Source: an uncultured Clostridia bacterium
Lineage (GTDB): Bacteria > Bacillota > Clostridia > UBA1381
Length of the DNA stretch: 64,000 bases
NCBI GenBank assembly: GCA_944392335.1
Contig: CALXWJ010000001.1
Span: 62,001 to 126,000, forward strand
Reading direction: 5' to 3'
In this document: one piece after another, positions 1 to 64,000 of the stretch
How positions within the stretch are numbered: the first letter of the stretch is position 1
Layout: every line of letters starts with the position of its first letter
Translations under genes and position numbers: made by a program
Notes under the pieces: model-generated
What the model saw: only the letters and a program-made list of their open reading frames with translations
What the model was told of the DNA's origin: nothing
Database searches by the model: none

Positions 1-906
1 TATGACGAGTATGACTATGCGGATTCAATTCTTGAATTTGATTATAAAAATTTGAACACGTCTTCCGTAAAGGGAAACGGCAATTATTCCGGTATGAGAA
101 TTTTTATCCGCTCGGGAGAATTTGATACGGTATTTTCGGACGGCTATAATAAAATTTCATCATCAAAGGGAGCTTATATAATTACTCTTTACCCAAGCTC
201 CGACAAATTATATGCAGGGCTTAGAAAATGGGACGGAAGCGAGATAAACATAGCGGAAAGAGTGGATCTTGGCGGAACGGTATTGATAAGTGAAAAAGCT
301 GTAAACGAGTGGAGAGCAGAAGATGAATACAGATATAAAATAAAGACAACAAATGTTCAAGATGGTGTTTTGATTGAGCTTTATATGACAGAATACATAG
401 ACGGAAAAGAGGGGAACTATAAAAAGGTTTTGGAATATACAGATAATGATAATCCATATATAAGCGGTACATTTTTCTTTACAGCCTGTGGTTCTTCCGC
501 TTCATATATAAACGGTTATATAAGTTCGCATTTTATTAAAGATATAAGTTATATTACGGCACCGGAAACGGAGAAGATAGAAAATGTCTGTCTTACAGAT
601 AGCTTATTTATAAATGATAACAATGAGATCATAACAGACTTAACAGGATATAAGAATATGGAAATAGGGTTTATTCAGGGTATTTCTTCAAATCTTTCCC
701 GTTCTGAAAAAGCAAATCTGATGTTAGCTCTTTATAATAAAGAAGAGGCTTTGATACAAATTGTTTCAAAACCTGTCACACTGGCTGCAGATGCCAAGAT
801 AGAGGAAGATATTACATTTAGAGTGTCAGAAAATATAGGAAATAATTATATAACAAAGGTATTTATATGGAATAATGAAATGGTACCTTTAGGAAAAGCA
901 AAATAA
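1..906 (+). CDS. LamG-like/Ig-like secreted protein, 5' end outside window
   Basis: The frame is open from base 1, so the gene is cut by the window edge; the first in-window start-like codon (TTG at 52) is only an internal leucine. The visible 301 residues match the second half of the next gene closely: both have VKGNG.YSG, LRKW.G, GGAY/KGAY and FTACGS.A.Y.NGYIS. This is a concanavalin/LamG-like beta-sandwich of the kind that binds or accompanies glycan-active enzymes. The last ~90 residues are a beta-rich module ending in VFIWNNEMVPL, a terminus shared with seven other proteins here. It lies 33 bases before the next gene and is probably in the same operon. Its biochemical role is unknown; a carbohydrate-binding or structural surface role is inferred. 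Confidence 0.8.
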   Translation, partial: YDEYDYADSILEFDYKNLNTSSVKGNGNYSGMRIFIRSGEFDTVFSDGYNKISSSKGAYIITLYPSSDKLYAGLRKWDGSEINIAERVDLGGTVLISEKAVNEWRAEDEYRYKIKTTNVQDGVLIELYMTEYIDGKEGNYKKVLEYTDNDNPYISGTFFFTACGSSASYINGYISSHFIKDISYITAPETEKIENVCLTDSLFINDNNEIITDLTGYKNMEIGFIQGISSNLSRSEKANLMLALYNKEEALIQIVSKPVTLAADAKIEEDITFRVSENIGNNYITKVFIWNNEMVPLGKAK

Positions 907-939
907 GCTCAAAATAAAAGAAAGGATGGGGTTATTTAT

Positions 940-3900
940 ATGAGAAATACAGTAAAAAGCATCTCTGTAGTAGTATGTATGGCTGTAATGATCAGTTCGG
1001 TAAATTTTATAACGGGAGCAGAAGAAAAATTCGCTATTGATGATTACGAATTTGATGGGATTAATAAAGCGGTAATATCCTTTAATAAAAATATCGGAAG
1101 CGATAATTTAGACCGAATTTCTATATTTGATGCAGTCGGAAAAGAGGTCACTCAAAACACAAAAATCAGCATTGACGGTGATAATATTGAGGTGGTGTTT
1201 TCCGATATTTACAATTCAATGAAGTATTTTATAAAAACCTCTGAAGAACTTATTTCTGAGGAAGGAGAAACAATTGACGAAGAATACTCCTTTCTTTTGC
1301 AAACGGAGGGGATCAGAGAGGATTTTAACGAAGGCGGAGATACATCATCCACATGGAAGAGAACATCAAAGGCAGAGGTCAACTTGCCTGCAAATTTATA
1401 TGATAACAGGGTTTTTGCGGCAAATAATCCGATAACCGATACAAGATTTATATATAATCAAAAACCCTATACAGAGGCTGCTGTTTTAATATATGACGGT
1501 GAGTATGAGAATTATAATTATAATGAAAAATCACTCCTTGAATATGATTTAAATATTAATTTAAAAGGTAATTTGGGAGGAAATTATGACGGTATCTCAA
1601 CCTTTTTTAAAACAGGAGGATTTACAACCAACGCAAAGGCAAATGATTGGAGCAGTCAATCCCTTTCTTCTCAAACAGGCGCGTATATATTAAGAGTATA
1701 TGATAACGGACAAAATGTTGAACTGAGAAAATGGCTGGGCGACGAAAAGGAGATTGGTGCAAAAAATGCAAGCGGACAGTACAATATAGGCACAGTTTTG
1801 GGAGAAAAAGTAAGCCTTGACCATGAAGTTGATATACCGTATAGATATAGGATCGAAACGGAGGAAATATCAGATGGGACAAAAATCACGGTAAAACGCG
1901 CGGAATATGATAATAACGGCAATCCGGGTGAATTTACGAAAGTTATTGAATATCTTGACACTGAAAATATACCTACGGGCGGAAGTTTTTATTTTATGAC
2001 GGGATCTTCCTGGAGAGCGGGTTCTAATGGATATTTTAATTCATTTTGTATAGATAATGTTGCATATACAAACGGAGAATGGAGTTTTTCAGAGTATACA
2101 GAACCCGAATTATCACCTGAGGTAAGTATGGAAGGCCTGAATATAAAAATCAAATTTAATGAACCGGTTGCCATGTCGGAACTGCAAAAATATGTAAAAG
2201 TATACTGCGACGAATATAAAAAAGAGGTGGATTGCAGTATCGTGCTTGATGAAGAATCTAAAGCTGCATCTGTAATGCTTCCGGAAATGTCTGCAGATAA
2301 AGTATATTATTTAGTTATAAATAAGGACTTAAAATCTGCAATGGGCTATAAACAGAAAGACGGTCATGTTTTTATTTTTAATACAAAAGGATTCTATTCT
2401 GCCCAGAAAGAAGGAACAGAAAGCACAGATGAGTGGAAGATATTTTCCGGAAGCACAAAAAATATGGACGCATATCTTAATGAAGGTATGCTGTTTGTAG
2501 GAAAAAATAAACCCGGGCAGGATTTGTTTGAAGGAGTAATATACTCTACCGGCGGTCTCATGCAGAAGGATAATTATGAGGAATATATGTTTGAAGATCC
2601 TATTATTGAGTTTGATTACAGCAATAAGAATATGACAACTGTTAAAGGAAACGGAGATTATTCCGGATTAAGACTTATGTTTAATGCAGATACATATATA
2701 AATGAGATGGGAACGTGGGATACAAATATTTCGTCTGCCGGGGGAGCTTATATGTTGACGCTTGCTGCTGAGGGGTCTGACATTAAGATGGGGCTTAGAA
2801 AATGGAATGGTGATAAATTTGCGTTTGCTGAAAGATTAAGCAATGGTAATATAGGAACTGAGCTTGTCGCTTCAAAAAATGTTATGAACTATGAGTTTGG
2901 TTCAGATATCAGAATAAGAGTAGTATCACATAACACAGGAGAAGGAGAGCGTATAAATATTTATATTGCCCGATATGATAACGGAATCCTTGGGGAATAT
3001 GAAAATGTTTTAACGTTTCTTGATACAGATGATCCATATACGGGAGGTACGTTTTATTTTACTGCCTGCGGCTCTAACGCTGCATATGTGAACGGATATA
3101 TTTCAGCGCACCATATCGGTAATGTTTCCTATATAACAACTGAAGAAACACATAATTCCAAAATGCTTGAAATATATGGACAGTATGTTGAAAAAATAAA
3201 TAAGTTTGCTGAAAAAACATCTGTTTCAAGTGCGGAATATGATGAATTGAAAACTCTTTTCTCAATTTCAAACATTTTATATGAAAACGGGTATACAGAT
3301 ATTGCCGGATATGAAAAGTTAAATGAGATGAGAGAGTCTATACCCGATGTTTCTGAAATTATATATAAAGATGAATTGAGAAATCATAAAGTTAATGTAT
3401 GCTTCACTCTGCCTATAAGTGATGAATATTTTACTAAGGATTATATAAAGGTGTCTTGTGACGGGATAGGAATTGAAGATTTTGGGTTGGTAAAGAGCAG
3501 CAATAACAAAAGCGCCGAAATTACTTTGTATAACGACAGGGAATATGACAATGTATATACGGTATCCGTTTTGCCCCGAATAAAAAGTATACATGGTATG
3601 GAATTAATGAGCGGTTTTGAATATACATTCACTGAGAATAAAATCCTTTCCTCCGATGGCATTACCTTTACAGACAACGAAGACAATACGTTAACAGCTT
3701 TGGCACAGATCAATAATTCAACTTCTGATGAACAGGAATATTTCGCTGTGCTTACGGCAACTGTCTATGATGATACATTAAATGCCGACAAAATGATCAC
3801 AGTACAAGTTAAAACGGGTGCTGTTGAGGCATATGGCAGCGATGAAGTATCGATAACTTTTGAAAAACCGGATGGTATGCCGGAATGTAAATTATATATT

Positions 3901-3975
3901 TATAAGGATAGTCTATCGCTGATTCAGATGTATAAAACAGTAAGCGAGGTATATGCAGAAGGAGAGGTGGAATAA
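940..3975 (+). CDS. Large secreted LamG/Ig-like repeat protein (cassette A)
   Basis: 1011 residues. A signal peptide (about 1-27, hydrophobic run then TGAEE) implies export. Order: Ig-like SbsA-type domain (~28-115), LamG-like domain 1 (~125-380), Ig-like (~390-480), LamG-like domain 2 (~485-745), a short helical linker, Ig-like (~805-895) and a C-terminal beta module (~900-1011) ending near LYIYKDSLSLIQM, a diverged copy of the recurrent module. There is no SLH domain or sortase motif, so retention would need a partner; the SLH protein begins 2 bases after its stop. The start has an AAAGGATGG site 12 bases upstream. It is a tandem paralogue of the partial gene before it. No catalytic motif is recognised; a glycan-binding or scaffold role is inference. 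Confidence 0.85.
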   Translation: MRNTVKSISVVVCMAVMISSVNFITGAEEKFAIDDYEFDGINKAVISFNKNIGSDNLDRISIFDAVGKEVTQNTKISIDGDNIEVVFSDIYNSMKYFIKTSEELISEEGETIDEEYSFLLQTEGIREDFNEGGDTSSTWKRTSKAEVNLPANLYDNRVFAANNPITDTRFIYNQKPYTEAAVLIYDGEYENYNYNEKSLLEYDLNINLKGNLGGNYDGISTFFKTGGFTTNAKANDWSSQSLSSQTGAYILRVYDNGQNVELRKWLGDEKEIGAKNASGQYNIGTVLGEKVSLDHEVDIPYRYRIETEEISDGTKITVKRAEYDNNGNPGEFTKVIEYLDTENIPTGGSFYFMTGSSWRAGSNGYFNSFCIDNVAYTNGEWSFSEYTEPELSPEVSMEGLNIKIKFNEPVAMSELQKYVKVYCDEYKKEVDCSIVLDEESKAASVMLPEMSADKVYYLVINKDLKSAMGYKQKDGHVFIFNTKGFYSAQKEGTESTDEWKIFSGSTKNMDAYLNEGMLFVGKNKPGQDLFEGVIYSTGGLMQKDNYEEYMFEDPIIEFDYSNKNMTTVKGNGDYSGLRLMFNADTYINEMGTWDTNISSAGGAYMLTLAAEGSDIKMGLRKWNGDKFAFAERLSNGNIGTELVASKNVMNYEFGSDIRIRVVSHNTGEGERINIYIARYDNGILGEYENVLTFLDTDDPYTGGTFYFTACGSNAAYVNGYISAHHIGNVSYITTEETHNSKMLEIYGQYVEKINKFAEKTSVSSAEYDELKTLFSISNILYENGYTDIAGYEKLNEMRESIPDVSEIIYKDELRNHKVNVCFTLPISDEYFTKDYIKVSCDGIGIEDFGLVKSSNNKSAEITLYNDREYDNVYTVSVLPRIKSIHGMELMSGFEYTFTENKILSSDGITFTDNEDNTLTALAQINNSTSDEQEYFAVLTATVYDDTLNADKMITVQVKTGAVEAYGSDEVSITFEKPDGMPECKLYIYKDSLSLIQMYKTVSEVYAEGEVE

Positions 3976-3976
3976 T

Positions 3977-5695
3977 ATGAAAATAAAAATACTGACTGCA
4001 GCTTTTGTAACTTTGGCTTTGCTGAATTCTATAGCTTTAGCACAGGTCAATGAGCCGGTGTTGGATTTGAAAAATGAGGTAATAATGGTGGAAGGAAATC
4101 TGCCTTCTGGGAAAGAAGAAAGATTTGTTGATATTACGGTTTTAAATCCGGGATTTACTGCCTCCGATATATCAAACGCGGAAAGTCTGCAATATAAAGA
4201 AACCGTAAAAAGCGGAGAAAACGGATTTTTTTCATTCAGTATTGCTATAAATAATGGTCTTTTGCCTAAGGATGATAATAATTTTCCTAAGGCGGGTGAA
4301 TTTACAATTATCATTAATGGTGACGATGGAAATCTGGATGAAAAGAAGCTGTATTTTGCTCCCGCTGCTGTGAGAGAAGAAATAATAAATGAATTAATAA
4401 AATCCGAGAATTCAAGTATATTGGCAGATTTGCTTGAAAAGTATAAAAAAGATTTAGGCATTGATACTGTTCTTTTTAACAGCGTAAAAAAACAGGGTAT
4501 TGCAGATATTATGTTTTCAAAACTTCCAACTCTTAACCTTACATATAAAAATGCGCAGGAGATAATTGCAGAGAATGCTCTGTTAGCCGCATTTAATGAA
4601 GGGAAAACAGATATTCTCTATAAAGACGGAAAGTTTTTATATGAGACCATTATGAAAATAGATACTCTTGATGCGGACAAAAACTGCACCGTTAAAAATC
4701 TGTTCGATAATGAAATAACTCAAAGCGGTAAAGCGGCGGTTGTAAATAATATGTGCGGTAAAAATTTAACGACTGCAGACGAGCTTATAGCTTTATTTGC
4801 AAGTGAGACCATATTAAAATCAATATCTGACCCGGTAAAGAGCGGATATGGTGTTATAAGTGAAATTCTGACAAGTAAAAACGCAGAGCTTGCAGGACTT
4901 GATATTGTAAAATATGCGTCTCTTACAGAATCTGAAAAAACAGAGGTAAATAAGTTAATTGTAAAAAAATCGTTTTCGGATATTGCAAATTTACAAAAAT
5001 ATATTGACGATACCTGTGACAATATAAAGGATAAAGCAAACGGAAGTTCTTCGGAAAGTTCTTCGGGTTCGCCGGTTGGAGGAGGAAATTCATCGACAGT
5101 AAAGAATCCCTCTTTTGTTTCGAACATTACTGAAAATAATAAAGGCGCCAATATTTCACCGCCGGATATATTTACAGACTTGAATGACGCCGAATGGGCA
5201 AGGGAAGCAGTAGAACAACTCGCCCAAAAAGGGATCGTAAACGGAGTGGGTGATTCAAGATTCAATCCGTCGGGTATTGTTACGAGAGAACAGCTTGCAA
5301 AAATATTGTGTTTGGGTTTTGAATATGAAATTACAGATAAAGAATGCGAATTTTCCGATGTTGATGCTGGTATGTGGTATGCGCCGTTTGTAAGCACTCT
5401 TAATAATGAGGGGATAGTAAAAGGCTTTGATAAAGAGATATTCGGAGTCGGAAGCAGTGTTACACGGCAGGATATGGCTGTTATGATATATAGAATCTTG
5501 GGAGAACCGGATGTTGACGCCGTTTTGGATTTTAACGACAGCGTCGATGTTTCGGAATATGCACAAAAGGCAGTGGCATATCTTGTGGAAAAGGGAATTA
5601 TAAACGGATTTGAAGATAATACATTCAGACCCAAGGATAACTGTACAAGAGCCCAGGCGGCGAAAATTGTGTATGATGCTCTGAATGCGAGGTGA
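3977..5695 (+). CDS. SLH-anchored surface protein, S family (cassette A)
   Basis: I start it at ATG 3977, behind an AGGAGAGG site inside the end of the previous gene; an earlier in-frame start overlaps that gene and would spoil the signal peptide. 572 residues: signal peptide (1-22), beta-rich domain (~23-130), a helical middle (~130-350), a Ser/Gly-rich linker (~356-373) and three C-terminal SLH repeats (~395-572). The repeats carry TREQ, TRQD and TRAQ at the position of the TRAE motif that binds pyruvylated cell-wall polymer in SLH proteins. All three repeats look competent, so this should be the firm wall anchor of the cassette. Paralogues with the same architecture start at 25107 and 42099. 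The N-terminal two thirds match no family I recognise. Confidence 0.9.
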   Translation: MKIKILTAAFVTLALLNSIALAQVNEPVLDLKNEVIMVEGNLPSGKEERFVDITVLNPGFTASDISNAESLQYKETVKSGENGFFSFSIAINNGLLPKDDNNFPKAGEFTIIINGDDGNLDEKKLYFAPAAVREEIINELIKSENSSILADLLEKYKKDLGIDTVLFNSVKKQGIADIMFSKLPTLNLTYKNAQEIIAENALLAAFNEGKTDILYKDGKFLYETIMKIDTLDADKNCTVKNLFDNEITQSGKAAVVNNMCGKNLTTADELIALFASETILKSISDPVKSGYGVISEILTSKNAELAGLDIVKYASLTESEKTEVNKLIVKKSFSDIANLQKYIDDTCDNIKDKANGSSSESSSGSPVGGGNSSTVKNPSFVSNITENNKGANISPPDIFTDLNDAEWAREAVEQLAQKGIVNGVGDSRFNPSGIVTREQLAKILCLGFEYEITDKECEFSDVDAGMWYAPFVSTLNNEGIVKGFDKEIFGVGSSVTRQDMAVMIYRILGEPDVDAVLDFNDSVDVSEYAQKAVAYLVEKGIINGFEDNTFRPKDNCTRAQAAKIVYDALNAR

Positions 5696-5700
5696 ATCAT

Positions 5701-8700
5701 ATGAAAAAAAGGATATGGAGTTTTTTGTTTGCGGTATTGTTGTTTTTACCGGGGAATACAGCAGTTATGGCAGAGCAGCCGCCGGAAAACACGATAAATA
5801 TTTATGTTGCGCCTGAAGGCGGCGAAAATGGGGATGGAAGTTTTGAAAGACCTTTAAATTTGGAAAATTATCAGGAGCATGTAAGAAAAGTAATTGAAGG
5901 TATAAAAAATCCTGTTGAGATTCAGGTAATATTCAGAGGGGGAAATTATAGGGTAAATAATAAGATAATACTCACAAGACTTGATTCGGGATTTGATGAC
6001 GAACATAGAGTAATATATAAAGCGTATGAAGGAGAAGAGCCGGTATTTAAAGGCTCAAGGGCTATAGATATAACAAAAATTTATAAGGTTTCAGACAGTA
6101 ATATTTTAAAAAGACTTCCTGAAAGTTCACGTGATAAGGTAGGGATTATTGATTTAAAAGCACAGGGGATCGAAGAAATTTACGATAAACCTGAGGATTT
6201 CGGAAGTTATCCGAGATTTTATCTTAACGGATCGGAGCAGATGATTTCGCAGTGGCCGAACGGTGATTATAATTATGGAGAATTTGAGCCTGTTTCCGTT
6301 GGAGGAACGGGAGAAAACTCCTTGGGTGGATCTTTCAGATATGTTAATACCGAAAGACCAGAAAGATGGCTCGATGCAAACGATTTTGTGGTTCAGGGAT
6401 ATTTGGGCTATGATTACCGTCAAGAAGCTGTCCCTGCTGCCAATATCGATGTAAAAAACTCTCTTATAAATCTTAAATACGGCACTGATTTCGGTATAAC
6501 AAACAGACAATCAAGAAGATGGAAAGCAGTAAATTTATTGGAAGAGATCGATATGCCCGGAGAATGGTATATTGACAGGAATACTATGCTTATGTACTAT
6601 TATCCGCCATATGGTCTGGCAGACGGGGCAACGCTTGAGATGACAGTATTTCAGGATGATTTTTTTCAGCTTTCGGGTGCGTCAAATATAACCTTTGAGG
6701 GGCTGACATTTACACAGTCGGGCGGCAGTGCCATAGACGGTTATCATAATCCGGATAACGTTATAAGGAATATAACTATTGATAAATGTACTTTCTCGTA
6801 TCTTGGAGATACTGTGCTTAATTTTTATACATATAATTTCGGGAAGGTGTATGACTACGCGCAATGGATGAATATTGAGGGAAATCTGTATAACCTTAAA
6901 ATTACAAACAATATATTCTACAGCAATTATGCTGCAGGAATGGATATAATGTCGGGAAGCACCGATAATATTGAGGATCATGGCGTAGAGGTATCAAACA
7001 ATTATGCAAGCCGGGAAGCGCCTATGTCGGATGAACCTATAAATTTGCTGGGTTCTGTGAACGCTGTGGGAGGGATTGTTGAGCATAACCTTGCGCATAA
7101 TACCGGGTGGCATGTCCTGAGCCTTAACAGGATAAGGAGCAAGGCGAGATATAATGAAGTAATAGCAACGGTAAGGGAAACGGTTGATGCGGGTGCGTTT
7201 TATGCAGGAAGAACCATAATGAACAGAGAGAATGAATATGCATATAATTTTTTCTATGAGACCAATCCTGTAAATCCCAGAGTTTACGCACACAAGCATA
7301 ACCGCGCAATATATTTTGATGACGGATATGCCGGAGGATATATACATGATAATATTGCAGTTGACGGCGATAAATCTTTTTATACAAGCGGCTCGGGATC
7401 AAAATATTACAATAATATCACTGTAGACCACACCGTGGGTATGCAGTTTGGAGTATGGGTCGGAGTAGACAGATATTCAAAGCTTTTATCGGAAAAATCT
7501 GATGCGTTGGTTAGAAATTTCCTCGATGAGTTTCCCAAAATAGAGGAAGAGGCAAGAATAATAGAAGAATATGATTTTGGTGTTACGGCTCTTAATGAAG
7601 CGGTGGGTAATCTTTCGGTAAATTCTCCTGCACCGGATAATGGTTTGTCGGCAAATATGCTTACAGCCAATCACTTTGAAAATAATATAACCATTGACAG
7701 CAAGGATTGTTTTGTAGACCCTGAAAATCTTGATTACCGGGTAAAGAAGGATTCTGATGTTTATAAGCAAAATCCGGATCTGATTTCGGAGGATTTTGAT
7801 CTGTCGCAGATAGGAATACAGTGGGACGAGGGATTTGATAAAAACAGGATTTTGGTAAAAAGAAGCTTTAGAAAACTGTATCCTGAGAACGGACAGACAG
7901 AAGTGGGAACTTATAAGACTGAATTTATGTGGGAAACCTCATTTGACGCCGATGAATATAGGTTTGTTTTGGCAACAGATCCGGAATTTAAAAATATAGT
8001 TGAAGATGTTATAGTACCGTATAATTATCATACGGTTGAAAAACTTGATCCTGGCTATACAGATTATTATTGGCAGGTTACAGCGATCAACAAGACGTTA
8101 TCGTTAAAGGGAGAATGGGAGGCAAATGGCGTCGTATACAGATTCACAACGTCAAAATATGAATTTCTGGATTTTACAAATCTTGAAAAGGCTATTGAAA
8201 GGGTCAACAGCATTTATGAGTATATAGAAGAGGGAACAAAAGCCGGGACTTATAAAGAAGGCAGTAAAGAAAGAGTTGACACAGCGCTTTTAAAAGCAAA
8301 CGAGGCGTTGGGGTGGAAATCGGGAACAAGAACACAGTCGGAAATTGAAGCAATAGAAGAAGAGCTTCTCGATGCAATTTCGGAAGAATATGTTAATGGA
8401 GGAATATATGATTTAAGCCCGTGGCTTTCAAAAGAACATTGGGATATCCGCGATGAAGAGAATGCAAATATTATCTTTGAAGATGATGGAACAATCGTTA
8501 TGGATACTCTGGCGGAAGACGGAACCAAACTGGATTCAACTTATATGGAATGTCAGGAATTTGATATGATTTCAAGAAAGGTTTTATATGCTTTTGGTCT
8601 AAAAGTCGATTTCAACGGCGGTACTCCTTGGGCAGGTTTATCTGTAAGAGGACAGGAAACGGAAGTCGATTTGTGGGCATGTGAAAACTATTTCTTTGCA

Positions 8701-9510
8701 ATAAAACCGGATATTATAGAAGTACAGATATGGAGTTCCGGAAAGCAGGGCATAATGGAAACGTTTGAAAATACCTGTCTTGCCGACGGCGAATGGCATG
8801 ATGTTGTGTTCGGAGCTTATGACTGTGGTTTTGGTCAGGTTATGGTATTAATTGTTGATGGAAGACCTATAAAGACATTCGTAGACAGCAGTGCTGAACA
8901 AATTTCAAGAACAGGCGGATTAAAGCTTTACATGAGCAGTGGCGGTACGCTGTCCATAAGAAAGCCTCGTGAGCTTATTTCATACGAAGAAATGGATGAG
9001 ATCATAAATAACGCTATGTACGAAGAGGTTGTAAACATGTGTAAACAGTTTGAAGAAAGCGCGGGAGGACCTATGCTTCTTACCAGTGTTAACAGCAGCA
9101 AATATTATTATAATAATGAAGTGAAAGATAACGAAAGAAGCTTCTTAAAGCTGCATAATGACACGTCTATGATAAATATTGATGATTTAAACGGGATATT
9201 TGATATAAAAACAGAATTGGACAAAAATGCCGTGACTATTGAAAGAGGGAACAAAAAGATAATGATGACAGTAGGAAGTAAATCTGCCGAAGTTGACGGC
9301 AAGGCTTATACATTGGCTCATGAAGTGTGTGAAATAGATGGCGGAGTATATGTTCCGATAAGAGGGGTTACTGAGGCATTTAATATGAGTCTGGCATATT
9401 TTCAAGGGCTTGTAGGAATTTCGGATACGGGTTATAGTGATTTTATAAATCAGATGAGCCTGGCAGGATATACCAAAACAGCATTTGATACAATAAACAA
9501 GGAGGGGTGA
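5701..9510 (+). CDS. Secreted right-handed beta-helix protein, GH141-like
   Basis: ATG 5701 follows GAGGTGA and gives a clean signal peptide (1-24); a GTG at 5692 is less likely. 1269 residues. YVAPEGGENGDGS (~33-45) is the start typical of DUF1565/GH141-type parallel beta-helix proteins, followed by SQWPNG, EIDMPGEWYID (~282) and DAGAFYAGR (~496). Downstream come an Fn3-like domain (~724-817), a FIVAR-like helical hairpin (~820-900), a LamG-like domain (~900-1097) and a copper-amine-oxidase-N-like domain (~1157-1233). GH141 members include alpha-L-fucosidase and xylanase activities, so glycan cleavage is likely, but the substrate cannot be read from sequence. Polysaccharide lyase beta-helices are an alternative. 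Spacing of 4-6 bases on both sides indicates an operon. Confidence 0.82.
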   Translation: MKKRIWSFLFAVLLFLPGNTAVMAEQPPENTINIYVAPEGGENGDGSFERPLNLENYQEHVRKVIEGIKNPVEIQVIFRGGNYRVNNKIILTRLDSGFDDEHRVIYKAYEGEEPVFKGSRAIDITKIYKVSDSNILKRLPESSRDKVGIIDLKAQGIEEIYDKPEDFGSYPRFYLNGSEQMISQWPNGDYNYGEFEPVSVGGTGENSLGGSFRYVNTERPERWLDANDFVVQGYLGYDYRQEAVPAANIDVKNSLINLKYGTDFGITNRQSRRWKAVNLLEEIDMPGEWYIDRNTMLMYYYPPYGLADGATLEMTVFQDDFFQLSGASNITFEGLTFTQSGGSAIDGYHNPDNVIRNITIDKCTFSYLGDTVLNFYTYNFGKVYDYAQWMNIEGNLYNLKITNNIFYSNYAAGMDIMSGSTDNIEDHGVEVSNNYASREAPMSDEPINLLGSVNAVGGIVEHNLAHNTGWHVLSLNRIRSKARYNEVIATVRETVDAGAFYAGRTIMNRENEYAYNFFYETNPVNPRVYAHKHNRAIYFDDGYAGGYIHDNIAVDGDKSFYTSGSGSKYYNNITVDHTVGMQFGVWVGVDRYSKLLSEKSDALVRNFLDEFPKIEEEARIIEEYDFGVTALNEAVGNLSVNSPAPDNGLSANMLTANHFENNITIDSKDCFVDPENLDYRVKKDSDVYKQNPDLISEDFDLSQIGIQWDEGFDKNRILVKRSFRKLYPENGQTEVGTYKTEFMWETSFDADEYRFVLATDPEFKNIVEDVIVPYNYHTVEKLDPGYTDYYWQVTAINKTLSLKGEWEANGVVYRFTTSKYEFLDFTNLEKAIERVNSIYEYIEEGTKAGTYKEGSKERVDTALLKANEALGWKSGTRTQSEIEAIEEELLDAISEEYVNGGIYDLSPWLSKEHWDIRDEENANIIFEDDGTIVMDTLAEDGTKLDSTYMECQEFDMISRKVLYAFGLKVDFNGGTPWAGLSVRGQETEVDLWACENYFFAIKPDIIEVQIWSSGKQGIMETFENTCLADGEWHDVVFGAYDCGFGQVMVLIVDGRPIKTFVDSSAEQISRTGGLKLYMSSGGTLSIRKPRELISYEEMDEIINNAMYEEVVNMCKQFEESAGGPMLLTSVNSSKYYYNNEVKDNERSFLKLHNDTSMINIDDLNGIFDIKTELDKNAVTIERGNKKIMMTVGSKSAEVDGKAYTLAHEVCEIDGGVYVPIRGVTEAFNMSLAYFQGLVGISDTGYSDFINQMSLAGYTKTAFDTINKEG

Positions 9511-9514
9511 ATAT

Positions 9515-12500
9515 ATGAAAATAAAGAGATTTAATTCGTTTTTGTTAATCTTATCATTGGTTTTATCGTTATTTTCAGCGTTTTCGGTTGAAGCGGAAGA
9601 AATATGGGACCCTTTTAACGGGGATAAAAATGTTAATATAGTATATTTTGGAGGATCTATAACAAATGGAAGAGGATACCGTACAGATATTGGTGAGTAT
9701 CTTATAGATACCTATGAAAAAATCGTTCCTGGAAGAAAAATAACCAATCATAATGCGGGAATTGGCGGAACAGGCTCTGACTACGGCTATCTTAGGTTAA
9801 ACCGAGATGTTATTTCAAAAAATCCCGATTTGGTTTTTGTGGAGTTTGCGGTAAACGACGTCGGGGCCGATGAAACGGTAGTAAACGAGAGTATGGAAGG
9901 CATTGTAAGGAATTTACAGAGCCTTAAAAATCCTCCTATGATAATTTTTGTATATACTACAGGTACCAATTTTAAAAATGCATCTGAAATACATCATAAA
10001 ATTGCAGAGTATTACAATATTCCGGAATTGGATTTCAGACAGTATATGATAGATGAGGGTTATGAGGGCGTTACAGGGGTTACATATGAAAACCTGCCTT
10101 CAAGGCTTAAGGCTTTATGGTCAGATTTGACTCATCCCAATAGTGACGGACACAAACTTTGGTCTGATTATGCGATAGAAGAATTTAAAACAAATGCAAA
10201 AAATTGGTTTGCCCATCCGATTATTAGAAAAAATAAGTTATCTTCTTCTTTAAAGGATGGTTTTAATTTAAAATGGGAAGCCGCTAAGGAGGCTTATGAC
10301 AATGGAACGCTTAAAATATCAGGCAAAACGCAGGACTACAGTATATCAGACGAGGGTGGACTGCTTATAAAAAAAGACGTATCAGCACAATATACATTCA
10401 GCGGTAAAAATATACATGTATATGGAAAGTATCGTACAGACGGCGGACGTATAAATGTGAGCTGTGAAGGAAAAACGGAAAACAAAGATATGTATTCCTT
10501 ATATAATAACCTCGATTGTTCGGTATATAAAAATTATGGTTTGAATGAAGGGGAACATATTTTGACTATTGAAAGCAGCGATGTCATTCCGAGCGGCAGT
10601 ACGGGAAGCAATGTAACCATTGACGGATTTTTTGTTGATGCAGACATGCTCGTATATCCTTCGGAATATCCCGAAGACGCAAGTATAAATATAAGAGAAG
10701 ATGAATCTGCAAAAAATGAGGATACCGCGCAAGAGCAATCTAAGAGTAAGTTATATGAAAAAGAACTTGTTATGGCTAAGGATATTGGTATTTTAACAGA
10801 AGAACAGTTTGAAAAAGCTGATGAACCCATTGCAAGAAAAGAATTTGCACGTTTGCTCTGCAGGATCATTGAACCGTTTAATGATGAAAATCAGCAATGG
10901 TACTCTGAGGTTTTTTCGCAGGATAAAAATTTTATAACTGTTGAAAAGACAGAGGCGGGGGAAAATATTTTTGAAGATGTTGAGGTAAATAATGAATATA
11001 TTGATGATATTCATGCCGTTTACAGCAAAGATCTTATGATTGGAAAAACTGAGACTGAATTTGCCCCTGATGATAATCTTACAATTAATGAAGCATTAAA
11101 GGCCTTTGTTAATATGATGGGTTATTCCGAATTGGCACAAATGCATGGCGGTTATACTTCGGGGTACATGTATGTTGCGCAGAGCCTGGATCTATTAAAC
11201 GGTCTGAAATATTCATCCGCTGATGATGCTATCAGCATTGCGGAAATATCCAGGATATTATATAATATGTATGACCAGAAAATCTTTGGCATAACATCAA
11301 TTGATGCGGGAAATGCAACTTATGAGCCGACCAATGATACTTTTCTTACAAGATATATGAAGATGGATTGGATAAAGGGAAGAGTTACCAAAACCCTTAT
11401 GACATCATTGGCAGGTGATACAAGTGCAAATGAAATTATTATAGGCGGTTTCAATTTTATAGCAGAGGAAAAAGATGTATATATAAATAATTATCTGGGA
11501 AGAACAGTTACGGCATATTATAAAGAAGATGACGGGGAATGTTATCTTGTGGCTGTATATCCTTCAGATAATGAAGATATTATAGAGCTTTCAGCAGAAG
11601 ATTTTGTGGATTACAGTGATCAGAAATTATACTATATTGACAATAGTTCCTTGGGCAGAGAAAAAAGTGTATATATCAGCGAAAATGCTGATATCGTATA
11701 TAACGGCGGGATAATATCGGTATTTGATAAGAATATTTTTGAATTTGCTAAGGGAAATATTACGCTTATTTCAACTGAGAGGGATAAGAAATATAATATT
11801 GTCATAATTGACAGTTATGAAGACTGGAATGTGATTTTAAATGACAGCCGGAATTTGAAATTATACAGAAAAGCTGTTGCGGGAAGCAGTGAAGAAGATA
11901 ATTGTCTGGATTATTCTGAGGATTCGAAAATTGAGGTTCGTGATGCGCTGGGAAATTATATTGATATAGAAACTATAGAAGTCGGAGATAAGCTTTTGGT
12001 GGCAAAAAATGCAGATTATGCCAAAATAATAAAATCCAGTGAAGCGGAAAGCAATTTTGTTGTGTCGAGTATTGAAAAAAACGGATATAAAGAAAAATAT
12101 GATATAATTTCAAACGGCGAAAAAAGTTATACTATAGTTTCCGATTATATAAATACAGACGGATTTGTGAAGCCTGCTTTGAACAACACATATACACTGT
12201 ATTTAGACAGCTTCGGATTTGTTTCATGGATCGAGCTTACGGCAGCAGCAGAAAAACAAGAGGGATTTGTAAGGCAGGTTAGTGTGGTTTACAGCGATGA
12301 AACCGGAGAAGAATCTCTTCTTATAAAAATAATAGGGTTTGATTCTGTTGTAAACAAATATGAAGCAGCGCCGAAAATGAAAATTACAGATGACAAAGGA
12401 GAAACGTATACGTGCAAAAATGTTTCTGCCATGAACGCAATACTTGGCGGATATGTAGGTTATATGAGTTATAAGCTTGATGAAAACGGAAGGATAAGTT

Positions 12501-13591
12501 CTGCACAGCTGGCAAGAAGCGTAGAGGACAAGACAGGAAACCCGGATGTTGTATATGACCTTATAAAGACAGAAAATATGCAGTCAAATGAATTTGGCGC
12601 AAAATCATATGTCAACATGTTTTCTTCAGCAACAGACAGAATATATTTGAAGAATAACGAGACAAAAATATTATATTGTCCGCAGGATATAGAAGAATAT
12701 AAATACCGGGCTTCAAACACTATGTCAGATTTCTTTACTACAGATGTCCAATATACGGTATATGCATACGGGAAAAAACTTAACACTTGTATTGCTGATT
12801 ATATAATTTGCGATACAGCGCCTGCATCGGAAAGCAAATTTTATATGAGGGAAAATGTATATTTGGTCAATAAGATTGAAAGTACAGTTATAGACGATGA
12901 AATAGCGGATAAAATTTATGCTACCAAATTGGACGCAAACGGTACGGCAACACAAACAGAGCTATACACAACAAAAAGGGACAGCACAGATGGAAATGGA
13001 AATGAATGTTCCTTTAGGGATGCCTGCCCTAATCTTTTGCAAACGGGCGAACTGTATAAAATTGAAAGCGGAGATATAATAGCGGCAGTTGTTGATAAAT
13101 TTAATGACGGTTTTATAAATGATGCTTATATGATATATAAATCAAAAGCATATGCTCCCGACGCTACAGATGGTGTAAGGCCGGGCTGGATCGTGGGAGC
13201 CGTATCGAAATATGATGATACAAATAAAACGTTAAACGGCAATCCCTATGCAGTTAATAATTCGCTTTTATCCGACGCCAAGAGTTACACAGTATACGGG
13301 ACAAGAGTTTTGAAGGGATATGTTTTAAGCTATATTGACGGAGTGCTTAAATATACTACTCAGGATCTGTCAGCAGGAGCTTCATATAATCCTGAGCTGA
13401 GCGGATATATAACAAATATTGATAAAAGCTTAAAAGTTTATGTTCTGAATTATAAAGGTGATAATGTTAATGTTACAGGCGCTTCAGAGACACAAATAAA
13501 GACGTATGATAATTATGGAAGTAATGCTTCGGCGATTCTTACTGTTTCGTATGGTCTGGAGGGAGTTGCGCTCATAATAAACAATAATTAA
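9515..13591 (+). CDS. SGNH hydrolase - SLH - X-domain fusion protein
   Basis: 1358 residues, signal peptide 1-27. An SGNH/GDSL esterase domain (~38-230) has all blocks: FGGSITNG (nucleophile Ser48), GIGGTGSDYG, FVEFAVND, and DLTHPNSDGH (Asp204, His207). An accessory beta-sandwich (~230-370) follows, then three SLH-type repeats (~410-590) with ARKE, TINE and SIAE at the anchor motif, so they are degenerate. The last ~750 residues are the X region, shared with the proteins at 26600 and 43875 but of no known family to me. SGNH enzymes of this kind often deacetylate plant polysaccharides; that substrate class is inferred. The start at 9515 has GGAGGGGTGA before it, 4 bases after the preceding stop. 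It appears to be the last gene of cassette A. Confidence 0.88.
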   Translation: MKIKRFNSFLLILSLVLSLFSAFSVEAEEIWDPFNGDKNVNIVYFGGSITNGRGYRTDIGEYLIDTYEKIVPGRKITNHNAGIGGTGSDYGYLRLNRDVISKNPDLVFVEFAVNDVGADETVVNESMEGIVRNLQSLKNPPMIIFVYTTGTNFKNASEIHHKIAEYYNIPELDFRQYMIDEGYEGVTGVTYENLPSRLKALWSDLTHPNSDGHKLWSDYAIEEFKTNAKNWFAHPIIRKNKLSSSLKDGFNLKWEAAKEAYDNGTLKISGKTQDYSISDEGGLLIKKDVSAQYTFSGKNIHVYGKYRTDGGRINVSCEGKTENKDMYSLYNNLDCSVYKNYGLNEGEHILTIESSDVIPSGSTGSNVTIDGFFVDADMLVYPSEYPEDASINIREDESAKNEDTAQEQSKSKLYEKELVMAKDIGILTEEQFEKADEPIARKEFARLLCRIIEPFNDENQQWYSEVFSQDKNFITVEKTEAGENIFEDVEVNNEYIDDIHAVYSKDLMIGKTETEFAPDDNLTINEALKAFVNMMGYSELAQMHGGYTSGYMYVAQSLDLLNGLKYSSADDAISIAEISRILYNMYDQKIFGITSIDAGNATYEPTNDTFLTRYMKMDWIKGRVTKTLMTSLAGDTSANEIIIGGFNFIAEEKDVYINNYLGRTVTAYYKEDDGECYLVAVYPSDNEDIIELSAEDFVDYSDQKLYYIDNSSLGREKSVYISENADIVYNGGIISVFDKNIFEFAKGNITLISTERDKKYNIVIIDSYEDWNVILNDSRNLKLYRKAVAGSSEEDNCLDYSEDSKIEVRDALGNYIDIETIEVGDKLLVAKNADYAKIIKSSEAESNFVVSSIEKNGYKEKYDIISNGEKSYTIVSDYINTDGFVKPALNNTYTLYLDSFGFVSWIELTAAAEKQEGFVRQVSVVYSDETGEESLLIKIIGFDSVVNKYEAAPKMKITDDKGETYTCKNVSAMNAILGGYVGYMSYKLDENGRISSAQLARSVEDKTGNPDVVYDLIKTENMQSNEFGAKSYVNMFSSATDRIYLKNNETKILYCPQDIEEYKYRASNTMSDFFTTDVQYTVYAYGKKLNTCIADYIICDTAPASESKFYMRENVYLVNKIESTVIDDEIADKIYATKLDANGTATQTELYTTKRDSTDGNGNECSFRDACPNLLQTGELYKIESGDIIAAVVDKFNDGFINDAYMIYKSKAYAPDATDGVRPGWIVGAVSKYDDTNKTLNGNPYAVNNSLLSDAKSYTVYGTRVLKGYVLSYIDGVLKYTTQDLSAGASYNPELSGYITNIDKSLKVYVLNYKGDNVNVTGASETQIKTYDNYGSNASAILTVSYGLEGVALIINNN

Positions 13592-13615
13592 AAGATAAGA
13601 TATTGTGAAAAATAG

Positions 13616-13908
13616 GTTGAGTTTTTGGAAAAACCGTTTGAAGCATATACCGATAAAGGTATGGTTTTGGATGGAAAAAGCAATATTGGCTGTACGCAAC
13701 AGAAAAAAACGGTTATTATGCTTTGCCTCAGTTCCAAACAGGTTCAAATTTTTTTGACATATCATACGAAAACAATACAGATAGTCTAAGGGATATAGTA
13801 GACTTAAATAAAATTTGGATGTTATGGGAGTTTCATGAATCGAAATTTATACATAGATTCGGATATTATGAGGTGATATATAAAACTCATGATGAAGTGA
13901 AGGAATGA
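13616..13908 (+). pseudogene. Frameshifted C-terminal gene remnant, function unknown
   Basis: This 293-base stretch is not ordinary spacer. From 13616, frame 2 reads VEFLEKPFEAYTDKGMVLDG; near 13660-13675 the protein-like text continues in frame 1 as WLYATEKNGYYALPQ and on to HRFGYYEVIYKTHDEVKE, with its stop at 13906-13908 just over the GH27 start. Neither frame has a convincing start or ribosome site. The composition (aromatics, EKNG, FHESKF) looks like the end of a real protein. I cannot name the family. It could be a decayed gene tail, an indel from assembly, or a chance open frame. If real, it separates cassette A from the GH27 gene. Confidence 0.35.
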
Positions 13909-13913
13909 AAAAT

Positions 13914-15089
13914 ATGATATTAAAAAAACCGCCTATGGGATGGAACACATGGAATACATTTGGAGAGAATATTGATGAAAATCTTATATTTGAAACTGCC
14001 GACGCTATAGTGGAAAAAGGCTATAAAGACGCGGGATATGAGTATATTATAATTGATGATTGCTGGAGTGAGATAAAGAGGGATAAAAATGGAAGGCTGG
14101 TTCCTGATAAGAAAAGATTCCCTCACGGAATGAAATATGTAGCTGACTACATTCATGAAAAGGGCTTGAAATTCGGTATGTATTCTGATGCAGGATTTTA
14201 TACCTGTATGGGATATCCTGCAAGTTTCGGACATGAAATAACGGACGCTGAAACTTTTGCCGAATGGGAGATAGACTATTTGAAATATGATTTTGGATTT
14301 TTCCCAAGTTCAGCCAAGGGAGATAATGCATATCTTACAATGGCACAGGCTTTGAGAATGACAGGAAGAGATATAATTTTTACGGGAAGTACCGGCGGAA
14401 AAGATAACGTACAAAATTGGGCTAGATCAAGAGGATGCCATACATACCGTTCTACAGACGATATATCCGATTCAAAAAGGTCATATATGAACATATTAGA
14501 GTCACAGATGGATTCTTTTGAAAACAGTACGTTTAATTGTTACAATGATATGGATATGCTGACTGTGGGAATGTATGGCAACGGAAATGTGAGCTGCAAT
14601 GGAATACATTATCATGGCGGTGATGGAAATGATCAGATGAAATATGAAGACTATGAAAATCATTTTCTGGCGTGGGCATTTTTCGGGACTCCTTTAATCA
14701 TTGGAGCGGATATAAGAAAAATAGATGATCAATGCCGCAGACTCTTGCAAAATAAAGCAGTAATTGCCATTAATCAGGATCCGGAAAATAGGCCGGCCTT
14801 TAGAATAGAAAAATATTACGAGCATGCTCATATTTTTGCAAAACTGTTGGAAAATAAAGATATTGCAGTGCTTGCAGTTAATTTTCATCCTGAAACGCCT
14901 GTTCAAAAAAGTATAAAGCTGAAAATTTCATTTGATGATTTAGGAATAAGAACCGGCAGCGGATATGGATTTGAAATAAAGAATGTGTTAACAGGAGAAA
15001 ATTTTGGAATTCATGAGGCAGGATATGGAATAAATGTGAAGAGTGAAAAAATAATTCTTTTACGATTAAAGCCAGCTAAGTTATATTAA
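13914..15089 (+). CDS. GH27 alpha-galactosidase-like enzyme, cytoplasmic
   Basis: 391 residues from ATG 13914, chosen because AAGGA (13900-13904) is well spaced for it; ATG 13905 in frame is the alternative. No signal peptide. GH27 marks are clear: PPMGWNTWN at the N-terminus, IIDDCW, KFGMYSDAG, the nucleophile in LKYDF (Asp126; Asp129 from the upstream start), the acid/base Asp in STDDI (Asp183 by the same numbering), then YNDMDMLTVG and FFGTPLIIGADIR. GH27 enzymes retain configuration and remove terminal alpha-galactose, or in some cases beta-L-arabinopyranose or N-acetylgalactosamine. As a cytoplasmic exo-enzyme it would trim imported oligosaccharides. It ends in a region of hairpins before the convergent URO-D-like gene. 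Confidence 0.9.
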   Translation: MILKKPPMGWNTWNTFGENIDENLIFETADAIVEKGYKDAGYEYIIIDDCWSEIKRDKNGRLVPDKKRFPHGMKYVADYIHEKGLKFGMYSDAGFYTCMGYPASFGHEITDAETFAEWEIDYLKYDFGFFPSSAKGDNAYLTMAQALRMTGRDIIFTGSTGGKDNVQNWARSRGCHTYRSTDDISDSKRSYMNILESQMDSFENSTFNCYNDMDMLTVGMYGNGNVSCNGIHYHGGDGNDQMKYEDYENHFLAWAFFGTPLIIGADIRKIDDQCRRLLQNKAVIAINQDPENRPAFRIEKYYEHAHIFAKLLENKDIAVLAVNFHPETPVQKSIKLKISFDDLGIRTGSGYGFEIKNVLTGENFGIHEAGYGINVKSEKIILLRLKPAKLY

Positions 15090-15277
15090 TTTTCGGTTCT
15101 TCTTGACAACAGGAATGCTCTTTGCATTTATTCGACAGTTCACTAGTCTGTGTGATAATTTTGAAATTTTTATCACCTGTAAAGTTTACAGGGAGATATG
15201 TTATACAAATACAAAAAGGTATTGTATACAAAATCGTTACACCGTCAAGTGATTTGGGGGAATAAACGCTTGTTTTT
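15090..15277. other. Intergenic region between convergent genes, small hairpin
   Basis: No convincing gene is seen. An 8-base-pair perfect stem with a one-base loop (CCTGTAAA / TTTACAGG) lies at 15176-15192. The rest is AT-rich and leads into the larger hairpin repeat at 15278. Confidence 0.5.
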
Positions 15278-15335
15278 ATAGCTGCGGACAAAATGCCCCC
15301 GCTTTTTCGGCGGGGGACGTCTTGTAAGCAGCTAT
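15278..15335. repeat. Hairpin repeat, compact copy (family 1, copy C)
   Basis: A 58-base nested palindrome. The outer stem is ATAGCTGC with GCAGCTAT (8 pairs), then ACAA/TTGT, then an inner stem CCCCCGC/GCGGGGG around a short T-rich loop. Its left end matches those of the longer elements at 17393 and 38700 (ATARCTGCGGACA followed by a C-rich stem). It lies between the convergent GH27 and URO-D-like genes, 30 bases past the latter's stop. On the minus strand the stem is followed by CATTTTG, so it may also terminate the URO-D-like transcript. Confidence 0.7.
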
Positions 15336-15365
15336 GTAATTGTAAGACAAACTAAATTGATTTAT

Positions 15366-16424
15366 TCAGGAATTAACTATGGCGGCGCTTATCATTGCCA
15401 AATAATTATCAAAAGGAACGTAATACGGGATACTGTTTCCGCTTCCCAGAGCGTAACCGCCTTTAGCTTCCGTTTTTTTCAGCATTCTGCAGCTTCTTTC
15501 ATAAATTTCCTGTGGAGTTTTGCGGCATACAAAATCAAGATCGATACCGCCGAGAATCGCAATGTTATCATGATATTGATCATAAGCGTTTTCAACAGGC
15601 AAAATTTTGTCTTCATATGAATGTTTTCCCTCATAAAGGCGGCAGATATCGGGCATCATCTTATCAACCTGTCCGCATGAATGTAAAATGGCAGGTTTGC
15701 CGCTGTTATGGATTACATCACTGATTTTTTGGTGCAAGGGCAGGACGTATTTTTTCATATCTTCGGTAGATATCATTGTCTGAGAAAAAAATCCCCAGTC
15801 ATCATTTGAAATTGCCGCACCGACACCGGGATATGCCACAGATATTTCATAAAATTTTACAAGACAGGATCCGACTTTATCAAAAACCATCTGTACAAGT
15901 TCAGGATCGTCTGCAAGCATAAAACATAAATTATCATACCCTACAAGGTCAATAACATTCTCCAAAACCCCTCCCGGCCCGTATACAATTATTTTCATAT
16001 TCCCGGGCAGGATTTTTGCGATTTTCTCCAGGCGTGAATAATCATGATCTTCGGCATTGGGCCACTCAAATTCCAAAAAGCCGTCACGATCCGAAAAGGA
16101 AACATCATCATTTGCCGAACGGCTTTTTTTACCGTGATTGGTTGATTTTGAATTGAAGCTGAAATCACAGGGATGCATTGTTATATAATCATAACCGCAT
16201 ATGGAAAAGGCTTCGACACGTCTTGTCAGGTAATCTATAGTATCTGTCGGTGTGGGGATACCTGTAAGAAATGTTTCCAATTCGTCATTTAAGAAAAATT
16301 CAAATAATGTATACCTATCCGGTTTTTGTCTTGCGAGTACCTTTAACAGATTATCAAATTCCGGTACTCGATTTTTGCTGTATCTTTTAAAATTAGTTAT
16401 AAAATCGTCATCGAATGTTTTCAT
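15366..16424 (-). CDS. URO-D family (methyltransferase-like) protein
   Basis: 352 residues, no signal peptide, start supported by GAGGT 8 bases upstream. The fold signature is that of the uroporphyrinogen decarboxylase superfamily: YGPGGVLENVIDLVGYDNL, LHSCGQVDKMMPDI, ILGGIDLDF and a C-terminal GSGNSIPYYVP. The His-X-Cys pair in LHSCG matches zinc ligands of the MtaA/MtbA cobamide methyltransferase branch. The usual third Cys near GC.(I/V) is replaced by GSGN, as in the poorly characterised members found near sugar genes. Haem synthesis is unlikely because no other tetrapyrrole gene is present. A role in methyl transfer or methylated-sugar metabolism is speculative. It is divergent from the AraC gene at 16554, which may control it. 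Confidence 0.8.
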   Translation of the reverse strand: MKTFDDDFITNFKRYSKNRVPEFDNLLKVLARQKPDRYTLFEFFLNDELETFLTGIPTPTDTIDYLTRRVEAFSICGYDYITMHPCDFSFNSKSTNHGKKSRSANDDVSFSDRDGFLEFEWPNAEDHDYSRLEKIAKILPGNMKIIVYGPGGVLENVIDLVGYDNLCFMLADDPELVQMVFDKVGSCLVKFYEISVAYPGVGAAISNDDWGFFSQTMISTEDMKKYVLPLHQKISDVIHNSGKPAILHSCGQVDKMMPDICRLYEGKHSYEDKILPVENAYDQYHDNIAILGGIDLDFVCRKTPQEIYERSCRMLKKTEAKGGYALGSGNSIPYYVPFDNYLAMISAAIVNS

Positions 16425-16483
16425 AAAATACCTCTTTTCTTTTATACCCGATTATGATATAATATTCTAAAACCCATAATATC

Positions 16484-16497
16484 ATACCGATTGGTAT
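16484..16497. promoter_or_regulatory. Candidate operator palindrome ATACC-N4-GGTAT
   Basis: A perfect 5-base inverted repeat around GATT lies in the divergent promoter region of the URO-D-like gene and the AraC gene. A near copy (ATATC-GATT-GGTAT) occurs at 21724-21737 before the cassette B LamG gene. A TATAAT hexamer is nearby at 16458-16463. Regulator unknown. Confidence 0.35.
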
Positions 16498-16553
16498 TTT
16501 ACTATGTGAAATTAACCATTTAATCTTTAAAAATAATCAAAGTGAGTGATTTT

Positions 16554-17396
16554 ATGCAACCGTTCAGGGAATGTATTTTAATGCCGTCGCTGCCGTTAAA
16601 AATTTTCATATCTTCCGCAAACCGTCAGTGCGGAATCACCTCGCATCCGCATTGGCACGATGAAACGGAACTTTTATATGTTCTTAAAGGAAGCGCATTC
16701 CAGCAGAACAATGACTGCTTTTTTTCAATAAAGGAAGAAGACTTTGTATTAATCGGCGAAAATTGTGTGCACTCCACCTATTCCGATAAAGGCAAGCCTT
16801 GCGAAATCCTGGTCCTACAGATCGCTTTGGACAGATTTTTTTTCGGTAGGGATTGGGATTTTCATCAAAAAATCGCAAATGCATGCTTTGTCAGCAGTAT
16901 AAGATACCCAAAGGGAGGCGCCCTAATGAAGGATATCCTGTTAACAAGCAACGGCAATGGACTGTATAAGGATGTTTTTTTACGCGGGAAAATATATGAA
17001 CTCCTAGGGATATTACTGGAGGATTTCGATACCTTTCCTCTGTCGGCAAATCCACACGTGACACAAACACAGAAAGAATTTATAAAAAAAATAATGCAAT
17101 ATATTGAAGCTAATTATAAAAATCCCATCACGGTAAAGGACGCCGCACAGCATACGCATCTGAGTGTTTCGCATTTCGTGCGTGAATTTAAAAATGTAAT
17201 GGGGATGTCTTTTAAATATTATGTGAATTTTTTTCGGATAAATAAAAGCGGGGCTTTGCTTTTAAAAGGTAACAGTGTGACATATACCGCTCTTGAATGC
17301 GGATTTAACAATGTAGATTCCTTTATCCGTAATTTTAAAAAATATAATGGCTGTACACCCTCAATGTACTTATGTAAAGAAAAAAACGATATATAA
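16554..17396 (+). CDS. AraC family transcriptional regulator (with cupin sensor)
   Basis: 280 residues from ATG 16554, which has a GTGAG-type site 7 bases upstream; a GTG four codons earlier is possible. The N-terminal cupin-type sensor shows HPHWHDETELLYVLKGSA and a paired beta-barrel (to ~150). The C-terminal AraC double helix-turn-helix starts near MQYIEANYKNPITVKDAA, with SVSHFVREFK and CGFNNVDSFIRNFKKYNG in the second helix pair. Such proteins usually activate neighbouring sugar genes on binding a breakdown product. Divergent transcription points to the URO-D-like gene as a target; control of the wider locus is possible. The stop codon lies inside the left end of a hairpin repeat. Confidence 0.92.
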   Translation: MQPFRECILMPSLPLKIFISSANRQCGITSHPHWHDETELLYVLKGSAFQQNNDCFFSIKEEDFVLIGENCVHSTYSDKGKPCEILVLQIALDRFFFGRDWDFHQKIANACFVSSIRYPKGGALMKDILLTSNGNGLYKDVFLRGKIYELLGILLEDFDTFPLSANPHVTQTQKEFIKKIMQYIEANYKNPITVKDAAQHTHLSVSHFVREFKNVMGMSFKYYVNFFRINKSGALLLKGNSVTYTALECGFNNVDSFIRNFKKYNGCTPSMYLCKEKNDI

Positions 17397-17520
17397 CTGC
17401 GAACATGTTGTCCCCCGCCGCCGGCGGGGGATGCATATTTGTAATCAGTATGAGTATAATTTCCGGCTGATAACAGCGCAGCTATGCTGTGCTTTTGTCC
17501 TAATTGAATGACAGGACAAG
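17393..17520 (+). repeat. Structured intergenic repeat (family 1, copy A)
   Basis: This ~128-base element starts at the AraC stop codon. Stems: CCCCCGCC/GGCGGGGG (17412-17430, loop GCC), a weak TGTAATC/GATAACA pairing, AGCGCAGC/GCTGTGCT (17475-17493), and TTGTCCT/AGGACAA (17495-17519). A second full copy at 38700 keeps the same order with compensatory changes. It may serve as a 3' terminator or be a small non-autonomous mobile element. Confidence 0.75.
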
Positions 17521-17548
17521 CTCTTTTGAAACCCACGCCAAAATGCTG

Positions 17549-17623
17549 AGGAGCTAACGCTCCTATTGACGGTTGCAACGTTTGCAAGCTCCATTTTAAA
17601 CAAGTTTGATGGAGCGTTGTTCC
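17549..17623 (-). repeat. Palindromic repeat (family 2), minus orientation
   Basis: A hairpin GGAGC-TAAC-GCTCC (17550-17564) is followed by a nested palindrome at 17575-17619, with inner arms GCTCCAT (17588-17594) and ATGGAGC (17609-17615) and outer arms GCAACG/CGTTGT. The reverse complement matches 41043-41094 over about 52 bases with few differences. It fills the gap between two convergent AraC genes. Confidence 0.65.
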
Positions 17624-17671
17624 AATTTTAAAATAGCAACATAAAAATATATAGAAAAATATGTGTGTTTC

Positions 17672-18532
17672 CTATTTTTTATGAGTATTTCTGAATTCGG
17701 AAGGAGTATAATGAGTATAATTTTTGAAAGTTTTGTTAAAATTTTTTAAATCATTATAGCCTGTAATTACGGCGATTTCTTTTATTTTAAAATCGGTATT
17801 AGTTAAAAATCTGCACGCATGCTGAATTCTTATTGTATGCAGATGTTCGGTGAAGGTCATACCGGTTTCCTTTTTTATCAGTTTACTTGCATAAGGAACA
17901 GAGTAGTGCATTTTATTGCATAAATCACTTAGGGAGATCTCTTGAGAAAAGTGATTATTTATATAAGTAAGAATATTTGTGGTGATCTGATTATAGTTCA
18001 TATAAGTATTATCGCCAAATTCCCTTAAAATGAAAATTGTAAGAAGAATGAGATATCCCCTGACCATTTCAAAATAAGCATCTTTTTTTTCAATTATTTC
18101 ACTAAAGATATTTTCCACTAAAGACAATATTTTTTTGTTGTCGTCATGAAAAATGCTGTCTGAAAATTTTGTTTCTGATAACGGTAATTTATATTTAATA
18201 AGGTAATTAGAAATAACATCGGAATAGTTTTTACAATAATAAAGGGATTGGTCTATAAATTCCGGAAGAAAGCATATATTCAAAATTTCTAAGCTTTCAT
18301 TTTCGATAATGTTATATGTATGCATATCATTAAAATCTGTGATAAAAAAATCACCGGCTTTAATTTCTTTTTCTATATCGTTTATGACATATATTCCTCT
18401 GCCTGATAACACATAAACATATTCAATAAATTCATGATCATGATAAATTACATCCTGATTGCTTGTGATATATTGCTTTGAAGCCTCAACCGGAGTTGAA
18501 CGCCTTAAAGTCCCCGTTTTTTTGTTAAGCAT
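17672..18532 (-). CDS. AraC family transcriptional regulator
   Basis: 286 residues. The N-terminal cupin sensor has VIYHDHEFIEYVYVLSGRGIYVI and KAGDFFITDFNDMHTY. The C-terminal double helix-turn-helix spans about 185-284: INNHFSQEISLSDLCNKMHYSVPYASKLIKKETG is too long to quote in full, but its SLSDLC and YASKLIKKE core and the ending ITGYNDLKNFNKTFKNYT are typical. The start has TAGGTG about 9 bases upstream. It is transcribed away from the GH106-like gene, with 176 bases between starts, and is the best candidate to control that gene and possibly cassette B behind it. Confidence 0.92.
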   Translation of the reverse strand: MLNKKTGTLRRSTPVEASKQYITSNQDVIYHDHEFIEYVYVLSGRGIYVINDIEKEIKAGDFFITDFNDMHTYNIIENESLEILNICFLPEFIDQSLYYCKNYSDVISNYLIKYKLPLSETKFSDSIFHDDNKKILSLVENIFSEIIEKKDAYFEMVRGYLILLTIFILREFGDNTYMNYNQITTNILTYINNHFSQEISLSDLCNKMHYSVPYASKLIKKETGMTFTEHLHTIRIQHACRFLTNTDFKIKEIAVITGYNDLKNFNKTFKNYTHYTPSEFRNTHKK

Positions 18533-18639
18533 ATTAAAACACCTACTTTATATGGTAATATGGTTATTCTATCATTTATATTTTCATATGTCAAGGCAGC
18601 TTGGTTAAATATGACCTATAAATTAGATATTTTTTACCC

Positions 18640-18668
18640 TTGAAAGACTCAAATGAGAATGATATAAT
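18640..18668 (+). promoter_or_regulatory. Sigma-A promoter of the GH106-like gene
   Basis: TTGAAA (18640-18645) and TATAAT (18663-18668) are separated by exactly 17 bases. The predicted start of transcription lies near 18675, leaving a ~34-base leader. This argues against translation beginning at the TTG at 18640, which is the -35 box itself. Confidence 0.7.
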
Positions 18669-18708
18669 AAAAAAAATTATTTTATTAGAGAATAGGATTG
18701 TATATGAT

Positions 18709-21700
18709 ATGAGTAAAGTGTTAGATGAGGATTTGTTTAAAAATCCTACAAAGGAGTACAGAGGCATCACATTCTGGGCATGGAACAACGATTTGCCTCA
18801 AGAAACTCTTCTTCATCAGATAGATTGCTTCGACAAAATGGGCATGGGCGGATTTTATATGCATTCAAGAATAGGCATGAATGTGGAATATATGAGTGAT
18901 GAATTTTTAGAAAAAATCAAAATATGTGTGGATGAAGCAAAAAAACGGGGTATGTATGCCTGTCTTTACGATGAAGACGGATTCCCATCGGGATATGCAG
19001 GAGGATATGTTTCAAAAAGGCCCGAATATGCAGAAAAAATGTTAAAATTCTTCTGCCCGAAAAACATGGATGAGGTAGACGGAACAGCCGGTATTTTCGG
19101 AATTTACGATGTTGAGTTTGATGAAATAGGATATATTAAATCATATAGAAAAATAGACACAGATGAAAAAGCAAACCATCTAAAATGGTACGCTGTTATA
19201 AAAAACGGAAATAAAACGCCGCAGTTTAACATGAATCCTTATGGGGACTTGCTGAATTCTGAAGCGGTGGATTGTTTTATAAAGGAAACGCATGAAAAAT
19301 ATTATAAGAAAGTCGGAGCGCTTTTTGGAAGCACAATTAAGAATATATTTACCGATGAACCAAGATGGCATAAAATAAGCGAAGTAAAACAGCCCGAATG
19401 GGAAAATTTCGGCATACTTCCTTGGACAGAAAAATTTTTGGAAATTTTCTTTGAAAAATATAAATTGGACATAGCGGACTATATACCTGAACTGTTTTTT
19501 GATTTCAAAAATAAATATTCAGAAGTAAGATATAAATATTTTTCGGCAATCAGCGAGCTTTTTGAAGAAAGCTTCATTAAAAAATACAGTAATTGGTGCA
19601 GGGGACATAATATTGAATTTACCGGTCATCTTGATTGTGAAGAGACCTTAAGCTCGCAGATGTCAGTTTGCGGCGAACATATGCCCAAATATATGCATTT
19701 TGATATTCCGGGAGTGGATGTTCTAATGGATGAAAGAAGATATACCACAGTAAAGCAGGCGCAATCAATTGCACGTCAGACCGGCAAAAAACACGTACTT
19801 TCCGAACTTTACGGTGTAACAGGATGGGACTTTGATTTTTCAGAGCATAAATTAAGCTGTGATTGGCAGGTGGCGTTGGGGGTTACAATGAGAGTTCCGC
19901 ATCTTTCATGGGTATCTATGAAGAAAAATGGGAAAAGGGATTTCCCGGCATCCATTGGAATGCAATCACCGTGGTATGAAAAATATAATTACATAACAGA
20001 CCATTTTTCAAGATTAAGTACGGTCTTAACAAGAGGTAAACCTATTGTCAGGATTGGTGTAATTCATCCTGTTGAAAGTATGTGGATGATTTACGGTTCA
20101 AGAAAAACTCAATGGCCGCTGATTGAAGCCTTTGATAATGAATTTAAAAGACTGGCAGAAGCTTTTTTATTAAATCAAATGGATTACGACTATATTTCTG
20201 AAAAAACAATTCCTGATCTGGCAGAGGGGAGAAAAATAGGAGAAATCAAGTACGATGTGATTCTTGTGCCGCAATGTATAACTTTAAGAAGGACTACGGT
20301 TGATTTTTTGATGAAATTTAAGGAACTTGGAGGAAATGTTATATTTGCGGGAGATATGCCGCAATATTCAGACGGAAAGAAAGGCGAATACGCTAAAGAA
20401 CTTTTTGAAAGCTCCGAAAGGGTTATAAATAATGAAGGTGCGATTCTCTCAAAACTCGAAGAGTATAGACTGATTGAGATTATTAATCAATATGGTGACA
20501 GAGATTTAAGATATATATATCAATTAAGGGAAGATGGATCCTGCAGATGGCTTTTTTTGGCAAAGGGTATAAAGGAGCCGCATAAAGGGAGTGTTGAAAA
20601 ATCGGAGCTTAATCTCAGAATAAAAGGAAACTTCATACCTGTTCTTTATGACACTTTAACAGGAGAAAAAAGTGAGTTGTCCTTCAGAACAGAAAATGGA
20701 TTTACAGAGGTGTTTCTTACAGCATATAACCATGACAGTTTTTTAATCAGACTTGAAGCGGGTGAAGATTGTTGTCTAAAAAAGACGGAAGATATAAAAA
20801 ATGAAGAAATCAGGCTTGAGAATCCCGGTAGATTTTCACTTTCCGAGCCTAATGCTGCGGTGTTGGATTATGCAAAATGGTCGGTTAACGGCGGGGATTT
20901 TCAAGATTTTGAAAATATAAGAAGAATAGAATACAAGGTGTTTGAGAAATTAAATGTCCCGATGGCAATAAGATGTAAAATGCAGCCATGGGCAAAACCT
21001 GACTATGAAAAGGATGCTTATGTGAGATTGAAATATGTCTTTGAAAGCGATATTGAATATGAAGGTGCTGAAATTGCAATGGAAGACGCCGAAGAAACAA
21101 AACTCTTGTTTAACGGAGAAGAGGTATCTTCACCAATATGCGGATATTTTGTTGATATGGATATAAAAAAACGAAAATTAACAAAAATTCAAAAAGGCAT
21201 AAATAATTTGGAAATAGGATTTAAACTCAATAAAAATTCGTCTTTTGAATCGATTTACCTTTTGGGCGATTTCGGAGTTAAGACAGAAGGTAAAAATATA
21301 AGAATAATCGAGATGACGCAAAACCTTTGTTGGGGCGATGTGACAGGGCAGGGGTTACCGTTCTATTCTGCTAATATTGAATATGAAACAGAGCATAGTT
21401 TTACAAAAGAGTGTGCGGCAGAATTACAGCTTACCTCCTTTGAAGGGGCTTGCGCAGAGGTTTTTATAGATAATAAATCCTGTGGGCTTGTGGCTTTGGC
21501 GCCATATAGGGTAAGCCTTGGAAATATATCGGAGGGCAAGCATAAAATTAAGATATGTCTTTTCGGAAACCGTGAGAATACCTTCGGTAATCTTCATAAT
21601 ACCGGAAAGATAGAATATGGCCAATACAAATGGGAAGAAATGGGAGATACGCTGTCTTATGCCTATAATCTAAAAAGGTTCGGGATGTTTTCGGAGCCTA

Positions 21701-21720
21701 TATTAAAATTAAAGTTTTAA
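18709..21720 (+). CDS. GH106-like alpha-L-rhamnosidase, cytoplasmic
   Basis: 1003 residues from ATG 18709, chosen because it follows the promoter and an AGGA site; the in-frame TTG at 18640 lies in the -35 box. No signal peptide. The N-terminal barrel has the GH106 pattern ITFWAWNNDLP, QIDCFDKMGMGGFYMHSR and LYDEDGFPSGYAGGY. Glutamates in FTDEPRW (Glu217) and SELYGVTGWDF (Glu366) fit the two acidic residues expected in this inverting family; that assignment is by position only. A beta-sandwich C-terminus (~700-1003) completes the usual ~1000-residue length. The likely reaction is removal of alpha-L-rhamnose from imported pectic or glycoside oligomers. Cassette B begins 74 bases later and may be co-transcribed. 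Confidence 0.82.
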   Translation: MSKVLDEDLFKNPTKEYRGITFWAWNNDLPQETLLHQIDCFDKMGMGGFYMHSRIGMNVEYMSDEFLEKIKICVDEAKKRGMYACLYDEDGFPSGYAGGYVSKRPEYAEKMLKFFCPKNMDEVDGTAGIFGIYDVEFDEIGYIKSYRKIDTDEKANHLKWYAVIKNGNKTPQFNMNPYGDLLNSEAVDCFIKETHEKYYKKVGALFGSTIKNIFTDEPRWHKISEVKQPEWENFGILPWTEKFLEIFFEKYKLDIADYIPELFFDFKNKYSEVRYKYFSAISELFEESFIKKYSNWCRGHNIEFTGHLDCEETLSSQMSVCGEHMPKYMHFDIPGVDVLMDERRYTTVKQAQSIARQTGKKHVLSELYGVTGWDFDFSEHKLSCDWQVALGVTMRVPHLSWVSMKKNGKRDFPASIGMQSPWYEKYNYITDHFSRLSTVLTRGKPIVRIGVIHPVESMWMIYGSRKTQWPLIEAFDNEFKRLAEAFLLNQMDYDYISEKTIPDLAEGRKIGEIKYDVILVPQCITLRRTTVDFLMKFKELGGNVIFAGDMPQYSDGKKGEYAKELFESSERVINNEGAILSKLEEYRLIEIINQYGDRDLRYIYQLREDGSCRWLFLAKGIKEPHKGSVEKSELNLRIKGNFIPVLYDTLTGEKSELSFRTENGFTEVFLTAYNHDSFLIRLEAGEDCCLKKTEDIKNEEIRLENPGRFSLSEPNAAVLDYAKWSVNGGDFQDFENIRRIEYKVFEKLNVPMAIRCKMQPWAKPDYEKDAYVRLKYVFESDIEYEGAEIAMEDAEETKLLFNGEEVSSPICGYFVDMDIKKRKLTKIQKGINNLEIGFKLNKNSSFESIYLLGDFGVKTEGKNIRIIEMTQNLCWGDVTGQGLPFYSANIEYETEHSFTKECAAELQLTSFEGACAEVFIDNKSCGLVALAPYRVSLGNISEGKHKIKICLFGNRENTFGNLHNTGKIEYGQYKWEEMGDTLSYAYNLKRFGMFSEPILKLKF

Positions 21721-21723
21721 AAT

Positions 21724-21737
21724 ATATCGATTGGTAT
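21724..21737. promoter_or_regulatory. Second candidate operator (ATATC-GATT-GGTAT)
   Basis: It matches 12 of 14 bases of the palindrome at 16484, including an identical CGATTGGTAT core, and lies 57 bases before the start of the cassette B LamG gene. It could be a shared regulator site; in AT-rich DNA chance cannot be excluded. Confidence 0.3.
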
Positions 21738-21794
21738 ATTTAACAGAAAAATAAAATGCAGAGAAATCTGCTAAAAAATCAGGAGGAGATCTTA

Positions 21795-24700
21795 ATGAAG
21801 AAAACAAATTTGAAAAAAGTGCTTTCTGTACTGACTGCAGTTTCGGTTGCGTCGGGATTATCTGTATTTAATGTATTGGCAGAAAGTTCATTGACAGCAG
21901 ATGTTTATGCAGACTTAACCGGAGTTGTTCTGGACTTTTCGGCAGATGTGAGTTCTGCTGAACTGACAGGCATCAAGCTGTATAAAGAAGGCGTCGAGGT
22001 TAAAGGATTTATACCCGAAATCGAAACAGACGGTGATGTTTTGATATCAACACAGATAACAAAAGATACAGTATACACTGTAAATATTCCTGCAGGATTT
22101 ACTGAAAATTCACAAGCAATTGAAAAAAAGTTTGTTGTAAAAGAGGTATTTTCAGAAAACTTTGATGAAACTGAAAACGGAAAACTCCCTGAAACAATAG
22201 TTGCATCAGCAGATGACGAATGCAGTGTACAGGAAAAAGAAATGCAGCATATTGACGGTGTATTTTACCTTGATTATACCGGTACGAATTATACTGTAAC
22301 TTATGATATAAAGGTATATCAGACCAGTACCGGAACAACATCAGCTGCCGAAAACAAATATGCCGGAGCAACAGCGCCTCAGTATATGAGACTAATTTAT
22401 AATGCTCCGGACAAAACCAAGTATTTAACTTCTCAACCGTGTTATACGATGTCACTCAAAAACCATGAGGCTTCAAGAGCTGATTGGATGAGAATTTCAA
22501 GAGGTGGAACATCATGGGATTCTGCAAACAGCAATTATGTATTCTCTGACGAAAATTATGGATATGATGCGCAGGCGTATATTGATTATAATTATCCGCC
22601 GGCATACGGTGTAACGTCCAATGCGGCAATCCCACTTGATATAATAACTGCAGAAGAGGACGCTGAAGCACCTCAGGCTGAGGTTATTAAAATAACTTCA
22701 AGAAAGATTGCAAATGATATAGACCTTTATATTGATGGCCGTCATGCAGTCAATTACATAGGAGCTGAAAGAACTGCCGATGGTAAAATCCTAACAGAAG
22801 GTTATTTCGGTGTTCAGGAGGGCTATGGTAAAAAGGCTGCAACTGTTTATGACAACATAAGCATAACTACCTGTATAGAACCTAAGGAAGCAAACGTAAC
22901 AGATATCTATGCAGATGCTGACGGAATATATCTTACATTTGACAATGAGGTTTCAGGTATTGCAGACTTTGACGGTATAAGTCTTGCGGATGGATCGGGT
23001 GAGGTTGCATTTGCCCCAAGTGTAAATAAAAATGTTCTCACAATTGCGGCAGAACTTGAAACAGATACACTGTATTCAATAAGCCTGAATGATAAATTCG
23101 GTGATGGGATTGTAAACCTTAAGGAAGAATATATAAAGCAATTCAGGGTTAAGGAAATCGCAGTTGCAGACGAAGATTTTTTGGGCGCAACAGTTGCCGA
23201 TAACACAGTTACAATTGCGAATAACGGCGAAATGACGCTTTTGAAGGGCAATGAAATGGAAAAATATAGCTTAAGCTTTACACTAAACGTTAAGGACGGC
23301 GGGGATCCGTATCTTAGAATGTGGTATAATGCCGCAACTACCGGAAATTTTCACAGCACTTCAAATAAAGCTTATGTTATACGTTTCTGGAAAAACAGAA
23401 CAACTCTGAGACCTTGTGCAAATCAGATGTTTGTCGATGATAACGATATATCGATATCGCATACAGAAACATATTCAGACGGAAGTACAATCAAGCTTAA
23501 AAAGAACGGAAGAAATTCAGATGTATATCTGAATGGTACACAGATTGCGGCATATACGCCTAATGAAACATATACAATCGGCGGGGCAGATTATACTTTC
23601 GGAACGACCGGATATTTCGGGATATGGAACTGTTCGGTCGAAGCAAATGGATACTCCGGTTCGTGGCCTGTTACATTATCTGATTTTACTATGACATATT
23701 TTTCGGAATATGACCCAAAGCCTATGACAGTTGAAGGCTATTATGCTGATAAAGAGGGTATTTTGATAGATTTCAGCGGCGATATTTCAGATATTGATGA
23801 GAATGCTGTAAATAGCGCGTCAGTCAGCTCGAACGGTGATAAGGTGACTGTTGAAGGCTATATGGTACAAAGTGATAAGCTGGTGCTTAATACTGCACAA
23901 GAGCTTGAATTAAATACTATTTATGATATTGAACTTCCGGCAGGGTTTGGCACAGATAATTTAATACTCGAGGATAAATATCTTGCGCAGTTTAAGTTAA
24001 AGGAAGAGTTTGTTGAGGATTTTGCAGATATCGCATACAGCGGAGGAATACAGCTTTCAAGTGAAAAAGATAAGATATATAACGGAGAGCTTTATTTATA
24101 TGACAGTACAGTTTATGTAAAGGATACAAATAACTATAAAGAATATACTTTAAGCTTTGATTTAAAATCATATCAGGTTGTAACAGGGACAAATGATGAC
24201 GGTTCTGTACAATATGCAGCTAATGCACCGTATGCTTTCAGACCTTTCTTTACAAAGGAAGACGCGTTCTTTACTTCGTGTGAGGGATATGTGTGGCAAA
24301 TCGAAAACAGACCTACAGAAGGAAGGGTAATAATTAACAGAGGCGGTTCAAATCAGAGCGAGGACGGAACATGGAGCGGTTACAGCTCCGGAAAATACAA
24401 TGTAAACGGTGTTGCTGACAGCTATGCTGTTGTTTTACCTGAAGGAAAGCTTTCTACATCCCATGCAGATATTACGGTTCCTTATACAGTATCTGCTGAA
24501 ACAACGGGAACAACAGAGATAACCGTAAGGAAGGTTGAAAATCTTGCAAATCTCTATCTTGACGGTGGGTATGCTTCAAGTCTTAGTTTGAGTGATTGGG
24601 AAAACAGTTACTTTGGTATTCAGGACGGAGCGAATCAGGCGGCATATGTAATTGATAATATAAGCCTTACGATCTGTGAACCTGTAGCATCAACTGTAAG

Positions 24701-25019
24701 GAGCTTAAAGGTTACAGTCAAGGATTCAGAAGGTAAAGATATAGAACAATTAAGCGGTATCACCTCGGCTCAAGGAGAGGTTCTGGTTAAAAACTATACA
24801 GATAATGATATGCCGGCGGTATGTGTAATTGCAGCATATGATGAAAATAATAGGTTGTTGGCAGCTAAAATCCTTAAAATGGATACTATTGAAGCAAAAA
24901 CACAGGAATCATTTACATACGAGTTTAATAATATTAGCGGAGTCACAGAAATTTCGGCATTTTGTTGGGACAACTTTGATACAATAGTTCCATATTGTAA
25001 CGCGATTACAGTTAGATAA
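21795..25019 (+). CDS. Secreted LamG/Ig-like repeat protein (cassette B)
   Basis: 1074 residues from ATG 21795 behind AGGAGGAG; an upstream ATG at 21756 lacks a site and would put 13 residues before the signal peptide. Signal peptide 1-28. The body is three repeats of an Ig-like unit (each opening with a pattern like VYADLTGVVLDFSADVS, IYADADGIYLTFDNEVS, YYADKEGILIDFSGDIS) followed by a LamG-like beta-sandwich. The last ~110 residues are the recurrent C-terminal module, ending FCWDNFDTIVPYCNAITVR. No anchor or catalytic motif is seen. It resembles the LamG proteins of cassette A in layout. It is the first gene of cassette B. Glycan binding or a structural role at the surface is inferred. Confidence 0.85.
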   Translation: MKKTNLKKVLSVLTAVSVASGLSVFNVLAESSLTADVYADLTGVVLDFSADVSSAELTGIKLYKEGVEVKGFIPEIETDGDVLISTQITKDTVYTVNIPAGFTENSQAIEKKFVVKEVFSENFDETENGKLPETIVASADDECSVQEKEMQHIDGVFYLDYTGTNYTVTYDIKVYQTSTGTTSAAENKYAGATAPQYMRLIYNAPDKTKYLTSQPCYTMSLKNHEASRADWMRISRGGTSWDSANSNYVFSDENYGYDAQAYIDYNYPPAYGVTSNAAIPLDIITAEEDAEAPQAEVIKITSRKIANDIDLYIDGRHAVNYIGAERTADGKILTEGYFGVQEGYGKKAATVYDNISITTCIEPKEANVTDIYADADGIYLTFDNEVSGIADFDGISLADGSGEVAFAPSVNKNVLTIAAELETDTLYSISLNDKFGDGIVNLKEEYIKQFRVKEIAVADEDFLGATVADNTVTIANNGEMTLLKGNEMEKYSLSFTLNVKDGGDPYLRMWYNAATTGNFHSTSNKAYVIRFWKNRTTLRPCANQMFVDDNDISISHTETYSDGSTIKLKKNGRNSDVYLNGTQIAAYTPNETYTIGGADYTFGTTGYFGIWNCSVEANGYSGSWPVTLSDFTMTYFSEYDPKPMTVEGYYADKEGILIDFSGDISDIDENAVNSASVSSNGDKVTVEGYMVQSDKLVLNTAQELELNTIYDIELPAGFGTDNLILEDKYLAQFKLKEEFVEDFADIAYSGGIQLSSEKDKIYNGELYLYDSTVYVKDTNNYKEYTLSFDLKSYQVVTGTNDDGSVQYAANAPYAFRPFFTKEDAFFTSCEGYVWQIENRPTEGRVIINRGGSNQSEDGTWSGYSSGKYNVNGVADSYAVVLPEGKLSTSHADITVPYTVSAETTGTTEITVRKVENLANLYLDGGYASSLSLSDWENSYFGIQDGANQAAYVIDNISLTICEPVASTVRSLKVTVKDSEGKDIEQLSGITSAQGEVLVKNYTDNDMPAVCVIAAYDENNRLLAAKILKMDTIEAKTQESFTYEFNNISGVTEISAFCWDNFDTIVPYCNAITVR

Positions 25020-25031
25020 TAAATGTTAAAG

Positions 25032-25062
25032 TGCTCTGCAAAAATAAAATTTTTGCAGAGCA
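25032..25062 (+). terminator. Perfect 13-bp hairpin without a T tract
   Basis: TGCTCTGCAAAAA and TTTTTGCAGAGCA flank a TAAAA loop, 13 bases past the LamG stop and 45 before the S start. Lack of a T run after the stem argues against a simple terminator; partial read-through, mRNA end protection or processing are alternatives. Confidence 0.6.
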
Positions 25063-25106
25063 TACTGTGGAATTTTGTATTGCGCGAAAAAGAATGGAGG
25101 ACTACA

Positions 25107-26603
25107 ATGCGAAAGATTTTATTGGCATTGCTGATTATGGGCATAAATATTACAGGCGTATCGGCAGCAGGAACTATTACAAGCAACTTATTAGTGACAG
25201 ACCCTGCCAATGCTAAGGTGAAGGTCAGCGGCAGTATTGGTGAAGCAGCAAGCAAAGAGCTTTCGCTCTTAATAAAGAAGAGTGATGCAGAATTTTTTGA
25301 GGGAGATAATTTAACGGGAAAGAATTTTTACACAAAAACTATAACTACTGATATGGACGGCAGTTTTGAGCTTGAGTTTGTTTTTGATGCTGAGAGCGGA
25401 TTATATGAAGTGTATTTTTCAGATCTATATAATAGCGGAAGCGGTTATGTTTATGATTTTAATTATATTGCTTATGAGGAAGTGTTGGAATTTGTAATCA
25501 GATTGGGAGAAAACAGTGTTAAAGAGCAGGATATGATAGCAGAGCTTAACAGATATTCCGACAGCCTTGGTATAGGATTTGAGGAAATAGAGAATTTTTT
25601 GAAAAAGGAATATATATCGGAAGATATAATAAATAATTCAGAAATAATTAAAGCTGATAAAATAGATGGATTAAAAAGAGTAGTGAATTTCAGCGGCAGT
25701 CGTTTTGATATATTAAACGGAATATATGAGGCAAAGCTCCCGGGAGATGTATATAATGTAATTACTGAAAATGCTGCATTAGCAGAGCTCCCTTCGGAGA
25801 TTATTTTGGATTTTAATAATTTAAAATCTTCAAAACAGACTGAGGTGTGTAAAAAACTGCTTGGAAAGGATTTCACATATGATGAATTTTTAAAGACCTT
25901 TGAAGAAGAAATAGAGTCTATAAAAAAGGCAGTTACAGTTACGGGGGGAAACTCCGGCTCCGGCGGAGGCTCGCCTGTTTCAAATAAAACCGGCATTTCC
26001 GGCGGCGGATATGTTATGACAACTGAGAGTGATGAAAGCGATGCTGCTGTAAAATATAAGTTTGGTGATATCGAAGATGTTCCGTGGGCAATTGAAGCTA
26101 TAGAATATTTGGCGGAACAAGGAATTGTCAACGGTGTGGGTGAGAATAAGTTTGACCCGAACGGAGAGCTTACAAGGGAACAATTTGCAAAATTGATTGT
26201 AGAAGCATATAATTGCTATGACGAAAATGCAGAATGTATATTCAGTGATGTCCAGAATGGATCATGGGCAGAAAAATATATTGCATCGGCTTTTGATAAC
26301 GGTCTTATGAATGGTATAAGCGAAACCGAATTTGGTATCGGTAAAAATGTAATTCGTCAGGATGCGGCGCTTGTACTTTATAGATTTGCCAAGCTTATTG
26401 GTGTGGAAATGACCGCAGCAGAGCTTGATTTTGATGACGCGGAGGAAATAAGCGAGTATGCAAAAGAGGCTGTAAGCGCTATGTATGGCACAGGAATAAT
26501 AAACGGAATGGATAACAATACATTTGCTCCCAAAAACACAATAACAAGGGCACAAGCCTGCAAGATGTTATATGAGGTCATGAAAAGAGGTGTGGAAGGA
26601 TGA
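25107..26603 (+). CDS. SLH-anchored surface protein, S family (cassette B)
   Basis: 498 residues from ATG 25107 with TGGAGG before it; the longer reading frame would begin inside the hairpin region. Signal peptide 1-21. A beta-rich N-terminal domain (~22-130), a mostly helical stretch (~130-270), a Gly/Ser linker (~273-300, GGNSGSGGGS) and three SLH repeats (~312-498) with TREQ, IRQD and TRAQ at the wall-binding motif. The order matches the S proteins at 3977 and 42099, although the N-terminal halves are poorly conserved. The SLH repeats imply attachment to the secondary cell-wall polymer. Its stop overlaps the start of the next gene by 4 bases, implying translational coupling with the SLH-X protein. 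Confidence 0.9.
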   Translation: MRKILLALLIMGINITGVSAAGTITSNLLVTDPANAKVKVSGSIGEAASKELSLLIKKSDAEFFEGDNLTGKNFYTKTITTDMDGSFELEFVFDAESGLYEVYFSDLYNSGSGYVYDFNYIAYEEVLEFVIRLGENSVKEQDMIAELNRYSDSLGIGFEEIENFLKKEYISEDIINNSEIIKADKIDGLKRVVNFSGSRFDILNGIYEAKLPGDVYNVITENAALAELPSEIILDFNNLKSSKQTEVCKKLLGKDFTYDEFLKTFEEEIESIKKAVTVTGGNSGSGGGSPVSNKTGISGGGYVMTTESDESDAAVKYKFGDIEDVPWAIEAIEYLAEQGIVNGVGENKFDPNGELTREQFAKLIVEAYNCYDENAECIFSDVQNGSWAEKYIASAFDNGLMNGISETEFGIGKNVIRQDAALVLYRFAKLIGVEMTAAELDFDDAEEISEYAKEAVSAMYGTGIINGMDNNTFAPKNTITRAQACKMLYEVMKRGVEG

Positions 26604-29374
26604 AAAGGAGAATTTCGTTGGTTTTGCTCGTGAGTATTGCGTTATCATTATTTTACCATGTAAACGCGGAGGACAATAAAATCTACGATTTAAAGGATGA
26701 GCAAAAAGCCTTGCTTGATGCAATAGGTTTTAAAAACCTTGACAAGGATTTTTCGGATAATATAACAAGAGCCGAGTTTGCATATCTTACAGAGCAAATC
26801 GCTTATGACCACACTAACGTCGAATATGCCTATACAGAATGCTTTGTTGACGTCACTGAAGAAACGGCATACAGTGCAGCAATATCCTCATTATACAATA
26901 TGGATATTATAAAAGGATATTCAGACAGTTATTTCAGACCTGAGGATAATATAACTGTTGATGAAGCGCTTGCCATCGCGTCACGTTTGTTTAACAGATA
27001 TACATATTTTGATGTTGAAGAACAGACAAATTTTGCATGGAAAATGGGATTGACAGACGGTGTTGATACAAAAAACGGAAAAGAACTAAATCTGTATTCG
27101 GCAATGGTAATTCTTTTAAATACTCTTGACAGCGATTTGACCGGTATCGCGTATTACTTTGGAGAAAGTGATAAGGAAGAATACGATACATATCTTACCA
27201 GAACGTTTTCTGTATACCCAATAAACGGAGCAGTGAGAAATGATGGAAAAATTTCTTCTGACGGTGTAAGTGAAGAGGTTGGAGACACGATAGTCATAGA
27301 AAATTTGGAAGTTAAAAGAGCTGTAGAGTATAAAGAGCTTTACGGCAGAAAGATTTACAGCTTCTGCAAAAAAGATTCTAATGATGAATATACCATGCTT
27401 TCATATTATATGAAGGAAGAAGAATCGGTATTTATAAATTCAAAGAATATTGAAGAATTTGCGGATATGAGAATTAAATATTATCCGGACAGCAATGCCG
27501 CAAAAACAAAAACCGTTACAATACCTGATGGAATAGAGATTGTTTATAACGGTGTGCCGGTTGATGCTTCTGATGATTTCACAACAGATATGCTTATTCC
27601 TGAAAAGGGAACGATAGAGCTCTACAGTAACAATAGGGATCCCGGTTATGATATTTGTTATGTGAATTCTTATATTTCCTATGTGGTGATGGGGACGAAT
27701 GAAGCTGAGGAAGTGATAAATACAAAGAATGAAGTCAGTTTTGAACTTGAAAATTATGACTATATTATAACAGATAAATTTGGTGATCACGTACCTCTTA
27801 CACATATCTGGGAGGATTCGGTCATATTGGTCGCAAAACCGTTGAAATCGGATCTATTACATATAATTGCTTCATCGGACAGCTTAACTGACAGAATAAC
27901 TGCATATGACTCTGAAAGTAAAGTGATAATAACAGAATCACAAGGCGAATTTGATATATCTTGTTATTTTGATAAATACGGTTATAGTGTAACGGTCGGA
28001 AAAATATATGATATTTTTCTTGACCCGTTTGGAGAAGCGGCATATGTACGAATTGTTGTGGATGCGGATGAATACAATGTGGGATATCTTATGTGGTGCA
28101 GATATATGGAGACAGATGAAAACGGTGAGGAATATTATGCTATAAGATTTGTAGATACGGAAACAAATGAACAGACCGTAAGGCTTTCTGAGAAGGTTAC
28201 ATTTTTTGAGGCAGAAGAAATATATTCAAAAAGACTAAAGGATGAAGTGGTTTTTAAAAAGTTAGATGGTGAAAGCGGAATATTCAGGTACAAACTTGAT
28301 GACTATGATATGATAAAAACCATTGAACTGCCCCTTGAGGGAAATGTTAATGCTGAAAAGAGTGACAGACTTTGCCTTTTAGCTGACACTGATGCGGGAA
28401 GTTTAAGATATATAGGGTATCCTATATATTCTCTTGGCGGAGTGGTTAATTTAAACAGTCAGACTTTATTCTGGTCAGCTCCGATAGACCGCGAGGGAAG
28501 TGAAAATTTCACTGTAGCAAAAGGAATACCTTTCGATCATCAGTCAAATTATACAGTAACTGCTTACGGAACAAACAGGAGAACAAATCTTGCGGATATT
28601 GTGGTATATAGTCCGACAGCGCTTTATATTAAACCTCATCCTATGGTAATTACCGATATAATGCAAGAATATGATGAAGAGCTTGACGAGGTGGTTTACA
28701 GAGTCGAGGGGATGTGGAATTCTGTTTCATATAAATACCGCATCGAAGAAGAACTTTTAAATAGACCTATAGATATGTTTAATAAGGAGGCTGTAACGCC
28801 TCTGGCAAAAGGTGATGTTATTAAATTCGCGGAGTATAAGGGTGAGATTATAGAATATACTCTTGTTTATGATGCGGATTGGAATTCGGGATTTTATTCC
28901 GAACAAGGATTTATATCAGGTGCAATTTCGGGAAAATATGATCCTGCCAACAATATGGGAAATCCTTGTGCTACCAGATACAATATCATTTTAGATGATA
29001 CCGATAATAAATATAAATTAAACCGTCTTGCTCCGTTAGACGCAAAGCTTTTCGGTAATGGGCAGCATTATCTTTTGGGATATATCTATTCTTATGAGGA
29101 CGGAATAATAAATATAACAAATCAGGATTTGGGGTCGAGGACGTATGACGATACCCTTACATTGGAAAAGGATGGAATTATAAGTGAAAAATATGCTTTC
29201 AGCACAGTTTCAAATGCTTTTATGACTGTAACCTTAGGACGAAGTGATGTAACGGCTTCCAAAGCTGTTGAGTCGGATATAAAACCTTATACTTCTTATG
29301 GTAACAGATGTTCAAAAGTATTACTTTGCGGAGACGGTTCAACGCTTGTCGGCGTGTTTATAATGAATGATTAA
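26600..29374 (+). CDS. SLH-X surface protein (cassette B)
   Basis: 924 residues, signal peptide 1-23, start overlapping the previous stop (ATGA). Three N-terminal SLH-type repeats (~28-185): the first has a good TRAE motif, the second TVDE, the third is badly degenerate. The remaining ~735 residues are region X: long, beta-rich and acidic, with short repeated signatures such as IVYNGVPV, GTIELYSNN, DICYVNSYISYVV and LSEKVTFFEAEE, and ending YTSYGNRCSKV..GVFIMND. The same region follows SLH repeats at 9515 and 43875. I recognise no known family. Coupling to the S protein suggests the two are needed in equal amounts, perhaps as an anchor pair. Confidence 0.85.
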   Translation: MKRRISLVLLVSIALSLFYHVNAEDNKIYDLKDEQKALLDAIGFKNLDKDFSDNITRAEFAYLTEQIAYDHTNVEYAYTECFVDVTEETAYSAAISSLYNMDIIKGYSDSYFRPEDNITVDEALAIASRLFNRYTYFDVEEQTNFAWKMGLTDGVDTKNGKELNLYSAMVILLNTLDSDLTGIAYYFGESDKEEYDTYLTRTFSVYPINGAVRNDGKISSDGVSEEVGDTIVIENLEVKRAVEYKELYGRKIYSFCKKDSNDEYTMLSYYMKEEESVFINSKNIEEFADMRIKYYPDSNAAKTKTVTIPDGIEIVYNGVPVDASDDFTTDMLIPEKGTIELYSNNRDPGYDICYVNSYISYVVMGTNEAEEVINTKNEVSFELENYDYIITDKFGDHVPLTHIWEDSVILVAKPLKSDLLHIIASSDSLTDRITAYDSESKVIITESQGEFDISCYFDKYGYSVTVGKIYDIFLDPFGEAAYVRIVVDADEYNVGYLMWCRYMETDENGEEYYAIRFVDTETNEQTVRLSEKVTFFEAEEIYSKRLKDEVVFKKLDGESGIFRYKLDDYDMIKTIELPLEGNVNAEKSDRLCLLADTDAGSLRYIGYPIYSLGGVVNLNSQTLFWSAPIDREGSENFTVAKGIPFDHQSNYTVTAYGTNRRTNLADIVVYSPTALYIKPHPMVITDIMQEYDEELDEVVYRVEGMWNSVSYKYRIEEELLNRPIDMFNKEAVTPLAKGDVIKFAEYKGEIIEYTLVYDADWNSGFYSEQGFISGAISGKYDPANNMGNPCATRYNIILDDTDNKYKLNRLAPLDAKLFGNGQHYLLGYIYSYEDGIINITNQDLGSRTYDDTLTLEKDGIISEKYAFSTVSNAFMTVTLGRSDVTASKAVESDIKPYTSYGNRCSKVLLCGDGSTLVGVFIMND

Positions 29375-29405
29375 AGGATTTTATGTAAATTGAGAAAGGA
29401 AGAAA

Positions 29406-32400
29406 ATGTGTATGAAGAGAATAATTACATTTATATCAGTGCTTGTAATGCTGTTTTCAATAAATTATTTCCCTGAATATGCTTTTGCCCAAAATAAAAT
29501 GAATGACCTGACCGACAATTATAATGATTGGCAGATTATAAGAGGAAATGGTTTTAAAAAGGTAAACGGAGCCTTGGTATATAATAGCGAAGAACCAAAA
29601 AATTACGATGATATTATTCTGTATTCAAAAAATGAATTTTCCTCTGGAGAATATATTGCCGATATTATCGTTAAAAAAGGCAATTATATCTCTATGCTTA
29701 TAAAAGCCGATGAAGATAAAACAAACTATTTATTAAAGCTTGATTATAAGAACGGGAAAATGTCTGTATTAAAAAAGATTGACGGGGGAAAAGAAAAGTT
29801 ACTGGCGTCTGCGGAGTGTAAACTTGAATATGACCGTCAATACCGTATTCACATAACTGTAAATGGAAGTGATATAACGGTAAGTCTTGATGGAGAAATT
29901 GTTGCTTCCGTAAATGATAATGAAATATCATCGGGAAGAATAGGATTTGCTCTAAAAGATGCAGTTGTATCAATACCGGCTGTATATTGCTATAAAGATG
30001 AAAATGTTGTATATGAAAATGCTATTGTTGAGGATATATATAAGAACAACAAGGAAGCAGTGAAGATATATGTTGCTCCAAACGGAAAAGATACAAATGA
30101 CGGAAGTGAACAAGCGCCGCTTGCGACAATGCAAAAAGCTAAAGAACTTGCAAGAGTACTTTCAAAAAACAAGACGCCTGTTGATGTGATTTTTAAAGAG
30201 GGTGAATATGTTCTTTCTTCAGGCGTTGAATTTTCAAAAGAAGATTCCGGAAAAAAGGGGGCATGGATTACATATAAAGCGGAGGAAGGTGAAAAGGTAA
30301 CATTTACCGGAACAAAGAAGCTGGATGTTTCAAAATTTGAACCTGTTACCGATGAAAAGCTTCTTTCTAAAATTTGTGATGAGGCTAAGGGGAAGGTTAT
30401 GCAGCTTGATTTGGCTGCACAGGGAGTACCAAAAGAACTACTTCATTGGACAAAGCGTGCAGATGAATATGATGTAAAACAGCCTATCGGAGTTCTTGTA
30501 AAGCCGCAGATTTTCTTAAATGACAGACTGCAGCACATTTCAAGATGGCCCAACAGCGGACAGGTAAAGACTTACGGTGTTGTGGATAAAGGAGCAACGT
30601 TTTCATACAATGATCCGCAGAATGTAAAAAACGGCGGAACAATAAATTATAAAGAGTCCCGTCCTGAACGATGGATTGAAGCGGAGGATGCTTTTTTACA
30701 CGGACATTTTAAAAATCCGTGGTATTATGAAGAAGCGAAAATAAGAAGTATTGATACATATAATATGACAATTACAATGGACCATTGGGTGTCATATAAT
30801 TTTACAACCGATTATCCGCTTTGCGGCTGGCAGGTAATAAATCTTATAGAGGAAATTGATATTCCGGGAGAGTGGTATATAGATAAAAACACATCAATGC
30901 TTTATTATTATCCGCCTCATGAGCTTACAGAGGAAGATGTTTTTGAAATCGGTATTTTGTCGGACGATATGATAACTTTGAATGAAACAAAATATGTTAA
31001 GTTCGAAGGCTTGGAATTTGCAAAAAATTCCGGGATTTATGGAGGAAGAGCATATACACGTTTGGACTATTACGGTGAAAATGGAATTATGCTTAAAAAT
31101 GTGGAAAATATTTGTATAAAAGATTGTACCTTCAGGGATTTAGTAAGTTGTTGTATACATGTTGAAGGAAAAAATGTATTAATTGATTCTTGTGTTATGT
31201 ATAACTATGGAAGAGATGCAGTAAAAGTATTTGATTCGGGAAATTATGAAACTATAGAGTCAGGAAATACAATAATAAGAAATTGCCATATCTCGGGTGA
31301 ATCGATGCGATATACGGGAGATAATGGCTCGGGAGGAATAAATATCAGCGGTGACGGTGATATTGTGGGAGTTGTTGTTGAAAACAATATTATTCACAAT
31401 ATGCCGATGCCTGCGATATATTACGGGGGAATGGCACATACTCTGCAATATAACGAGCTTTATAATGTTCAAAACAACGCCTCTGACGGCGGAGCGATAT
31501 ATTGTGGCAGAAGCTGGGGACAGATGGGAACGGTTTCTCAGTATAATTATATTCATGATGTTGGTATACAGGAGGAGATCCATATCGCGACAGGTATATA
31601 CTGGGATGACCAGCATTCCGGTAATATTGCAAGATATAATATAATAAAGCCGGATAATATGTATGATGGGCACGGGTTCTGGTTAAACGGCGGAAGTCAT
31701 AATCAAGTTTATGCCAATACAATTATTAATGCTAAATATGGCATTCGTGCGCACAGCACAAGTATGACGGGTGACGGAACAGTTATGGATCAACTTCTTT
31801 CTAAACCGTTTACATCCAAGGTTTATGTGCAGAAATATCCGGCAATGCTTGAACTTTATACCGAAAAGATGCAAAACGGTTCGGTTAAGATAAAAAATGA
31901 TTTCAGCGGAAACTTTATTGTTAATGCCCCTAACTGGTACCATGAAGAACGCTATAAAAACGATGAAACCATAAACGGAAATGTAATATTGGAGGAGTAT
32001 GATGAAAGTATTTTTGTTGACCCCGAAAACCAGGATTATAGGGTGAAAAAAACCGCAAAAGAAAAATACGGACTTGACGCAGGTATTCTTGACGAGGATT
32101 TTGATATCAGTCTGATCGGAATTCAGACAGACTACAGGATCGATGAAGAAAAGATGGAATTTAATCTTTTATCGCCTGAAAACGGCGGCAAAAACATTTC
32201 TCCGGAAGGAGCTGAAATTGCCTGGGAACAGTCGTTATTTGCCGACAGGTATGAATATAGGGTGGCAGAAGATCGGGAAATGACTAAAATAGTTGCAGAA
32301 GGTTCAACAAAGTATTATTCAGTTACATTGCCGGAGCTTGAAAGCAATAAGACCTATTACTGGACAGTTACCTCTGTTAATGATTCAAGGACCCTTGGCT

Positions 32401-33281
32401 GTAAGCATGAAACTGAAAGCGGAGTATTTTCATTTACAACAGGAGACGTATCAAAGCTTGACAATGCAATGCTTAAGCTTAAGATAAGACAGGCAAAGGA
32501 AACCTTATCAACAATTGTTGAAGGAGAGATTCCGGGAACATATAAGTATGGTACTGCTGAAGAATTTGAGAGGGTTATTGAAGAAGCAGAAAAAACGGCA
32601 GAAATAGAATACGGAAAAACTGAAATTGTTGATAATGCAATTGATAGTATAGATACCGCAAATTCTATGCTTGCGACAAAGCTGAATGTCGGATTCACTG
32701 AACCAAAACTTACACCTGATACAGGATGGTATGCTACACAGGCAACTGCGGCAGTAACGGCTGATTCAGGTGAGATTTCAATAAGTGCACAGGGTGAGAA
32801 GATGAATGTTGTTTTAACAGAGAGGCTTGGAAGCCATAATGTTCAGTGTTTTGATTTTATGATTGAAAGAGAATCAGGTTCCGATTGGTACGGCATCGGT
32901 ATACGTCAGCAGGTTGAAAATCAGATACTCTGGACAGACAGCTATTATATTGTTGTTAAGCCGGATATTATAGAATTTCAGGGAAGCGGTAACATATTCG
33001 GAACAATCCCGAATGACGGAAAGATTGTTAATAACAAATGGTATTCCTTGAAGATGGCGGCGATAAATATAGCAGAAGGTGTATATTATGCAGTTTATAT
33101 TGATGATGAGCTTTTGTTTGAATATATTGATAAAGACGGTGCAGTGTATGAAGACGGTATGATCACAATGTATATACCTTCAGGTGCAACCATGAAGATA
33201 AGAAACAGCGAAAATGTAGAAACGGGACTTTTTAATCTGAGCGAAAGGATAGAAGCTTTGAACAATAAAAGAGAGGAGTAA
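29406..33281 (+). CDS. Secreted beta-helix protein, GH141-like, LamG at both ends
   Basis: 1291 residues; ATG 29406 has GAAAGGA 7 bases upstream. Signal peptide 1-29. An N-terminal LamG/concanavalin-like domain (~35-205) precedes the beta-helix, which opens with IYVAPNGKDTNDGSEQAPLA (~223) and carries ISRWPNSG, EIDIPGEWYIDKN (~482) and SDGGAIYCGRSWG (~692), then VDPENQDYRVKK. After it come Fn3-like (~918-1011), FIVAR-like helical (~1015-1095) and a second LamG-like domain (~1098-1275). The closest relative in the window is the protein at 5701. The fold and motifs fit GH141-type glycosidases; substrate is unknown. Secreted but without its own anchor. Confidence 0.82.
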   Translation: MCMKRIITFISVLVMLFSINYFPEYAFAQNKMNDLTDNYNDWQIIRGNGFKKVNGALVYNSEEPKNYDDIILYSKNEFSSGEYIADIIVKKGNYISMLIKADEDKTNYLLKLDYKNGKMSVLKKIDGGKEKLLASAECKLEYDRQYRIHITVNGSDITVSLDGEIVASVNDNEISSGRIGFALKDAVVSIPAVYCYKDENVVYENAIVEDIYKNNKEAVKIYVAPNGKDTNDGSEQAPLATMQKAKELARVLSKNKTPVDVIFKEGEYVLSSGVEFSKEDSGKKGAWITYKAEEGEKVTFTGTKKLDVSKFEPVTDEKLLSKICDEAKGKVMQLDLAAQGVPKELLHWTKRADEYDVKQPIGVLVKPQIFLNDRLQHISRWPNSGQVKTYGVVDKGATFSYNDPQNVKNGGTINYKESRPERWIEAEDAFLHGHFKNPWYYEEAKIRSIDTYNMTITMDHWVSYNFTTDYPLCGWQVINLIEEIDIPGEWYIDKNTSMLYYYPPHELTEEDVFEIGILSDDMITLNETKYVKFEGLEFAKNSGIYGGRAYTRLDYYGENGIMLKNVENICIKDCTFRDLVSCCIHVEGKNVLIDSCVMYNYGRDAVKVFDSGNYETIESGNTIIRNCHISGESMRYTGDNGSGGINISGDGDIVGVVVENNIIHNMPMPAIYYGGMAHTLQYNELYNVQNNASDGGAIYCGRSWGQMGTVSQYNYIHDVGIQEEIHIATGIYWDDQHSGNIARYNIIKPDNMYDGHGFWLNGGSHNQVYANTIINAKYGIRAHSTSMTGDGTVMDQLLSKPFTSKVYVQKYPAMLELYTEKMQNGSVKIKNDFSGNFIVNAPNWYHEERYKNDETINGNVILEEYDESIFVDPENQDYRVKKTAKEKYGLDAGILDEDFDISLIGIQTDYRIDEEKMEFNLLSPENGGKNISPEGAEIAWEQSLFADRYEYRVAEDREMTKIVAEGSTKYYSVTLPELESNKTYYWTVTSVNDSRTLGCKHETESGVFSFTTGDVSKLDNAMLKLKIRQAKETLSTIVEGEIPGTYKYGTAEEFERVIEEAEKTAEIEYGKTEIVDNAIDSIDTANSMLATKLNVGFTEPKLTPDTGWYATQATAAVTADSGEISISAQGEKMNVVLTERLGSHNVQCFDFMIERESGSDWYGIGIRQQVENQILWTDSYYIVVKPDIIEFQGSGNIFGTIPNDGKIVNNKWYSLKMAAINIAEGVYYAVYIDDELLFEYIDKDGAVYEDGMITMYIPSGATMKIRNSENVETGLFNLSERIEALNNKREE

Positions 33282-33304
33282 AATTTCTATCAGATTTAAG
33301 CTTT

Positions 33305-33325
33305 GTGTCTTTGGCACGGAAAGGA
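33305..33325 (+). promoter_or_regulatory. 5-bp hairpin joined to the ribosome binding site
   Basis: GTGTC-TTT-GGCAC can form a five-pair stem ending exactly where the GGAAAGGA site (33318-33325) begins. The same arrangement with paired substitutions occurs at 43841-43862. It may tune translation of the SGNH gene. Confidence 0.45.
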
Positions 33326-33331
33326 ATGGTT

Positions 33332-35290
33332 ATGAAAATGATGAAGAAAATACTGCCCATTTTAATGACAGTATCGATTGTGTTTTCCGCCCATACACTT
33401 GTATGGGCAGAAAACAGCATTACAGCAAAAAACATTCATGAGTTAACAGACAATATTTTTATTGAAGGAAAGCTTTCTGGAGAGGCAGAGGCAGACGTTG
33501 TTACAGTGCTTATGATGAAGGATAATGAGCTTAAATATATAAAGGAATTCCCTTTAAACGATGACGGGAGTTATCAGTGTAAATTTAAGTTTATACCGGA
33601 CGAAGGAACAACTATAGCGGATTACAGCTTAAAGGTCAATGCAGGTGGACTTGATGTTACCGATACCGTTGCGACTGTGACCGATGGGGAATTATATGAG
33701 TTTGATATTAAATATTCAAACGCGTTCGGTGACTCTGTTATAGATTTTACGGGTGATGTTAAGGCAACGGTTATGGTTAAAAATAAATATGCAGACAATG
33801 GGACTTTGCCGGTTTATTTCAGTTCATATAAAGATGATTCTTTAACAGAAGTTATAAGTGATAAAATAAATTTTAATTTTAATGTGAATCAGGCTGTAAC
33901 TGTTAATCAAAATTTAACATTGGATTTGACAAGATCAAAGCTTATGCTTTGGAACGGACTTTCGGGAATGTTACCTTTAGCAGAAGCAAAAGAGCTTAAA
34001 AAACAGACTTATGGCGCCGATAAGCTTGCGTTAACAAAAGATGAGCTTACAGCATCGGAAAATAAAATAACGATTGTAGGAATTGCTGCATCCGTAACCC
34101 AGGGGGCGCATGCAGGCAATGATGGGACAAACCATACCGATGCAAATATAAGCGATGAGGCTTTAGCAGAATATGGCTGGGTTGGAAGAACTGTAACAGG
34201 TTATTTTGAGGAAAAATACGGTGCACAAAATGTTGAATATTATTCTGCGGCAATTGGAGGCAGCAATACAAGAATGGCTCTTTACCGTTTACAAAAGGAT
34301 GTGCTGTCATACAGCCCGGATGTGGTATTGCTGGATGTTCCGGTAAATGATAGTTGGAGTGATCCATCATATAATCCGAAGTTGTATGCCGAAGCCATTA
34401 TAAGACAGCTTTTAAAGAATGAACATCAACCTGTTATTATATTAAACCAGTTTGCAGGCTTTAAAAATTCAGGGAAAATTGATGAGGAAGGTAATAATAT
34501 AAAAATTTTAGATGAAGACAGGAAGAATAATCCGGTAAAAGCCGCAGAGGAACTGGCATATAAATACAATCTTCCTTTTATGAATTTCTATAAGCTTATG
34601 GAAGATGTTATTGCCGGCAACGCAGATGAATATCTGACAGTTGACGGGACGGATTACAGCAGCCAAATTACAGATGCACACAGCTGTTGGGATATATTGA
34701 TGTTCGATTCGGTTCATCCTAACAGAATAGGGCATGGAGTTTATGCAAATTATGCGATTGCCCACCTTAAAAATGATGTAAATCTTTCAGGAGAAAAACA
34801 TACAAAAACATTTGAAAATCCTTTAACAGGTTATGAGTATAATAACCCGCATATGATAAGCTGGAAGGAAGCGACAGAATCAGGGATGGCTGAATGGTCA
34901 GACGGCTGGTACGAAGAGGAAGAGGTCTGGGGAGACGGATACAAATCGGCAAATTATACTGTATGTAATGGGAAAGTTTGGGAAGACGGTGCGTATAAAA
35001 CAATAAATGCCGGAAACAGCGTCACCTTTAAATTCAGCGGGACTTCGATAGGGATTTATGCAAGACGCGGAGCTGCATTTGATGCAGAATATAGTATTGA
35101 TAACGGCAAAATTACAGGTACATTTACTAATAAGGGGGACAGCGCATATTGTGTCCCGTGGGAACTTCACGGAATTGAGGACGGAGAACATACAATAACA
35201 ATTACAACTATAGGCACAGAAGAACTTGAGAATAATACTAATCCAAACAATCATTTTACAATAGCATATTTTTTGGTTGATTGTGAATGA
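33332..35290 (+). CDS. Secreted SGNH hydrolase (esterase-like), cassette B
   Basis: 653 residues from ATG 33332, 6 bases after GGAAAGGA; earlier in-frame starts fall in the leader hairpin or on the ribosome site. Signal peptide ~1-28. A beta-rich N-terminus (~30-225) ends in the recurrent module (LMLWNGLSGMLPLAEA). The SGNH domain (~240-490) has GIAASVTQG (Ser254), AIGGSNTR, LLDVPVNDSW and FDSVHPNRIGHG (Asp459, His462), so the catalytic set is complete although block I is unusual. A C-terminal beta-sandwich (~530-650) resembles that after the SGNH domain at 9515. De-esterification of a plant polysaccharide is the usual role; the actual ester is unknown. Confidence 0.87.
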   Translation: MKMMKKILPILMTVSIVFSAHTLVWAENSITAKNIHELTDNIFIEGKLSGEAEADVVTVLMMKDNELKYIKEFPLNDDGSYQCKFKFIPDEGTTIADYSLKVNAGGLDVTDTVATVTDGELYEFDIKYSNAFGDSVIDFTGDVKATVMVKNKYADNGTLPVYFSSYKDDSLTEVISDKINFNFNVNQAVTVNQNLTLDLTRSKLMLWNGLSGMLPLAEAKELKKQTYGADKLALTKDELTASENKITIVGIAASVTQGAHAGNDGTNHTDANISDEALAEYGWVGRTVTGYFEEKYGAQNVEYYSAAIGGSNTRMALYRLQKDVLSYSPDVVLLDVPVNDSWSDPSYNPKLYAEAIIRQLLKNEHQPVIILNQFAGFKNSGKIDEEGNNIKILDEDRKNNPVKAAEELAYKYNLPFMNFYKLMEDVIAGNADEYLTVDGTDYSSQITDAHSCWDILMFDSVHPNRIGHGVYANYAIAHLKNDVNLSGEKHTKTFENPLTGYEYNNPHMISWKEATESGMAEWSDGWYEEEEVWGDGYKSANYTVCNGKVWEDGAYKTINAGNSVTFKFSGTSIGIYARRGAAFDAEYSIDNGKITGTFTNKGDSAYCVPWELHGIEDGEHTITITTIGTEELENNTNPNNHFTIAYFLVDCE

Positions 35291-35314
35291 TAAAACAATA
35301 AAAGGAGAGCTGAT

Positions 35315-38300
35315 ATGATAAATAAAAAAGCTATAGCACTGCTTTTAAGCTTTGGTCTGATATTGGGGATAATACCCCAATATCAGGTATTGGCTTTTAA
35401 TGATACCGGATTGATATCGGTTACAGCTTCGGAAAACAAGATAACAGTATCGGGAAAAGCAGCAGCGGAAAATGAAAATATAAGCATTATTCTTACGGAA
35501 CAAACTACAACAAGAGATGATATTTCTGCGATTGAGACGGATGAGGATTTAGTTAACAGATTAAAAAACTTTTATATAACTGAAAGTGTAAATTATAATT
35601 TTGAAAAAACTCTCAGTACAGAGGAACTGAGTGATGATTTTAAAATAATTATTTCATCTGAAAATATGCTTCTTGAAGAAAATATATCAAAAAACAAAAT
35701 ATCAGAATGTCTTTTGGAAAATTATGAAATCGATGAACAGGGCGGAATAACTGTGTGGGGAAGCTCAGCGGAAAATGCACAAATTTATATATTGGACGAA
35801 AGCTTGTTTGAGGGGGATCCGGGGACTGCAACAAGTGATGAAAACATAGAAAAGTATATAATTAAGAATGTAGCCGCAGGAAGCGGGGAGTATAATGTCA
35901 CAATTGGTAATGTATTTTACAATGTAAATACAGTGGCTTTATGTGTAAAATCAGGTGATGAAAAAATTGTTTACAAGGTAGAGTCAAACTATATTCATGT
36001 AGGGAATAATATAGGTGAGACCGGTAATGGAACAATTGCAAGGCCTTTTTCATCAATTGAGACAGCAAAAGAATATTTAAGAGAGAATAAATCAAACAGG
36101 GAAATGTTTGTTATAATACACGGCGGTAGATATGAATTTGAAGAAACAGTAGTGTTTGATGAAAACGATGGCGCAACAGAAGATAGGCCTATAACCTATA
36201 AAGCGGCAGAAGGTGAAGATGTTATATTTACCGGTGCAAGGGTGATTGAAAATTCATTTTTTGAAATTCCGGGTGATGATGTTAAGGCAAGACTTAAAGG
36301 CGCAGCGGCAGACAATGCGGTAATGCTTGATTTGAGTAAAATAGGGGTAAATTTTGATTTTGTTTCTTTTATGAATGAAGGAAATAATCAGTTATTCAGG
36401 TATCTGAATATTTTTTTAAACGATAAAAGACAGGATATCGCCGGATGGCCAAACGGTGAGAAATTCAAAATAACAAGCGTTACTAAAGGGAGCGATGTAA
36501 CTACAGACAGATACCTTGAAATTGACGGGCTTGATACAAGCAAATGGCAATACAGTGATAATATTTTTATCTATGGTTGTATCGGAAACTGGTGGAATCA
36601 TGAATGGGATGAAATAGCAGCGTTTACCGAGAATATAAAGGAGTTGAAAATAAGCTCATATTCATCCGACCCGACAGCATATCTTGGTGAGGAATACAAT
36701 AATCCTCAGTTTACCGGCAGAGTACTCAATGTTTTAGAAGAAATGGATATACCTGGAGAATGGTATTTAGATGTAAGCGGATTAAAACTTTATTATTATC
36801 CGCCCCATAAGCTGACAGATGAAGATACATTCGAAATCGCAGTTTTTGACGATGATTTTATAAATATAAATGAATGTCAATATATAAATTTTAAAGGGAT
36901 TAATTTTGAAAAAAATGCTTCGAAATCTGGTACGATAAATACAAATAAGAACCATTCGGGACATGCTTTATCAATAGAAAATTCAGAAAATATAAATATA
37001 GAAAATTGTAAAATCAGACACATTGGAATGAGTGGCATAAACGCAGATGGCAGAAATATTTTAATTGACCGGTGTGTTATTTCGGATGTAGGACACTGCG
37101 GAATAAGTGTTGGTCTGAAAGGCTGCCGGGAAGAACTTACAGAAACGGGAATTGTGATAAGTAACAATATTATTTCCGATGTTGCAAGGGAAAGAGGCGG
37201 AAACGGTTCTGTCGGCATATATTTAAGAGATGACAATGTAGGAACTGTTGTTAAAAATAATATTGTACACAACACAAAAAATATTGCCGTACGCTATGGT
37301 GGACTTGGTAATAAAATACAATATAATGAGATATATAATGTTATAAATGACAGTTCGGATTCGGGGGCAATTTATGCAGGAAGAAGCTGGGCAGATTACG
37401 GTAATGTGATAGAATATAATTATATTCATGACTACGGTGTTAAGGATGAAAGTGAATCTCCGGCATGGCTTGCCTGCGGTATTTACTGGGATGATAAACA
37501 TATAGGAAATACTGCAAGATTTAATATAATTGTTCCGAATAATACTTATGACGGATATATTGCACATATAAATGGCGGTGCACAAAACACCTTCCAAGAG
37601 AATATTTTTGCAAATTCCAAGGTTGGGGTAAGATATGCATCAAGTGCAATTAATAATACCGATATAGGAACTTGTGAAGACAGGGTTCTTGAAATTCCAT
37701 ATAACTCGCAAATTTATCTTGAAAAATATCCTGAAATAAATAATACATATACAACATGGAAAAATGAAGGTGAATTCTATTCATATAATTATCTGAAAAA
37801 CAATTTTAATGTGGGAGCTGCAAATGAATTTGAAGGGCCGATTCAGATTAGTCTATGGAATGAAACAAATAATACAACGGATGTATCTATTGACTACAAT
37901 GACGAGGTTTTTGTTGATTCTTCAAACCATGATTATAGGGTGAAAGATGAAGCAAAGGCTCAATACTGTTTGATGGATGGAATACCTGGAGAAAACTTTG
38001 ACATGGATTCTATAGGGCTTCAAAGTGATTATTTGCTCTCAGATAAGGATAAGGCGTTTGAATTGTTATATCCGGAAAACAATGCAAATGGATTAACGGC
38101 AGAAAAAATTTCGATTGTCTGGGAAAAATCTGATTTTGCTGATGAATATAATTATTTTGTATACAGTGATAAAGAGGGTAAGAATATTGTCAGGAGCGGA
38201 AGTACACATCATACTAATGTAACTGTTGAAGGGTTGGAATATGGAAAGGACTATTATTGGCAGGTAGTTGCTAAAAATATGTCAAAAGAGATAAATTTCG

Positions 38301-38626
38301 AAGAAAAATCCGAAATATACAGATTTTCAACTAAGAATAATCCGAGAATATCAGAAGTTACCTTATTTGAACAGAATATTTCATTTGTTGCGGAAAATCT
38401 TAATGATTCAGAAGTTTCGTTTGTTGTTATCGGGGCTGTGAAGGATGGATCGGGAAAGCTTTTGGCTGTAAATACTGAAAGTTTTACCATCCCGGAAAAA
38501 GTAACCTTGGAAAAGTCAATTTTTTTAAATTATCCTTTTGTTTCTGATAAGCATAAGATTGAATTTTATGTATGGCAGGATTTGGTGAAAATGAATCCTA
38601 TAATATGTAAAACAACACTTAGATAA
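35315..38626 (+). CDS. Secreted beta-helix protein, GH141-like (cassette B, second)
   Basis: 1103 residues; AAAGGAGAG precedes ATG 35315. Signal peptide 1-29. An N-terminal region of ~200 residues (Ig-like, unrecognised) leads to the beta-helix (~225-890) with ARPFSSIETA, DIAGWPNGE, EMDIPGEWYLDVSG (~475) and SDSGAIYAGRSWA (~682), then VDSSNHDYRVKDEA. Fn3-like domain ~910-1010; C-terminal recurrent module ~1012-1103 (FYVWQDLVKMNPI). It thus joins the beta-helix and the module that other cassettes place in separate proteins. GH141-type glycosidase is the best guess. A strong hairpin lies within the signal-peptide codons (35357-35386). It is the last gene of cassette B. Confidence 0.82.
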   Translation: MINKKAIALLLSFGLILGIIPQYQVLAFNDTGLISVTASENKITVSGKAAAENENISIILTEQTTTRDDISAIETDEDLVNRLKNFYITESVNYNFEKTLSTEELSDDFKIIISSENMLLEENISKNKISECLLENYEIDEQGGITVWGSSAENAQIYILDESLFEGDPGTATSDENIEKYIIKNVAAGSGEYNVTIGNVFYNVNTVALCVKSGDEKIVYKVESNYIHVGNNIGETGNGTIARPFSSIETAKEYLRENKSNREMFVIIHGGRYEFEETVVFDENDGATEDRPITYKAAEGEDVIFTGARVIENSFFEIPGDDVKARLKGAAADNAVMLDLSKIGVNFDFVSFMNEGNNQLFRYLNIFLNDKRQDIAGWPNGEKFKITSVTKGSDVTTDRYLEIDGLDTSKWQYSDNIFIYGCIGNWWNHEWDEIAAFTENIKELKISSYSSDPTAYLGEEYNNPQFTGRVLNVLEEMDIPGEWYLDVSGLKLYYYPPHKLTDEDTFEIAVFDDDFININECQYINFKGINFEKNASKSGTINTNKNHSGHALSIENSENINIENCKIRHIGMSGINADGRNILIDRCVISDVGHCGISVGLKGCREELTETGIVISNNIISDVARERGGNGSVGIYLRDDNVGTVVKNNIVHNTKNIAVRYGGLGNKIQYNEIYNVINDSSDSGAIYAGRSWADYGNVIEYNYIHDYGVKDESESPAWLACGIYWDDKHIGNTARFNIIVPNNTYDGYIAHINGGAQNTFQENIFANSKVGVRYASSAINNTDIGTCEDRVLEIPYNSQIYLEKYPEINNTYTTWKNEGEFYSYNYLKNNFNVGAANEFEGPIQISLWNETNNTTDVSIDYNDEVFVDSSNHDYRVKDEAKAQYCLMDGIPGENFDMDSIGLQSDYLLSDKDKAFELLYPENNANGLTAEKISIVWEKSDFADEYNYFVYSDKEGKNIVRSGSTHHTNVTVEGLEYGKDYYWQVVAKNMSKEINFEEKSEIYRFSTKNNPRISEVTLFEQNISFVAENLNDSEVSFVVIGAVKDGSGKLLAVNTESFTIPEKVTLEKSIFLNYPFVSDKHKIEFYVWQDLVKMNPIICKTTLR
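35357..35386 (+). promoter_or_regulatory. 12-bp perfect hairpin inside a signal-peptide coding region
   Basis: CTGATATTGGGG (35357-35368) and CCCCAATATCAG (35375-35386) flank ATAATA. It begins 42 bases after the start codon of the beta-helix gene and encodes LILGIIPQYQ. Whether it slows ribosomes during export or is chance is unknown. Confidence 0.5.
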
Positions 38627-38699
38627 TGATATGAATTAAAGTCAAAATTACGTGTAAAGAAACCGATAATGTGTATTAATAAAAATATTTATAACCGAT

Positions 38700-38830
38700 A
38701 TAACTGAGGACAAGATGTTCCCCGCCTCTTCAAGAGGCGGGTTTTATATCTGTAATCGGTATGAGAATACAATCTCCTGTCGATTACAGCGCAGCTATAC
38801 TGCGCTCTTGCCCTCATTCAATAAGGGCAT
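38700..38830 (+). repeat. Structured intergenic repeat (family 1, copy B)
   Basis: About 131 bases, starting ATAACTGAGGACA. Stems: a 9-pair CCCGCCTCT/AGAGGCGGG (38721-38741) followed by TTTTAT, TGTAATC/GATTACA, AGCGCAG/CTGCGCT (38788-38806) and TTGCCCT/AGGGCA (38808-38829). Order and loops match copy A at 17393, with compensatory changes. Its first stem plus T run could act as the terminator of cassette B. Confidence 0.75.
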
Positions 38831-39011
38831 GCCATTATTGGATGAAAGATATCATATAGACCGCAAAACCCCTGTTCAGTATAAAACCGAACAACGGTTT
38901 CGCTGATTTTTGGTAATAGCTGCCCGCTTTTAATTGTCAATTGCATTTTATAGGCAGTTTTTACCGATATCATACGGTTATGGGATATCAGTGGGGACAA
39001 CTTTACTTAGG
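38831..39011. other. Intergenic region, no gene seen
   Basis: No convincing reading frame. AAACCG-AACAA-CGGTTT forms a small hairpin at about 38884-38901, and CTGCC with a distant GGCAG before TTTTTA near 38920-38960 could be a weak terminator for the convergent genes. Confidence 0.4.
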
Positions 39012-40067
39012 TCATATTATTTCAAGTTCATCCTTATTCAAAAGCTTCGGGAATGTATCACAAAGTGTATCCTGGTACCAATACGCGACGGAGGAAATAT
39101 CGTCCTGCAAAGGGAGGTATCTTCCGCCGCTTCTCCATCCAAGCGCTTGAATGGTTACTTTGATATCCTGTCCAAAATATATGGGATCGCATATATGCCA
39201 ACGGTATAATGAAAATCTTTGCTGTGAATTATATAAACCATCCGGTTTTATTACTTTGGAAAGCCCTGTATAGGGTGTGGTAAATTCTTTATAATTTCCG
39301 TTAACATCAAAGTTATAGCTGCCGCAGAAATAATCCTCCGTTCCTGTCCCGCATATGGTAGGGTATTCCTTGTCTCCGTCCAAATAAAATTTTATTTCGC
39401 CTTCGCCCCACCATCCGCAGTTTTTCACACTCCAAAATAAATAAGTTCCTACATACTGTCCCTTGCCTCTGACATTATCGAGTATTGTATAAACATCTTT
39501 ATACGGCAGCGGATTGACTCTTCTGAATTGTGCATGAAAATAACCCATTGAATCATCAACATTTGTTTGCTGATAATCGATCTGATAATATAAATACACA
39601 TCTGCGGTATCTAAATTTTCAACCGTAATTTTAAAGCCCTTTTTAAATGGCATCTGCCAATAGCAATTGTATGCATTCGCGGGATTTACACATACTGCAA
39701 GTGAACTGATATATCCGATATTTTTTTTGTCCGCCGATGCAAAAAAATCGCCTAACGGAGCCTCCACGGAAGGATATTCGGAACCGTCCCAGTAGATACG
39801 AAGAATAAGGTTTCTTGTTGAATTGCTCGATTCGGTACACCAAATATGATTGATAATTCCGCTGTCCTTTATATCCGCAAGCACAAATGTGCTGCCCGGC
39901 TTTATCAATATACTCGGGGAAATTTTCCAGCCAATGCCCAAATCCCTCGCGCAATATTCTCCTGTTCCATTTTGTGCCATTGCTCCTTTCCCTTTTTCGG
40001 CGGTGAAATTTTCGGGAGAAACAGAACGTGTTTTTGCCGATGACATTTTAAATAATTCATTTAACAT
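39012..40067 (-). CDS. DUF2961 / GH172 family protein, cytoplasmic
   Basis: 351 residues, no signal peptide; AGAGGT lies 8 bases before the start on the minus strand. DUF2961 hallmarks: ADIKDSGIINHIWCT, RIYWDGSEYPSVEAPLGDFF, YWQMPFKKGFKITVEN, GWWGEGEIKFYLDGD and CGTGTEDYFCGSYNF. This family was renamed GH172 after difructose dianhydride I synthase/hydrolase and alpha-D-arabinofuranosidase members were characterised; it is a beta-jelly-roll enzyme that assembles as multimers. The GEGE and GTEDY acidic residues are in the family's conserved core. Specificity (fructo- or arabinofuranoside) cannot be read. It is divergent from an AraC gene that probably controls it. Confidence 0.88.
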   Translation of the reverse strand: MLNELFKMSSAKTRSVSPENFTAEKGKGAMAQNGTGEYCARDLGIGWKISPSILIKPGSTFVLADIKDSGIINHIWCTESSNSTRNLILRIYWDGSEYPSVEAPLGDFFASADKKNIGYISSLAVCVNPANAYNCYWQMPFKKGFKITVENLDTADVYLYYQIDYQQTNVDDSMGYFHAQFRRVNPLPYKDVYTILDNVRGKGQYVGTYLFWSVKNCGWWGEGEIKFYLDGDKEYPTICGTGTEDYFCGSYNFDVNGNYKEFTTPYTGLSKVIKPDGLYNSQQRFSLYRWHICDPIYFGQDIKVTIQALGWRSGGRYLPLQDDISSVAYWYQDTLCDTFPKLLNKDELEII

Positions 40068-40098
40068 TTAAAGACCTCTTTTCCTTTTTTATCTTTAC

Positions 40099-40120
40099 TT
40101 TATCATAAAAACGTGATAAA
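40099..40120. promoter_or_regulatory. Inverted repeat in the GH172/AraC divergent region
   Basis: TTTATCA and TGATAAA are separated by 8 bases, midway between the GH172-family gene (minus) and the AraC gene (plus). It is a candidate operator or paired -10 region; no bound protein is known. Confidence 0.35.
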
Positions 40121-40177
40121 ATAAATAACATAATTTGATTTATATTTAACATTTATTGGTTTGAAAGGGATTTTGAT

Positions 40178-41071
40178 ATGTTAATAGATGAACTGTCTCC
40201 GTATGTAAGACTTGCAATGCACTCAAATATAATCCCGCCGTGGCATTTAAAACGAAGAGTAATATTTGATTATGAATTGATTTATCTTGAAAAAGGAAGT
40301 TTTATTTTTATATATGGCGATAAAGAATACATATGCAAAAAAGATGATATTATCCTCATTCATCCGGGAATACCTCATTCGATTATAAATATTGACAATA
40401 AAATGATTTCACAGCCCCATGTGCATTTTGATATGAAATATGATTTTTACAGTGAAACGGTAAAAGTATCATTTAAAGATATCGATGAAATGACTCAGCA
40501 GGAAAGAAAGCTTATCAGAAGAGATATATTAAAAGGAATTATCGATACCCCCGTCATAAATACTGCACAAAAACCTTTAATAAAAAAAATATTGTTTGAT
40601 ATTATAGATAATTTTCAGTCTGCGCAGACTATGAGCGGTTTAAAATGCAAAATAGGTATGCTTGAATTATTAAGCGTTATAATATCCGAAAAGCAGCTAC
40701 CGCTTTATGACAGAGAATATAACATCAGCTATTTAATAAAAGAATATATAGATAATAATTATACAAACCGTATCACGCTCGATACCCTTGCGGCACAGTT
40801 TAATTACAATAAATACTATATAGAAAAAAAATTTAAAGAAAACTTTGCAATACCCATAAAGAAGTATTACACATCGGTAAGGCTTGATGAGGTGAAACGG
40901 GATATTGTTAAAGGCCTGCGTATCACAGATATAGTAGATAAATATAATTTTAGCTCTGTTTACGCGTTCAGCCGTTTTTTTAAAAACAGCGAGGGTATAA
41001 GCCCGACTGCATATAAAGAGAGTAAATCGAATATTTTTAAATCGGAGCAACGCTCCATCAAGCCTGCTTGA
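40178..41071 (+). CDS. AraC family transcriptional regulator
   Basis: 297 residues. The sensor half has FDYELIYLEKGSFIFIYGD and DDIILIHPGIPHSI, a cupin-like barrel. The DNA-binding half (~185-285) shows IKEYIDNNYTNRITLDTLAA, YIEKKFKENF and FSSVYAFSRFFKNSEGISP. AAAGGGA precedes the start. The last nine codons (SEQRSIKPA) lie in a palindromic repeat (family 2) found elsewhere in the window, so the original C-terminus may have been different. It is divergent from the GH172-family gene, its most likely target, and convergent with the next AraC gene. Confidence 0.92.
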   Translation: MLIDELSPYVRLAMHSNIIPPWHLKRRVIFDYELIYLEKGSFIFIYGDKEYICKKDDIILIHPGIPHSIINIDNKMISQPHVHFDMKYDFYSETVKVSFKDIDEMTQQERKLIRRDILKGIIDTPVINTAQKPLIKKILFDIIDNFQSAQTMSGLKCKIGMLELLSVIISEKQLPLYDREYNISYLIKEYIDNNYTNRITLDTLAAQFNYNKYYIEKKFKENFAIPIKKYYTSVRLDEVKRDIVKGLRITDIVDKYNFSSVYAFSRFFKNSEGISPTAYKESKSNIFKSEQRSIKPA

Positions 41072-41094
41072 AATGGAGCTTAAAAACGTTGCAC
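41043..41094 (+). repeat. Palindromic repeat (family 2), overlapping an AraC 3' end
   Basis: Arms GCAACG (41047-41052) and GCTCCAT (41052-41058) face ATGGAGC (41073-41079) and CGTTGC (41087-41092). The preceding GGAGC-AAC-GCTCC is a smaller hairpin sharing those bases. It matches the reverse complement of 17571-17622. The stop codon of the AraC gene (41069-41071) falls in the loop. Confidence 0.65.
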
Positions 41095-41106
41095 CGGCAA
41101 TATGAT

Positions 41107-41138
41107 AAAACAGGGCTTCTTTTATGAGGTCCTGTTTG
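41107..41138. terminator. Bidirectional terminator between convergent AraC genes
   Basis: AAACAGG and CCTGTTT arms around a TTTTAT-containing centre lie between the two stops. A/T tracts on each side suit both strands. Confidence 0.5.
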
Positions 41139-41141
41139 TTG

Positions 41142-41972
41142 TTATGATATGCTTTTTTTATATTGCATCGGCGACATTCCGGTTACGCGTTTAAATACCT
41201 GACAGTAATAAGCCTGTGAGGAAAAACCGAATATATCACTGATATATGAAATTTGTTTCCCTGAACGAATGTGTTTTTTTGTTTCTTGGATCTTCAGCTC
41301 TGTGAAAACGGTAATGACTCCTTTTCCGGAGTATGTTTTAAAAATATTTTTAATCGCGGTTTCGCTGATATGAGAGTAATTTGCAATATCAGACACCGTT
41401 AGATTTTTATTTAAATTATCTTTTAAAAAATTTATTGACTGATTATAAATAAAGGCATTTTTTGAGTCAACGAAATTGATAGGCTGTTTTTTTTGAGTCA
41501 GGATTTTATGCAGCAGGACTTCGATAAGTTTGCAGATTGAATCGGTCAAAGTATTACCCGAAACGGAATAGCTCCCGAAACCGTCGTTCCACATTTGCGG
41601 ATTCATATTTTCTTTGATTTCTTTATAAATCAATTCAAGAATAAACTTGTTGTCATCGGATAATTTATAAATTGTAGGGGTGTGTGAAAATGTTATGTCA
41701 GACAAATGAACCTGAATTACATAAGCCATGTTGTTAGGAGTTTTGTTACTTTTTAAAAAGTGAAATGTGTTTGGCGGAATAATCAGGATATCATCTTTCT
41801 TAAGAGTGATAACAATGTTTTCATATACGTGTTCAAATTGACCGCTGCTCACAATAACGATCTCGGTTTCGGGATGGGAATGACCCGAAAGTTTGGGATC
41901 GGCAACCGAACAAGAGTATGACAGGTAATATCTATCGCCTGTTATTTTAGGCGTCAATTCAATAAGATTCAT
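41142..41972 (-). CDS. AraC family transcriptional regulator of cassette C (probable)
   Basis: 276 residues from the ATG at 41972, which has GGAGG 7 bases upstream; the frame is open 16 codons further but without a site. The sensor half has GHSHPETEIVIVSSGQFEHV and DDILIIPPNTFHFLKS, a cupin with the usual His residues. The C-terminal half has NLTVSDIANYSHISETAIKN, IRSGKQISYISDIFGFSSQ and YCQVFKRVTGMSPMQYKK. On the minus strand TATAAT (42006-42001) gives a plausible -10 box. It is divergent from cassette C with 126 bases between starts, so activation of that cassette is the natural hypothesis. Confidence 0.92.
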   Translation of the reverse strand: MNLIELTPKITGDRYYLSYSCSVADPKLSGHSHPETEIVIVSSGQFEHVYENIVITLKKDDILIIPPNTFHFLKSNKTPNNMAYVIQVHLSDITFSHTPTIYKLSDDNKFILELIYKEIKENMNPQMWNDGFGSYSVSGNTLTDSICKLIEVLLHKILTQKKQPINFVDSKNAFIYNQSINFLKDNLNKNLTVSDIANYSHISETAIKNIFKTYSGKGVITVFTELKIQETKKHIRSGKQISYISDIFGFSSQAYYCQVFKRVTGMSPMQYKKSIS

Positions 41973-42049
41973 AATTTCCTCCATACCTTTTGTGTCTGAT
42001 ATTATAAAAAATATATCCAATATATAAAAAAAGAGCTATTTTTTTATAG

Positions 42050-42055
42050 TATAAT
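42050..42055 (+). promoter_or_regulatory. Probable -10 box before cassette C
   Basis: TATAAT lies 44 bases before the S gene start, but no good -35 box lies 17 bases upstream. A weak -35 fits a promoter that needs an AraC-type activator; that is inference. Confidence 0.4.
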
Positions 42056-42098
42056 ACAATTATTGGAGAATGTCAAGTAAAAAAACGGAGGCGTTTGT

Positions 42099-43832
42099 AT
42101 GAAAAATAAAAAAGTAAATGCATTGATCATAGCTTGTGTTGCCGCGGCGAATGTATGCGCATCAATATACGCGGAAGGAAAAATTGAAATTGCCACCCAA
42201 GGGGCTCAGGTTACCGTTAATTTAGATAATATCCAATGGGCAGGAAAGGAAGTATCGGTGTTTATATATTCAAAATCCGATGAAAACAACGATCCCATTG
42301 ACTTTTCAACAATAACGAACGATATATTTTCAAATGTTGTTGTATATGCAGATGAATTTATGACAGACGAAAACGGAAAGGCAGGGTTTGCATATTTGAT
42401 GAGAGACGACGACATAAGCGGCGATTACTGTGTCAATGTTTCATTGACCAATGGGGAATACGAAGAGACAGCGGAATATTTTTATGCGTCGGCGGATGAA
42501 AGACGGGAATTTATCGAAGAAATCGGCCGGGCATTGAAGAATAAAGATACAGATGCTTTGTCAGAGATATTTAAAAGAAGTGACAAGGATGAAAAAATTT
42601 TGGAATCCTGCGGATTTTTAATCGGAGGATATAAAAGTCTGCCTGACGGGAAAAAGTCTGACGTATTAGAAAGAATGACAGAATTGTATACCGATGATGA
42701 GGTAGAAGCATTCAATGAAGCCGTAATTGTGCAGACAGTCAACGATTCATCAAATATAGAAGAAGTGTTTGAACAATATAGTTCATATATAGGAGATATG
42801 CTGTTTGACAATAAAAATTATCAAGAGTTAAAGCAAAACAACAAAGATTCTGTTTTGCTGGAAGTTTTATCTAATATTGAGTTTGACAGTTTTGAAGATA
42901 TACAAGAAAATATTTTGATCCAATCGGCATTGACTCTTGTGAATGTTCAGGAAAGCTATGCCAATATTTATGATAAATTACAAAAGAATAATGATATATT
43001 TGAATTGTCAATGACCGATTATTTGTCTTTAAGCGATTATTATAAGAGCGTCGTAATGAAAAAAATGACGTCTCAGAACTTTAAAACGGTCGATGATCTT
43101 AAAACCGACTTTAATAATGCCGTTCGTGATGCTTTATCGGATCAAAACGAAAGCAGCAACAGCTCATCATCGGGCAGCAACACGGGAAGCGGAAACGGAG
43201 GCAGAGGCAATGCAATTGTGCAGGGCGATATAATAAACGCCGTAATTTCGCAAAATAAAGATCAGCAGGATACGACCGATCAAACAATAAAGGATGATGT
43301 ACCGATGTTTGATGATATTGACGGAGTCGAATGGGCAAAAGAAGCAATAGAAAAGCTGTGTGAAGCAAAAGTGATTTCGGGAACGGGCGACGGAAAATTC
43401 GAGCCGGACAGAGAGGTTACAAGGGAGGAATTTGTTAAAATGCTTGTAATCGCAATGGGATTGGAAATTACGGAAGAAACAACACAGTTTGAGGATGTGG
43501 TAAGCGATTCATGGTATGAAGAATATATCAAAACCGCCGTTGAAAACGGTATAGTAAGCGGGATCTCCGAATATGAGTTCGGAATAGGAAAAAAAATAAC
43601 AAGACAGGATATGGCGGTAATGATTTTCAGAGCTTTGAATCTTGACAACAGCGAGGATAATAACGATAAATTCGCGGATGACGCGGACATAAGTGATTAT
43701 GCAAAAGACGCCGTATATGCCGTGAAACGGGCAGGCATAATTTCCGGAGTGGGAGATAACATGTTTTTACCTAAAACATATGCGACAAGAGCACAAGCTG
43801 CCAAAATGATATATGTGGGTATAAAACAATAA
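42099..43832 (+). CDS. SLH-anchored surface protein, S family (cassette C)
   Basis: 577 residues, ACGGAGG before the start. Signal peptide 1-26 (ending ASIYAEG). Beta-rich N-terminal domain (~27-130), a long helical and acidic middle (~135-345), a Ser/Gly linker (~350-372) and, after a polar spacer, three SLH repeats (~405-577) with TREE, TRQD and TRAQ. All three wall-binding motifs are intact. Architecture equals that of the S proteins at 3977 and 25107; the helical middle seems more diverged than the SLH repeats. It is the first gene of cassette C, followed after 42 bases by SLH-X, the same order as in cassette B. Confidence 0.9.
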   Translation: MKNKKVNALIIACVAAANVCASIYAEGKIEIATQGAQVTVNLDNIQWAGKEVSVFIYSKSDENNDPIDFSTITNDIFSNVVVYADEFMTDENGKAGFAYLMRDDDISGDYCVNVSLTNGEYEETAEYFYASADERREFIEEIGRALKNKDTDALSEIFKRSDKDEKILESCGFLIGGYKSLPDGKKSDVLERMTELYTDDEVEAFNEAVIVQTVNDSSNIEEVFEQYSSYIGDMLFDNKNYQELKQNNKDSVLLEVLSNIEFDSFEDIQENILIQSALTLVNVQESYANIYDKLQKNNDIFELSMTDYLSLSDYYKSVVMKKMTSQNFKTVDDLKTDFNNAVRDALSDQNESSNSSSSGSNTGSGNGGRGNAIVQGDIINAVISQNKDQQDTTDQTIKDDVPMFDDIDGVEWAKEAIEKLCEAKVISGTGDGKFEPDREVTREEFVKMLVIAMGLEITEETTQFEDVVSDSWYEEYIKTAVENGIVSGISEYEFGIGKKITRQDMAVMIFRALNLDNSEDNNDKFADDADISDYAKDAVYAVKRAGIISGVGDNMFLPKTYATRAQAAKMIYVGIKQ

Positions 43833-43840
43833 TACGCTTT

Positions 43841-43862
43841 GTGCCTTGCGGTACGGAAAGGA
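43841..43862 (+). promoter_or_regulatory. 5-bp hairpin joined to the ribosome binding site, second copy
   Basis: GTGCC-TTGC-GGTAC forms a stem directly before GGAAAGGA, followed by AATGGT as at 33305. Compared with that copy, the fourth pair changes from T-G to C-G and the third from G-C to G-T, so pairing is kept. Confidence 0.45.
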
Positions 43863-43874
43863 ATGGTCAAAAAT

Positions 43875-46544
43875 ATGAAAAAACTGATGTCAATGTTGAT
43901 AGTATTTACAATTCTGATCTCAGGTGTTGTAAGAGCGCAAATGGCTGCGGATGTTGAAAATACGAAATATGAAAAAGCATATGTGCTGCTTTGTGCCTTG
44001 GATATTATTGATGAAGCGGTTTCGGGAACGGCAGGAATCGGGGAAAAATTAACAAGGGCTGAATTTGCAAAAATGACGGTCAGAACATTTGGTTTTGATG
44101 TATTGCCCGAAGGAGAAGAAGTGTTTTCTGATGTTGATTTGGATACATATGAGGGACAGTGTATCAATGTACTGTATCAAAAAGGTTTTATATCTTATGC
44201 GGAAAACTTTTATCCTGAAAACAATATATCATTTAATGAAGCAGTAAAAATTATCGCTTCCGCAATGGGTGCGGGTATTGTTGCCGAGTCCTACGGCGGA
44301 TATCCCAACGGATATATAAGATATGCAGATGAGATAGGGATTTTAAAAAATATAACGAGAGCCGAAGAATTAACAAAGGGCGAGGCTATGCTTTTGTTAT
44401 ATAACACCTTGAACACTCAAGTATATGAAGATATTTCATTTATTTTTTCTCAAAATCCGCAGAAGGATACGCTTTTAAAAAATGTATTTAATGTTGAGTC
44501 GGGAAAAGGGATAGTAAGCGGAACAGACAAAACAAAGCTTTACAGTGAAAACGGAGCGGGAGCCGGATATGTTGAAATAGAAAATGAAATATATATAACC
44601 AATGATACTTCTATTTACGGCTATCTCGGCTATGAAGTGGAGTTTTACTATACAGCGGAGCCGGGCGACGAAGAATTAATAGCATTTTTACCGACGTCAA
44701 AGAACAGAGTTACGGTTATAAACAGTTATAATTTGGTCAGCGCTTCAAATAACAGGGTCGTTTACATAAATCATTATGACAGAGAGACCGCTGAAAAAAT
44801 ATCCGAAAACAGCGACTTTATACTAAACGGAGTGGCAAAGCCCCTGCAGGAACAATCCGATTTGATGATCGATAACGGACAGCTGACATTGATCGACAAT
44901 AATGCCGACGGGGTATGCGAGGTGATTATATGTGAAAGCTACATCAATTATGTTGTGTCCCTTTACAGCAGCGGGAAAATATACTCAAAGGACACAAAAG
45001 GTGAAATAGACATTGACAAACTGGAACAGGACGGGATAATTTTTGAAAATAAAGATGAATTTGAAAATATTCGGGAATTTACCGTTTTATCGGTATATGC
45101 GGATTGTATCAAGGAAGAAAATTCCGTTAAGGTCTGTGACTTTGAAAATTCAAAAAACGTGCAAATAAAAATAACAAATAATTCGGTAAACGGTTACATA
45201 AACTCGATGGGTGAAGAATATATCGTTATTGACGGCGTTGAGTATAAATACAGCTTTGGTGTGTATGAAATGATGAAAAACGACGGGGTGACGACCGGTT
45301 CGGATTGTACGCTGTACCTTGATGTTTCAAACAGAGTCGCATATTATGACAGATCCTCGGCAGGCGGCATTCTGCCCGGTATTTTGGGAAGGATTTATTT
45401 TGAAGATGATTCGGACGAGGATGTAAGCGCAAAAATTTTTACCGAAAATGCACAATGGGTCAAATATCCGCTGGCACAAAAAGTTACCATAAACGGGGAC
45501 AGAAAATACAGCCGGGACGCATTGAATGTATGGCTGAAGACCGAAGGGGAGAACATACCGTCGCAGCTGATCCTGTATAAGGTAAATGAAAACGGGGAAA
45601 TCACCTATATCGACACCTGCGATGTGGGAAATAAAGAGGATGAAGACAATACCCTTACAAACGGATTTACATCATATCAAAAATTCAGGACAGGAAGCTC
45701 AACATTTGAAGGACTCGGAGGTGTCGGGAAGGATACAAAGCTGTTTGTTGTCGCCGGTGATGTAAATAGTTATACCATCGATCCGTCAAGCGAGGATAAA
45801 TTTCAATACTATTCATCGGCATTAAGTTATTTAAGAGATAATACTTCATATCATTTCAAAACATATTGTGTAGATGACGCGTATGTTATGAAATATTTGC
45901 TGGTGTATGTGGAGAGCAAGGCAAGTGCCACGGTAGAGAGCGGTACCAATATATCTGTTTTTGACAGTATTTCGATGGGCATCAATAATGATGATGAAAC
46001 GGTATATATATTAAATTATTATGATACTAACGGAAAACTTGTCTCGGTAACAACAGAGCCCGACGCCGTATTTTATAAAACCGAAAATTCCGTGAATGAG
46101 AATATCGATCCAAATACTTTAAAGCGGGGAGATTTGATCAGAATAGATACTTCGGGCGCAATGGTAGGAGCCATACAGTTCGTTACGAGGACAAATACCG
46201 ACACGCCGCAGTACGGAACCGTTATCAGCGGCGGCGCACAAGCAGGATACATTCAGCAGATGAGAACGACCTGCGGCAGGGTTTATGCTAAAAACGGTAC
46301 ACAGTATTCAATATATTACGGTGAAGATATAGAAGCCCTAAAGGACATGGAAAACGCGTATACACAGTTGGAAGCGTTAAGCGCATCAAATGTCGGGGTA
46401 TTGATTTTTGACAGAGAGGATAACATAATCACGAACGGTACAGCTGAAGATATTACGGATTTTGTTTCAACCAACAACAAAAATACCTTCATATATCAAT
46501 GCCAGAACTACGGGACTCCTGTATTTATTATGATCGTGAGATAG
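43875..46544 (+). CDS. SLH-X surface protein (cassette C)
   Basis: 890 residues-scale protein from ATG 43875 (MKKLMSMLIVF), chosen for its signal peptide; ATG 43863 is closer than usual to the GGAAAGGA site. Three N-terminal SLH-type repeats (~22-180): the first has TRAE, the others SFNE and TKGE. Region X follows (~185 to end) with signatures shared with the X proteins at 9515 and 26600: TSIYGYLGYEVEFYY, DNGQLTLIDNNADG, VIICESYINYVV and the ending CQNYGTPVFIMIVR. I know of no characterised family. Probable surface location by SLH; catalytic residues cannot be picked out. It follows the S gene, as in cassette B. Confidence 0.85.
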   Translation: MKKLMSMLIVFTILISGVVRAQMAADVENTKYEKAYVLLCALDIIDEAVSGTAGIGEKLTRAEFAKMTVRTFGFDVLPEGEEVFSDVDLDTYEGQCINVLYQKGFISYAENFYPENNISFNEAVKIIASAMGAGIVAESYGGYPNGYIRYADEIGILKNITRAEELTKGEAMLLLYNTLNTQVYEDISFIFSQNPQKDTLLKNVFNVESGKGIVSGTDKTKLYSENGAGAGYVEIENEIYITNDTSIYGYLGYEVEFYYTAEPGDEELIAFLPTSKNRVTVINSYNLVSASNNRVVYINHYDRETAEKISENSDFILNGVAKPLQEQSDLMIDNGQLTLIDNNADGVCEVIICESYINYVVSLYSSGKIYSKDTKGEIDIDKLEQDGIIFENKDEFENIREFTVLSVYADCIKEENSVKVCDFENSKNVQIKITNNSVNGYINSMGEEYIVIDGVEYKYSFGVYEMMKNDGVTTGSDCTLYLDVSNRVAYYDRSSAGGILPGILGRIYFEDDSDEDVSAKIFTENAQWVKYPLAQKVTINGDRKYSRDALNVWLKTEGENIPSQLILYKVNENGEITYIDTCDVGNKEDEDNTLTNGFTSYQKFRTGSSTFEGLGGVGKDTKLFVVAGDVNSYTIDPSSEDKFQYYSSALSYLRDNTSYHFKTYCVDDAYVMKYLLVYVESKASATVESGTNISVFDSISMGINNDDETVYILNYYDTNGKLVSVTTEPDAVFYKTENSVNENIDPNTLKRGDLIRIDTSGAMVGAIQFVTRTNTDTPQYGTVISGGAQAGYIQQMRTTCGRVYAKNGTQYSIYYGEDIEALKDMENAYTQLEALSASNVGVLIFDREDNIITNGTAEDITDFVSTNNKNTFIYQCQNYGTPVFIMIVR

Positions 46545-46612
46545 TAAGTATATCGGTACAAAAATTATTTTACTGTTTGTGCTGATATTGTGTCAGCGGA
46601 ATGGAGATTTTT

Positions 46613-49600
46613 ATGAAACATATTGTATGTATTTTATTGGCAGTTGCTGTTATCATCGGAGGAAACGGGACTTTTGCCGAGGATTTTGAAAAAATCGACG
46701 GTGAAGAATACAGAGGCTTTATGATTAACTATGAAATAAGCCGCAGTGAAAGTGCATCGCTGGAAATGACCTCAGATACTGCTTCATATACCGTCGAAGC
46801 CCCTGAGGACAGCAAGGTTTGTGAAGTTTGGTTTTTTGATAACATTTCAAATAAAACAATTAATACGAATGCATTGTGCAAAGCAGGAGACGGAATTATC
46901 GGAGTATGCGGAGATGTATCCACAGATTATTATGTTGCCAAAATATCTGAGGATGATGCATGGATCGTAAGCAATGTTGCAAGAAGCGGCGGATGGCACC
47001 AATTTGTTTTTGATTTTTGCGGTTCTTGGGCAAGTCTGTACATTGATGGGAAATTAGTTAAAAATTTTAAAGCAAATAACAAAATTTCCGGTCTTAAATT
47101 TTATGATCAACTGGCAAATGGAAATATCTCCGGAATGTGTATAGATGATGTGGTTTTTGCGGGCAGCATGGATGAGATCGAGCTGGGAGGAAGCGGAGCG
47201 GCTTCGGCAAAAACCGATTTTGATTTTGATGTGGTAATGAACGGCGCCGTTGTTTTGAAAACAGGATCGGATATTGTATTTGTTAAAAATTACAAACAGG
47301 TAATTGACCAGGCGCCATTTATTAAAAATGACAGGACATATGTGCCGGTACGTTTTTTGGCTGAAGGCTTCGGAAGCGAGATCCAATGGGATGAATATAA
47401 AAAATGTGCAAAAATAATTTACGGCGGCAAAGAAATAATCATGACAGCCGATGAGGATCGGATATGGGTAAACGGAGAAAAGATCGATTTTGATACCGCG
47501 CCTTTTATTGAAAACGACAGATTGATGGTTCCGGTAAAGCCTTTTTGCGATGCGGCCGGCATGAATGTATATTGGGATAACAGCGGTATCGTTGCCGCTG
47601 TGCAATCAGACATCAGGATAGACGATACCGATATCATTAATAAAATTATCGATTTATATAACGGATTGGAAAAAAACAGTGTGATGGCAAGTATTTATGT
47701 AAGCCCCAACGGAAGCGACGATTCGGACGGAAGTATGGATGCGCCGTTTATGACAATAAACCGTGCGAAAGAAGAGGTAAGAAACATAAAATTAAGAGGG
47801 ATGACCGGTGATATTGAAGTAATACTGTGCGACGGTGTATATAATGAAAATATAACTTTTACCCAGGATGACAGCGGTCTTGGATATTATAAGGTAATAT
47901 ACCGTAATGACGAGGGCGCCAAGCCTGTTATTTACGGCGGCGATATTGTTACCGGTTGGGAAACATATGATGATAAAATTTACAAAGCCCATATAGAAAA
48001 GGAAGAATTTCATTTATTGACCGAAAACGGTGAACTGTCGACAAAGGCGCGTTTTCCCAATGCCGATTATGCATTTGTTACCGAAAATTCATCCTCGACC
48101 AAAACAAGCTTTTATTATGACAAGAATATGGGTTTGCCGGAAATTGCAAACAAAAACGATCTGGAGGTTTACTGCTGGGGCGGCGGCGGTATAGCATGGG
48201 CGTCGAATACATTGGATGTTGTAAAGCTTGACAGCCAGACAGGTTATATAGAAATGAACGGAAATACGGATTATAATATGACCGTCAATTCAAGATTTTA
48301 TATACAAGGCGCTTTGGAATTAATAGATTCACCCGGAGAGTTTTATTATGACACCAAAAACGGCGATCTGTATTATTATCCTAAAAATCTCCCGATAGAG
48401 GAACAGGAAATAGCTGTGCCGAAACAGCATAATTTTATTGAATTTATAGGTGAGTCACAGGATAATCCCGTAAGGAACATAAAAATCACCGGAATTGAGT
48501 TGAATACCGTTGACAGAGATTTTGACGGTGTGTACATGAAATGTGCAAGGAATATTGAAATTGATTCTTCAAAAATCAAAAACGTCGGCGGAAATGCCGT
48601 TTCAATGGATATACATTCCTATGCAAACAGAATTACAAATTGTGAAATAGGAAATATAGGAATACACGGGGTTGTGATGTCAAACGGCGATGATCTGACC
48701 ACAACAATGTACGGTAAGTATAATGAAGTAATAAACAATGAGATATACAGCTTCGGCAGATTTACGGGTCATGGCTGTGCGGTAAATATTTCGACCGGAT
48801 ACAATATCGTGAAAAACTGCATGATCCATGACGGGCCGAGAATGGGTATCAATATCAGTTCATCAAGACCGGGTACGATCATAGGGCGGACCGTTGACGG
48901 GATCGTATTGGACAGAGACAATGTAAGGCTTGCCACTCATTCGCAAAATAATTTTATAATGTTTAATGAGATATATGATGTAATGAACGATTCTCAAGAC
49001 GGCGGCGCGATATATTCGTGGGGCGGGGATTATGACAATGTTGTTGCATACAATCACATTCACGAAGTAATGACGCCGTTTTCAGAAGGGCATGGTATTT
49101 ATTTAGACGATGCTGCCGACAGATTTATTGTTAAGAAAAATATTGTTGACAATATGTATCGTGAGGGCTTTGAAGGAAGAACAATGTCAAGCTTGTTTGC
49201 AAAGGGGATAGAACATACTATAGAAAATAATTTCATAGTAGAGAGCCCTCAGAATATGTATGCGGTAATGACCGAAACAATGGTGGGTGAGCCTTGTTAT
49301 TCGCAAGTCTGGAGCAGAAATCTTATAAGCAATTCCGGACCGTATTCATATTTTAATAAAGCATATGCTCTAAACAGATTTAAGTCCACAAACTATAATT
49401 TCTTTTATAATCCTACGGGAGAATATCTTGTAAACTTAGGCGGATTTAAAGGAACGGCAGCAAAAGACCTTTATGCATGGAAAAACTGGTTTAACGGAGG
49501 GGTATATGACTCATACTCAATTATAGACACCGATCCCAAAATGTATGACGAGGAAAACAGAGATTACAGATTGTTATATGATTCCTATTGTTATACCTTG

Positions 49601-50893
49601 GGAATCACCGATATTGACGAGGGCAGCATTGGATTAAAGAGCGATTATCCATTCCCGAAGGAGGAAGGGTTGAGAAAACTTTATATCGATACTTCCGATT
49701 CAAGAATATACGGATCAACAATTGATCTTAATTTAGGTGATAGTATAACGCTAAAACCGTTTGCAAGAACATCAGAATCTGGATTTATGGTTAATGCGGA
49801 CAACGCGCAATTTACAATACAGGATAATTCAATAGCGCAGATAGAAAACGGTAATTGCATTAAGGGTTTATCAAAAGGAGTAACAAAACTCACCATTAGT
49901 TATCAAGGCTTGAGTACAGAATATAACATAATAGTCGCAGACAGTTGGAAAGAGGGAGTTATATACTCAATGCCTAATGAAACAATCAAAACAGGTGATA
50001 CTATAAGCACAAATTCATATGTTGTAACCGAACTCGGACAAACCAAAAAATATTTCATGGAAAGAGTTTATAAAAGCAGTGATGAGAGTGTTGCAACGGT
50101 AGATGAAAAAGGCAATGTAAAAGGATTAAAAAGCGGAAATGCAACAATTAGTGTTGAATTTACACAAGATGATAAAACAATCACTGCTTCAATGGAGATA
50201 TCAGTACTTGACAATGTGTTAAGTTCAATTAAGATAAAAGATGATGATTTACTGACGGTTGTAATTGAAAAGAGCGATACTCTTACTCCGGAATTTGAAG
50301 CTGTGTTTACCGATGAATCTGTAGAACCGATCAATTCTTCTGATATGACCTTTAAAATGGGTGATGAAGAAATTGCAAGTGTTGATGAAACAGGTAAAAT
50401 AACAGGATATAAGCTCGGAAAGACTACTCTTTCGGTTACGTATACAAAAGACGGTGTGACAAAATATGCAGATTTTGAAGTGAGGGTGAGAGAAAAAGCT
50501 TTAAAAGCAAATGAGTTTATATGGCTCTCATCATGTGACGCAAGTTACGGTATCGGTCAAAGTGATTCAATGACTGCTGCTTTGGGCGATAATGACGCCG
50601 GAGAATGGGCTTTATTCAAGGATGTGGATTTCGGTGACGGCGGATATACCACCTTTACCACAGAGTATGCCCTGACAAATGAATACGGCGGGAAAGTCGT
50701 TCAATACAGACTTGACAGTATGGACGGCCCGATCATTGCTGAGATCAAAGTAACCGCGTCAGGTTCATGGTCTGAGTATCTTGAACAGTCGGTATCGGTA
50801 TCAAACGCGGAATTATTAAAAGGCGTTCATGATGTTTATATGTGTAATACGCAAGACGCAACGGGGACATGTAAAGGATTTGTATTTGAATAA
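46613..50893 (+). CDS. Secreted beta-helix protein with CuAO-N, BIG2 and CBM6-like domains
   Basis: 1426 residues from ATG 46613 with TGGAG upstream. Signal peptide 1-23. Order: LamG-like (~35-190), copper-amine-oxidase-N-like domain (~198-345; DRTYVPVRFLAEGFG, NDRLMVPVKPFCDAAG), beta-helix (~358-1020) opening IYVSPNGSDDSDGS with SPGEFYYDTKNGDLYYYP (~573) and SQDGGAIYSWGGDYDN (~794), three BIG2-like Ig domains (~1022-1290; TVDEKGNVKGLKSG) and a CBM6-like beta-sandwich (~1295-1426; GEWALFKDVDFGDGG). The beta-helix belongs to the GH141-like group but to a second subfamily shared with 56225. The C-terminal domain should bind glycan. Substrate is unknown. Confidence 0.82.
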   Translation: MKHIVCILLAVAVIIGGNGTFAEDFEKIDGEEYRGFMINYEISRSESASLEMTSDTASYTVEAPEDSKVCEVWFFDNISNKTINTNALCKAGDGIIGVCGDVSTDYYVAKISEDDAWIVSNVARSGGWHQFVFDFCGSWASLYIDGKLVKNFKANNKISGLKFYDQLANGNISGMCIDDVVFAGSMDEIELGGSGAASAKTDFDFDVVMNGAVVLKTGSDIVFVKNYKQVIDQAPFIKNDRTYVPVRFLAEGFGSEIQWDEYKKCAKIIYGGKEIIMTADEDRIWVNGEKIDFDTAPFIENDRLMVPVKPFCDAAGMNVYWDNSGIVAAVQSDIRIDDTDIINKIIDLYNGLEKNSVMASIYVSPNGSDDSDGSMDAPFMTINRAKEEVRNIKLRGMTGDIEVILCDGVYNENITFTQDDSGLGYYKVIYRNDEGAKPVIYGGDIVTGWETYDDKIYKAHIEKEEFHLLTENGELSTKARFPNADYAFVTENSSSTKTSFYYDKNMGLPEIANKNDLEVYCWGGGGIAWASNTLDVVKLDSQTGYIEMNGNTDYNMTVNSRFYIQGALELIDSPGEFYYDTKNGDLYYYPKNLPIEEQEIAVPKQHNFIEFIGESQDNPVRNIKITGIELNTVDRDFDGVYMKCARNIEIDSSKIKNVGGNAVSMDIHSYANRITNCEIGNIGIHGVVMSNGDDLTTTMYGKYNEVINNEIYSFGRFTGHGCAVNISTGYNIVKNCMIHDGPRMGINISSSRPGTIIGRTVDGIVLDRDNVRLATHSQNNFIMFNEIYDVMNDSQDGGAIYSWGGDYDNVVAYNHIHEVMTPFSEGHGIYLDDAADRFIVKKNIVDNMYREGFEGRTMSSLFAKGIEHTIENNFIVESPQNMYAVMTETMVGEPCYSQVWSRNLISNSGPYSYFNKAYALNRFKSTNYNFFYNPTGEYLVNLGGFKGTAAKDLYAWKNWFNGGVYDSYSIIDTDPKMYDEENRDYRLLYDSYCYTLGITDIDEGSIGLKSDYPFPKEEGLRKLYIDTSDSRIYGSTIDLNLGDSITLKPFARTSESGFMVNADNAQFTIQDNSIAQIENGNCIKGLSKGVTKLTISYQGLSTEYNIIVADSWKEGVIYSMPNETIKTGDTISTNSYVVTELGQTKKYFMERVYKSSDESVATVDEKGNVKGLKSGNATISVEFTQDDKTITASMEISVLDNVLSSIKIKDDDLLTVVIEKSDTLTPEFEAVFTDESVEPINSSDMTFKMGDEEIASVDETGKITGYKLGKTTLSVTYTKDGVTKYADFEVRVREKALKANEFIWLSSCDASYGIGQSDSMTAALGDNDAGEWALFKDVDFGDGGYTTFTTEYALTNEYGGKVVQYRLDSMDGPIIAEIKVTASGSWSEYLEQSVSVSNAELLKGVHDVYMCNTQDATGTCKGFVFE

Positions 50894-50905
50894 AGGAGAA
50901 AGATT

Positions 50906-52195
50906 ATGAAAAGGTTTAACATATTTACGGTTACGGTTTTATTTGCCATTTTGATTTGCTCCGTATCCGCAAATGCCAAGCTCATATTTGAGGAAAATTT
51001 TGAAGACCCCAATTGGGCGGACAGATGGAGCGGGAGCAATGAAACGTCAACGGACAAATCATTAAGCGGCAATACATCTCTTTATTGGAGAGCCACAAAT
51101 ACAATAAATGAAAAAGATAGGGTCACGTCCGGGAATTATGTCTATGAAATGTGGTTTTATGACGTTGTGGAAAATGTCGGTGAAAACGGAGTGGGCGCGT
51201 TAATGTTCGGAACAGAATATACAGACGGAGGCGTTGCGCAGATCGGATTCAAATCAAACGCGTGGGGAGGTTTGTATATATTCGGTCACAGATCGGGCGG
51301 CGATGATGTACAGACAACATCCGTTCATCGTTCGCCCGGCTGGCACCAGTTGATAGTGGATCTGTCACAATCCCCCAATGCCGTATTTTATATAGACGGT
51401 GTAAAGACCAACGAAAAAAGTATTTCTCAAACACAGCAAAATATCGGGGTACAGCTGAAAAATCCCTGGTTTGACAGCGCGGGGTATTATATAGACGACA
51501 TAAGAGTTTGGGAAAATATCAATGAGGTGCCGCCGTACAATAATGGTGAAATTACAACGGACAACGATGTGATGAGCGTTCCGATAGAAGCACCGGAATT
51601 TTCGGTACAATTCGCAATGGAAATGGATATATCGACTTATGACGGAGCTGTAGTGTTAAAAGAAAAAGACAGTGATACATCGGTGGATGTTGAAATTAAA
51701 GAAGTAAGTGATACGGCATTTAAAATTTGTCCGATGTCGGAATTGAAGTATGAGACCGAATATATATTAACAATAAATGATACCGTAAGGACAAAGCAGT
51801 TTGATTCAAAGCTGCCGAAGTCACTGGTTTTGGATTTTACAACACAAAAAGATCCCTTCCAAATATTAAGCTACGGATTTTATGACGAGAATGATAATCC
51901 GGTAACCGAATATAAAGATGGAAAATATGTGTTAAAGGCAAGCTTTGAAAATAAACAGGATATACCGATGGGAGTAAACGTGGTTTGCATATTGTATGAA
52001 CTGGTTGACGGTATTCCAAGACATGTTTCGGCTTCTTTTGATTCGCGTGTATTGGGAAATGAACAAAACGAAGTTGTCCTTTCTTGCGATGCAATGGAAA
52101 TAACAAATGACAAAGAATATATATTAAAAGGATTTTTGTGGTCCGGATTTGAAAACAGAACATCATTAAGGAAAATGATAGAAATTAAAAAATAG
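50906..52195 (+). CDS. Secreted LamG/Ig-like protein with recurrent C-terminal module
   Basis: 429 residues; AAAGGAG precedes the start, 12 bases after the previous stop. Signal peptide 1-24. LamG-like domain (~25-200) with VYEMWFYDV, SPGWHQLIVDL and YIDDIRVWENI; an SbsA-type Ig domain (~215-312) with VQFAMEMDISTYDGAVVL; and the recurrent C-terminal module (~315-429) ending FLWSGFENRTSLRKM. It looks like the minimal unit from which the next, larger protein is built by repetition. No catalytic residues are apparent. Likely an accessory binding protein of cassette C. Confidence 0.85.
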   Translation: MKRFNIFTVTVLFAILICSVSANAKLIFEENFEDPNWADRWSGSNETSTDKSLSGNTSLYWRATNTINEKDRVTSGNYVYEMWFYDVVENVGENGVGALMFGTEYTDGGVAQIGFKSNAWGGLYIFGHRSGGDDVQTTSVHRSPGWHQLIVDLSQSPNAVFYIDGVKTNEKSISQTQQNIGVQLKNPWFDSAGYYIDDIRVWENINEVPPYNNGEITTDNDVMSVPIEAPEFSVQFAMEMDISTYDGAVVLKEKDSDTSVDVEIKEVSDTAFKICPMSELKYETEYILTINDTVRTKQFDSKLPKSLVLDFTTQKDPFQILSYGFYDENDNPVTEYKDGKYVLKASFENKQDIPMGVNVVCILYELVDGIPRHVSASFDSRVLGNEQNEVVLSCDAMEITNDKEYILKGFLWSGFENRTSLRKMIEIKK

Positions 52196-52210
52196 AAAGG
52201 AATGTGAGAA

Positions 52211-55200
52211 ATGAAAAAGGTAAGAAAATTGCTGAGTATCCTGGCTGCAGTTTCAATAATATTGCCGGCGGTGCCAAAAGCGTTTGCTGAGGATACTCAA
52301 ATCCTGTATTATGAGCAGAGCTTTGACGAAGAAACATTGCCATCCGATTGGAGTTTGGGCGGGACGCAGGACGTTCAGATCGAAAATTATGTTTCGGTTT
52401 CAGACAAAGTATATCATTCGGGCGGAAGAAGCCTTGAGGTGAAGGACGGACCGTGGGAAAAGGAGGCATATGCGGTATACAGCGGAGAAGAGGCGCTCGG
52501 CGCAAAAGTATATGCGTTTTGGTACTATGATCCTTCAGCTATACAGGGTTCGAGTGTTTATGCCGAATTAACGGGTTTAAAGGAAGACGGGACTCCAATA
52601 GACCAAAGAGCAATGTTCGGTGTTAAAACGGGAGCATACGGCGGGACTTATATCGGCGGGGACACATACGGTACCGGTGTGTCAAGAACAAAGGGCTGGC
52701 ATTTTATAGTTATGGACGCGGCAAGCAATGCCGGAAGACTTACGATCTATATGGACGGAAAAATAACCAATGTAAATCAAAGAAGTCTCAGAGAGATGAC
52801 AACGATAACGGGAATAAGATTTATGCATAAATTTAATTCCGCAACAGGCGAAAAGTTTTATTTTGATGATTTAAAAGTGTATGACAATATAGATATGGTG
52901 CCCTTGCATATGAGCAACGTTGTATCCGACATGAAGTTCGAAAGCGGTGTAAATGTTTCGGGTGCAAGTGATGTTGTTTTGTCGGACGGCGATATTGTAA
53001 TCGGATTTTCTCAAAATATGGCTGTACCGACAAAGGATAATTTCACATTGTTAAAAAAGAGCGCGGATTCTTTAAGTGACGCGGATTATACGGCTGCAAA
53101 TATAACATTAAAAGATGCTGATTCAACTCACGTTACGTTATCTGTTGATAATATCGAAGCCGATACCGTATACAGACTGGAATTTAACGGTTTAGAGACC
53201 GAAGAAGCTAAAAATGTTGAACCGGATTTTATATCCTTTACCACATATGACGATCTGAATTGGGACAGAACAACGCCCAAGGGATTGATCTATACAGAAA
53301 ATTTTGATGAAAATCTTGACGATTGGATTGTAAGCAACAGTGAGTATGCTTATCTTTCGGACAACAGATATCATACGGGAACAAAGAGCCTGGCAATCAA
53401 TAATATGAGTGAATCCAAGGTTTCATACAACGCAGAGACCGAAATGGGAAATTATGTTTATTCATTCTGGTTCTATGATCCAAAACTCAATGACGGAAAA
53501 ACACTGGTTGACTTGGTAGGTGTTGATTCTGAGGGGAGCAGTGTCACTCAAAGAAGTATGTTCGGTATAAAGTATCCGGCATACGGAAATTATTATATCG
53601 GCGCAAATACAAATACAACGGGCGTTGAAAGAACGGTGGGATGGCACTATGTTGTAATGGACGCTTCTGATGCCGGAAAACTTACCATTTATGTTGACGG
53701 AAAAGTAACCAATATCAATAATTACACATCGGGACAGCCGGCAAAGGTTACGGGAATTGAAATTTTCCATGCATGGGACAATCACGGAGTTATTGTTAAC
53801 GTAGATGATTTGAGAGTATATAAAAACTATGAAAACGTACCTGTTTACAGAACCGAAATGATAGACAGTATAACCTTTGATGATATGAGCAACGTGGAAA
53901 ACGCGGAAGGAGTTATTAAAAATAACGGAAATATAAATATTAAATTCAAAAAAGAAATGTCGCAACCGACTGAGGAAAACTTTGTGCTGCTTTCAAGAAA
54001 CTCGGATTCGGTAACAGACGCCGATTTCATCCCCGTGGCGTTTGATCTGATATCCTCAAATTCAAACACCGCGGTTATCGCAATAGACGATCTGCAGGCG
54101 GATAAAGAATATCGTCTTGTAATGAATGGTATGAGGGCGGCAGACGAAACGGCTATGGCAGATGATTTTATTGCATTTAAAACAGCATACAATGTTGAGC
54201 TGGAAGATTCGGTGGTTGAAAAAATCGCGTTCTCAAACGGTGCAAGAATACCATCTGTGGGAATACCCGAAACATTCGGAGATTTGATAGTACATTTTGC
54301 AATGGATATGAATACGCAAACTTTAAATAAAGATACAATTATCCTGGCAAAAGAGGACGGAACCGTTATTGATTACATTGCAAACGCGTCGGCAACGGAA
54401 TATACCATAAATTCATCCAGTATTGATCTTGAGCCTTCAACTACATATACCTTGACAGTGACACAGGACGCAAAGACCGCCAATGACAATTTTGCAAAAG
54501 AGGATTACACCGCGTCCTTTACAACAAGTTCTGATTTGGCACATCAAGAGCCTATTGTAAATGAAGGATTTGAAGACGGAGCGGTAAACTGGACCTTGGG
54601 AAGCCAGATGTATTTAAACACAGACAGCACATATGCGCACAGCGGAAACAACAGTTTAAAAGCAGTTAACGGAAAAGCAGAATATAGCGGCAGCGTACAT
54701 CCAAATGCCGTTTATGAGCTATGGCTGTATGATACAGGAAACGTAAATGATGCGATGCTTCTGTCTCTTGCGGGAGTGGACGCAAACGGAAACAATGTTT
54801 CTGTTCAGCTTGGGGCTAAAAACGGTTACGGGGACAATTATTTTATAATGTCTGATCTTAGCACCGGATTTACCGTAGGTAAAAGAAGCGCCGGATGGCA
54901 TAGATTGATGATCGATTTTACGGATCCCGAAAAAACAAAATACTATATAGATGATGAAATGGTTTATGAGCGTGCAGAAAAAATGGTTGCGGTCAAAACC
55001 ATCTCGGTTGAAAATCCGTGGCAGTGGCCTACAATGTATGTGGATGACGTAAAAATATGGAATGTTATCGATTACGACGTTATCAGCAGAATAGAAGAAA
55101 ACAAAGCGTTTATATGTGATGAGAACTATAACAGGATCGTAGACTATAATATGGGTGATGACGTATATATTGCAGTAAATGTAAATAACCAGCAGCCTCA

Positions 55201-56038
55201 GAATCAATCTGTGGTTTTGGCTGTGGGTGAATATTCAAACGGTAATTTATCAAGAGTATTGACATCGGATAATATTGTTATACCCTATGGAGAATCCGCA
55301 AACGTAAGTGTAGCTTATACCATACCCGATAATTTTGAAAATATTGAGTTAAAGACGTTTGTGTGGGATTCATTAGATACAATGAGACCGATAATGCCGG
55401 CAAGCAACCCGAAAGAAATAACCGCGGTTTTTTTGGGGGGTTCAATAACTCAGGGTACAGGAGCGACAAGTGACGAAAAATGCTACGTGTCGCTTGTCGG
55501 AAACTATTTAAAACAAGCATATGGCGAGGAGCTTGTAACTATTGTAAATTCCGGTGTGGGAGGCAAAGGCTCTGATTACGGCAGCGAGCATTTCGCATCG
55601 GATGTTGCGGCATATTCGCCGGATATATTGTTTGTGGAATATGCGGTAAATGACAGGATACGCCAAGATACTGACGGAGTTAAAGCTACAATGGAGGAAA
55701 TCGTACAAAAATCCCTGGCCTTGCCCAAAACTCCAAACATTGTATTTATATATACCACAACCTATCAGCTTGATGCATGCACCGCACTGCATCAGGAGGT
55801 TGCTGATTATTATCAGATCGAGTCTGTAGATCTGCAGACTGCATTGGAAAACAAAGTAAATCAAGACATATTGGAAGATCCTTCCATTGAAAATACATGG
55901 AAAGCAAACGGTATGCCGTATTTGGGTGACGGAGTCCATCCTACCGATTTGGGATATCAGTTCTATGCGGATAAAATAATTGAGGCTTTGCAAAACGGCG
56001 CGCTAAAAGCTCCGCAAAGATTAAGTGAAAACTTCTGA
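52211..56038 (+). CDS. LamG/Ig repeat protein fused to a C-terminal SGNH hydrolase
   Basis: 1275 residues, GAAAGGA 9 bases before the start. Signal peptide 1-26. LamG-like and SbsA-type Ig domains alternate (LamG ~27-235, Ig ~238-345, LamG ~355-550, Ig ~555-660, Ig ~665-775, LamG ~778-950), each LamG having GWH..V.D and a YF.DD or VDD-type strand. The recurrent module (~955-1065, TFVWDSLDTMRPI) is followed directly by a complete SGNH domain: FLGGSITQG (Ser1078), GVGGKGSDYG, VEYAVND and DGVHPTDLGY (Asp1240, His1243). The SGNH domain is closest to that at 9515. It is a secreted esterase with its own binding modules; two terminators follow it. Confidence 0.88.
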   Translation: MKKVRKLLSILAAVSIILPAVPKAFAEDTQILYYEQSFDEETLPSDWSLGGTQDVQIENYVSVSDKVYHSGGRSLEVKDGPWEKEAYAVYSGEEALGAKVYAFWYYDPSAIQGSSVYAELTGLKEDGTPIDQRAMFGVKTGAYGGTYIGGDTYGTGVSRTKGWHFIVMDAASNAGRLTIYMDGKITNVNQRSLREMTTITGIRFMHKFNSATGEKFYFDDLKVYDNIDMVPLHMSNVVSDMKFESGVNVSGASDVVLSDGDIVIGFSQNMAVPTKDNFTLLKKSADSLSDADYTAANITLKDADSTHVTLSVDNIEADTVYRLEFNGLETEEAKNVEPDFISFTTYDDLNWDRTTPKGLIYTENFDENLDDWIVSNSEYAYLSDNRYHTGTKSLAINNMSESKVSYNAETEMGNYVYSFWFYDPKLNDGKTLVDLVGVDSEGSSVTQRSMFGIKYPAYGNYYIGANTNTTGVERTVGWHYVVMDASDAGKLTIYVDGKVTNINNYTSGQPAKVTGIEIFHAWDNHGVIVNVDDLRVYKNYENVPVYRTEMIDSITFDDMSNVENAEGVIKNNGNINIKFKKEMSQPTEENFVLLSRNSDSVTDADFIPVAFDLISSNSNTAVIAIDDLQADKEYRLVMNGMRAADETAMADDFIAFKTAYNVELEDSVVEKIAFSNGARIPSVGIPETFGDLIVHFAMDMNTQTLNKDTIILAKEDGTVIDYIANASATEYTINSSSIDLEPSTTYTLTVTQDAKTANDNFAKEDYTASFTTSSDLAHQEPIVNEGFEDGAVNWTLGSQMYLNTDSTYAHSGNNSLKAVNGKAEYSGSVHPNAVYELWLYDTGNVNDAMLLSLAGVDANGNNVSVQLGAKNGYGDNYFIMSDLSTGFTVGKRSAGWHRLMIDFTDPEKTKYYIDDEMVYERAEKMVAVKTISVENPWQWPTMYVDDVKIWNVIDYDVISRIEENKAFICDENYNRIVDYNMGDDVYIAVNVNNQQPQNQSVVLAVGEYSNGNLSRVLTSDNIVIPYGESANVSVAYTIPDNFENIELKTFVWDSLDTMRPIMPASNPKEITAVFLGGSITQGTGATSDEKCYVSLVGNYLKQAYGEELVTIVNSGVGGKGSDYGSEHFASDVAAYSPDILFVEYAVNDRIRQDTDGVKATMEEIVQKSLALPKTPNIVFIYTTTYQLDACTALHQEVADYYQIESVDLQTALENKVNQDILEDPSIENTWKANGMPYLGDGVHPTDLGYQFYADKIIEALQNGALKAPQRLSENF

Positions 56039-56051
56039 TTATGTTATTTTC

Positions 56052-56090
56052 GGAGCTGTCTTTTAAATATCAAGATAGCTCCTGATTTTT
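56052..56090 (+). terminator. Intrinsic terminator 1 inside cassette C
   Basis: GGAGCT.TCTT and AAGAT.AGCTCC arms (56052-56082) are followed by TGATTTTT, 14 bases after the SGNH-fusion stop. Confidence 0.7.
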
Positions 56091-56126
56091 AGCCGAATAG
56101 GATTTAATCGGCTGCCCGGTTTTTTG
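56091..56126 (+). terminator. Intrinsic terminator 2 inside cassette C
   Basis: AGCCGA (56091-56096) and TCGGCT (56108-56113) form a stem followed by GCCCGG and a six-T run. It is in tandem with the first. Confidence 0.6.
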
Positions 56127-56140
56127 ATACTGTATTTCTT

Positions 56141-56168
56141 TTGTCTCTATGCGATATCGGTGTATGAT
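56141..56168 (+). promoter_or_regulatory. Probable promoter of the last beta-helix gene of cassette C
   Basis: TTGTCT (56141-56146) and TATGAT (56163-56168) with a 16-base spacer lie after the tandem terminators and 57 bases before the start codon. Confidence 0.5.
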
Positions 56169-56224
56169 AATTGAAAAATATTATTTGTCTGCGAGCAGTT
56201 CAGAAATTGAAAGGATAAAAAATT

Positions 56225-59200
56225 ATGAAAAGAATACTCCCTGTTGTTATTTGTATTTGTATGATGTGTCCATATTTTATAAATGTTTCATATGCGGATA
56301 TTGTACCGGTCAATGACTTTTTATGCGGCAGCTTTGCCGTTATTGACTCAAGCAGTAACGCACTGGTTAAAAATTATCATAAACAGCTTTCAAAAAATGC
56401 AGTGATAGAGAACGGGAAGATGTTTATCAACGTGTCAGACCTTGAATTGTGGGGCGCCGACGTAAGTGTGGGAAAGAATGAAATTAGAATAATTTACAGG
56501 GAGTTTAGTGTAAACATAAATATATCCGAGGATTTTTATTGCGTAAACGGCGAAGTTGTTTCAAAAAATATTTTAAACCATAGCGATTTTCAAATGATAG
56601 ATTTAGAAGAAATATGTAAAGTATTAAATTTAAAATACTGCCTGTATGATGACGTAGCTATAATGTATGACGGTGTTGAAATAAACGACGATATCAAGCA
56701 ATCGGTGTACAATACCATGTCAGATCTGAAAAACCCCGGCACGATGCTTGAATTATATGTGTCCCCGGATGGAAATGATTCATCCTCCGGTTCCGAGACA
56801 AGACCTTTTAAAACAATTAACAGAGCAAAGGAATATGTGAAAAAAATTATTCAATCGGGTATGAGCGGAGATATATACATTTATATAGGTGACGGAATAT
56901 ATAATGAACGATTGGATTTTTCGGCATCTGACAGCGGCAGGGGACAGTACAGGGTTATATACAAGGGGATCGGTGACGGAGCCGTAATAACACAGGAAGA
57001 AAAAGTGACTTCATGGGAAAGTGTGGACGGACAAATATACAGAGCGTATATCGGAAAAAACAGAGAGATAAATTCGGTTTTGGAAAATGATGAGATGGGA
57101 ACAAAGGCGCGTTTTCCAAATGAGGATTATGCATATGCCACCGGTGAGGGAAAAATTACAAAATCGGGATTCTCATATGATTGTGAATTGCCGGACATAA
57201 CCGATATTTCAAAGCTTGAAGCATATGTATGGAGCGGAGGACCGAATGCCTGGGCAGCGGATACAATACCTGTGACCGCTATTGATACCGAAAATAAATA
57301 CATAGCAATGGCATCGGATGCGGCATATGATATGACAAAAACATCAAGGTTTTATCTGCAGGGTGCATTGGAATTTTTGGATTTGCCCGGAGAATTTTTC
57401 TATGACGGGGAATATCTTTACTATTGTCCGAAAAATTTGCCGATAGAAAATACCGATATTTCCATTGCCGGTGAAAGCGCATTAATAAACTTTGAAGGTG
57501 TAAGCAGGGAAAATCCCGTATGTAATATTACTGTTTCAAATATGCAGATAAAGAATACCGACCGGGATGCCGACGCCGTTACGATTCAAAATGCGCGAAA
57601 TATTGAGATCACGGAATGCAGAATAAAGAATATAGGCGGAAACGGCGTCAGTATGAGCGACTATGCTTTGGCAAACAGAATTGAAGGCTGTGAAATAACG
57701 AATATCGGCAAAAACGGTATTGTGCTTTCAAATAATTCAAGCGGGAATGAAACTTTTTCCATGAACGGGAAATACAACGAAATATTGAATACACATATTA
57801 ACGGCGTGGGAAAAACGGACGGGGACAGCTCCGGCGTAAGCATTGCCACAGGATATAACATGTTAAAAAATTGTGTGATCCAAGACGGAAAAAGAATGGG
57901 CGTCAGTATTTGTTCAACACGCCCGGGAGTTTTAGTGGGTCAAACTGTTGAAGGAGTTTTAATTACCCGTGAAAACGCGAGACTTGCCACCCATTCACAA
58001 AACAATACCGTAATGTTTTGCGAAATATTTGATTTTATGAGAGATTCGCAGGACGGCGGCGCTGTTTATTCATGGGGCGGAGACTATGACAATGTTATCT
58101 GCTATAATCACATTCATGACGTATGTTCGCCGTTTTCCTTCTCATTCGGTTTGTATTTGGATGACGGTGCGGACGGTTTTACCGTGAAAAACAATATAAT
58201 AGAAAATTTAGGGACATATAAAGAGGGAACGGTCTATGCGGCAATCTTTACTAAGGGGAGTTACAATAAAGTATACAACAATATTACTGCAAACAATGAA
58301 AACGCGCTCTATGCCTATATGACTCAGACCATGGTCATGGAGCCGTGCGATTATCTTGAATATTCAAATAATATTATGTATAATTCGGGCGGGGGCGCTT
58401 ATCTGCATAAGAGTTATGATATCAACAGAATGCGGGATGCACAGAATAATATTTATTATTCGGACAATAAAAATTACTCAATAACGGGAATAGACGGAAT
58501 AACCGATTTGTACGAGTGGAAGGAATATCTGGATAATAAATATGACAGCTTTTCATTAATCCATGAAGATCCCGGATTTTACGATACCGGTGATTACAGG
58601 TTAAAATATGACTCACCTGCGGGAAAGCTCGGGATTTCAGATATTGACATGGGTAAGATAGGGCTTTTGGAAGAATATCCGTTTTCCGGAGAATTTTCCG
58701 ATGGCAAGTTATTTATAGATACATCGGATGAAAGAATAAGCGGTTCGACAATCGATTTGTCAATAGGCGATGAAATAAAATGTGATATTTTTATGAGGAG
58801 TGATGCGGGTCATATAAAAACAGTTGAAAACGCCTTGATCGAAATATCCGATAATTCCGTTGCAAGATATGAAAACGGTAAAATAATTGCCGTAAACAAA
58901 GGTAAGACCGAGGTGCGAATAACATCGGCAAACAGCCATACAGCGTATGATATTTTGGTTGGCGACACAATACAGGAAATATTGATCGAGGCTGACAGTA
59001 TATTATATGAAGATCATTATTCAAGATACAATATTTATGCTGTTACCGAATTTGGAAGGTATACAAAATGCGGCGGCAAAATTGTTATAGATACATTGGA
59101 TAAAAATATAGCTTCCGTTGCAAAAAACGGTGAGATAATTGCAAATGCACAGGGAAAGACAAGTATTATTGCAACCTATGGCAGCGGAAATAAAACCATC

Positions 59201-61342
59201 AGTTCGGAGCATGAAATTGAGGTGGTGGGCAATGTTATATTTGAAGAAAGCTTTGATGATGAAAATATGTGGATATCGGATGATTCAAGGTATGCAAAGC
59301 TTGATGAGAGCATTTTTCATGACGGGACAAAAAGCGCGGCAATAACCGGATCGACCGGTACGTTAACATATAACGGTGATACCGGTATTCTTTCAAATAA
59401 TGCATACGAGTTTTGGTTTTATGATGATATGAACGACGGGACGGCCTTGATGGAATTGTCGGGACTGAATTCTTCGGGCGGTCTTGAGAGTATTGTGTTC
59501 GGGGTGAAGATAAATGCATATAATAAGTATTATGTTGCAAATCAAACACAGTCAACAAATGTTTTGAGAAGCGAGGGCTGGCATCATGTGGTTTTGGATA
59601 TGACGGTCGATTATAAAATAACGGTATACATAGACTCAAAAGAAACCGATATAAAAAATTATACACACAGATTAAAAGATATTACCGGGTTAAGAATAAT
59701 AAATTTATGGTATGCCGGAGGGACTTTATGGAAGTATAATTTTGATTCGTTAAAGGTATATAAAAGTATTAGTGACGTCCCAAAATACAGGGATGATTAT
59801 TTAAAGGTGTTTTTTGATGACCGGACTGCGGATAATGCACAGGATATCGGAATAGATAACGGGGCGATACGGATTGAATATACACATGATATGAAAGAAG
59901 GGAGTTATTTTGAATTGTTTGAAAGGCCCATTGAAAGCCATGACGACTCGGATTATGTAAAAACCGAATGTCTTTTTTGGACCGACGATCCGAAAAATAT
60001 TACAATATCTCCGCAAAAACTGAACAGCAACTCATCCTACAGGTTATATATGAAAAATCAGCAAACTATTGACAGCGTCAAGATTGCGGATGATTTTATT
60101 GAATTTTCCACGGGAGAGATCGAGCAGAATATTTATGATCCGATAAAAAGCATTGTGTTTGACAACGGAGCGGTTTTGCCCGTAAATGGGGCGGCGGAAT
60201 ATTTCGGAAACATTACCGTTAATTTTTCTTTGGATATGGATACCGATTCTCTTGCAGAAAATATTTTTATTGTAAGCGATGAAAATAAAAAAATTGATTG
60301 CAGCATTGATGTATATCAAGACAAAGCAATAATAATACTTGACACGGAAAAAATCGAGCAGAATAAAAAGTATTATGTAGTTATAGGTAAAAATGCAAAG
60401 ACGATCGGACAAAATTATATTGCTGAGGATCATATCACTTATTTTAATACAAGCGAAGATTTGAAAATTCAACAGAAGCAATTTTATGACAGCTTTGAAA
60501 ACGGACTCAAAAATTGGCTGGGAGACGCAGCTGTCAGAAATGACATGTCACATTCGGGAGAATATTGTGTCGGGATGGAAAAAAATACCCTTGAATTTGC
60601 CGGTAATATCCCGCCAAACGGAGTGTATGAATATTGGATGTATGATACAAATATTTCTTCCGATTCATGTCTTATAATGGAGATACGGGGACAGGACGAA
60701 AACGGAAATGACAGCAATATCCGTTTCGGGCAAAAAAATGGCTACAGCGAATATATTATTTCAAACGGGGACAATAATTTGATAATGACCGGAGTTGAAA
60801 GAAGCACAGGCTGGCACAGATTTACGGTTGATTTTACAGATCATCAAAGCACAGAATATTATATTGACGGTGAAGCTGTGGCTGTGAGAAATGAGCCTGT
60901 GAAATACGCGGAAAAAATTATTATTGGAAATTATTGGAATTATGGAGAATACGGAATGTGTCTGGATGATGTAAGCATATGGAATGATATGGATGCGGAT
61001 GTTTTTGAACGATTTGCTGTCGATGACTTGACGGTTGTAAATATGTCAGCCGATATTCCGCAATTTGGTGCGGGAGACAGAGTCAGGATAAGTATGGATA
61101 TAAATAATATTACAAAGGAGGATATAAACGGAATATTGATATTTGCTGCATTTGACGATAATAAACTATATGAAATTGCTGAGCTGAAAAATTTCTTTGC
61201 ATATCGAAACTCAAGCATAGATTTACAAACAGATCACATATTGCCGGATAATTTTGAAAGCTTGGAATATAAGCTGTATGTTTTTGACAGCCTTGAAGGT
61301 ATGAGGCCATTATATAAAACACAAACAATAGAATTTAATTGA
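56225..61342 (+). CDS. Very large secreted beta-helix / LamG / Ig protein
   Basis: 1705 residues, the largest here; GAAAGGA before ATG 56225. Signal peptide 1-24. A diverged copper-amine-oxidase-N-like domain (~25-165), a beta-helix (~175-830) opening LYVSPDGNDSSSGS with LPGEFFYDGEYLYYCP (~380) and SQDGGAVYSWGGDYDN (~612), a BIG2-like stretch (~835-1000), LamG (~1003-1190), two SbsA-type Ig domains (~1190-1410), LamG (~1415-1590) and the recurrent module (~1590-1705; LYVFDSLEGMRPL). It combines the beta-helix of its sister at 46613 with the LamG/Ig set of the 52211 protein, minus SGNH. GH141-like activity is inferred. It probably has its own promoter and terminator. Confidence 0.82.
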   Translation: MKRILPVVICICMMCPYFINVSYADIVPVNDFLCGSFAVIDSSSNALVKNYHKQLSKNAVIENGKMFINVSDLELWGADVSVGKNEIRIIYREFSVNINISEDFYCVNGEVVSKNILNHSDFQMIDLEEICKVLNLKYCLYDDVAIMYDGVEINDDIKQSVYNTMSDLKNPGTMLELYVSPDGNDSSSGSETRPFKTINRAKEYVKKIIQSGMSGDIYIYIGDGIYNERLDFSASDSGRGQYRVIYKGIGDGAVITQEEKVTSWESVDGQIYRAYIGKNREINSVLENDEMGTKARFPNEDYAYATGEGKITKSGFSYDCELPDITDISKLEAYVWSGGPNAWAADTIPVTAIDTENKYIAMASDAAYDMTKTSRFYLQGALEFLDLPGEFFYDGEYLYYCPKNLPIENTDISIAGESALINFEGVSRENPVCNITVSNMQIKNTDRDADAVTIQNARNIEITECRIKNIGGNGVSMSDYALANRIEGCEITNIGKNGIVLSNNSSGNETFSMNGKYNEILNTHINGVGKTDGDSSGVSIATGYNMLKNCVIQDGKRMGVSICSTRPGVLVGQTVEGVLITRENARLATHSQNNTVMFCEIFDFMRDSQDGGAVYSWGGDYDNVICYNHIHDVCSPFSFSFGLYLDDGADGFTVKNNIIENLGTYKEGTVYAAIFTKGSYNKVYNNITANNENALYAYMTQTMVMEPCDYLEYSNNIMYNSGGGAYLHKSYDINRMRDAQNNIYYSDNKNYSITGIDGITDLYEWKEYLDNKYDSFSLIHEDPGFYDTGDYRLKYDSPAGKLGISDIDMGKIGLLEEYPFSGEFSDGKLFIDTSDERISGSTIDLSIGDEIKCDIFMRSDAGHIKTVENALIEISDNSVARYENGKIIAVNKGKTEVRITSANSHTAYDILVGDTIQEILIEADSILYEDHYSRYNIYAVTEFGRYTKCGGKIVIDTLDKNIASVAKNGEIIANAQGKTSIIATYGSGNKTISSEHEIEVVGNVIFEESFDDENMWISDDSRYAKLDESIFHDGTKSAAITGSTGTLTYNGDTGILSNNAYEFWFYDDMNDGTALMELSGLNSSGGLESIVFGVKINAYNKYYVANQTQSTNVLRSEGWHHVVLDMTVDYKITVYIDSKETDIKNYTHRLKDITGLRIINLWYAGGTLWKYNFDSLKVYKSISDVPKYRDDYLKVFFDDRTADNAQDIGIDNGAIRIEYTHDMKEGSYFELFERPIESHDDSDYVKTECLFWTDDPKNITISPQKLNSNSSYRLYMKNQQTIDSVKIADDFIEFSTGEIEQNIYDPIKSIVFDNGAVLPVNGAAEYFGNITVNFSLDMDTDSLAENIFIVSDENKKIDCSIDVYQDKAIIILDTEKIEQNKKYYVVIGKNAKTIGQNYIAEDHITYFNTSEDLKIQQKQFYDSFENGLKNWLGDAAVRNDMSHSGEYCVGMEKNTLEFAGNIPPNGVYEYWMYDTNISSDSCLIMEIRGQDENGNDSNIRFGQKNGYSEYIISNGDNNLIMTGVERSTGWHRFTVDFTDHQSTEYYIDGEAVAVRNEPVKYAEKIIIGNYWNYGEYGMCLDDVSIWNDMDADVFERFAVDDLTVVNMSADIPQFGAGDRVRISMDINNITKEDINGILIFAAFDDNKLYEIAELKNFFAYRNSSIDLQTDHILPDNFESLEYKLYVFDSLEGMRPLYKTQTIEFN

Positions 61343-61354
61343 ATAAGCATTAAG

Positions 61355-61392
61355 GGCTTGTCCTCATCGAATAATGGGACAAGCCTTTATTT
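61355..61392 (+). terminator. Strong intrinsic terminator ending cassette C
   Basis: GGCTTGTCC (61355-61363) and GGACAAGCC (61377-61385) form a perfect 9-pair stem followed by TTTATTT, 12 bases after the last stop codon. Confidence 0.85.
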
Positions 61393-61518
61393 GAAAAATA
61401 GTTTATTACCGAAACGATTTAGTGTATAGGTCTATCTATGACAAAAAATGATTAATAAAATTTTACAGCACGTCATTTAAAAATATACAGCATTAATTAA
61501 ATTTTGCATTTATTTGAA

Positions 61519-61547
61519 TTGACATAAGAATAATGACATGATATAAT
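61519..61547 (+). promoter_or_regulatory. Consensus sigma-A promoter
   Basis: TTGACA (61519-61524) and TATAAT (61542-61547) are both perfect, with a 17-base spacer. Transcription should start near 61554, giving a leader of about 117 bases before the isomerase-like gene. A strong constitutive promoter is expected. Confidence 0.85.
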
Positions 61548-61670
61548 GATGCTGTAATGAATAAACGGGAATATAATGAAAAAAGTGTCTTATAAATCAG
61601 AGGTGATAACGAAAATTACCGATCACACATGATTTAGCAAGACAAAATGATAAAAACGGAGGAATTTATA

Positions 61671-62399
61671 ATGAATTACGGTATTCAGCTTTACAGCTTA
61701 AGGGATATTTCAGAAAAAAATTTTGAAGAAACATTTAAGGTGTCAGCGGAGCTGGGATTTGAATTTGCTGAAACTGCGGGATTTTTCGGGCACAGTGCAG
61801 AACAGGTAAAGGAATGGCTTGATAAATATAATTTGAGAATTTCAGGAACTCATACATCTTTGGACGAACTGGATAATGATTTTGAAGGCGTCGTGAAATA
61901 TCATAAAATTATCGGCAATAAGAAAATAATTGTACCATGGGCGCCGATGTCTAATAATGAAGCTCTTGAGCAAACGGCAAAAAGAATCAACAAGTATCAG
62001 CCGATGCTTTCGGAGCATGGAATTGAAATGGGATATCATAATCATTTTAAAGAATTTGTGCTTAATGATGATGCGGTCTGCCCGATAGCATACTTATCGG
62101 AGAAAACAAATATAAAATTTGAAATCGATACATATTGGGCGTTTGTTGCAAATCATGACCCGATCGCGGTTATGGAGGAATACAGAGAAAGACTTATCGG
62201 CTGCATCCACCTTAAAGACGGACGCAGATATCCGCATTTTAAGGGATGCTCACTGGGAGAAGGCTCTGCCCCCGTAAGAGACGTTATTGCCAAGGCTAAG
62301 GATATGAAGCTTGAAATGATCGTTGAGAGCGAGGATCTTGACCCTACAGGTAAAGACGAGGTTGCCCGCTGCGCAGATTTCTTGAAGGTGAACGGATAA
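61671..62399 (+). CDS. Sugar phosphate isomerase/epimerase-like TIM barrel protein
   Basis: 243-residue scale protein from ATG 61671, behind ACGGAGGAA; the frame also holds an upstream ATG at 61647 without a site. No signal peptide. It belongs to the xylose-isomerase-like/AP endonuclease 2 superfamily: YGIQLYSLRD at the start, MGYHNHFKEF, FEIDTYWAFVA, GCIHLKDGR, GEGSAPV and VESED supply the Glu, His and Asp metal ligands usual in this fold. Members interconvert keto- and aldo-sugars or inositol derivatives; the exact substrate is not deducible. It has its own strong promoter, so it is not simply part of cassette C. A role in metabolism of the released sugars is inferred from position. Confidence 0.85.
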   Translation: MNYGIQLYSLRDISEKNFEETFKVSAELGFEFAETAGFFGHSAEQVKEWLDKYNLRISGTHTSLDELDNDFEGVVKYHKIIGNKKIIVPWAPMSNNEALEQTAKRINKYQPMLSEHGIEMGYHNHFKEFVLNDDAVCPIAYLSEKTNIKFEIDTYWAFVANHDPIAVMEEYRERLIGCIHLKDGRRYPHFKGCSLGEGSAPVRDVIAKAKDMKLEMIVESEDLDPTGKDEVARCADFLKVNG

Positions 62400-62531
62400 T
62401 AAACAATAATTATTCGTTCTCATTAAGAATTACAGCAATGATGTATGTACATATTTGGTATATTCATTGTGTTTATAGCATAACCATGTACACAACCGGT
62501 AAATATTTTTACATTATCAATCATCATATTT

Positions 62532-62564
62532 ATATAACTGCGGACATCTTGTCCGCAGTTATAT
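62532..62564. terminator. 15-bp perfect hairpin (repeat family 1 end, copy D)
   Basis: Arms of 15 pairs (core ATAACTGCGGACA / TGTCCGCAGTTAT) surround a TCT loop, 133 bases after the isomerase-like stop. The left arm equals the left end of the hairpin repeats at 17393 and 38700. T/A-rich flanks suit termination of both convergent genes. The remaining gap (62400-62686) shows no gene. Confidence 0.6.
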
Positions 62565-62686
62565 TATACTACCGTTACCATATTAATACTTATAAAATAT
62601 CATATTCTATAATTTGCTGCAATACTTCATAATTTTGTTGATAAATCTTTATTTGAGCTTTGTTATTAAGTTCATAGTTAAGTAAA

Positions 62687-63497
62687 CTAATTCAAGATCG
62701 ATTTTACAAACATGGATGGAGAAACGCCAATATGTTTTTTAAAAATATTACTGAAATACTGAGTTGTTTCAAAACCGCACATATGACTTATTTCGGTAAT
62801 AGAGTACTCCTTAGAGAACAATAGTTTTTTCGCGTATTCGCATCTTAGTTGGTTAATGTAATATACAATATTTATATCTGTAAAGTATTTAAATTCACGC
62901 GATAGATATGATTTATTTAAATGTAGTTGATTACATATATCGTCAAGTGATATTTTTTCGGTATAGTGAGATGTAATATAACCAAGGGCAAATGATATGT
63001 TTTCTTTCCTTTTATTATTGTTTGGCTTTATATCTAATGTATATAAAGCAAAGTTCCTTGTAAGAAACGAACATAACTGAAGTGTCAAACCTGCAATATA
63101 TGACTGATAATTGGTTTGTTTTGCGTGGAATTCTTCAACTATTTCCAATAAAATTTTTTCTGTTATATCAGATGTTATTTTTTTTCAAAGTGATAATTGT
63201 CAAAACAAAGATTGTTAGAGCGGCAAAACATAGTGTCTATAATAAATACTTTATACTCTATATAACTGTTTGTCAATACAGTGTGTGAATAATATGGATT
63301 TATAATAATTATATCCTTTTTTTCAACGATAGTGTTTCAGAACCGTAGATAATTGCTCCCTCGCCATTTATGATGTATATAATCTCAATATCTTCATGCC
63401 AATTTAAATCGTCATGCGGCCTGATTGAAAATTGCATTTCAAGTAAATATATAGGCACTTTATTAAAAACTTTTTTTTCAAAATTCAGCTTACTCAT
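62687..63497 (-). pseudogene. AraC family regulator with two frameshifts in poly-A tracts
   Basis: An AraC protein is spread over three frames. From 63497 the cupin half reads LNWHEDIEIIYIINGEGAII to SLKK, where an A7 tract (about 63316-63322) breaks the frame. One extra A restores DIIIINPYYSHTVLTNSYIE and on to NYHFEKK, where an A8 tract (about 63178-63185) breaks it again; one more A restores ITSDITEKILLEIVEEFHAK. The rest (62687-63148) is an intact double helix-turn-helix: KISLDDICNQLHLNKSYLSR and GFETTQYFSNIFKKHIGVSP. Repaired length is about 270 residues, normal for the family. No ribosome site is obvious at the start. It is either a recent pseudogene or the result of homopolymer read errors. 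Confidence 0.8.
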
Positions 63498-63927
63498 TGT
63501 ACATATTAATTAAATATAATCGATGTGAATATTTGTAAAGATTATATTATTACTCCTATCAGAAAATTTAATATTAAACATATATAAATATCAAAATATT
63601 ATAAATTACAGAAAAAATAATATATTGAATTTTATATAATATTATTATACACTATATATAAAATAAAGTCAATAAATTTTAAATGATTTGGTGATATTTT
63701 AGAATGAGTGCGCATTTTTTTGACATGGAGAAAGAATTAATAAAATTTATAAATGTAAAAAAATATAAATACAGCATAATTATAGAAAAAATCATATACC
63801 CATATACAAATTTATACAGATTAATAAGTTGTTTAATAAATGACAAGAGAACGGACTTAGCATTTATAAGTTTTTAACAATATTAAAAATCTCTTTTTTT
63901 GTTAGTTGTTTATGTATTTAAAAAAAT
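63498..63927. other. Very AT-rich intergenic region, no gene seen
   Basis: About 430 bases of A/T-rich DNA with many TATA-like words and no believable coding frame. It probably contains promoters for the AraC gene to the left and for a gene starting at or beyond the right edge. Confidence 0.5.
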
Positions 63928-63962
63928 CCCGTATTTACGGGTTGCGGCATTTTGAAAATGCC
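63928..63962 (+). promoter_or_regulatory. Two adjacent small hairpins in a probable 5' leader
   Basis: CCCGTA-TT-TACGGG (63928-63941) and GGCATTTT-G-AAAATGCC (63946-63962) lie just before AAAGGAG (63982-63988) and an ATG at 63992. I do not recognise a riboswitch class. The coding part is beyond the window. Confidence 0.4.
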
Positions 63963-63991
63963 TATAGAAAACGGAAAAACGAAAGGAGAAA

Positions 63992-64000
63992 ATGGAATTA
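63992..64000 (+). CDS. Possible start of a gene running off the window
   Basis: ATGGAATTA follows the AAAGGAG site, but the gap of 3 bases is short, so the true start may lie further right. Only three codons are visible. Confidence 0.25.

Follow-up and report, generated by a model that had tools for sequence, protein, structure and literature searches.

A gene-less mobile repeat of Clostridia with a conserved fold that probably moves as single-stranded DNA

In this study we describe a dispersed repeat, about 120-175 nt long and without genes, from the genome of an uncultured Clostridia bacterium. At the level of sequence, comparison with sister species demonstrates that the family is a mobile element. 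We think it probable that the element is non-autonomous and moves as folded single-stranded DNA, in the 'peel and paste' manner of the IS200/IS605 elements. Membership of the IS200/IS605 family is not claimed, because a cognate Y1 transposase was sought and not found.

Two full-length copies lie in the window, that is, the whole 64,000-nt stretch of DNA analysed here. Copy A (17397-17530, plus strand; 134 bits with the covariance model R1) terminates in ..TTTTGAA and follows the target pentamer TATAA at 17392-17396 (plus strand), which is of the same type as seen in the empty sites of other copies. The TAA of this pentamer is the stop codon of an AraC-family gene (16542-17396). Copy B (38704-38842, plus strand; 126 bits with R1) terminates in ..TTATTGGA and follows TATAA at 38699-38703 (plus strand); with their pentamers, the full units span 17392-17530 and 38699-38842. 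The earlier note had placed both correctly, and both are full copies of one dispersed repeat. Compared with dinucleotide shuffles, the folding of copy A has a z of -4.9 and that of copy B a z of -6.9, and none of 200 shuffles matched either. Copy D (62532-62564) had been recognised as a pure palindrome of the left end, and we indeed found a perfect left-end palindrome there (z -8.7). Copy C (15277-15336) had been described as a copy with its centre deleted. Instead it reads, like copy D, as the left end joined to the inverted left end, in this case around a GC-rich hairpin, and is a palindromic derivative (z -7.4 for the hairpin with both ends); neither C nor D is assigned to a strand. A further fragment, which was overlooked earlier, consists of the right end only, namely the hairpin CTTGTCC..GGACAAG followed by CCTTTATTTGAA (approximately 61350-61394, plus strand), and lies directly 3' of the stop of the gene 56225-61342. 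This gene and the gene 46601-50893 have long repeats in common and look like paralogues. The region 13905-62399 of the window resembles a glycan-use locus, with a melibiase, GH106-like, GH141-like beta-helix and DUF2961 proteins and AraC regulators.

A BLAST search with copy A hit the source genome at 41 places, and a genome-wide covariance-model search, on which the earlier note had made its reading depend, gave at least 150 full-length copies. The model R1, built from 29 copies, matched all 150 places scored, the weakest with an E-value of 1e-16; the first look had yielded 1821 candidates, and the true copy number is probably above 150. Among related species, the number of copies per genome ranges unevenly from 0 to at least 150, and these genomes show species-specific bursts of the element. 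In a second genome (G009), near-identical copies with a median identity of 97% are found in differing flanks. The core pattern is present in many Clostridia records and absent from the viral contigs searched, and a second model, R2, has matches in 35 genomes, from about 25 families, in a sample of 291 taken throughout the class Clostridia. Where the complete genome of another family contains a single copy, its neighbours are ordinary, and beside such copies no recognisable transposase gene of an autonomous parent was found, as judged from translations. A literature search, with coverage outside subscription journals, found no published description of this repeat.

Evidence for mobility comes from empty sites in relatives, a check that had been named in the earlier note. 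A first direct comparison of flanks with the relative G002 was unclean, the intergenic DNA being about 20% diverged, and virtual empty sites were used instead, for which the left flank, the first five bases and the right flank were joined and searched in sister species. Three of them align through the junction to uninterrupted orthologous loci, gapless or with a one-base gap: C35:11368 was matched in G002, G003 and G001, and C12:83671 and C12:82248 in G002. In the empty sites, TATAA or GATAA stands directly before the right flank, with TGTAA in its place in two of the relatives. Since these sites carry the pentamer only once, the element is inserted precisely 3' of NATAA without target duplication, which is absent from the three empty sites as well as from the flanks of 61 copies. 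Both the left target and the right end finish with AA, so the breakpoint is certain only to within two bases, and a two-base AA identity at the two ends is indistinguishable from sequence that the ends share. Of the 61 own copies, 43 have TATAA as left pentamer and 48 terminate in TTGAA; the flanks are unconserved. Tandem copies at one locus (L122) join as ..TTGAA|CTAAATT.., which matches the expected end-to-end junction and hints at a single-stranded circular intermediate. Several copies are placed precisely at the TAA that terminates the preceding gene, some are found downstream of promoters or before ribosome binding sites, and many occupy untranslated regions, 5' or 3'.

On its own strand, the element begins behind NATAA with a C and the 5' strand of the helix P1, followed by GATGTC, the GC-rich hairpin P2, TTCCAT, the long hairpin P3, an optional P4, the 3' strand of P1, GTT.., a right hairpin and the terminal ..TTGAA. 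The right part varies by subfamily, with TTGAA or TTTAA as terminus, and GATGTC at the hairpin foot is almost invariant across genera. The two ends, TATAA|CTGCG.. and ..CTTATTGAA, are not inverted copies of each other. Palindromes are found near the termini, with the GC-rich hairpin close to the left end and a further hairpin close to the right end. In the source species, the CTTGTCC strand can pair with GGACAAG either on the left, as P1, or on the right, giving two competing folds. This differs from the alternative pairing proposed in the earlier note, of ATARCTGC with GCAGCTAT, which is open to some copies only. Short forms with internal deletions have the left GGACAAG fused to the right GGACAAGCCC; remnants of 27-30 nt (L100:11254, L101:2418, L108:16399), with left and right ends fused at the common GGACAAG, apparently arose by deletion between direct repeats. 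Conversely, 34 long copies of the source genome (e.g. L102:1993-2159 and L105:3120-3286) carry a GTAG-type REP hairpin inside P4, and these have been amplified as a composite, with a mean identity of 84% over ten examined.

As judged from the alignments, the fold is under selection, a conclusion that holds only with copies from other genera included. Selection for structure had been proposed from compensatory changes between copies A and B. Such changes are present, but within the source genome they are few, with changes on both sides in 5 of 27 consensus pairs and in one copy each, and covariation is accordingly thin there. Across genera the proposal stands. In 38 copies of many genera, P3 has both-side changes in 11 of 13 pairs (87 such cells), and its covariation score is 0.310, compared with 0.112 (sd 0.009) for shuffles, which remove relatedness incompletely, and 0.04-0.08 for slid pairings. 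Covariation thus appears in the larger alignment. For the end-to-end helix P1, 5' strands match the 3' strand of their own copy more closely than the 3' strands from other genomes (mean score 18.3 versus 14.3; 0 of 20000 permutations), with some segments imperfectly cut by the script and relatedness likewise only partly removed by the permutation. In the stems of the own copies, 98 G-T wobbles stand against 18 A-C mismatches, which indicates that the written strand is the folding strand. The corresponding numbers in the cross-genus alignment, 36 and 30, are uninformative because weak outer pairs are included.

The orientation of the copies in the source genome follows the replication fork. We inferred the replication direction from third-position GC skew, separately for plus- and minus-strand genes that were called by a simple longest-ORF script; in most stretches the two gene strands give the same sign of the skew, and the stretch L105 was omitted as ambiguous. 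With the fork were 59 of 62 ordinary copies (p = 2e-14), an orientation that places the top, folded strand in the lagging-strand template. Of 101 pairs of neighbouring copies on a contig, 78 are co-oriented, against a mean of 50 and a maximum of 67 in shuffles. Where a called gene lies on both sides, the fork is followed by 12 of 12 copies between convergent genes, 10 of 11 between divergent genes, 30 of 32 in tandem genes running with the fork and all 4 in tandem genes running against it; 26 of the 27 copies with convergent, divergent or head-on neighbour genes still follow it. For the long copies with the GTAG-type hairpin in P4 the bias is less clear (6:3). A single genome is too narrow a basis for a general fork rule. 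In G009, 22 of 32 copies are oriented with the fork (22:10, p = 0.05), and of the 19 copies in tandem genes, 16 point the same way as the genes. One reason for this weaker bias may be the target itself, with copies at TAA stop codons, and the direction of transcription may matter in this genome.

These orientations bear on another single-strand or RNA-linked route, e.g. one by which a structured transcript is reverse-transcribed or reverse-spliced into lagging-strand DNA, as for endonuclease-less group II introns, in which case the conserved fold would be an RNA fold. Some group II introns also prefer the lagging strand. The covarying fold spans the whole unit and not the ends alone, some copies lie directly behind promoters or before ribosome binding sites, and the copies of G009 track genes rather than the fork, all of which would suit such a route. 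The Y1 enzyme is, moreover, not consistently present in element-bearing genomes, 6 of 17 being without a Y1 match and the isolate MSJd-27 having fragments only (most are incomplete MAGs). Nevertheless, we regard an RNA-linked route as unlikely, since the convergent, divergent and head-on copies of the source genome follow the fork and not transcription, and since the unit is far smaller than a group II intron. In addition, no Rfam 15 family, including those of group II introns, matched the window or eight related loci at the gathering score, and two source-genome loci searched at a lax E-value gave nothing relevant.

The element could also be a cis-acting RNA, such as a leader, a terminator or a 3' stabiliser, which was amplified and kept for regulation, and an RNA element had been one of the two options in the earlier note. 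With the structured RNAs of Rfam it shares a covarying multi-helix fold and an RNA-like size, and it differs from them in being mobile and in matching none of their families. The conserved fold, the ability of one CTTGTCC strand to pair with either the left or the right end and the many copies in untranslated regions are in line with such a function, and a secondary role of this kind is possible. As an explanation of the family, however, we hold regulation to be quite improbable. The copy number varies from none to at least 150 in related species, the empty sites indicate that the flanking genes manage without the element, and the neighbour genes are unrelated. In the source genome, gene direction does not set the orientation, which tracks the fork, and convergent as well as divergent gaps are occupied. 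A terminator or leader reading was rejected, as the mixed gene contexts give it no support.

The source genome is 99.5% complete and contains two Y1 homologues, L031 and L032, and no TnpB. The protein L031 (also L299; G000:C66:51061-51831) was rejected as an active mobiliser, since in its translation the HUH motif reads KVH and the Tyr position is occupied by Phe. Together with its homologues L300-L309 and L317, it represents a single-copy Y1-derived protein, in which HUH is degraded and the Tyr is lost in most members read; several of these proteins end in SVWLL. The protein is found in most relatives of the same family, with and without elements. From the translations, it looks like a domesticated, catalytically dead transposase. 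L032 (G000:C49:34849-38160) is a RAYT with intact HUH and Tyr. It was rejected as mobiliser too, because its neighbours belong to a different, GTAG-tagged repeat family and no element lies near it or near L031. With GTAGGGGCGATTCACGAATCGCCC-like repeats at its flanks, this apparently intact RAYT resembles a canonical GTAG REP system in Clostridia. Among about 45 loci with Y1 genes, neither R1 nor R2 detected element ends close to the gene.

A MITE of the classical kind, moved by a DDE transposase, or a REP/REPIN that depends on a known RAYT would likewise be small, intergenic, high-copy and palindromic, and an intact RAYT is at hand, but both are very unlikely: the element lacks terminal inverted repeats as well as a target duplication, the absence of which already contradicts a DDE enzyme, and in its ordinary copies the foot of the hairpin carries neither GTAG nor GGAG as a tag. 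With REP/REPIN and RAYT (TnpAREP) it shares the absence of genes and a model of Y1-related spread; it differs in its asymmetric ends, its length of 120-175 nt and its defined empty sites, and the RAYT of the source genome is tied to another repeat. The stem of an integron attC site is closed by AAC..GTT and cut at G^TT, which does not fit the observed breakpoints behind ATAA and TTGAA, and this candidate was rejected.

If the element moves as folded single-stranded DNA, the reading that we prefer, one strand (ATAA^C...TTGAA) would fold into the conserved set of helices, and an enzyme of the HUH/Y1 type, supplied in trans, would recognise the subterminal hairpins. Cleavage by this enzyme would fall behind ATAA at the left end and behind TTGAA at the right end, and the excised strand would be pasted behind an ATAA exposed single-stranded at the fork. 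The fold of the whole element may be conserved because it is the substrate of the enzyme.

The IS200/IS605 elements use the lagging-strand template and possess subterminal hairpins (PMC6006769). Like IS608 and ISDra2, our element is inserted on the 3' side of a short fixed target that is not duplicated, has subterminal hairpins and is oriented to the lagging-strand template; unlike them, it contains neither tnpA nor tnpB, the source genome has no cognate TnpA, and its ends differ from those of the IS200 copies of relatives. The other option of the earlier note, a miniature element of the IS200/IS605 type, is therefore supported in part, by the empty sites, the lack of duplication, the 5-nt left target, the TTGAA end, the hairpins and the orientation, but related IS200/IS605 ends or a cognate Y1 were not found. 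In Haloquadratum, PATEs have no terminal repeats and no target duplications, possess near-terminal palindromes and are in some cases ends-only remnants of IS605-type transposons (PMC3119063). Our element fits the descriptive definition of a PATE, being without terminal inverted repeats or target duplication, with near-terminal palindromes, too short for a transposase and present in many copies. It differs in that no IS605-type parent with related ends was found and in that conservation and covariation of its inner part extend over about 25 families. The PATEs set a precedent for movement when no transposase is intact: strain-specific insertions are found in Haloquadratum, where almost every IS200-type transposase gene is disrupted (PMC3119063).

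A wider claim, which we put forward tentatively as a possibility, would be that of a class-wide gene-less family, the conserved unit of which is the whole fold including the end-joining helix and which is spread by an unrecognised non-Y1 enzyme handling folded single-stranded nucleic acid. Most of the known gene-less single-strand elements are relatives or remnants of a single parent IS within one species. Here, the fold is kept over about 25 Clostridia families, with at least 150 copies in one genome and with a defined target, defined ends and empty sites, and hence the missing enzyme can be sought directly. Insertion behind ATAA in promoters or at TAA stops adds a stable folded segment to the untranslated regions of many gut-bacterial genes. 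In the complete genome of another family, a single copy (L378, G220:C1:1884500-1895500) lies among apparent conjugative-element genes, as identified by our own reading of the translations rather than by a domain search, and such a setting may be a vehicle for the horizontal spread of the family.

Follow-up and report, generated by a model that had tools for sequence, protein, structure and literature searches.

Cellulosome scaffoldins are surface proteins that organise enzymes, and SusC/SusD of Bacteroidota form a divergent two-gene surface pair that turns up in many of a genome's glycan loci. A different arrangement is found in Paenibacillus sp. JDR-2, where glycan is degraded at the surface by the SLH-anchored Xyn10A1 system and the enzyme itself bears the SLH (PMC4765114). 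SLH-anchored S-layer proteins, e.g., SpaA of P. alvei and Sap and EA1 of B. anthracis, have an N-terminal SLH trimer and a large beta-rich C-terminal part. The SLH motifs of SpaA are TRAE, TVEE, and TRAQ, with no Arg in SLH2, and binding is mainly via a pocket of SLH1-Arg, SLH2-Gly, and SLH3-Trp (PMC6081394). CsaB is the enzyme that pyruvylates the ligand of SLH; its gene is next to those of the S-layer proteins in the B. anthracis cluster csaA-csaB-sap-eag (PMC3297441). OB-like barrels are not named among the S-layer lattice folds in a review of the subject (PMC8559796). No literature on Monoglobus S-layers was found in the paper collection searched.

The protein family described here, X, shares with SpaA, Sap, and EA1 the N-terminal SLH trimer (structural Z 16-19.6) and the large beta-rich C-terminal part, referred to as region X. 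It departs from them in that region X does not match, by sequence, any S-layer lattice domain of solved structure, and in that a genome encodes many X paralogues, most of which are paired with a separate SLH anchor, S, in glycan loci. Three X and three S genes lie in the window, i.e., the whole 64,000-nucleotide stretch of DNA that was analysed, from an uncultured Clostridia bacterium. The features below rest on gene calling by a longest-ORF rule; signal peptides were called by a crude rule.

3953..5695, + strand: S2 gene (P0007), upstream of X2 with one gene between
5692..9510, + strand: secreted-protein gene between S2 and X2, overlapping S2 by 4 bases and ending 4 bases before X2
9515..13591, + strand: X2 gene (P0002, 1358 aa), in which SLH trimer and region X are fused to a GDSL esterase domain
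9647..10159, + strand: X2 GDSL lipase/esterase domain, residues 45-215 (PF13472, E=1.7e-13, Pfam)
10754..13588, + strand: X2 SLH trimer and region X, about residues 414-1358 (BLASTP, alignment, profile)
25023..26603, + strand: S1 gene (P0004), Ig-like and helical stalk, then three C-terminal SLH, all with Arg; its end overlaps X1 by 4 bases
26600..29374, + strand: X1 gene (P0001, 924 aa), 761 bits against the family profile
26684..27208, + strand: X1 SLH trimer, residues 29-203, SLH1 intact, SLH2 and SLH3 without Arg
27209..29371, + strand: X1 region X, residues 204-924, predicted to form a string of small beta-barrels; model poor over the final 160 residues
29406..33281, + strand: gene downstream of X1 with a 3-keto-disaccharide-hydrolase-like (concanavalin-type) segment (PF06439, E=6e-7)
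33305..35290, + strand: locus gene, GDSL domain resembling that of X2 (match 34199-35287, E=5e-7, tblastn-type)
35315..38626, + strand: locus gene, terminating in a shared C-terminal W-D..M-P domain
42099..43832, + strand: S3 gene (P0013), immediately upstream of X3
43839..46544, + strand: X3 gene (P0003), likely start at 43875
46601..50893, + strand: locus gene downstream of X3
52211..56038, + strand: locus gene whose C-terminal GDSL domain resembles that of X2 (55394-56002; E=1.7e-25, 34%)

A sequence-only reading of the window had placed three proteins with a long shared region at 26600, 9515, and 43875. The ORFs are there (26600-29374, 924 aa; 9515-13591, 1358 aa; 43839-46544, with an ATG at 43875 as the likely start), and their products are full-length homologues. 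Pairwise BLASTP gave E=2e-29 for X1 and X2 (23% identity over 927 columns), E=4e-29 for X2 and X3, and E=2e-9 for X1 and X3, and the likeness is therefore not due to chance. The motifs that had been singled out, a YLG...YY strand, Y/LNG, an SY..VV segment, and a hydrophobic C-terminus, are all present in the X alignment. Region X had been called unplaceable in known families, which is right for curated ones: neither Pfam nor NCBIfam gave a match above noise, with region X alone or across 56 family members, and scattered weak Pfam matches (Amidase_6, LysM_OapA, and others) were discarded. The three proteins are indeed homologous, but their number had been put far too low, as the source genome (3.64 Mb) holds 38 long X copies by a profile of 22 members, P0020 (see below) not counted. 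The GDSL esterase domain of X2 had been overlooked.

The copies are highly divergent, at about 20% identity, with open reading frames kept in all 38 and a signal-like N-terminus, by the crude rule, in 37. X-family matches occur in 60 of 61 related genomes of Monoglobus-like Clostridia, the source genome counted, and a conserved second family member of about 860 aa is found in related genomes. Carriers that could be identified are Monoglobus, Ornithomonoglobus, and Clostridia bins, and the source genome is therefore probably that of a Monoglobus-like clostridium. In a wider sample of the class, 106 of 292 genomes matched a profile that includes the SLH, of which the weaker matches may rest on SLH alone. 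With E-values from 1e-14 to 1e-30, an SLH-free profile recovered remote homologues in seven genomes that belong to other families of the phylum; three were read over their whole length, and each is an SLH protein of 780-880 aa. In the X tree, the core members form one clade, most main members another, and the S-linked copies lie outside both; many branches are long, and the deeper order, including a single origin of S-linked X, is not fixed by the tree.

A profile-profile search and structure prediction of region X of X1 had been suggested as checks. PDB sequence searches with X, core, and P0020 profiles gave meaningful matches in the SLH part only; weak matches elsewhere were to YhaM and a ferredoxin-like dimer. 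AlphaFold models of a core member (mean pLDDT 87.4) and of X1 both show an SLH trimer followed by a chain of small OB-like beta-barrels. The trimer superimposes on that of SpaA with Z 19.6 and rmsd 2.7 over 161 residues for the core member, and with Z 16.0 and rmsd 2.8 over 151 aligned residues for X1 (residues 29-203). Core segments 220-291, 448-501, 507-588, 680-761, and 765-856 superimpose on small barrels of OB or similar type, and similar barrels are found at 420-487 and 491-577 of X1, in which the last 160 residues are unreliable. These alignments span 53-73 residues with rmsd 2-3.5 and Z 5-7.4, which is not above common arrangements, and “OB-like” is therefore used as a description and not as a family claim. 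No S-layer lattice domain was among the Foldseek-ranked structural matches of the models of >800 residues, which does not exclude one; Foldseek matches to DDB1 beta-propellers and bS1 (TM about 0.08) were meaningless. Profile comparison within region X gave weak pairs only, the best (probability 77) between segments 500-600 and 676-764, which is suggestive of tandem duplication at the sequence level. Invariant polar residues, for which the earlier reading had proposed to search, did not emerge: what is conserved is structural Gly, Asn, and Tyr, and in the absence of a conserved polar set a catalytic role of region X was rejected.

The SLH part bears on how X is held at the wall. The sequence-only reading had described the three X proteins as approaching TRAE in the first SLH repeat only and the S proteins as keeping all three motifs. 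The contrast is real, with Arg in SLH1 alone in the three X proteins and in every repeat of the three S proteins, though X retains a whole, partly degenerate three-SLH trimer fold and not a single SLH. It is also genome-wide: Arg occupies the motif position of SLH1, SLH2, and SLH3 in 34/34, 33/34, and 34/34 S proteins, but in 31/37, 0/37, and 10/37 glycan-locus X proteins. Core members have 19/19, 0/19, and 19/19, and the stand-alone core and main members have Arg in SLH1 and SLH3 and none in SLH2, the R-x-R pattern of SpaA. When X was mapped on the SpaA pockets, 24/37 proteins proved to keep the primary-pocket Arg and Gly, 17 of them with the aromatic residue as well, while both residues of the secondary pocket were kept in 4/37 and lost in most. 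Because the primary pocket is often kept and the secondary mostly lost, it is probable that X binds the wall polymer, though less strongly than S. The further proposal that X leans on S for anchoring is partly supported. Adjacency in nearly all cases, one fusion, and correlated S/X divergence speak for it, and the lack of SLH2-Arg in SpaA itself, the largely kept primary pocket, and the existence of X-family proteins without an S partner speak against full dependence; some help from S in the anchoring of X is plausible.

Further evidence comes from P0020 (1051 aa, contig C82), a divergent full-length X homologue (hhalign E=6.6e-60 over 749 columns, far beyond the SLH). Codon bias is taken here as a proxy for protein amount. 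P0020 ranks 2 of 383 genes tested in codon adaptation, above ribosomal proteins. Its counterparts in 10 other genomes rank 1st in eight and 2nd-3rd in two relative to ribosomal proteins, as judged against only 8-30 genes each, such that P0020 and its counterparts are at or above ribosomal proteins in 11/11 genomes tested. The signal is weaker in six remote genomes, in four of which it is ribosome-like. X copies other than core have an ordinary mean codon bias (0.65 vs 0.64 for all genes tested), and the window copies are therefore not main S-layer proteins. Moreover, a csaB-type PF04230 gene adjoins an X-family gene in four genomes (G001, G016, G349, and G369). In G001 it lies beside the main member together with genes for a MurJ-type flippase, an O-antigen ligase, two glycosyltransferases, and DUF4330; in G016 it adjoins a core member; G349 and G369 are remote genomes. 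The source genome has its csaB-type PF04230 genes on other contigs, none of them beside an X gene. The csaB neighbour recalls known SLH-anchored S-layer proteins, as does the strong codon bias by which P0020 and its counterparts, though not the window copies, would be among the cell's most abundant proteins. Taken together, the codon bias of P0020, the csaB neighbours, the SpaA-like Arg pattern, and the model of an SLH trimer plus barrels make the predicted identity as an S-layer family well supported. Very probably, the X family is the S-layer protein family of the clade and includes its main S-layer protein, which in this gut bacterium is predicted to be P0020. This family identity had escaped the earlier reading.

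A same-strand S gene, ending in SLH, is directly upstream of 31/38 X genes and one gene further away in 3/38; in one case (1/38) S and X form a single natural fusion protein of 1438 aa, and in another (1/38) the upstream gene matches SLH in part. The unpaired exceptions are the order-wide core copy, located downstream of a ksgA-like gene, and a copy with a 350-residue N-terminal extension. Such adjacency has a probability under 1e-33 by chance, even assuming that 5% of genes are S genes, and in other genera and families, 13/19 of the loci inspected have S directly upstream of X. From pair to pair, the distances between S proteins correlate with those between X proteins (Mantel r 0.46, small S proteins 0.59), with 0/5000 permutations as high. 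The helical domain of S was considered as the specific partner of X but was not supported; it is undetected in 9/34 paired S and occurs in some enzymes. Most X copies sit among secreted glycan-degrading enzymes, and the surroundings of X and S include secreted beta-helix proteins, GDSL esterases, GH95, GH28, GH43, and GH3 enzymes, CBM and heparinase-like proteins, and sugar-binding ABC proteins.

The best explanation is that the window proteins are part of a large expansion of the S-layer family, nearly all of it tied to an S gene. More specifically, and with somewhat better than even confidence, we propose that region X is the lattice part of the S-layer family and that the window copies are S-layer or S-layer-associated subunits, specific to their glycan loci and made together with an SLH anchor. 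Upon induction of a glycan locus, X, S, and the enzymes of the locus would be co-secreted. X would dock by its N-terminal SLH trimer on pyruvylated secondary cell-wall polymer through the SLH1-Arg pocket, and its string of small beta-barrels would pack beside or into the main S-layer, with S, by virtue of three intact SLH motifs, giving a firm anchor next to it. The outcome would be a surface patch dedicated to the substrate of the locus; the X2 patch would itself bear an esterase. Lattice formation, physical contact between S and X, induction by glycan, and the holding of enzymes are steps that we infer.

One alternative, to which we give limited but real weight, is that X is a surface glycan-capture protein, SusD-like or CBM-like, with S as its anchor and the S-layer kinship incidental. 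The position of nearly every X in a locus of secreted glycan-active proteins fits such a role, as do the low identity among copies (about 20%), expected of binders with different targets, and the beta-rich fold, which is common in binders. It is opposed by region X lacking any CBM, SusD, or lectin family match (Pfam, E up to 1 for SusD) and any conserved aromatic or polar binding set among its structural conserved residues, and by stand-alone relatives that adjoin csaB or housekeeping genes and have no glycan locus. Less probable still is that X, with S, is a docking scaffold to which the mostly anchorless enzymes bind through a shared module, e.g., a C-terminal domain. The three positions downstream of X comprise 87 genes, of which 62 encode a signal-like N-terminus, only five encode SLH, and none (0/87) an LPXTG motif, as a scaffold would lead one to expect, and a domain of about 100 residues is common to the C-terminal ends of some 30 secreted proteins near X loci (41 proteins hold it, 4/41 also with SLH). 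However, this domain terminates only 14/87 of the downstream neighbours, and no cohesin or dockerin match was obtained in X or S (Pfam) or in 75 neighbours at E 1e-5. That S and X are paired simply because surface clusters were duplicated in blocks, with no joint function and X as drifting S-layer relics, would yield the observed S/X distance correlation (r 0.46) and agrees with the loss of most second-pocket residues in glycan-locus X, but is very improbable given frames open in all 38 copies at about 20% identity, the recurrence of S-X pairing in other families, an S that may be a different, larger protein sharing mainly the C-terminal SLH, and one S-X fusion.

The locus-specific S-layer subunits that we favour can be set against the known systems of glycan degradation. 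As in Paenibacillus sp. JDR-2, degradation would be SLH-anchored at the surface, but here most enzymes are without SLH, which is instead carried by S and X. As with cellulosome scaffoldins, surface proteins are proposed to organise enzymes, although cohesin and dockerin domains are not found. The likeness to SusC/SusD is one of arrangement only, by analogy, since there is neither an outer membrane nor homology to SusC or SusD. A bolder and rather doubtful possibility is that monoderm gut bacteria have in the S-X pair a wall-anchored equivalent of SusC/SusD, by which the S-layer is re-tiled for each polysaccharide with its own S-layer paralogue and anchor, the unanchored enzymes of the locus are displayed on this tile, and the lattice is built from OB-like barrels. 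If the favoured reading is true, a major group of fibre-degrading gut Clostridia runs glycan degradation via substrate-specific S-layer paralogues, each with an SLH anchor, a scheme distinct from cellulosomes, SLH-bearing enzymes, and Sus systems. It would also give a testable role to many “SLH domain-containing proteins” without a family and predict the main S-layer protein of Monoglobus-like bacteria.

The main S-layer candidate has a partial counterpart in a second gene, with which it shares the C-terminal half; the SLH part of the candidate is unmatched. In the related genome G001, the second gene lies ~10 kb from the main gene in inverted orientation, and a 1.85-kb stretch is 80% identical between the two at the DNA level. 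Such an arrangement could allow recombinational switching.

Loci for the main S-layer candidate and second gene
L246:2285-4651 and 13849-16857, in G001
L245:6484-8361, in contig C79 of the window's own genome (G000)

Codon bias is higher for P0021 than for any other gene tested; this secreted-looking protein without SLH repeats is encoded ~8 kb from the divergent X homologue P0020, itself the predicted main S-layer protein.

P0021
L085:740-2476 (G000:C82), minus strand, 578 aa

A domain of ~100 residues, ending in a W-D-x-L-x-x-M-x-P type pattern, forms the C-terminus of ~30 secreted proteins encoded close to S-X loci; it is seldom found in SLH proteins. The family scans made assigned it no family name; it is possibly a docking or maturation module.

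Shared C-terminal domain
Window 21756-25019, 35315-38626 and 56225-61342
Loci L051-L090

S and X are joined in a single frame of 1438 aa, a natural fusion (L069:1219-5535, G000:C37), and one X with no S gene nearby carries an N-terminal extension of 350 residues (L079:3763-7482, G000:C72). Encoded just downstream of X, three large SLH-less proteins end in the S-type helical domain.

Large proteins ending in the S-type helical domain, without SLH
L051:7990-12345
L053:8505-12830
L055:8058-12326

Several genomes hold the same cassette, comprising an SLH beta-helix protein, S with aBig_2, X, a DUF3502/SBP_bac_1 sugar-binding protein and an SLH protein.

Cassette loci
L064, L181, L182, L183, L185
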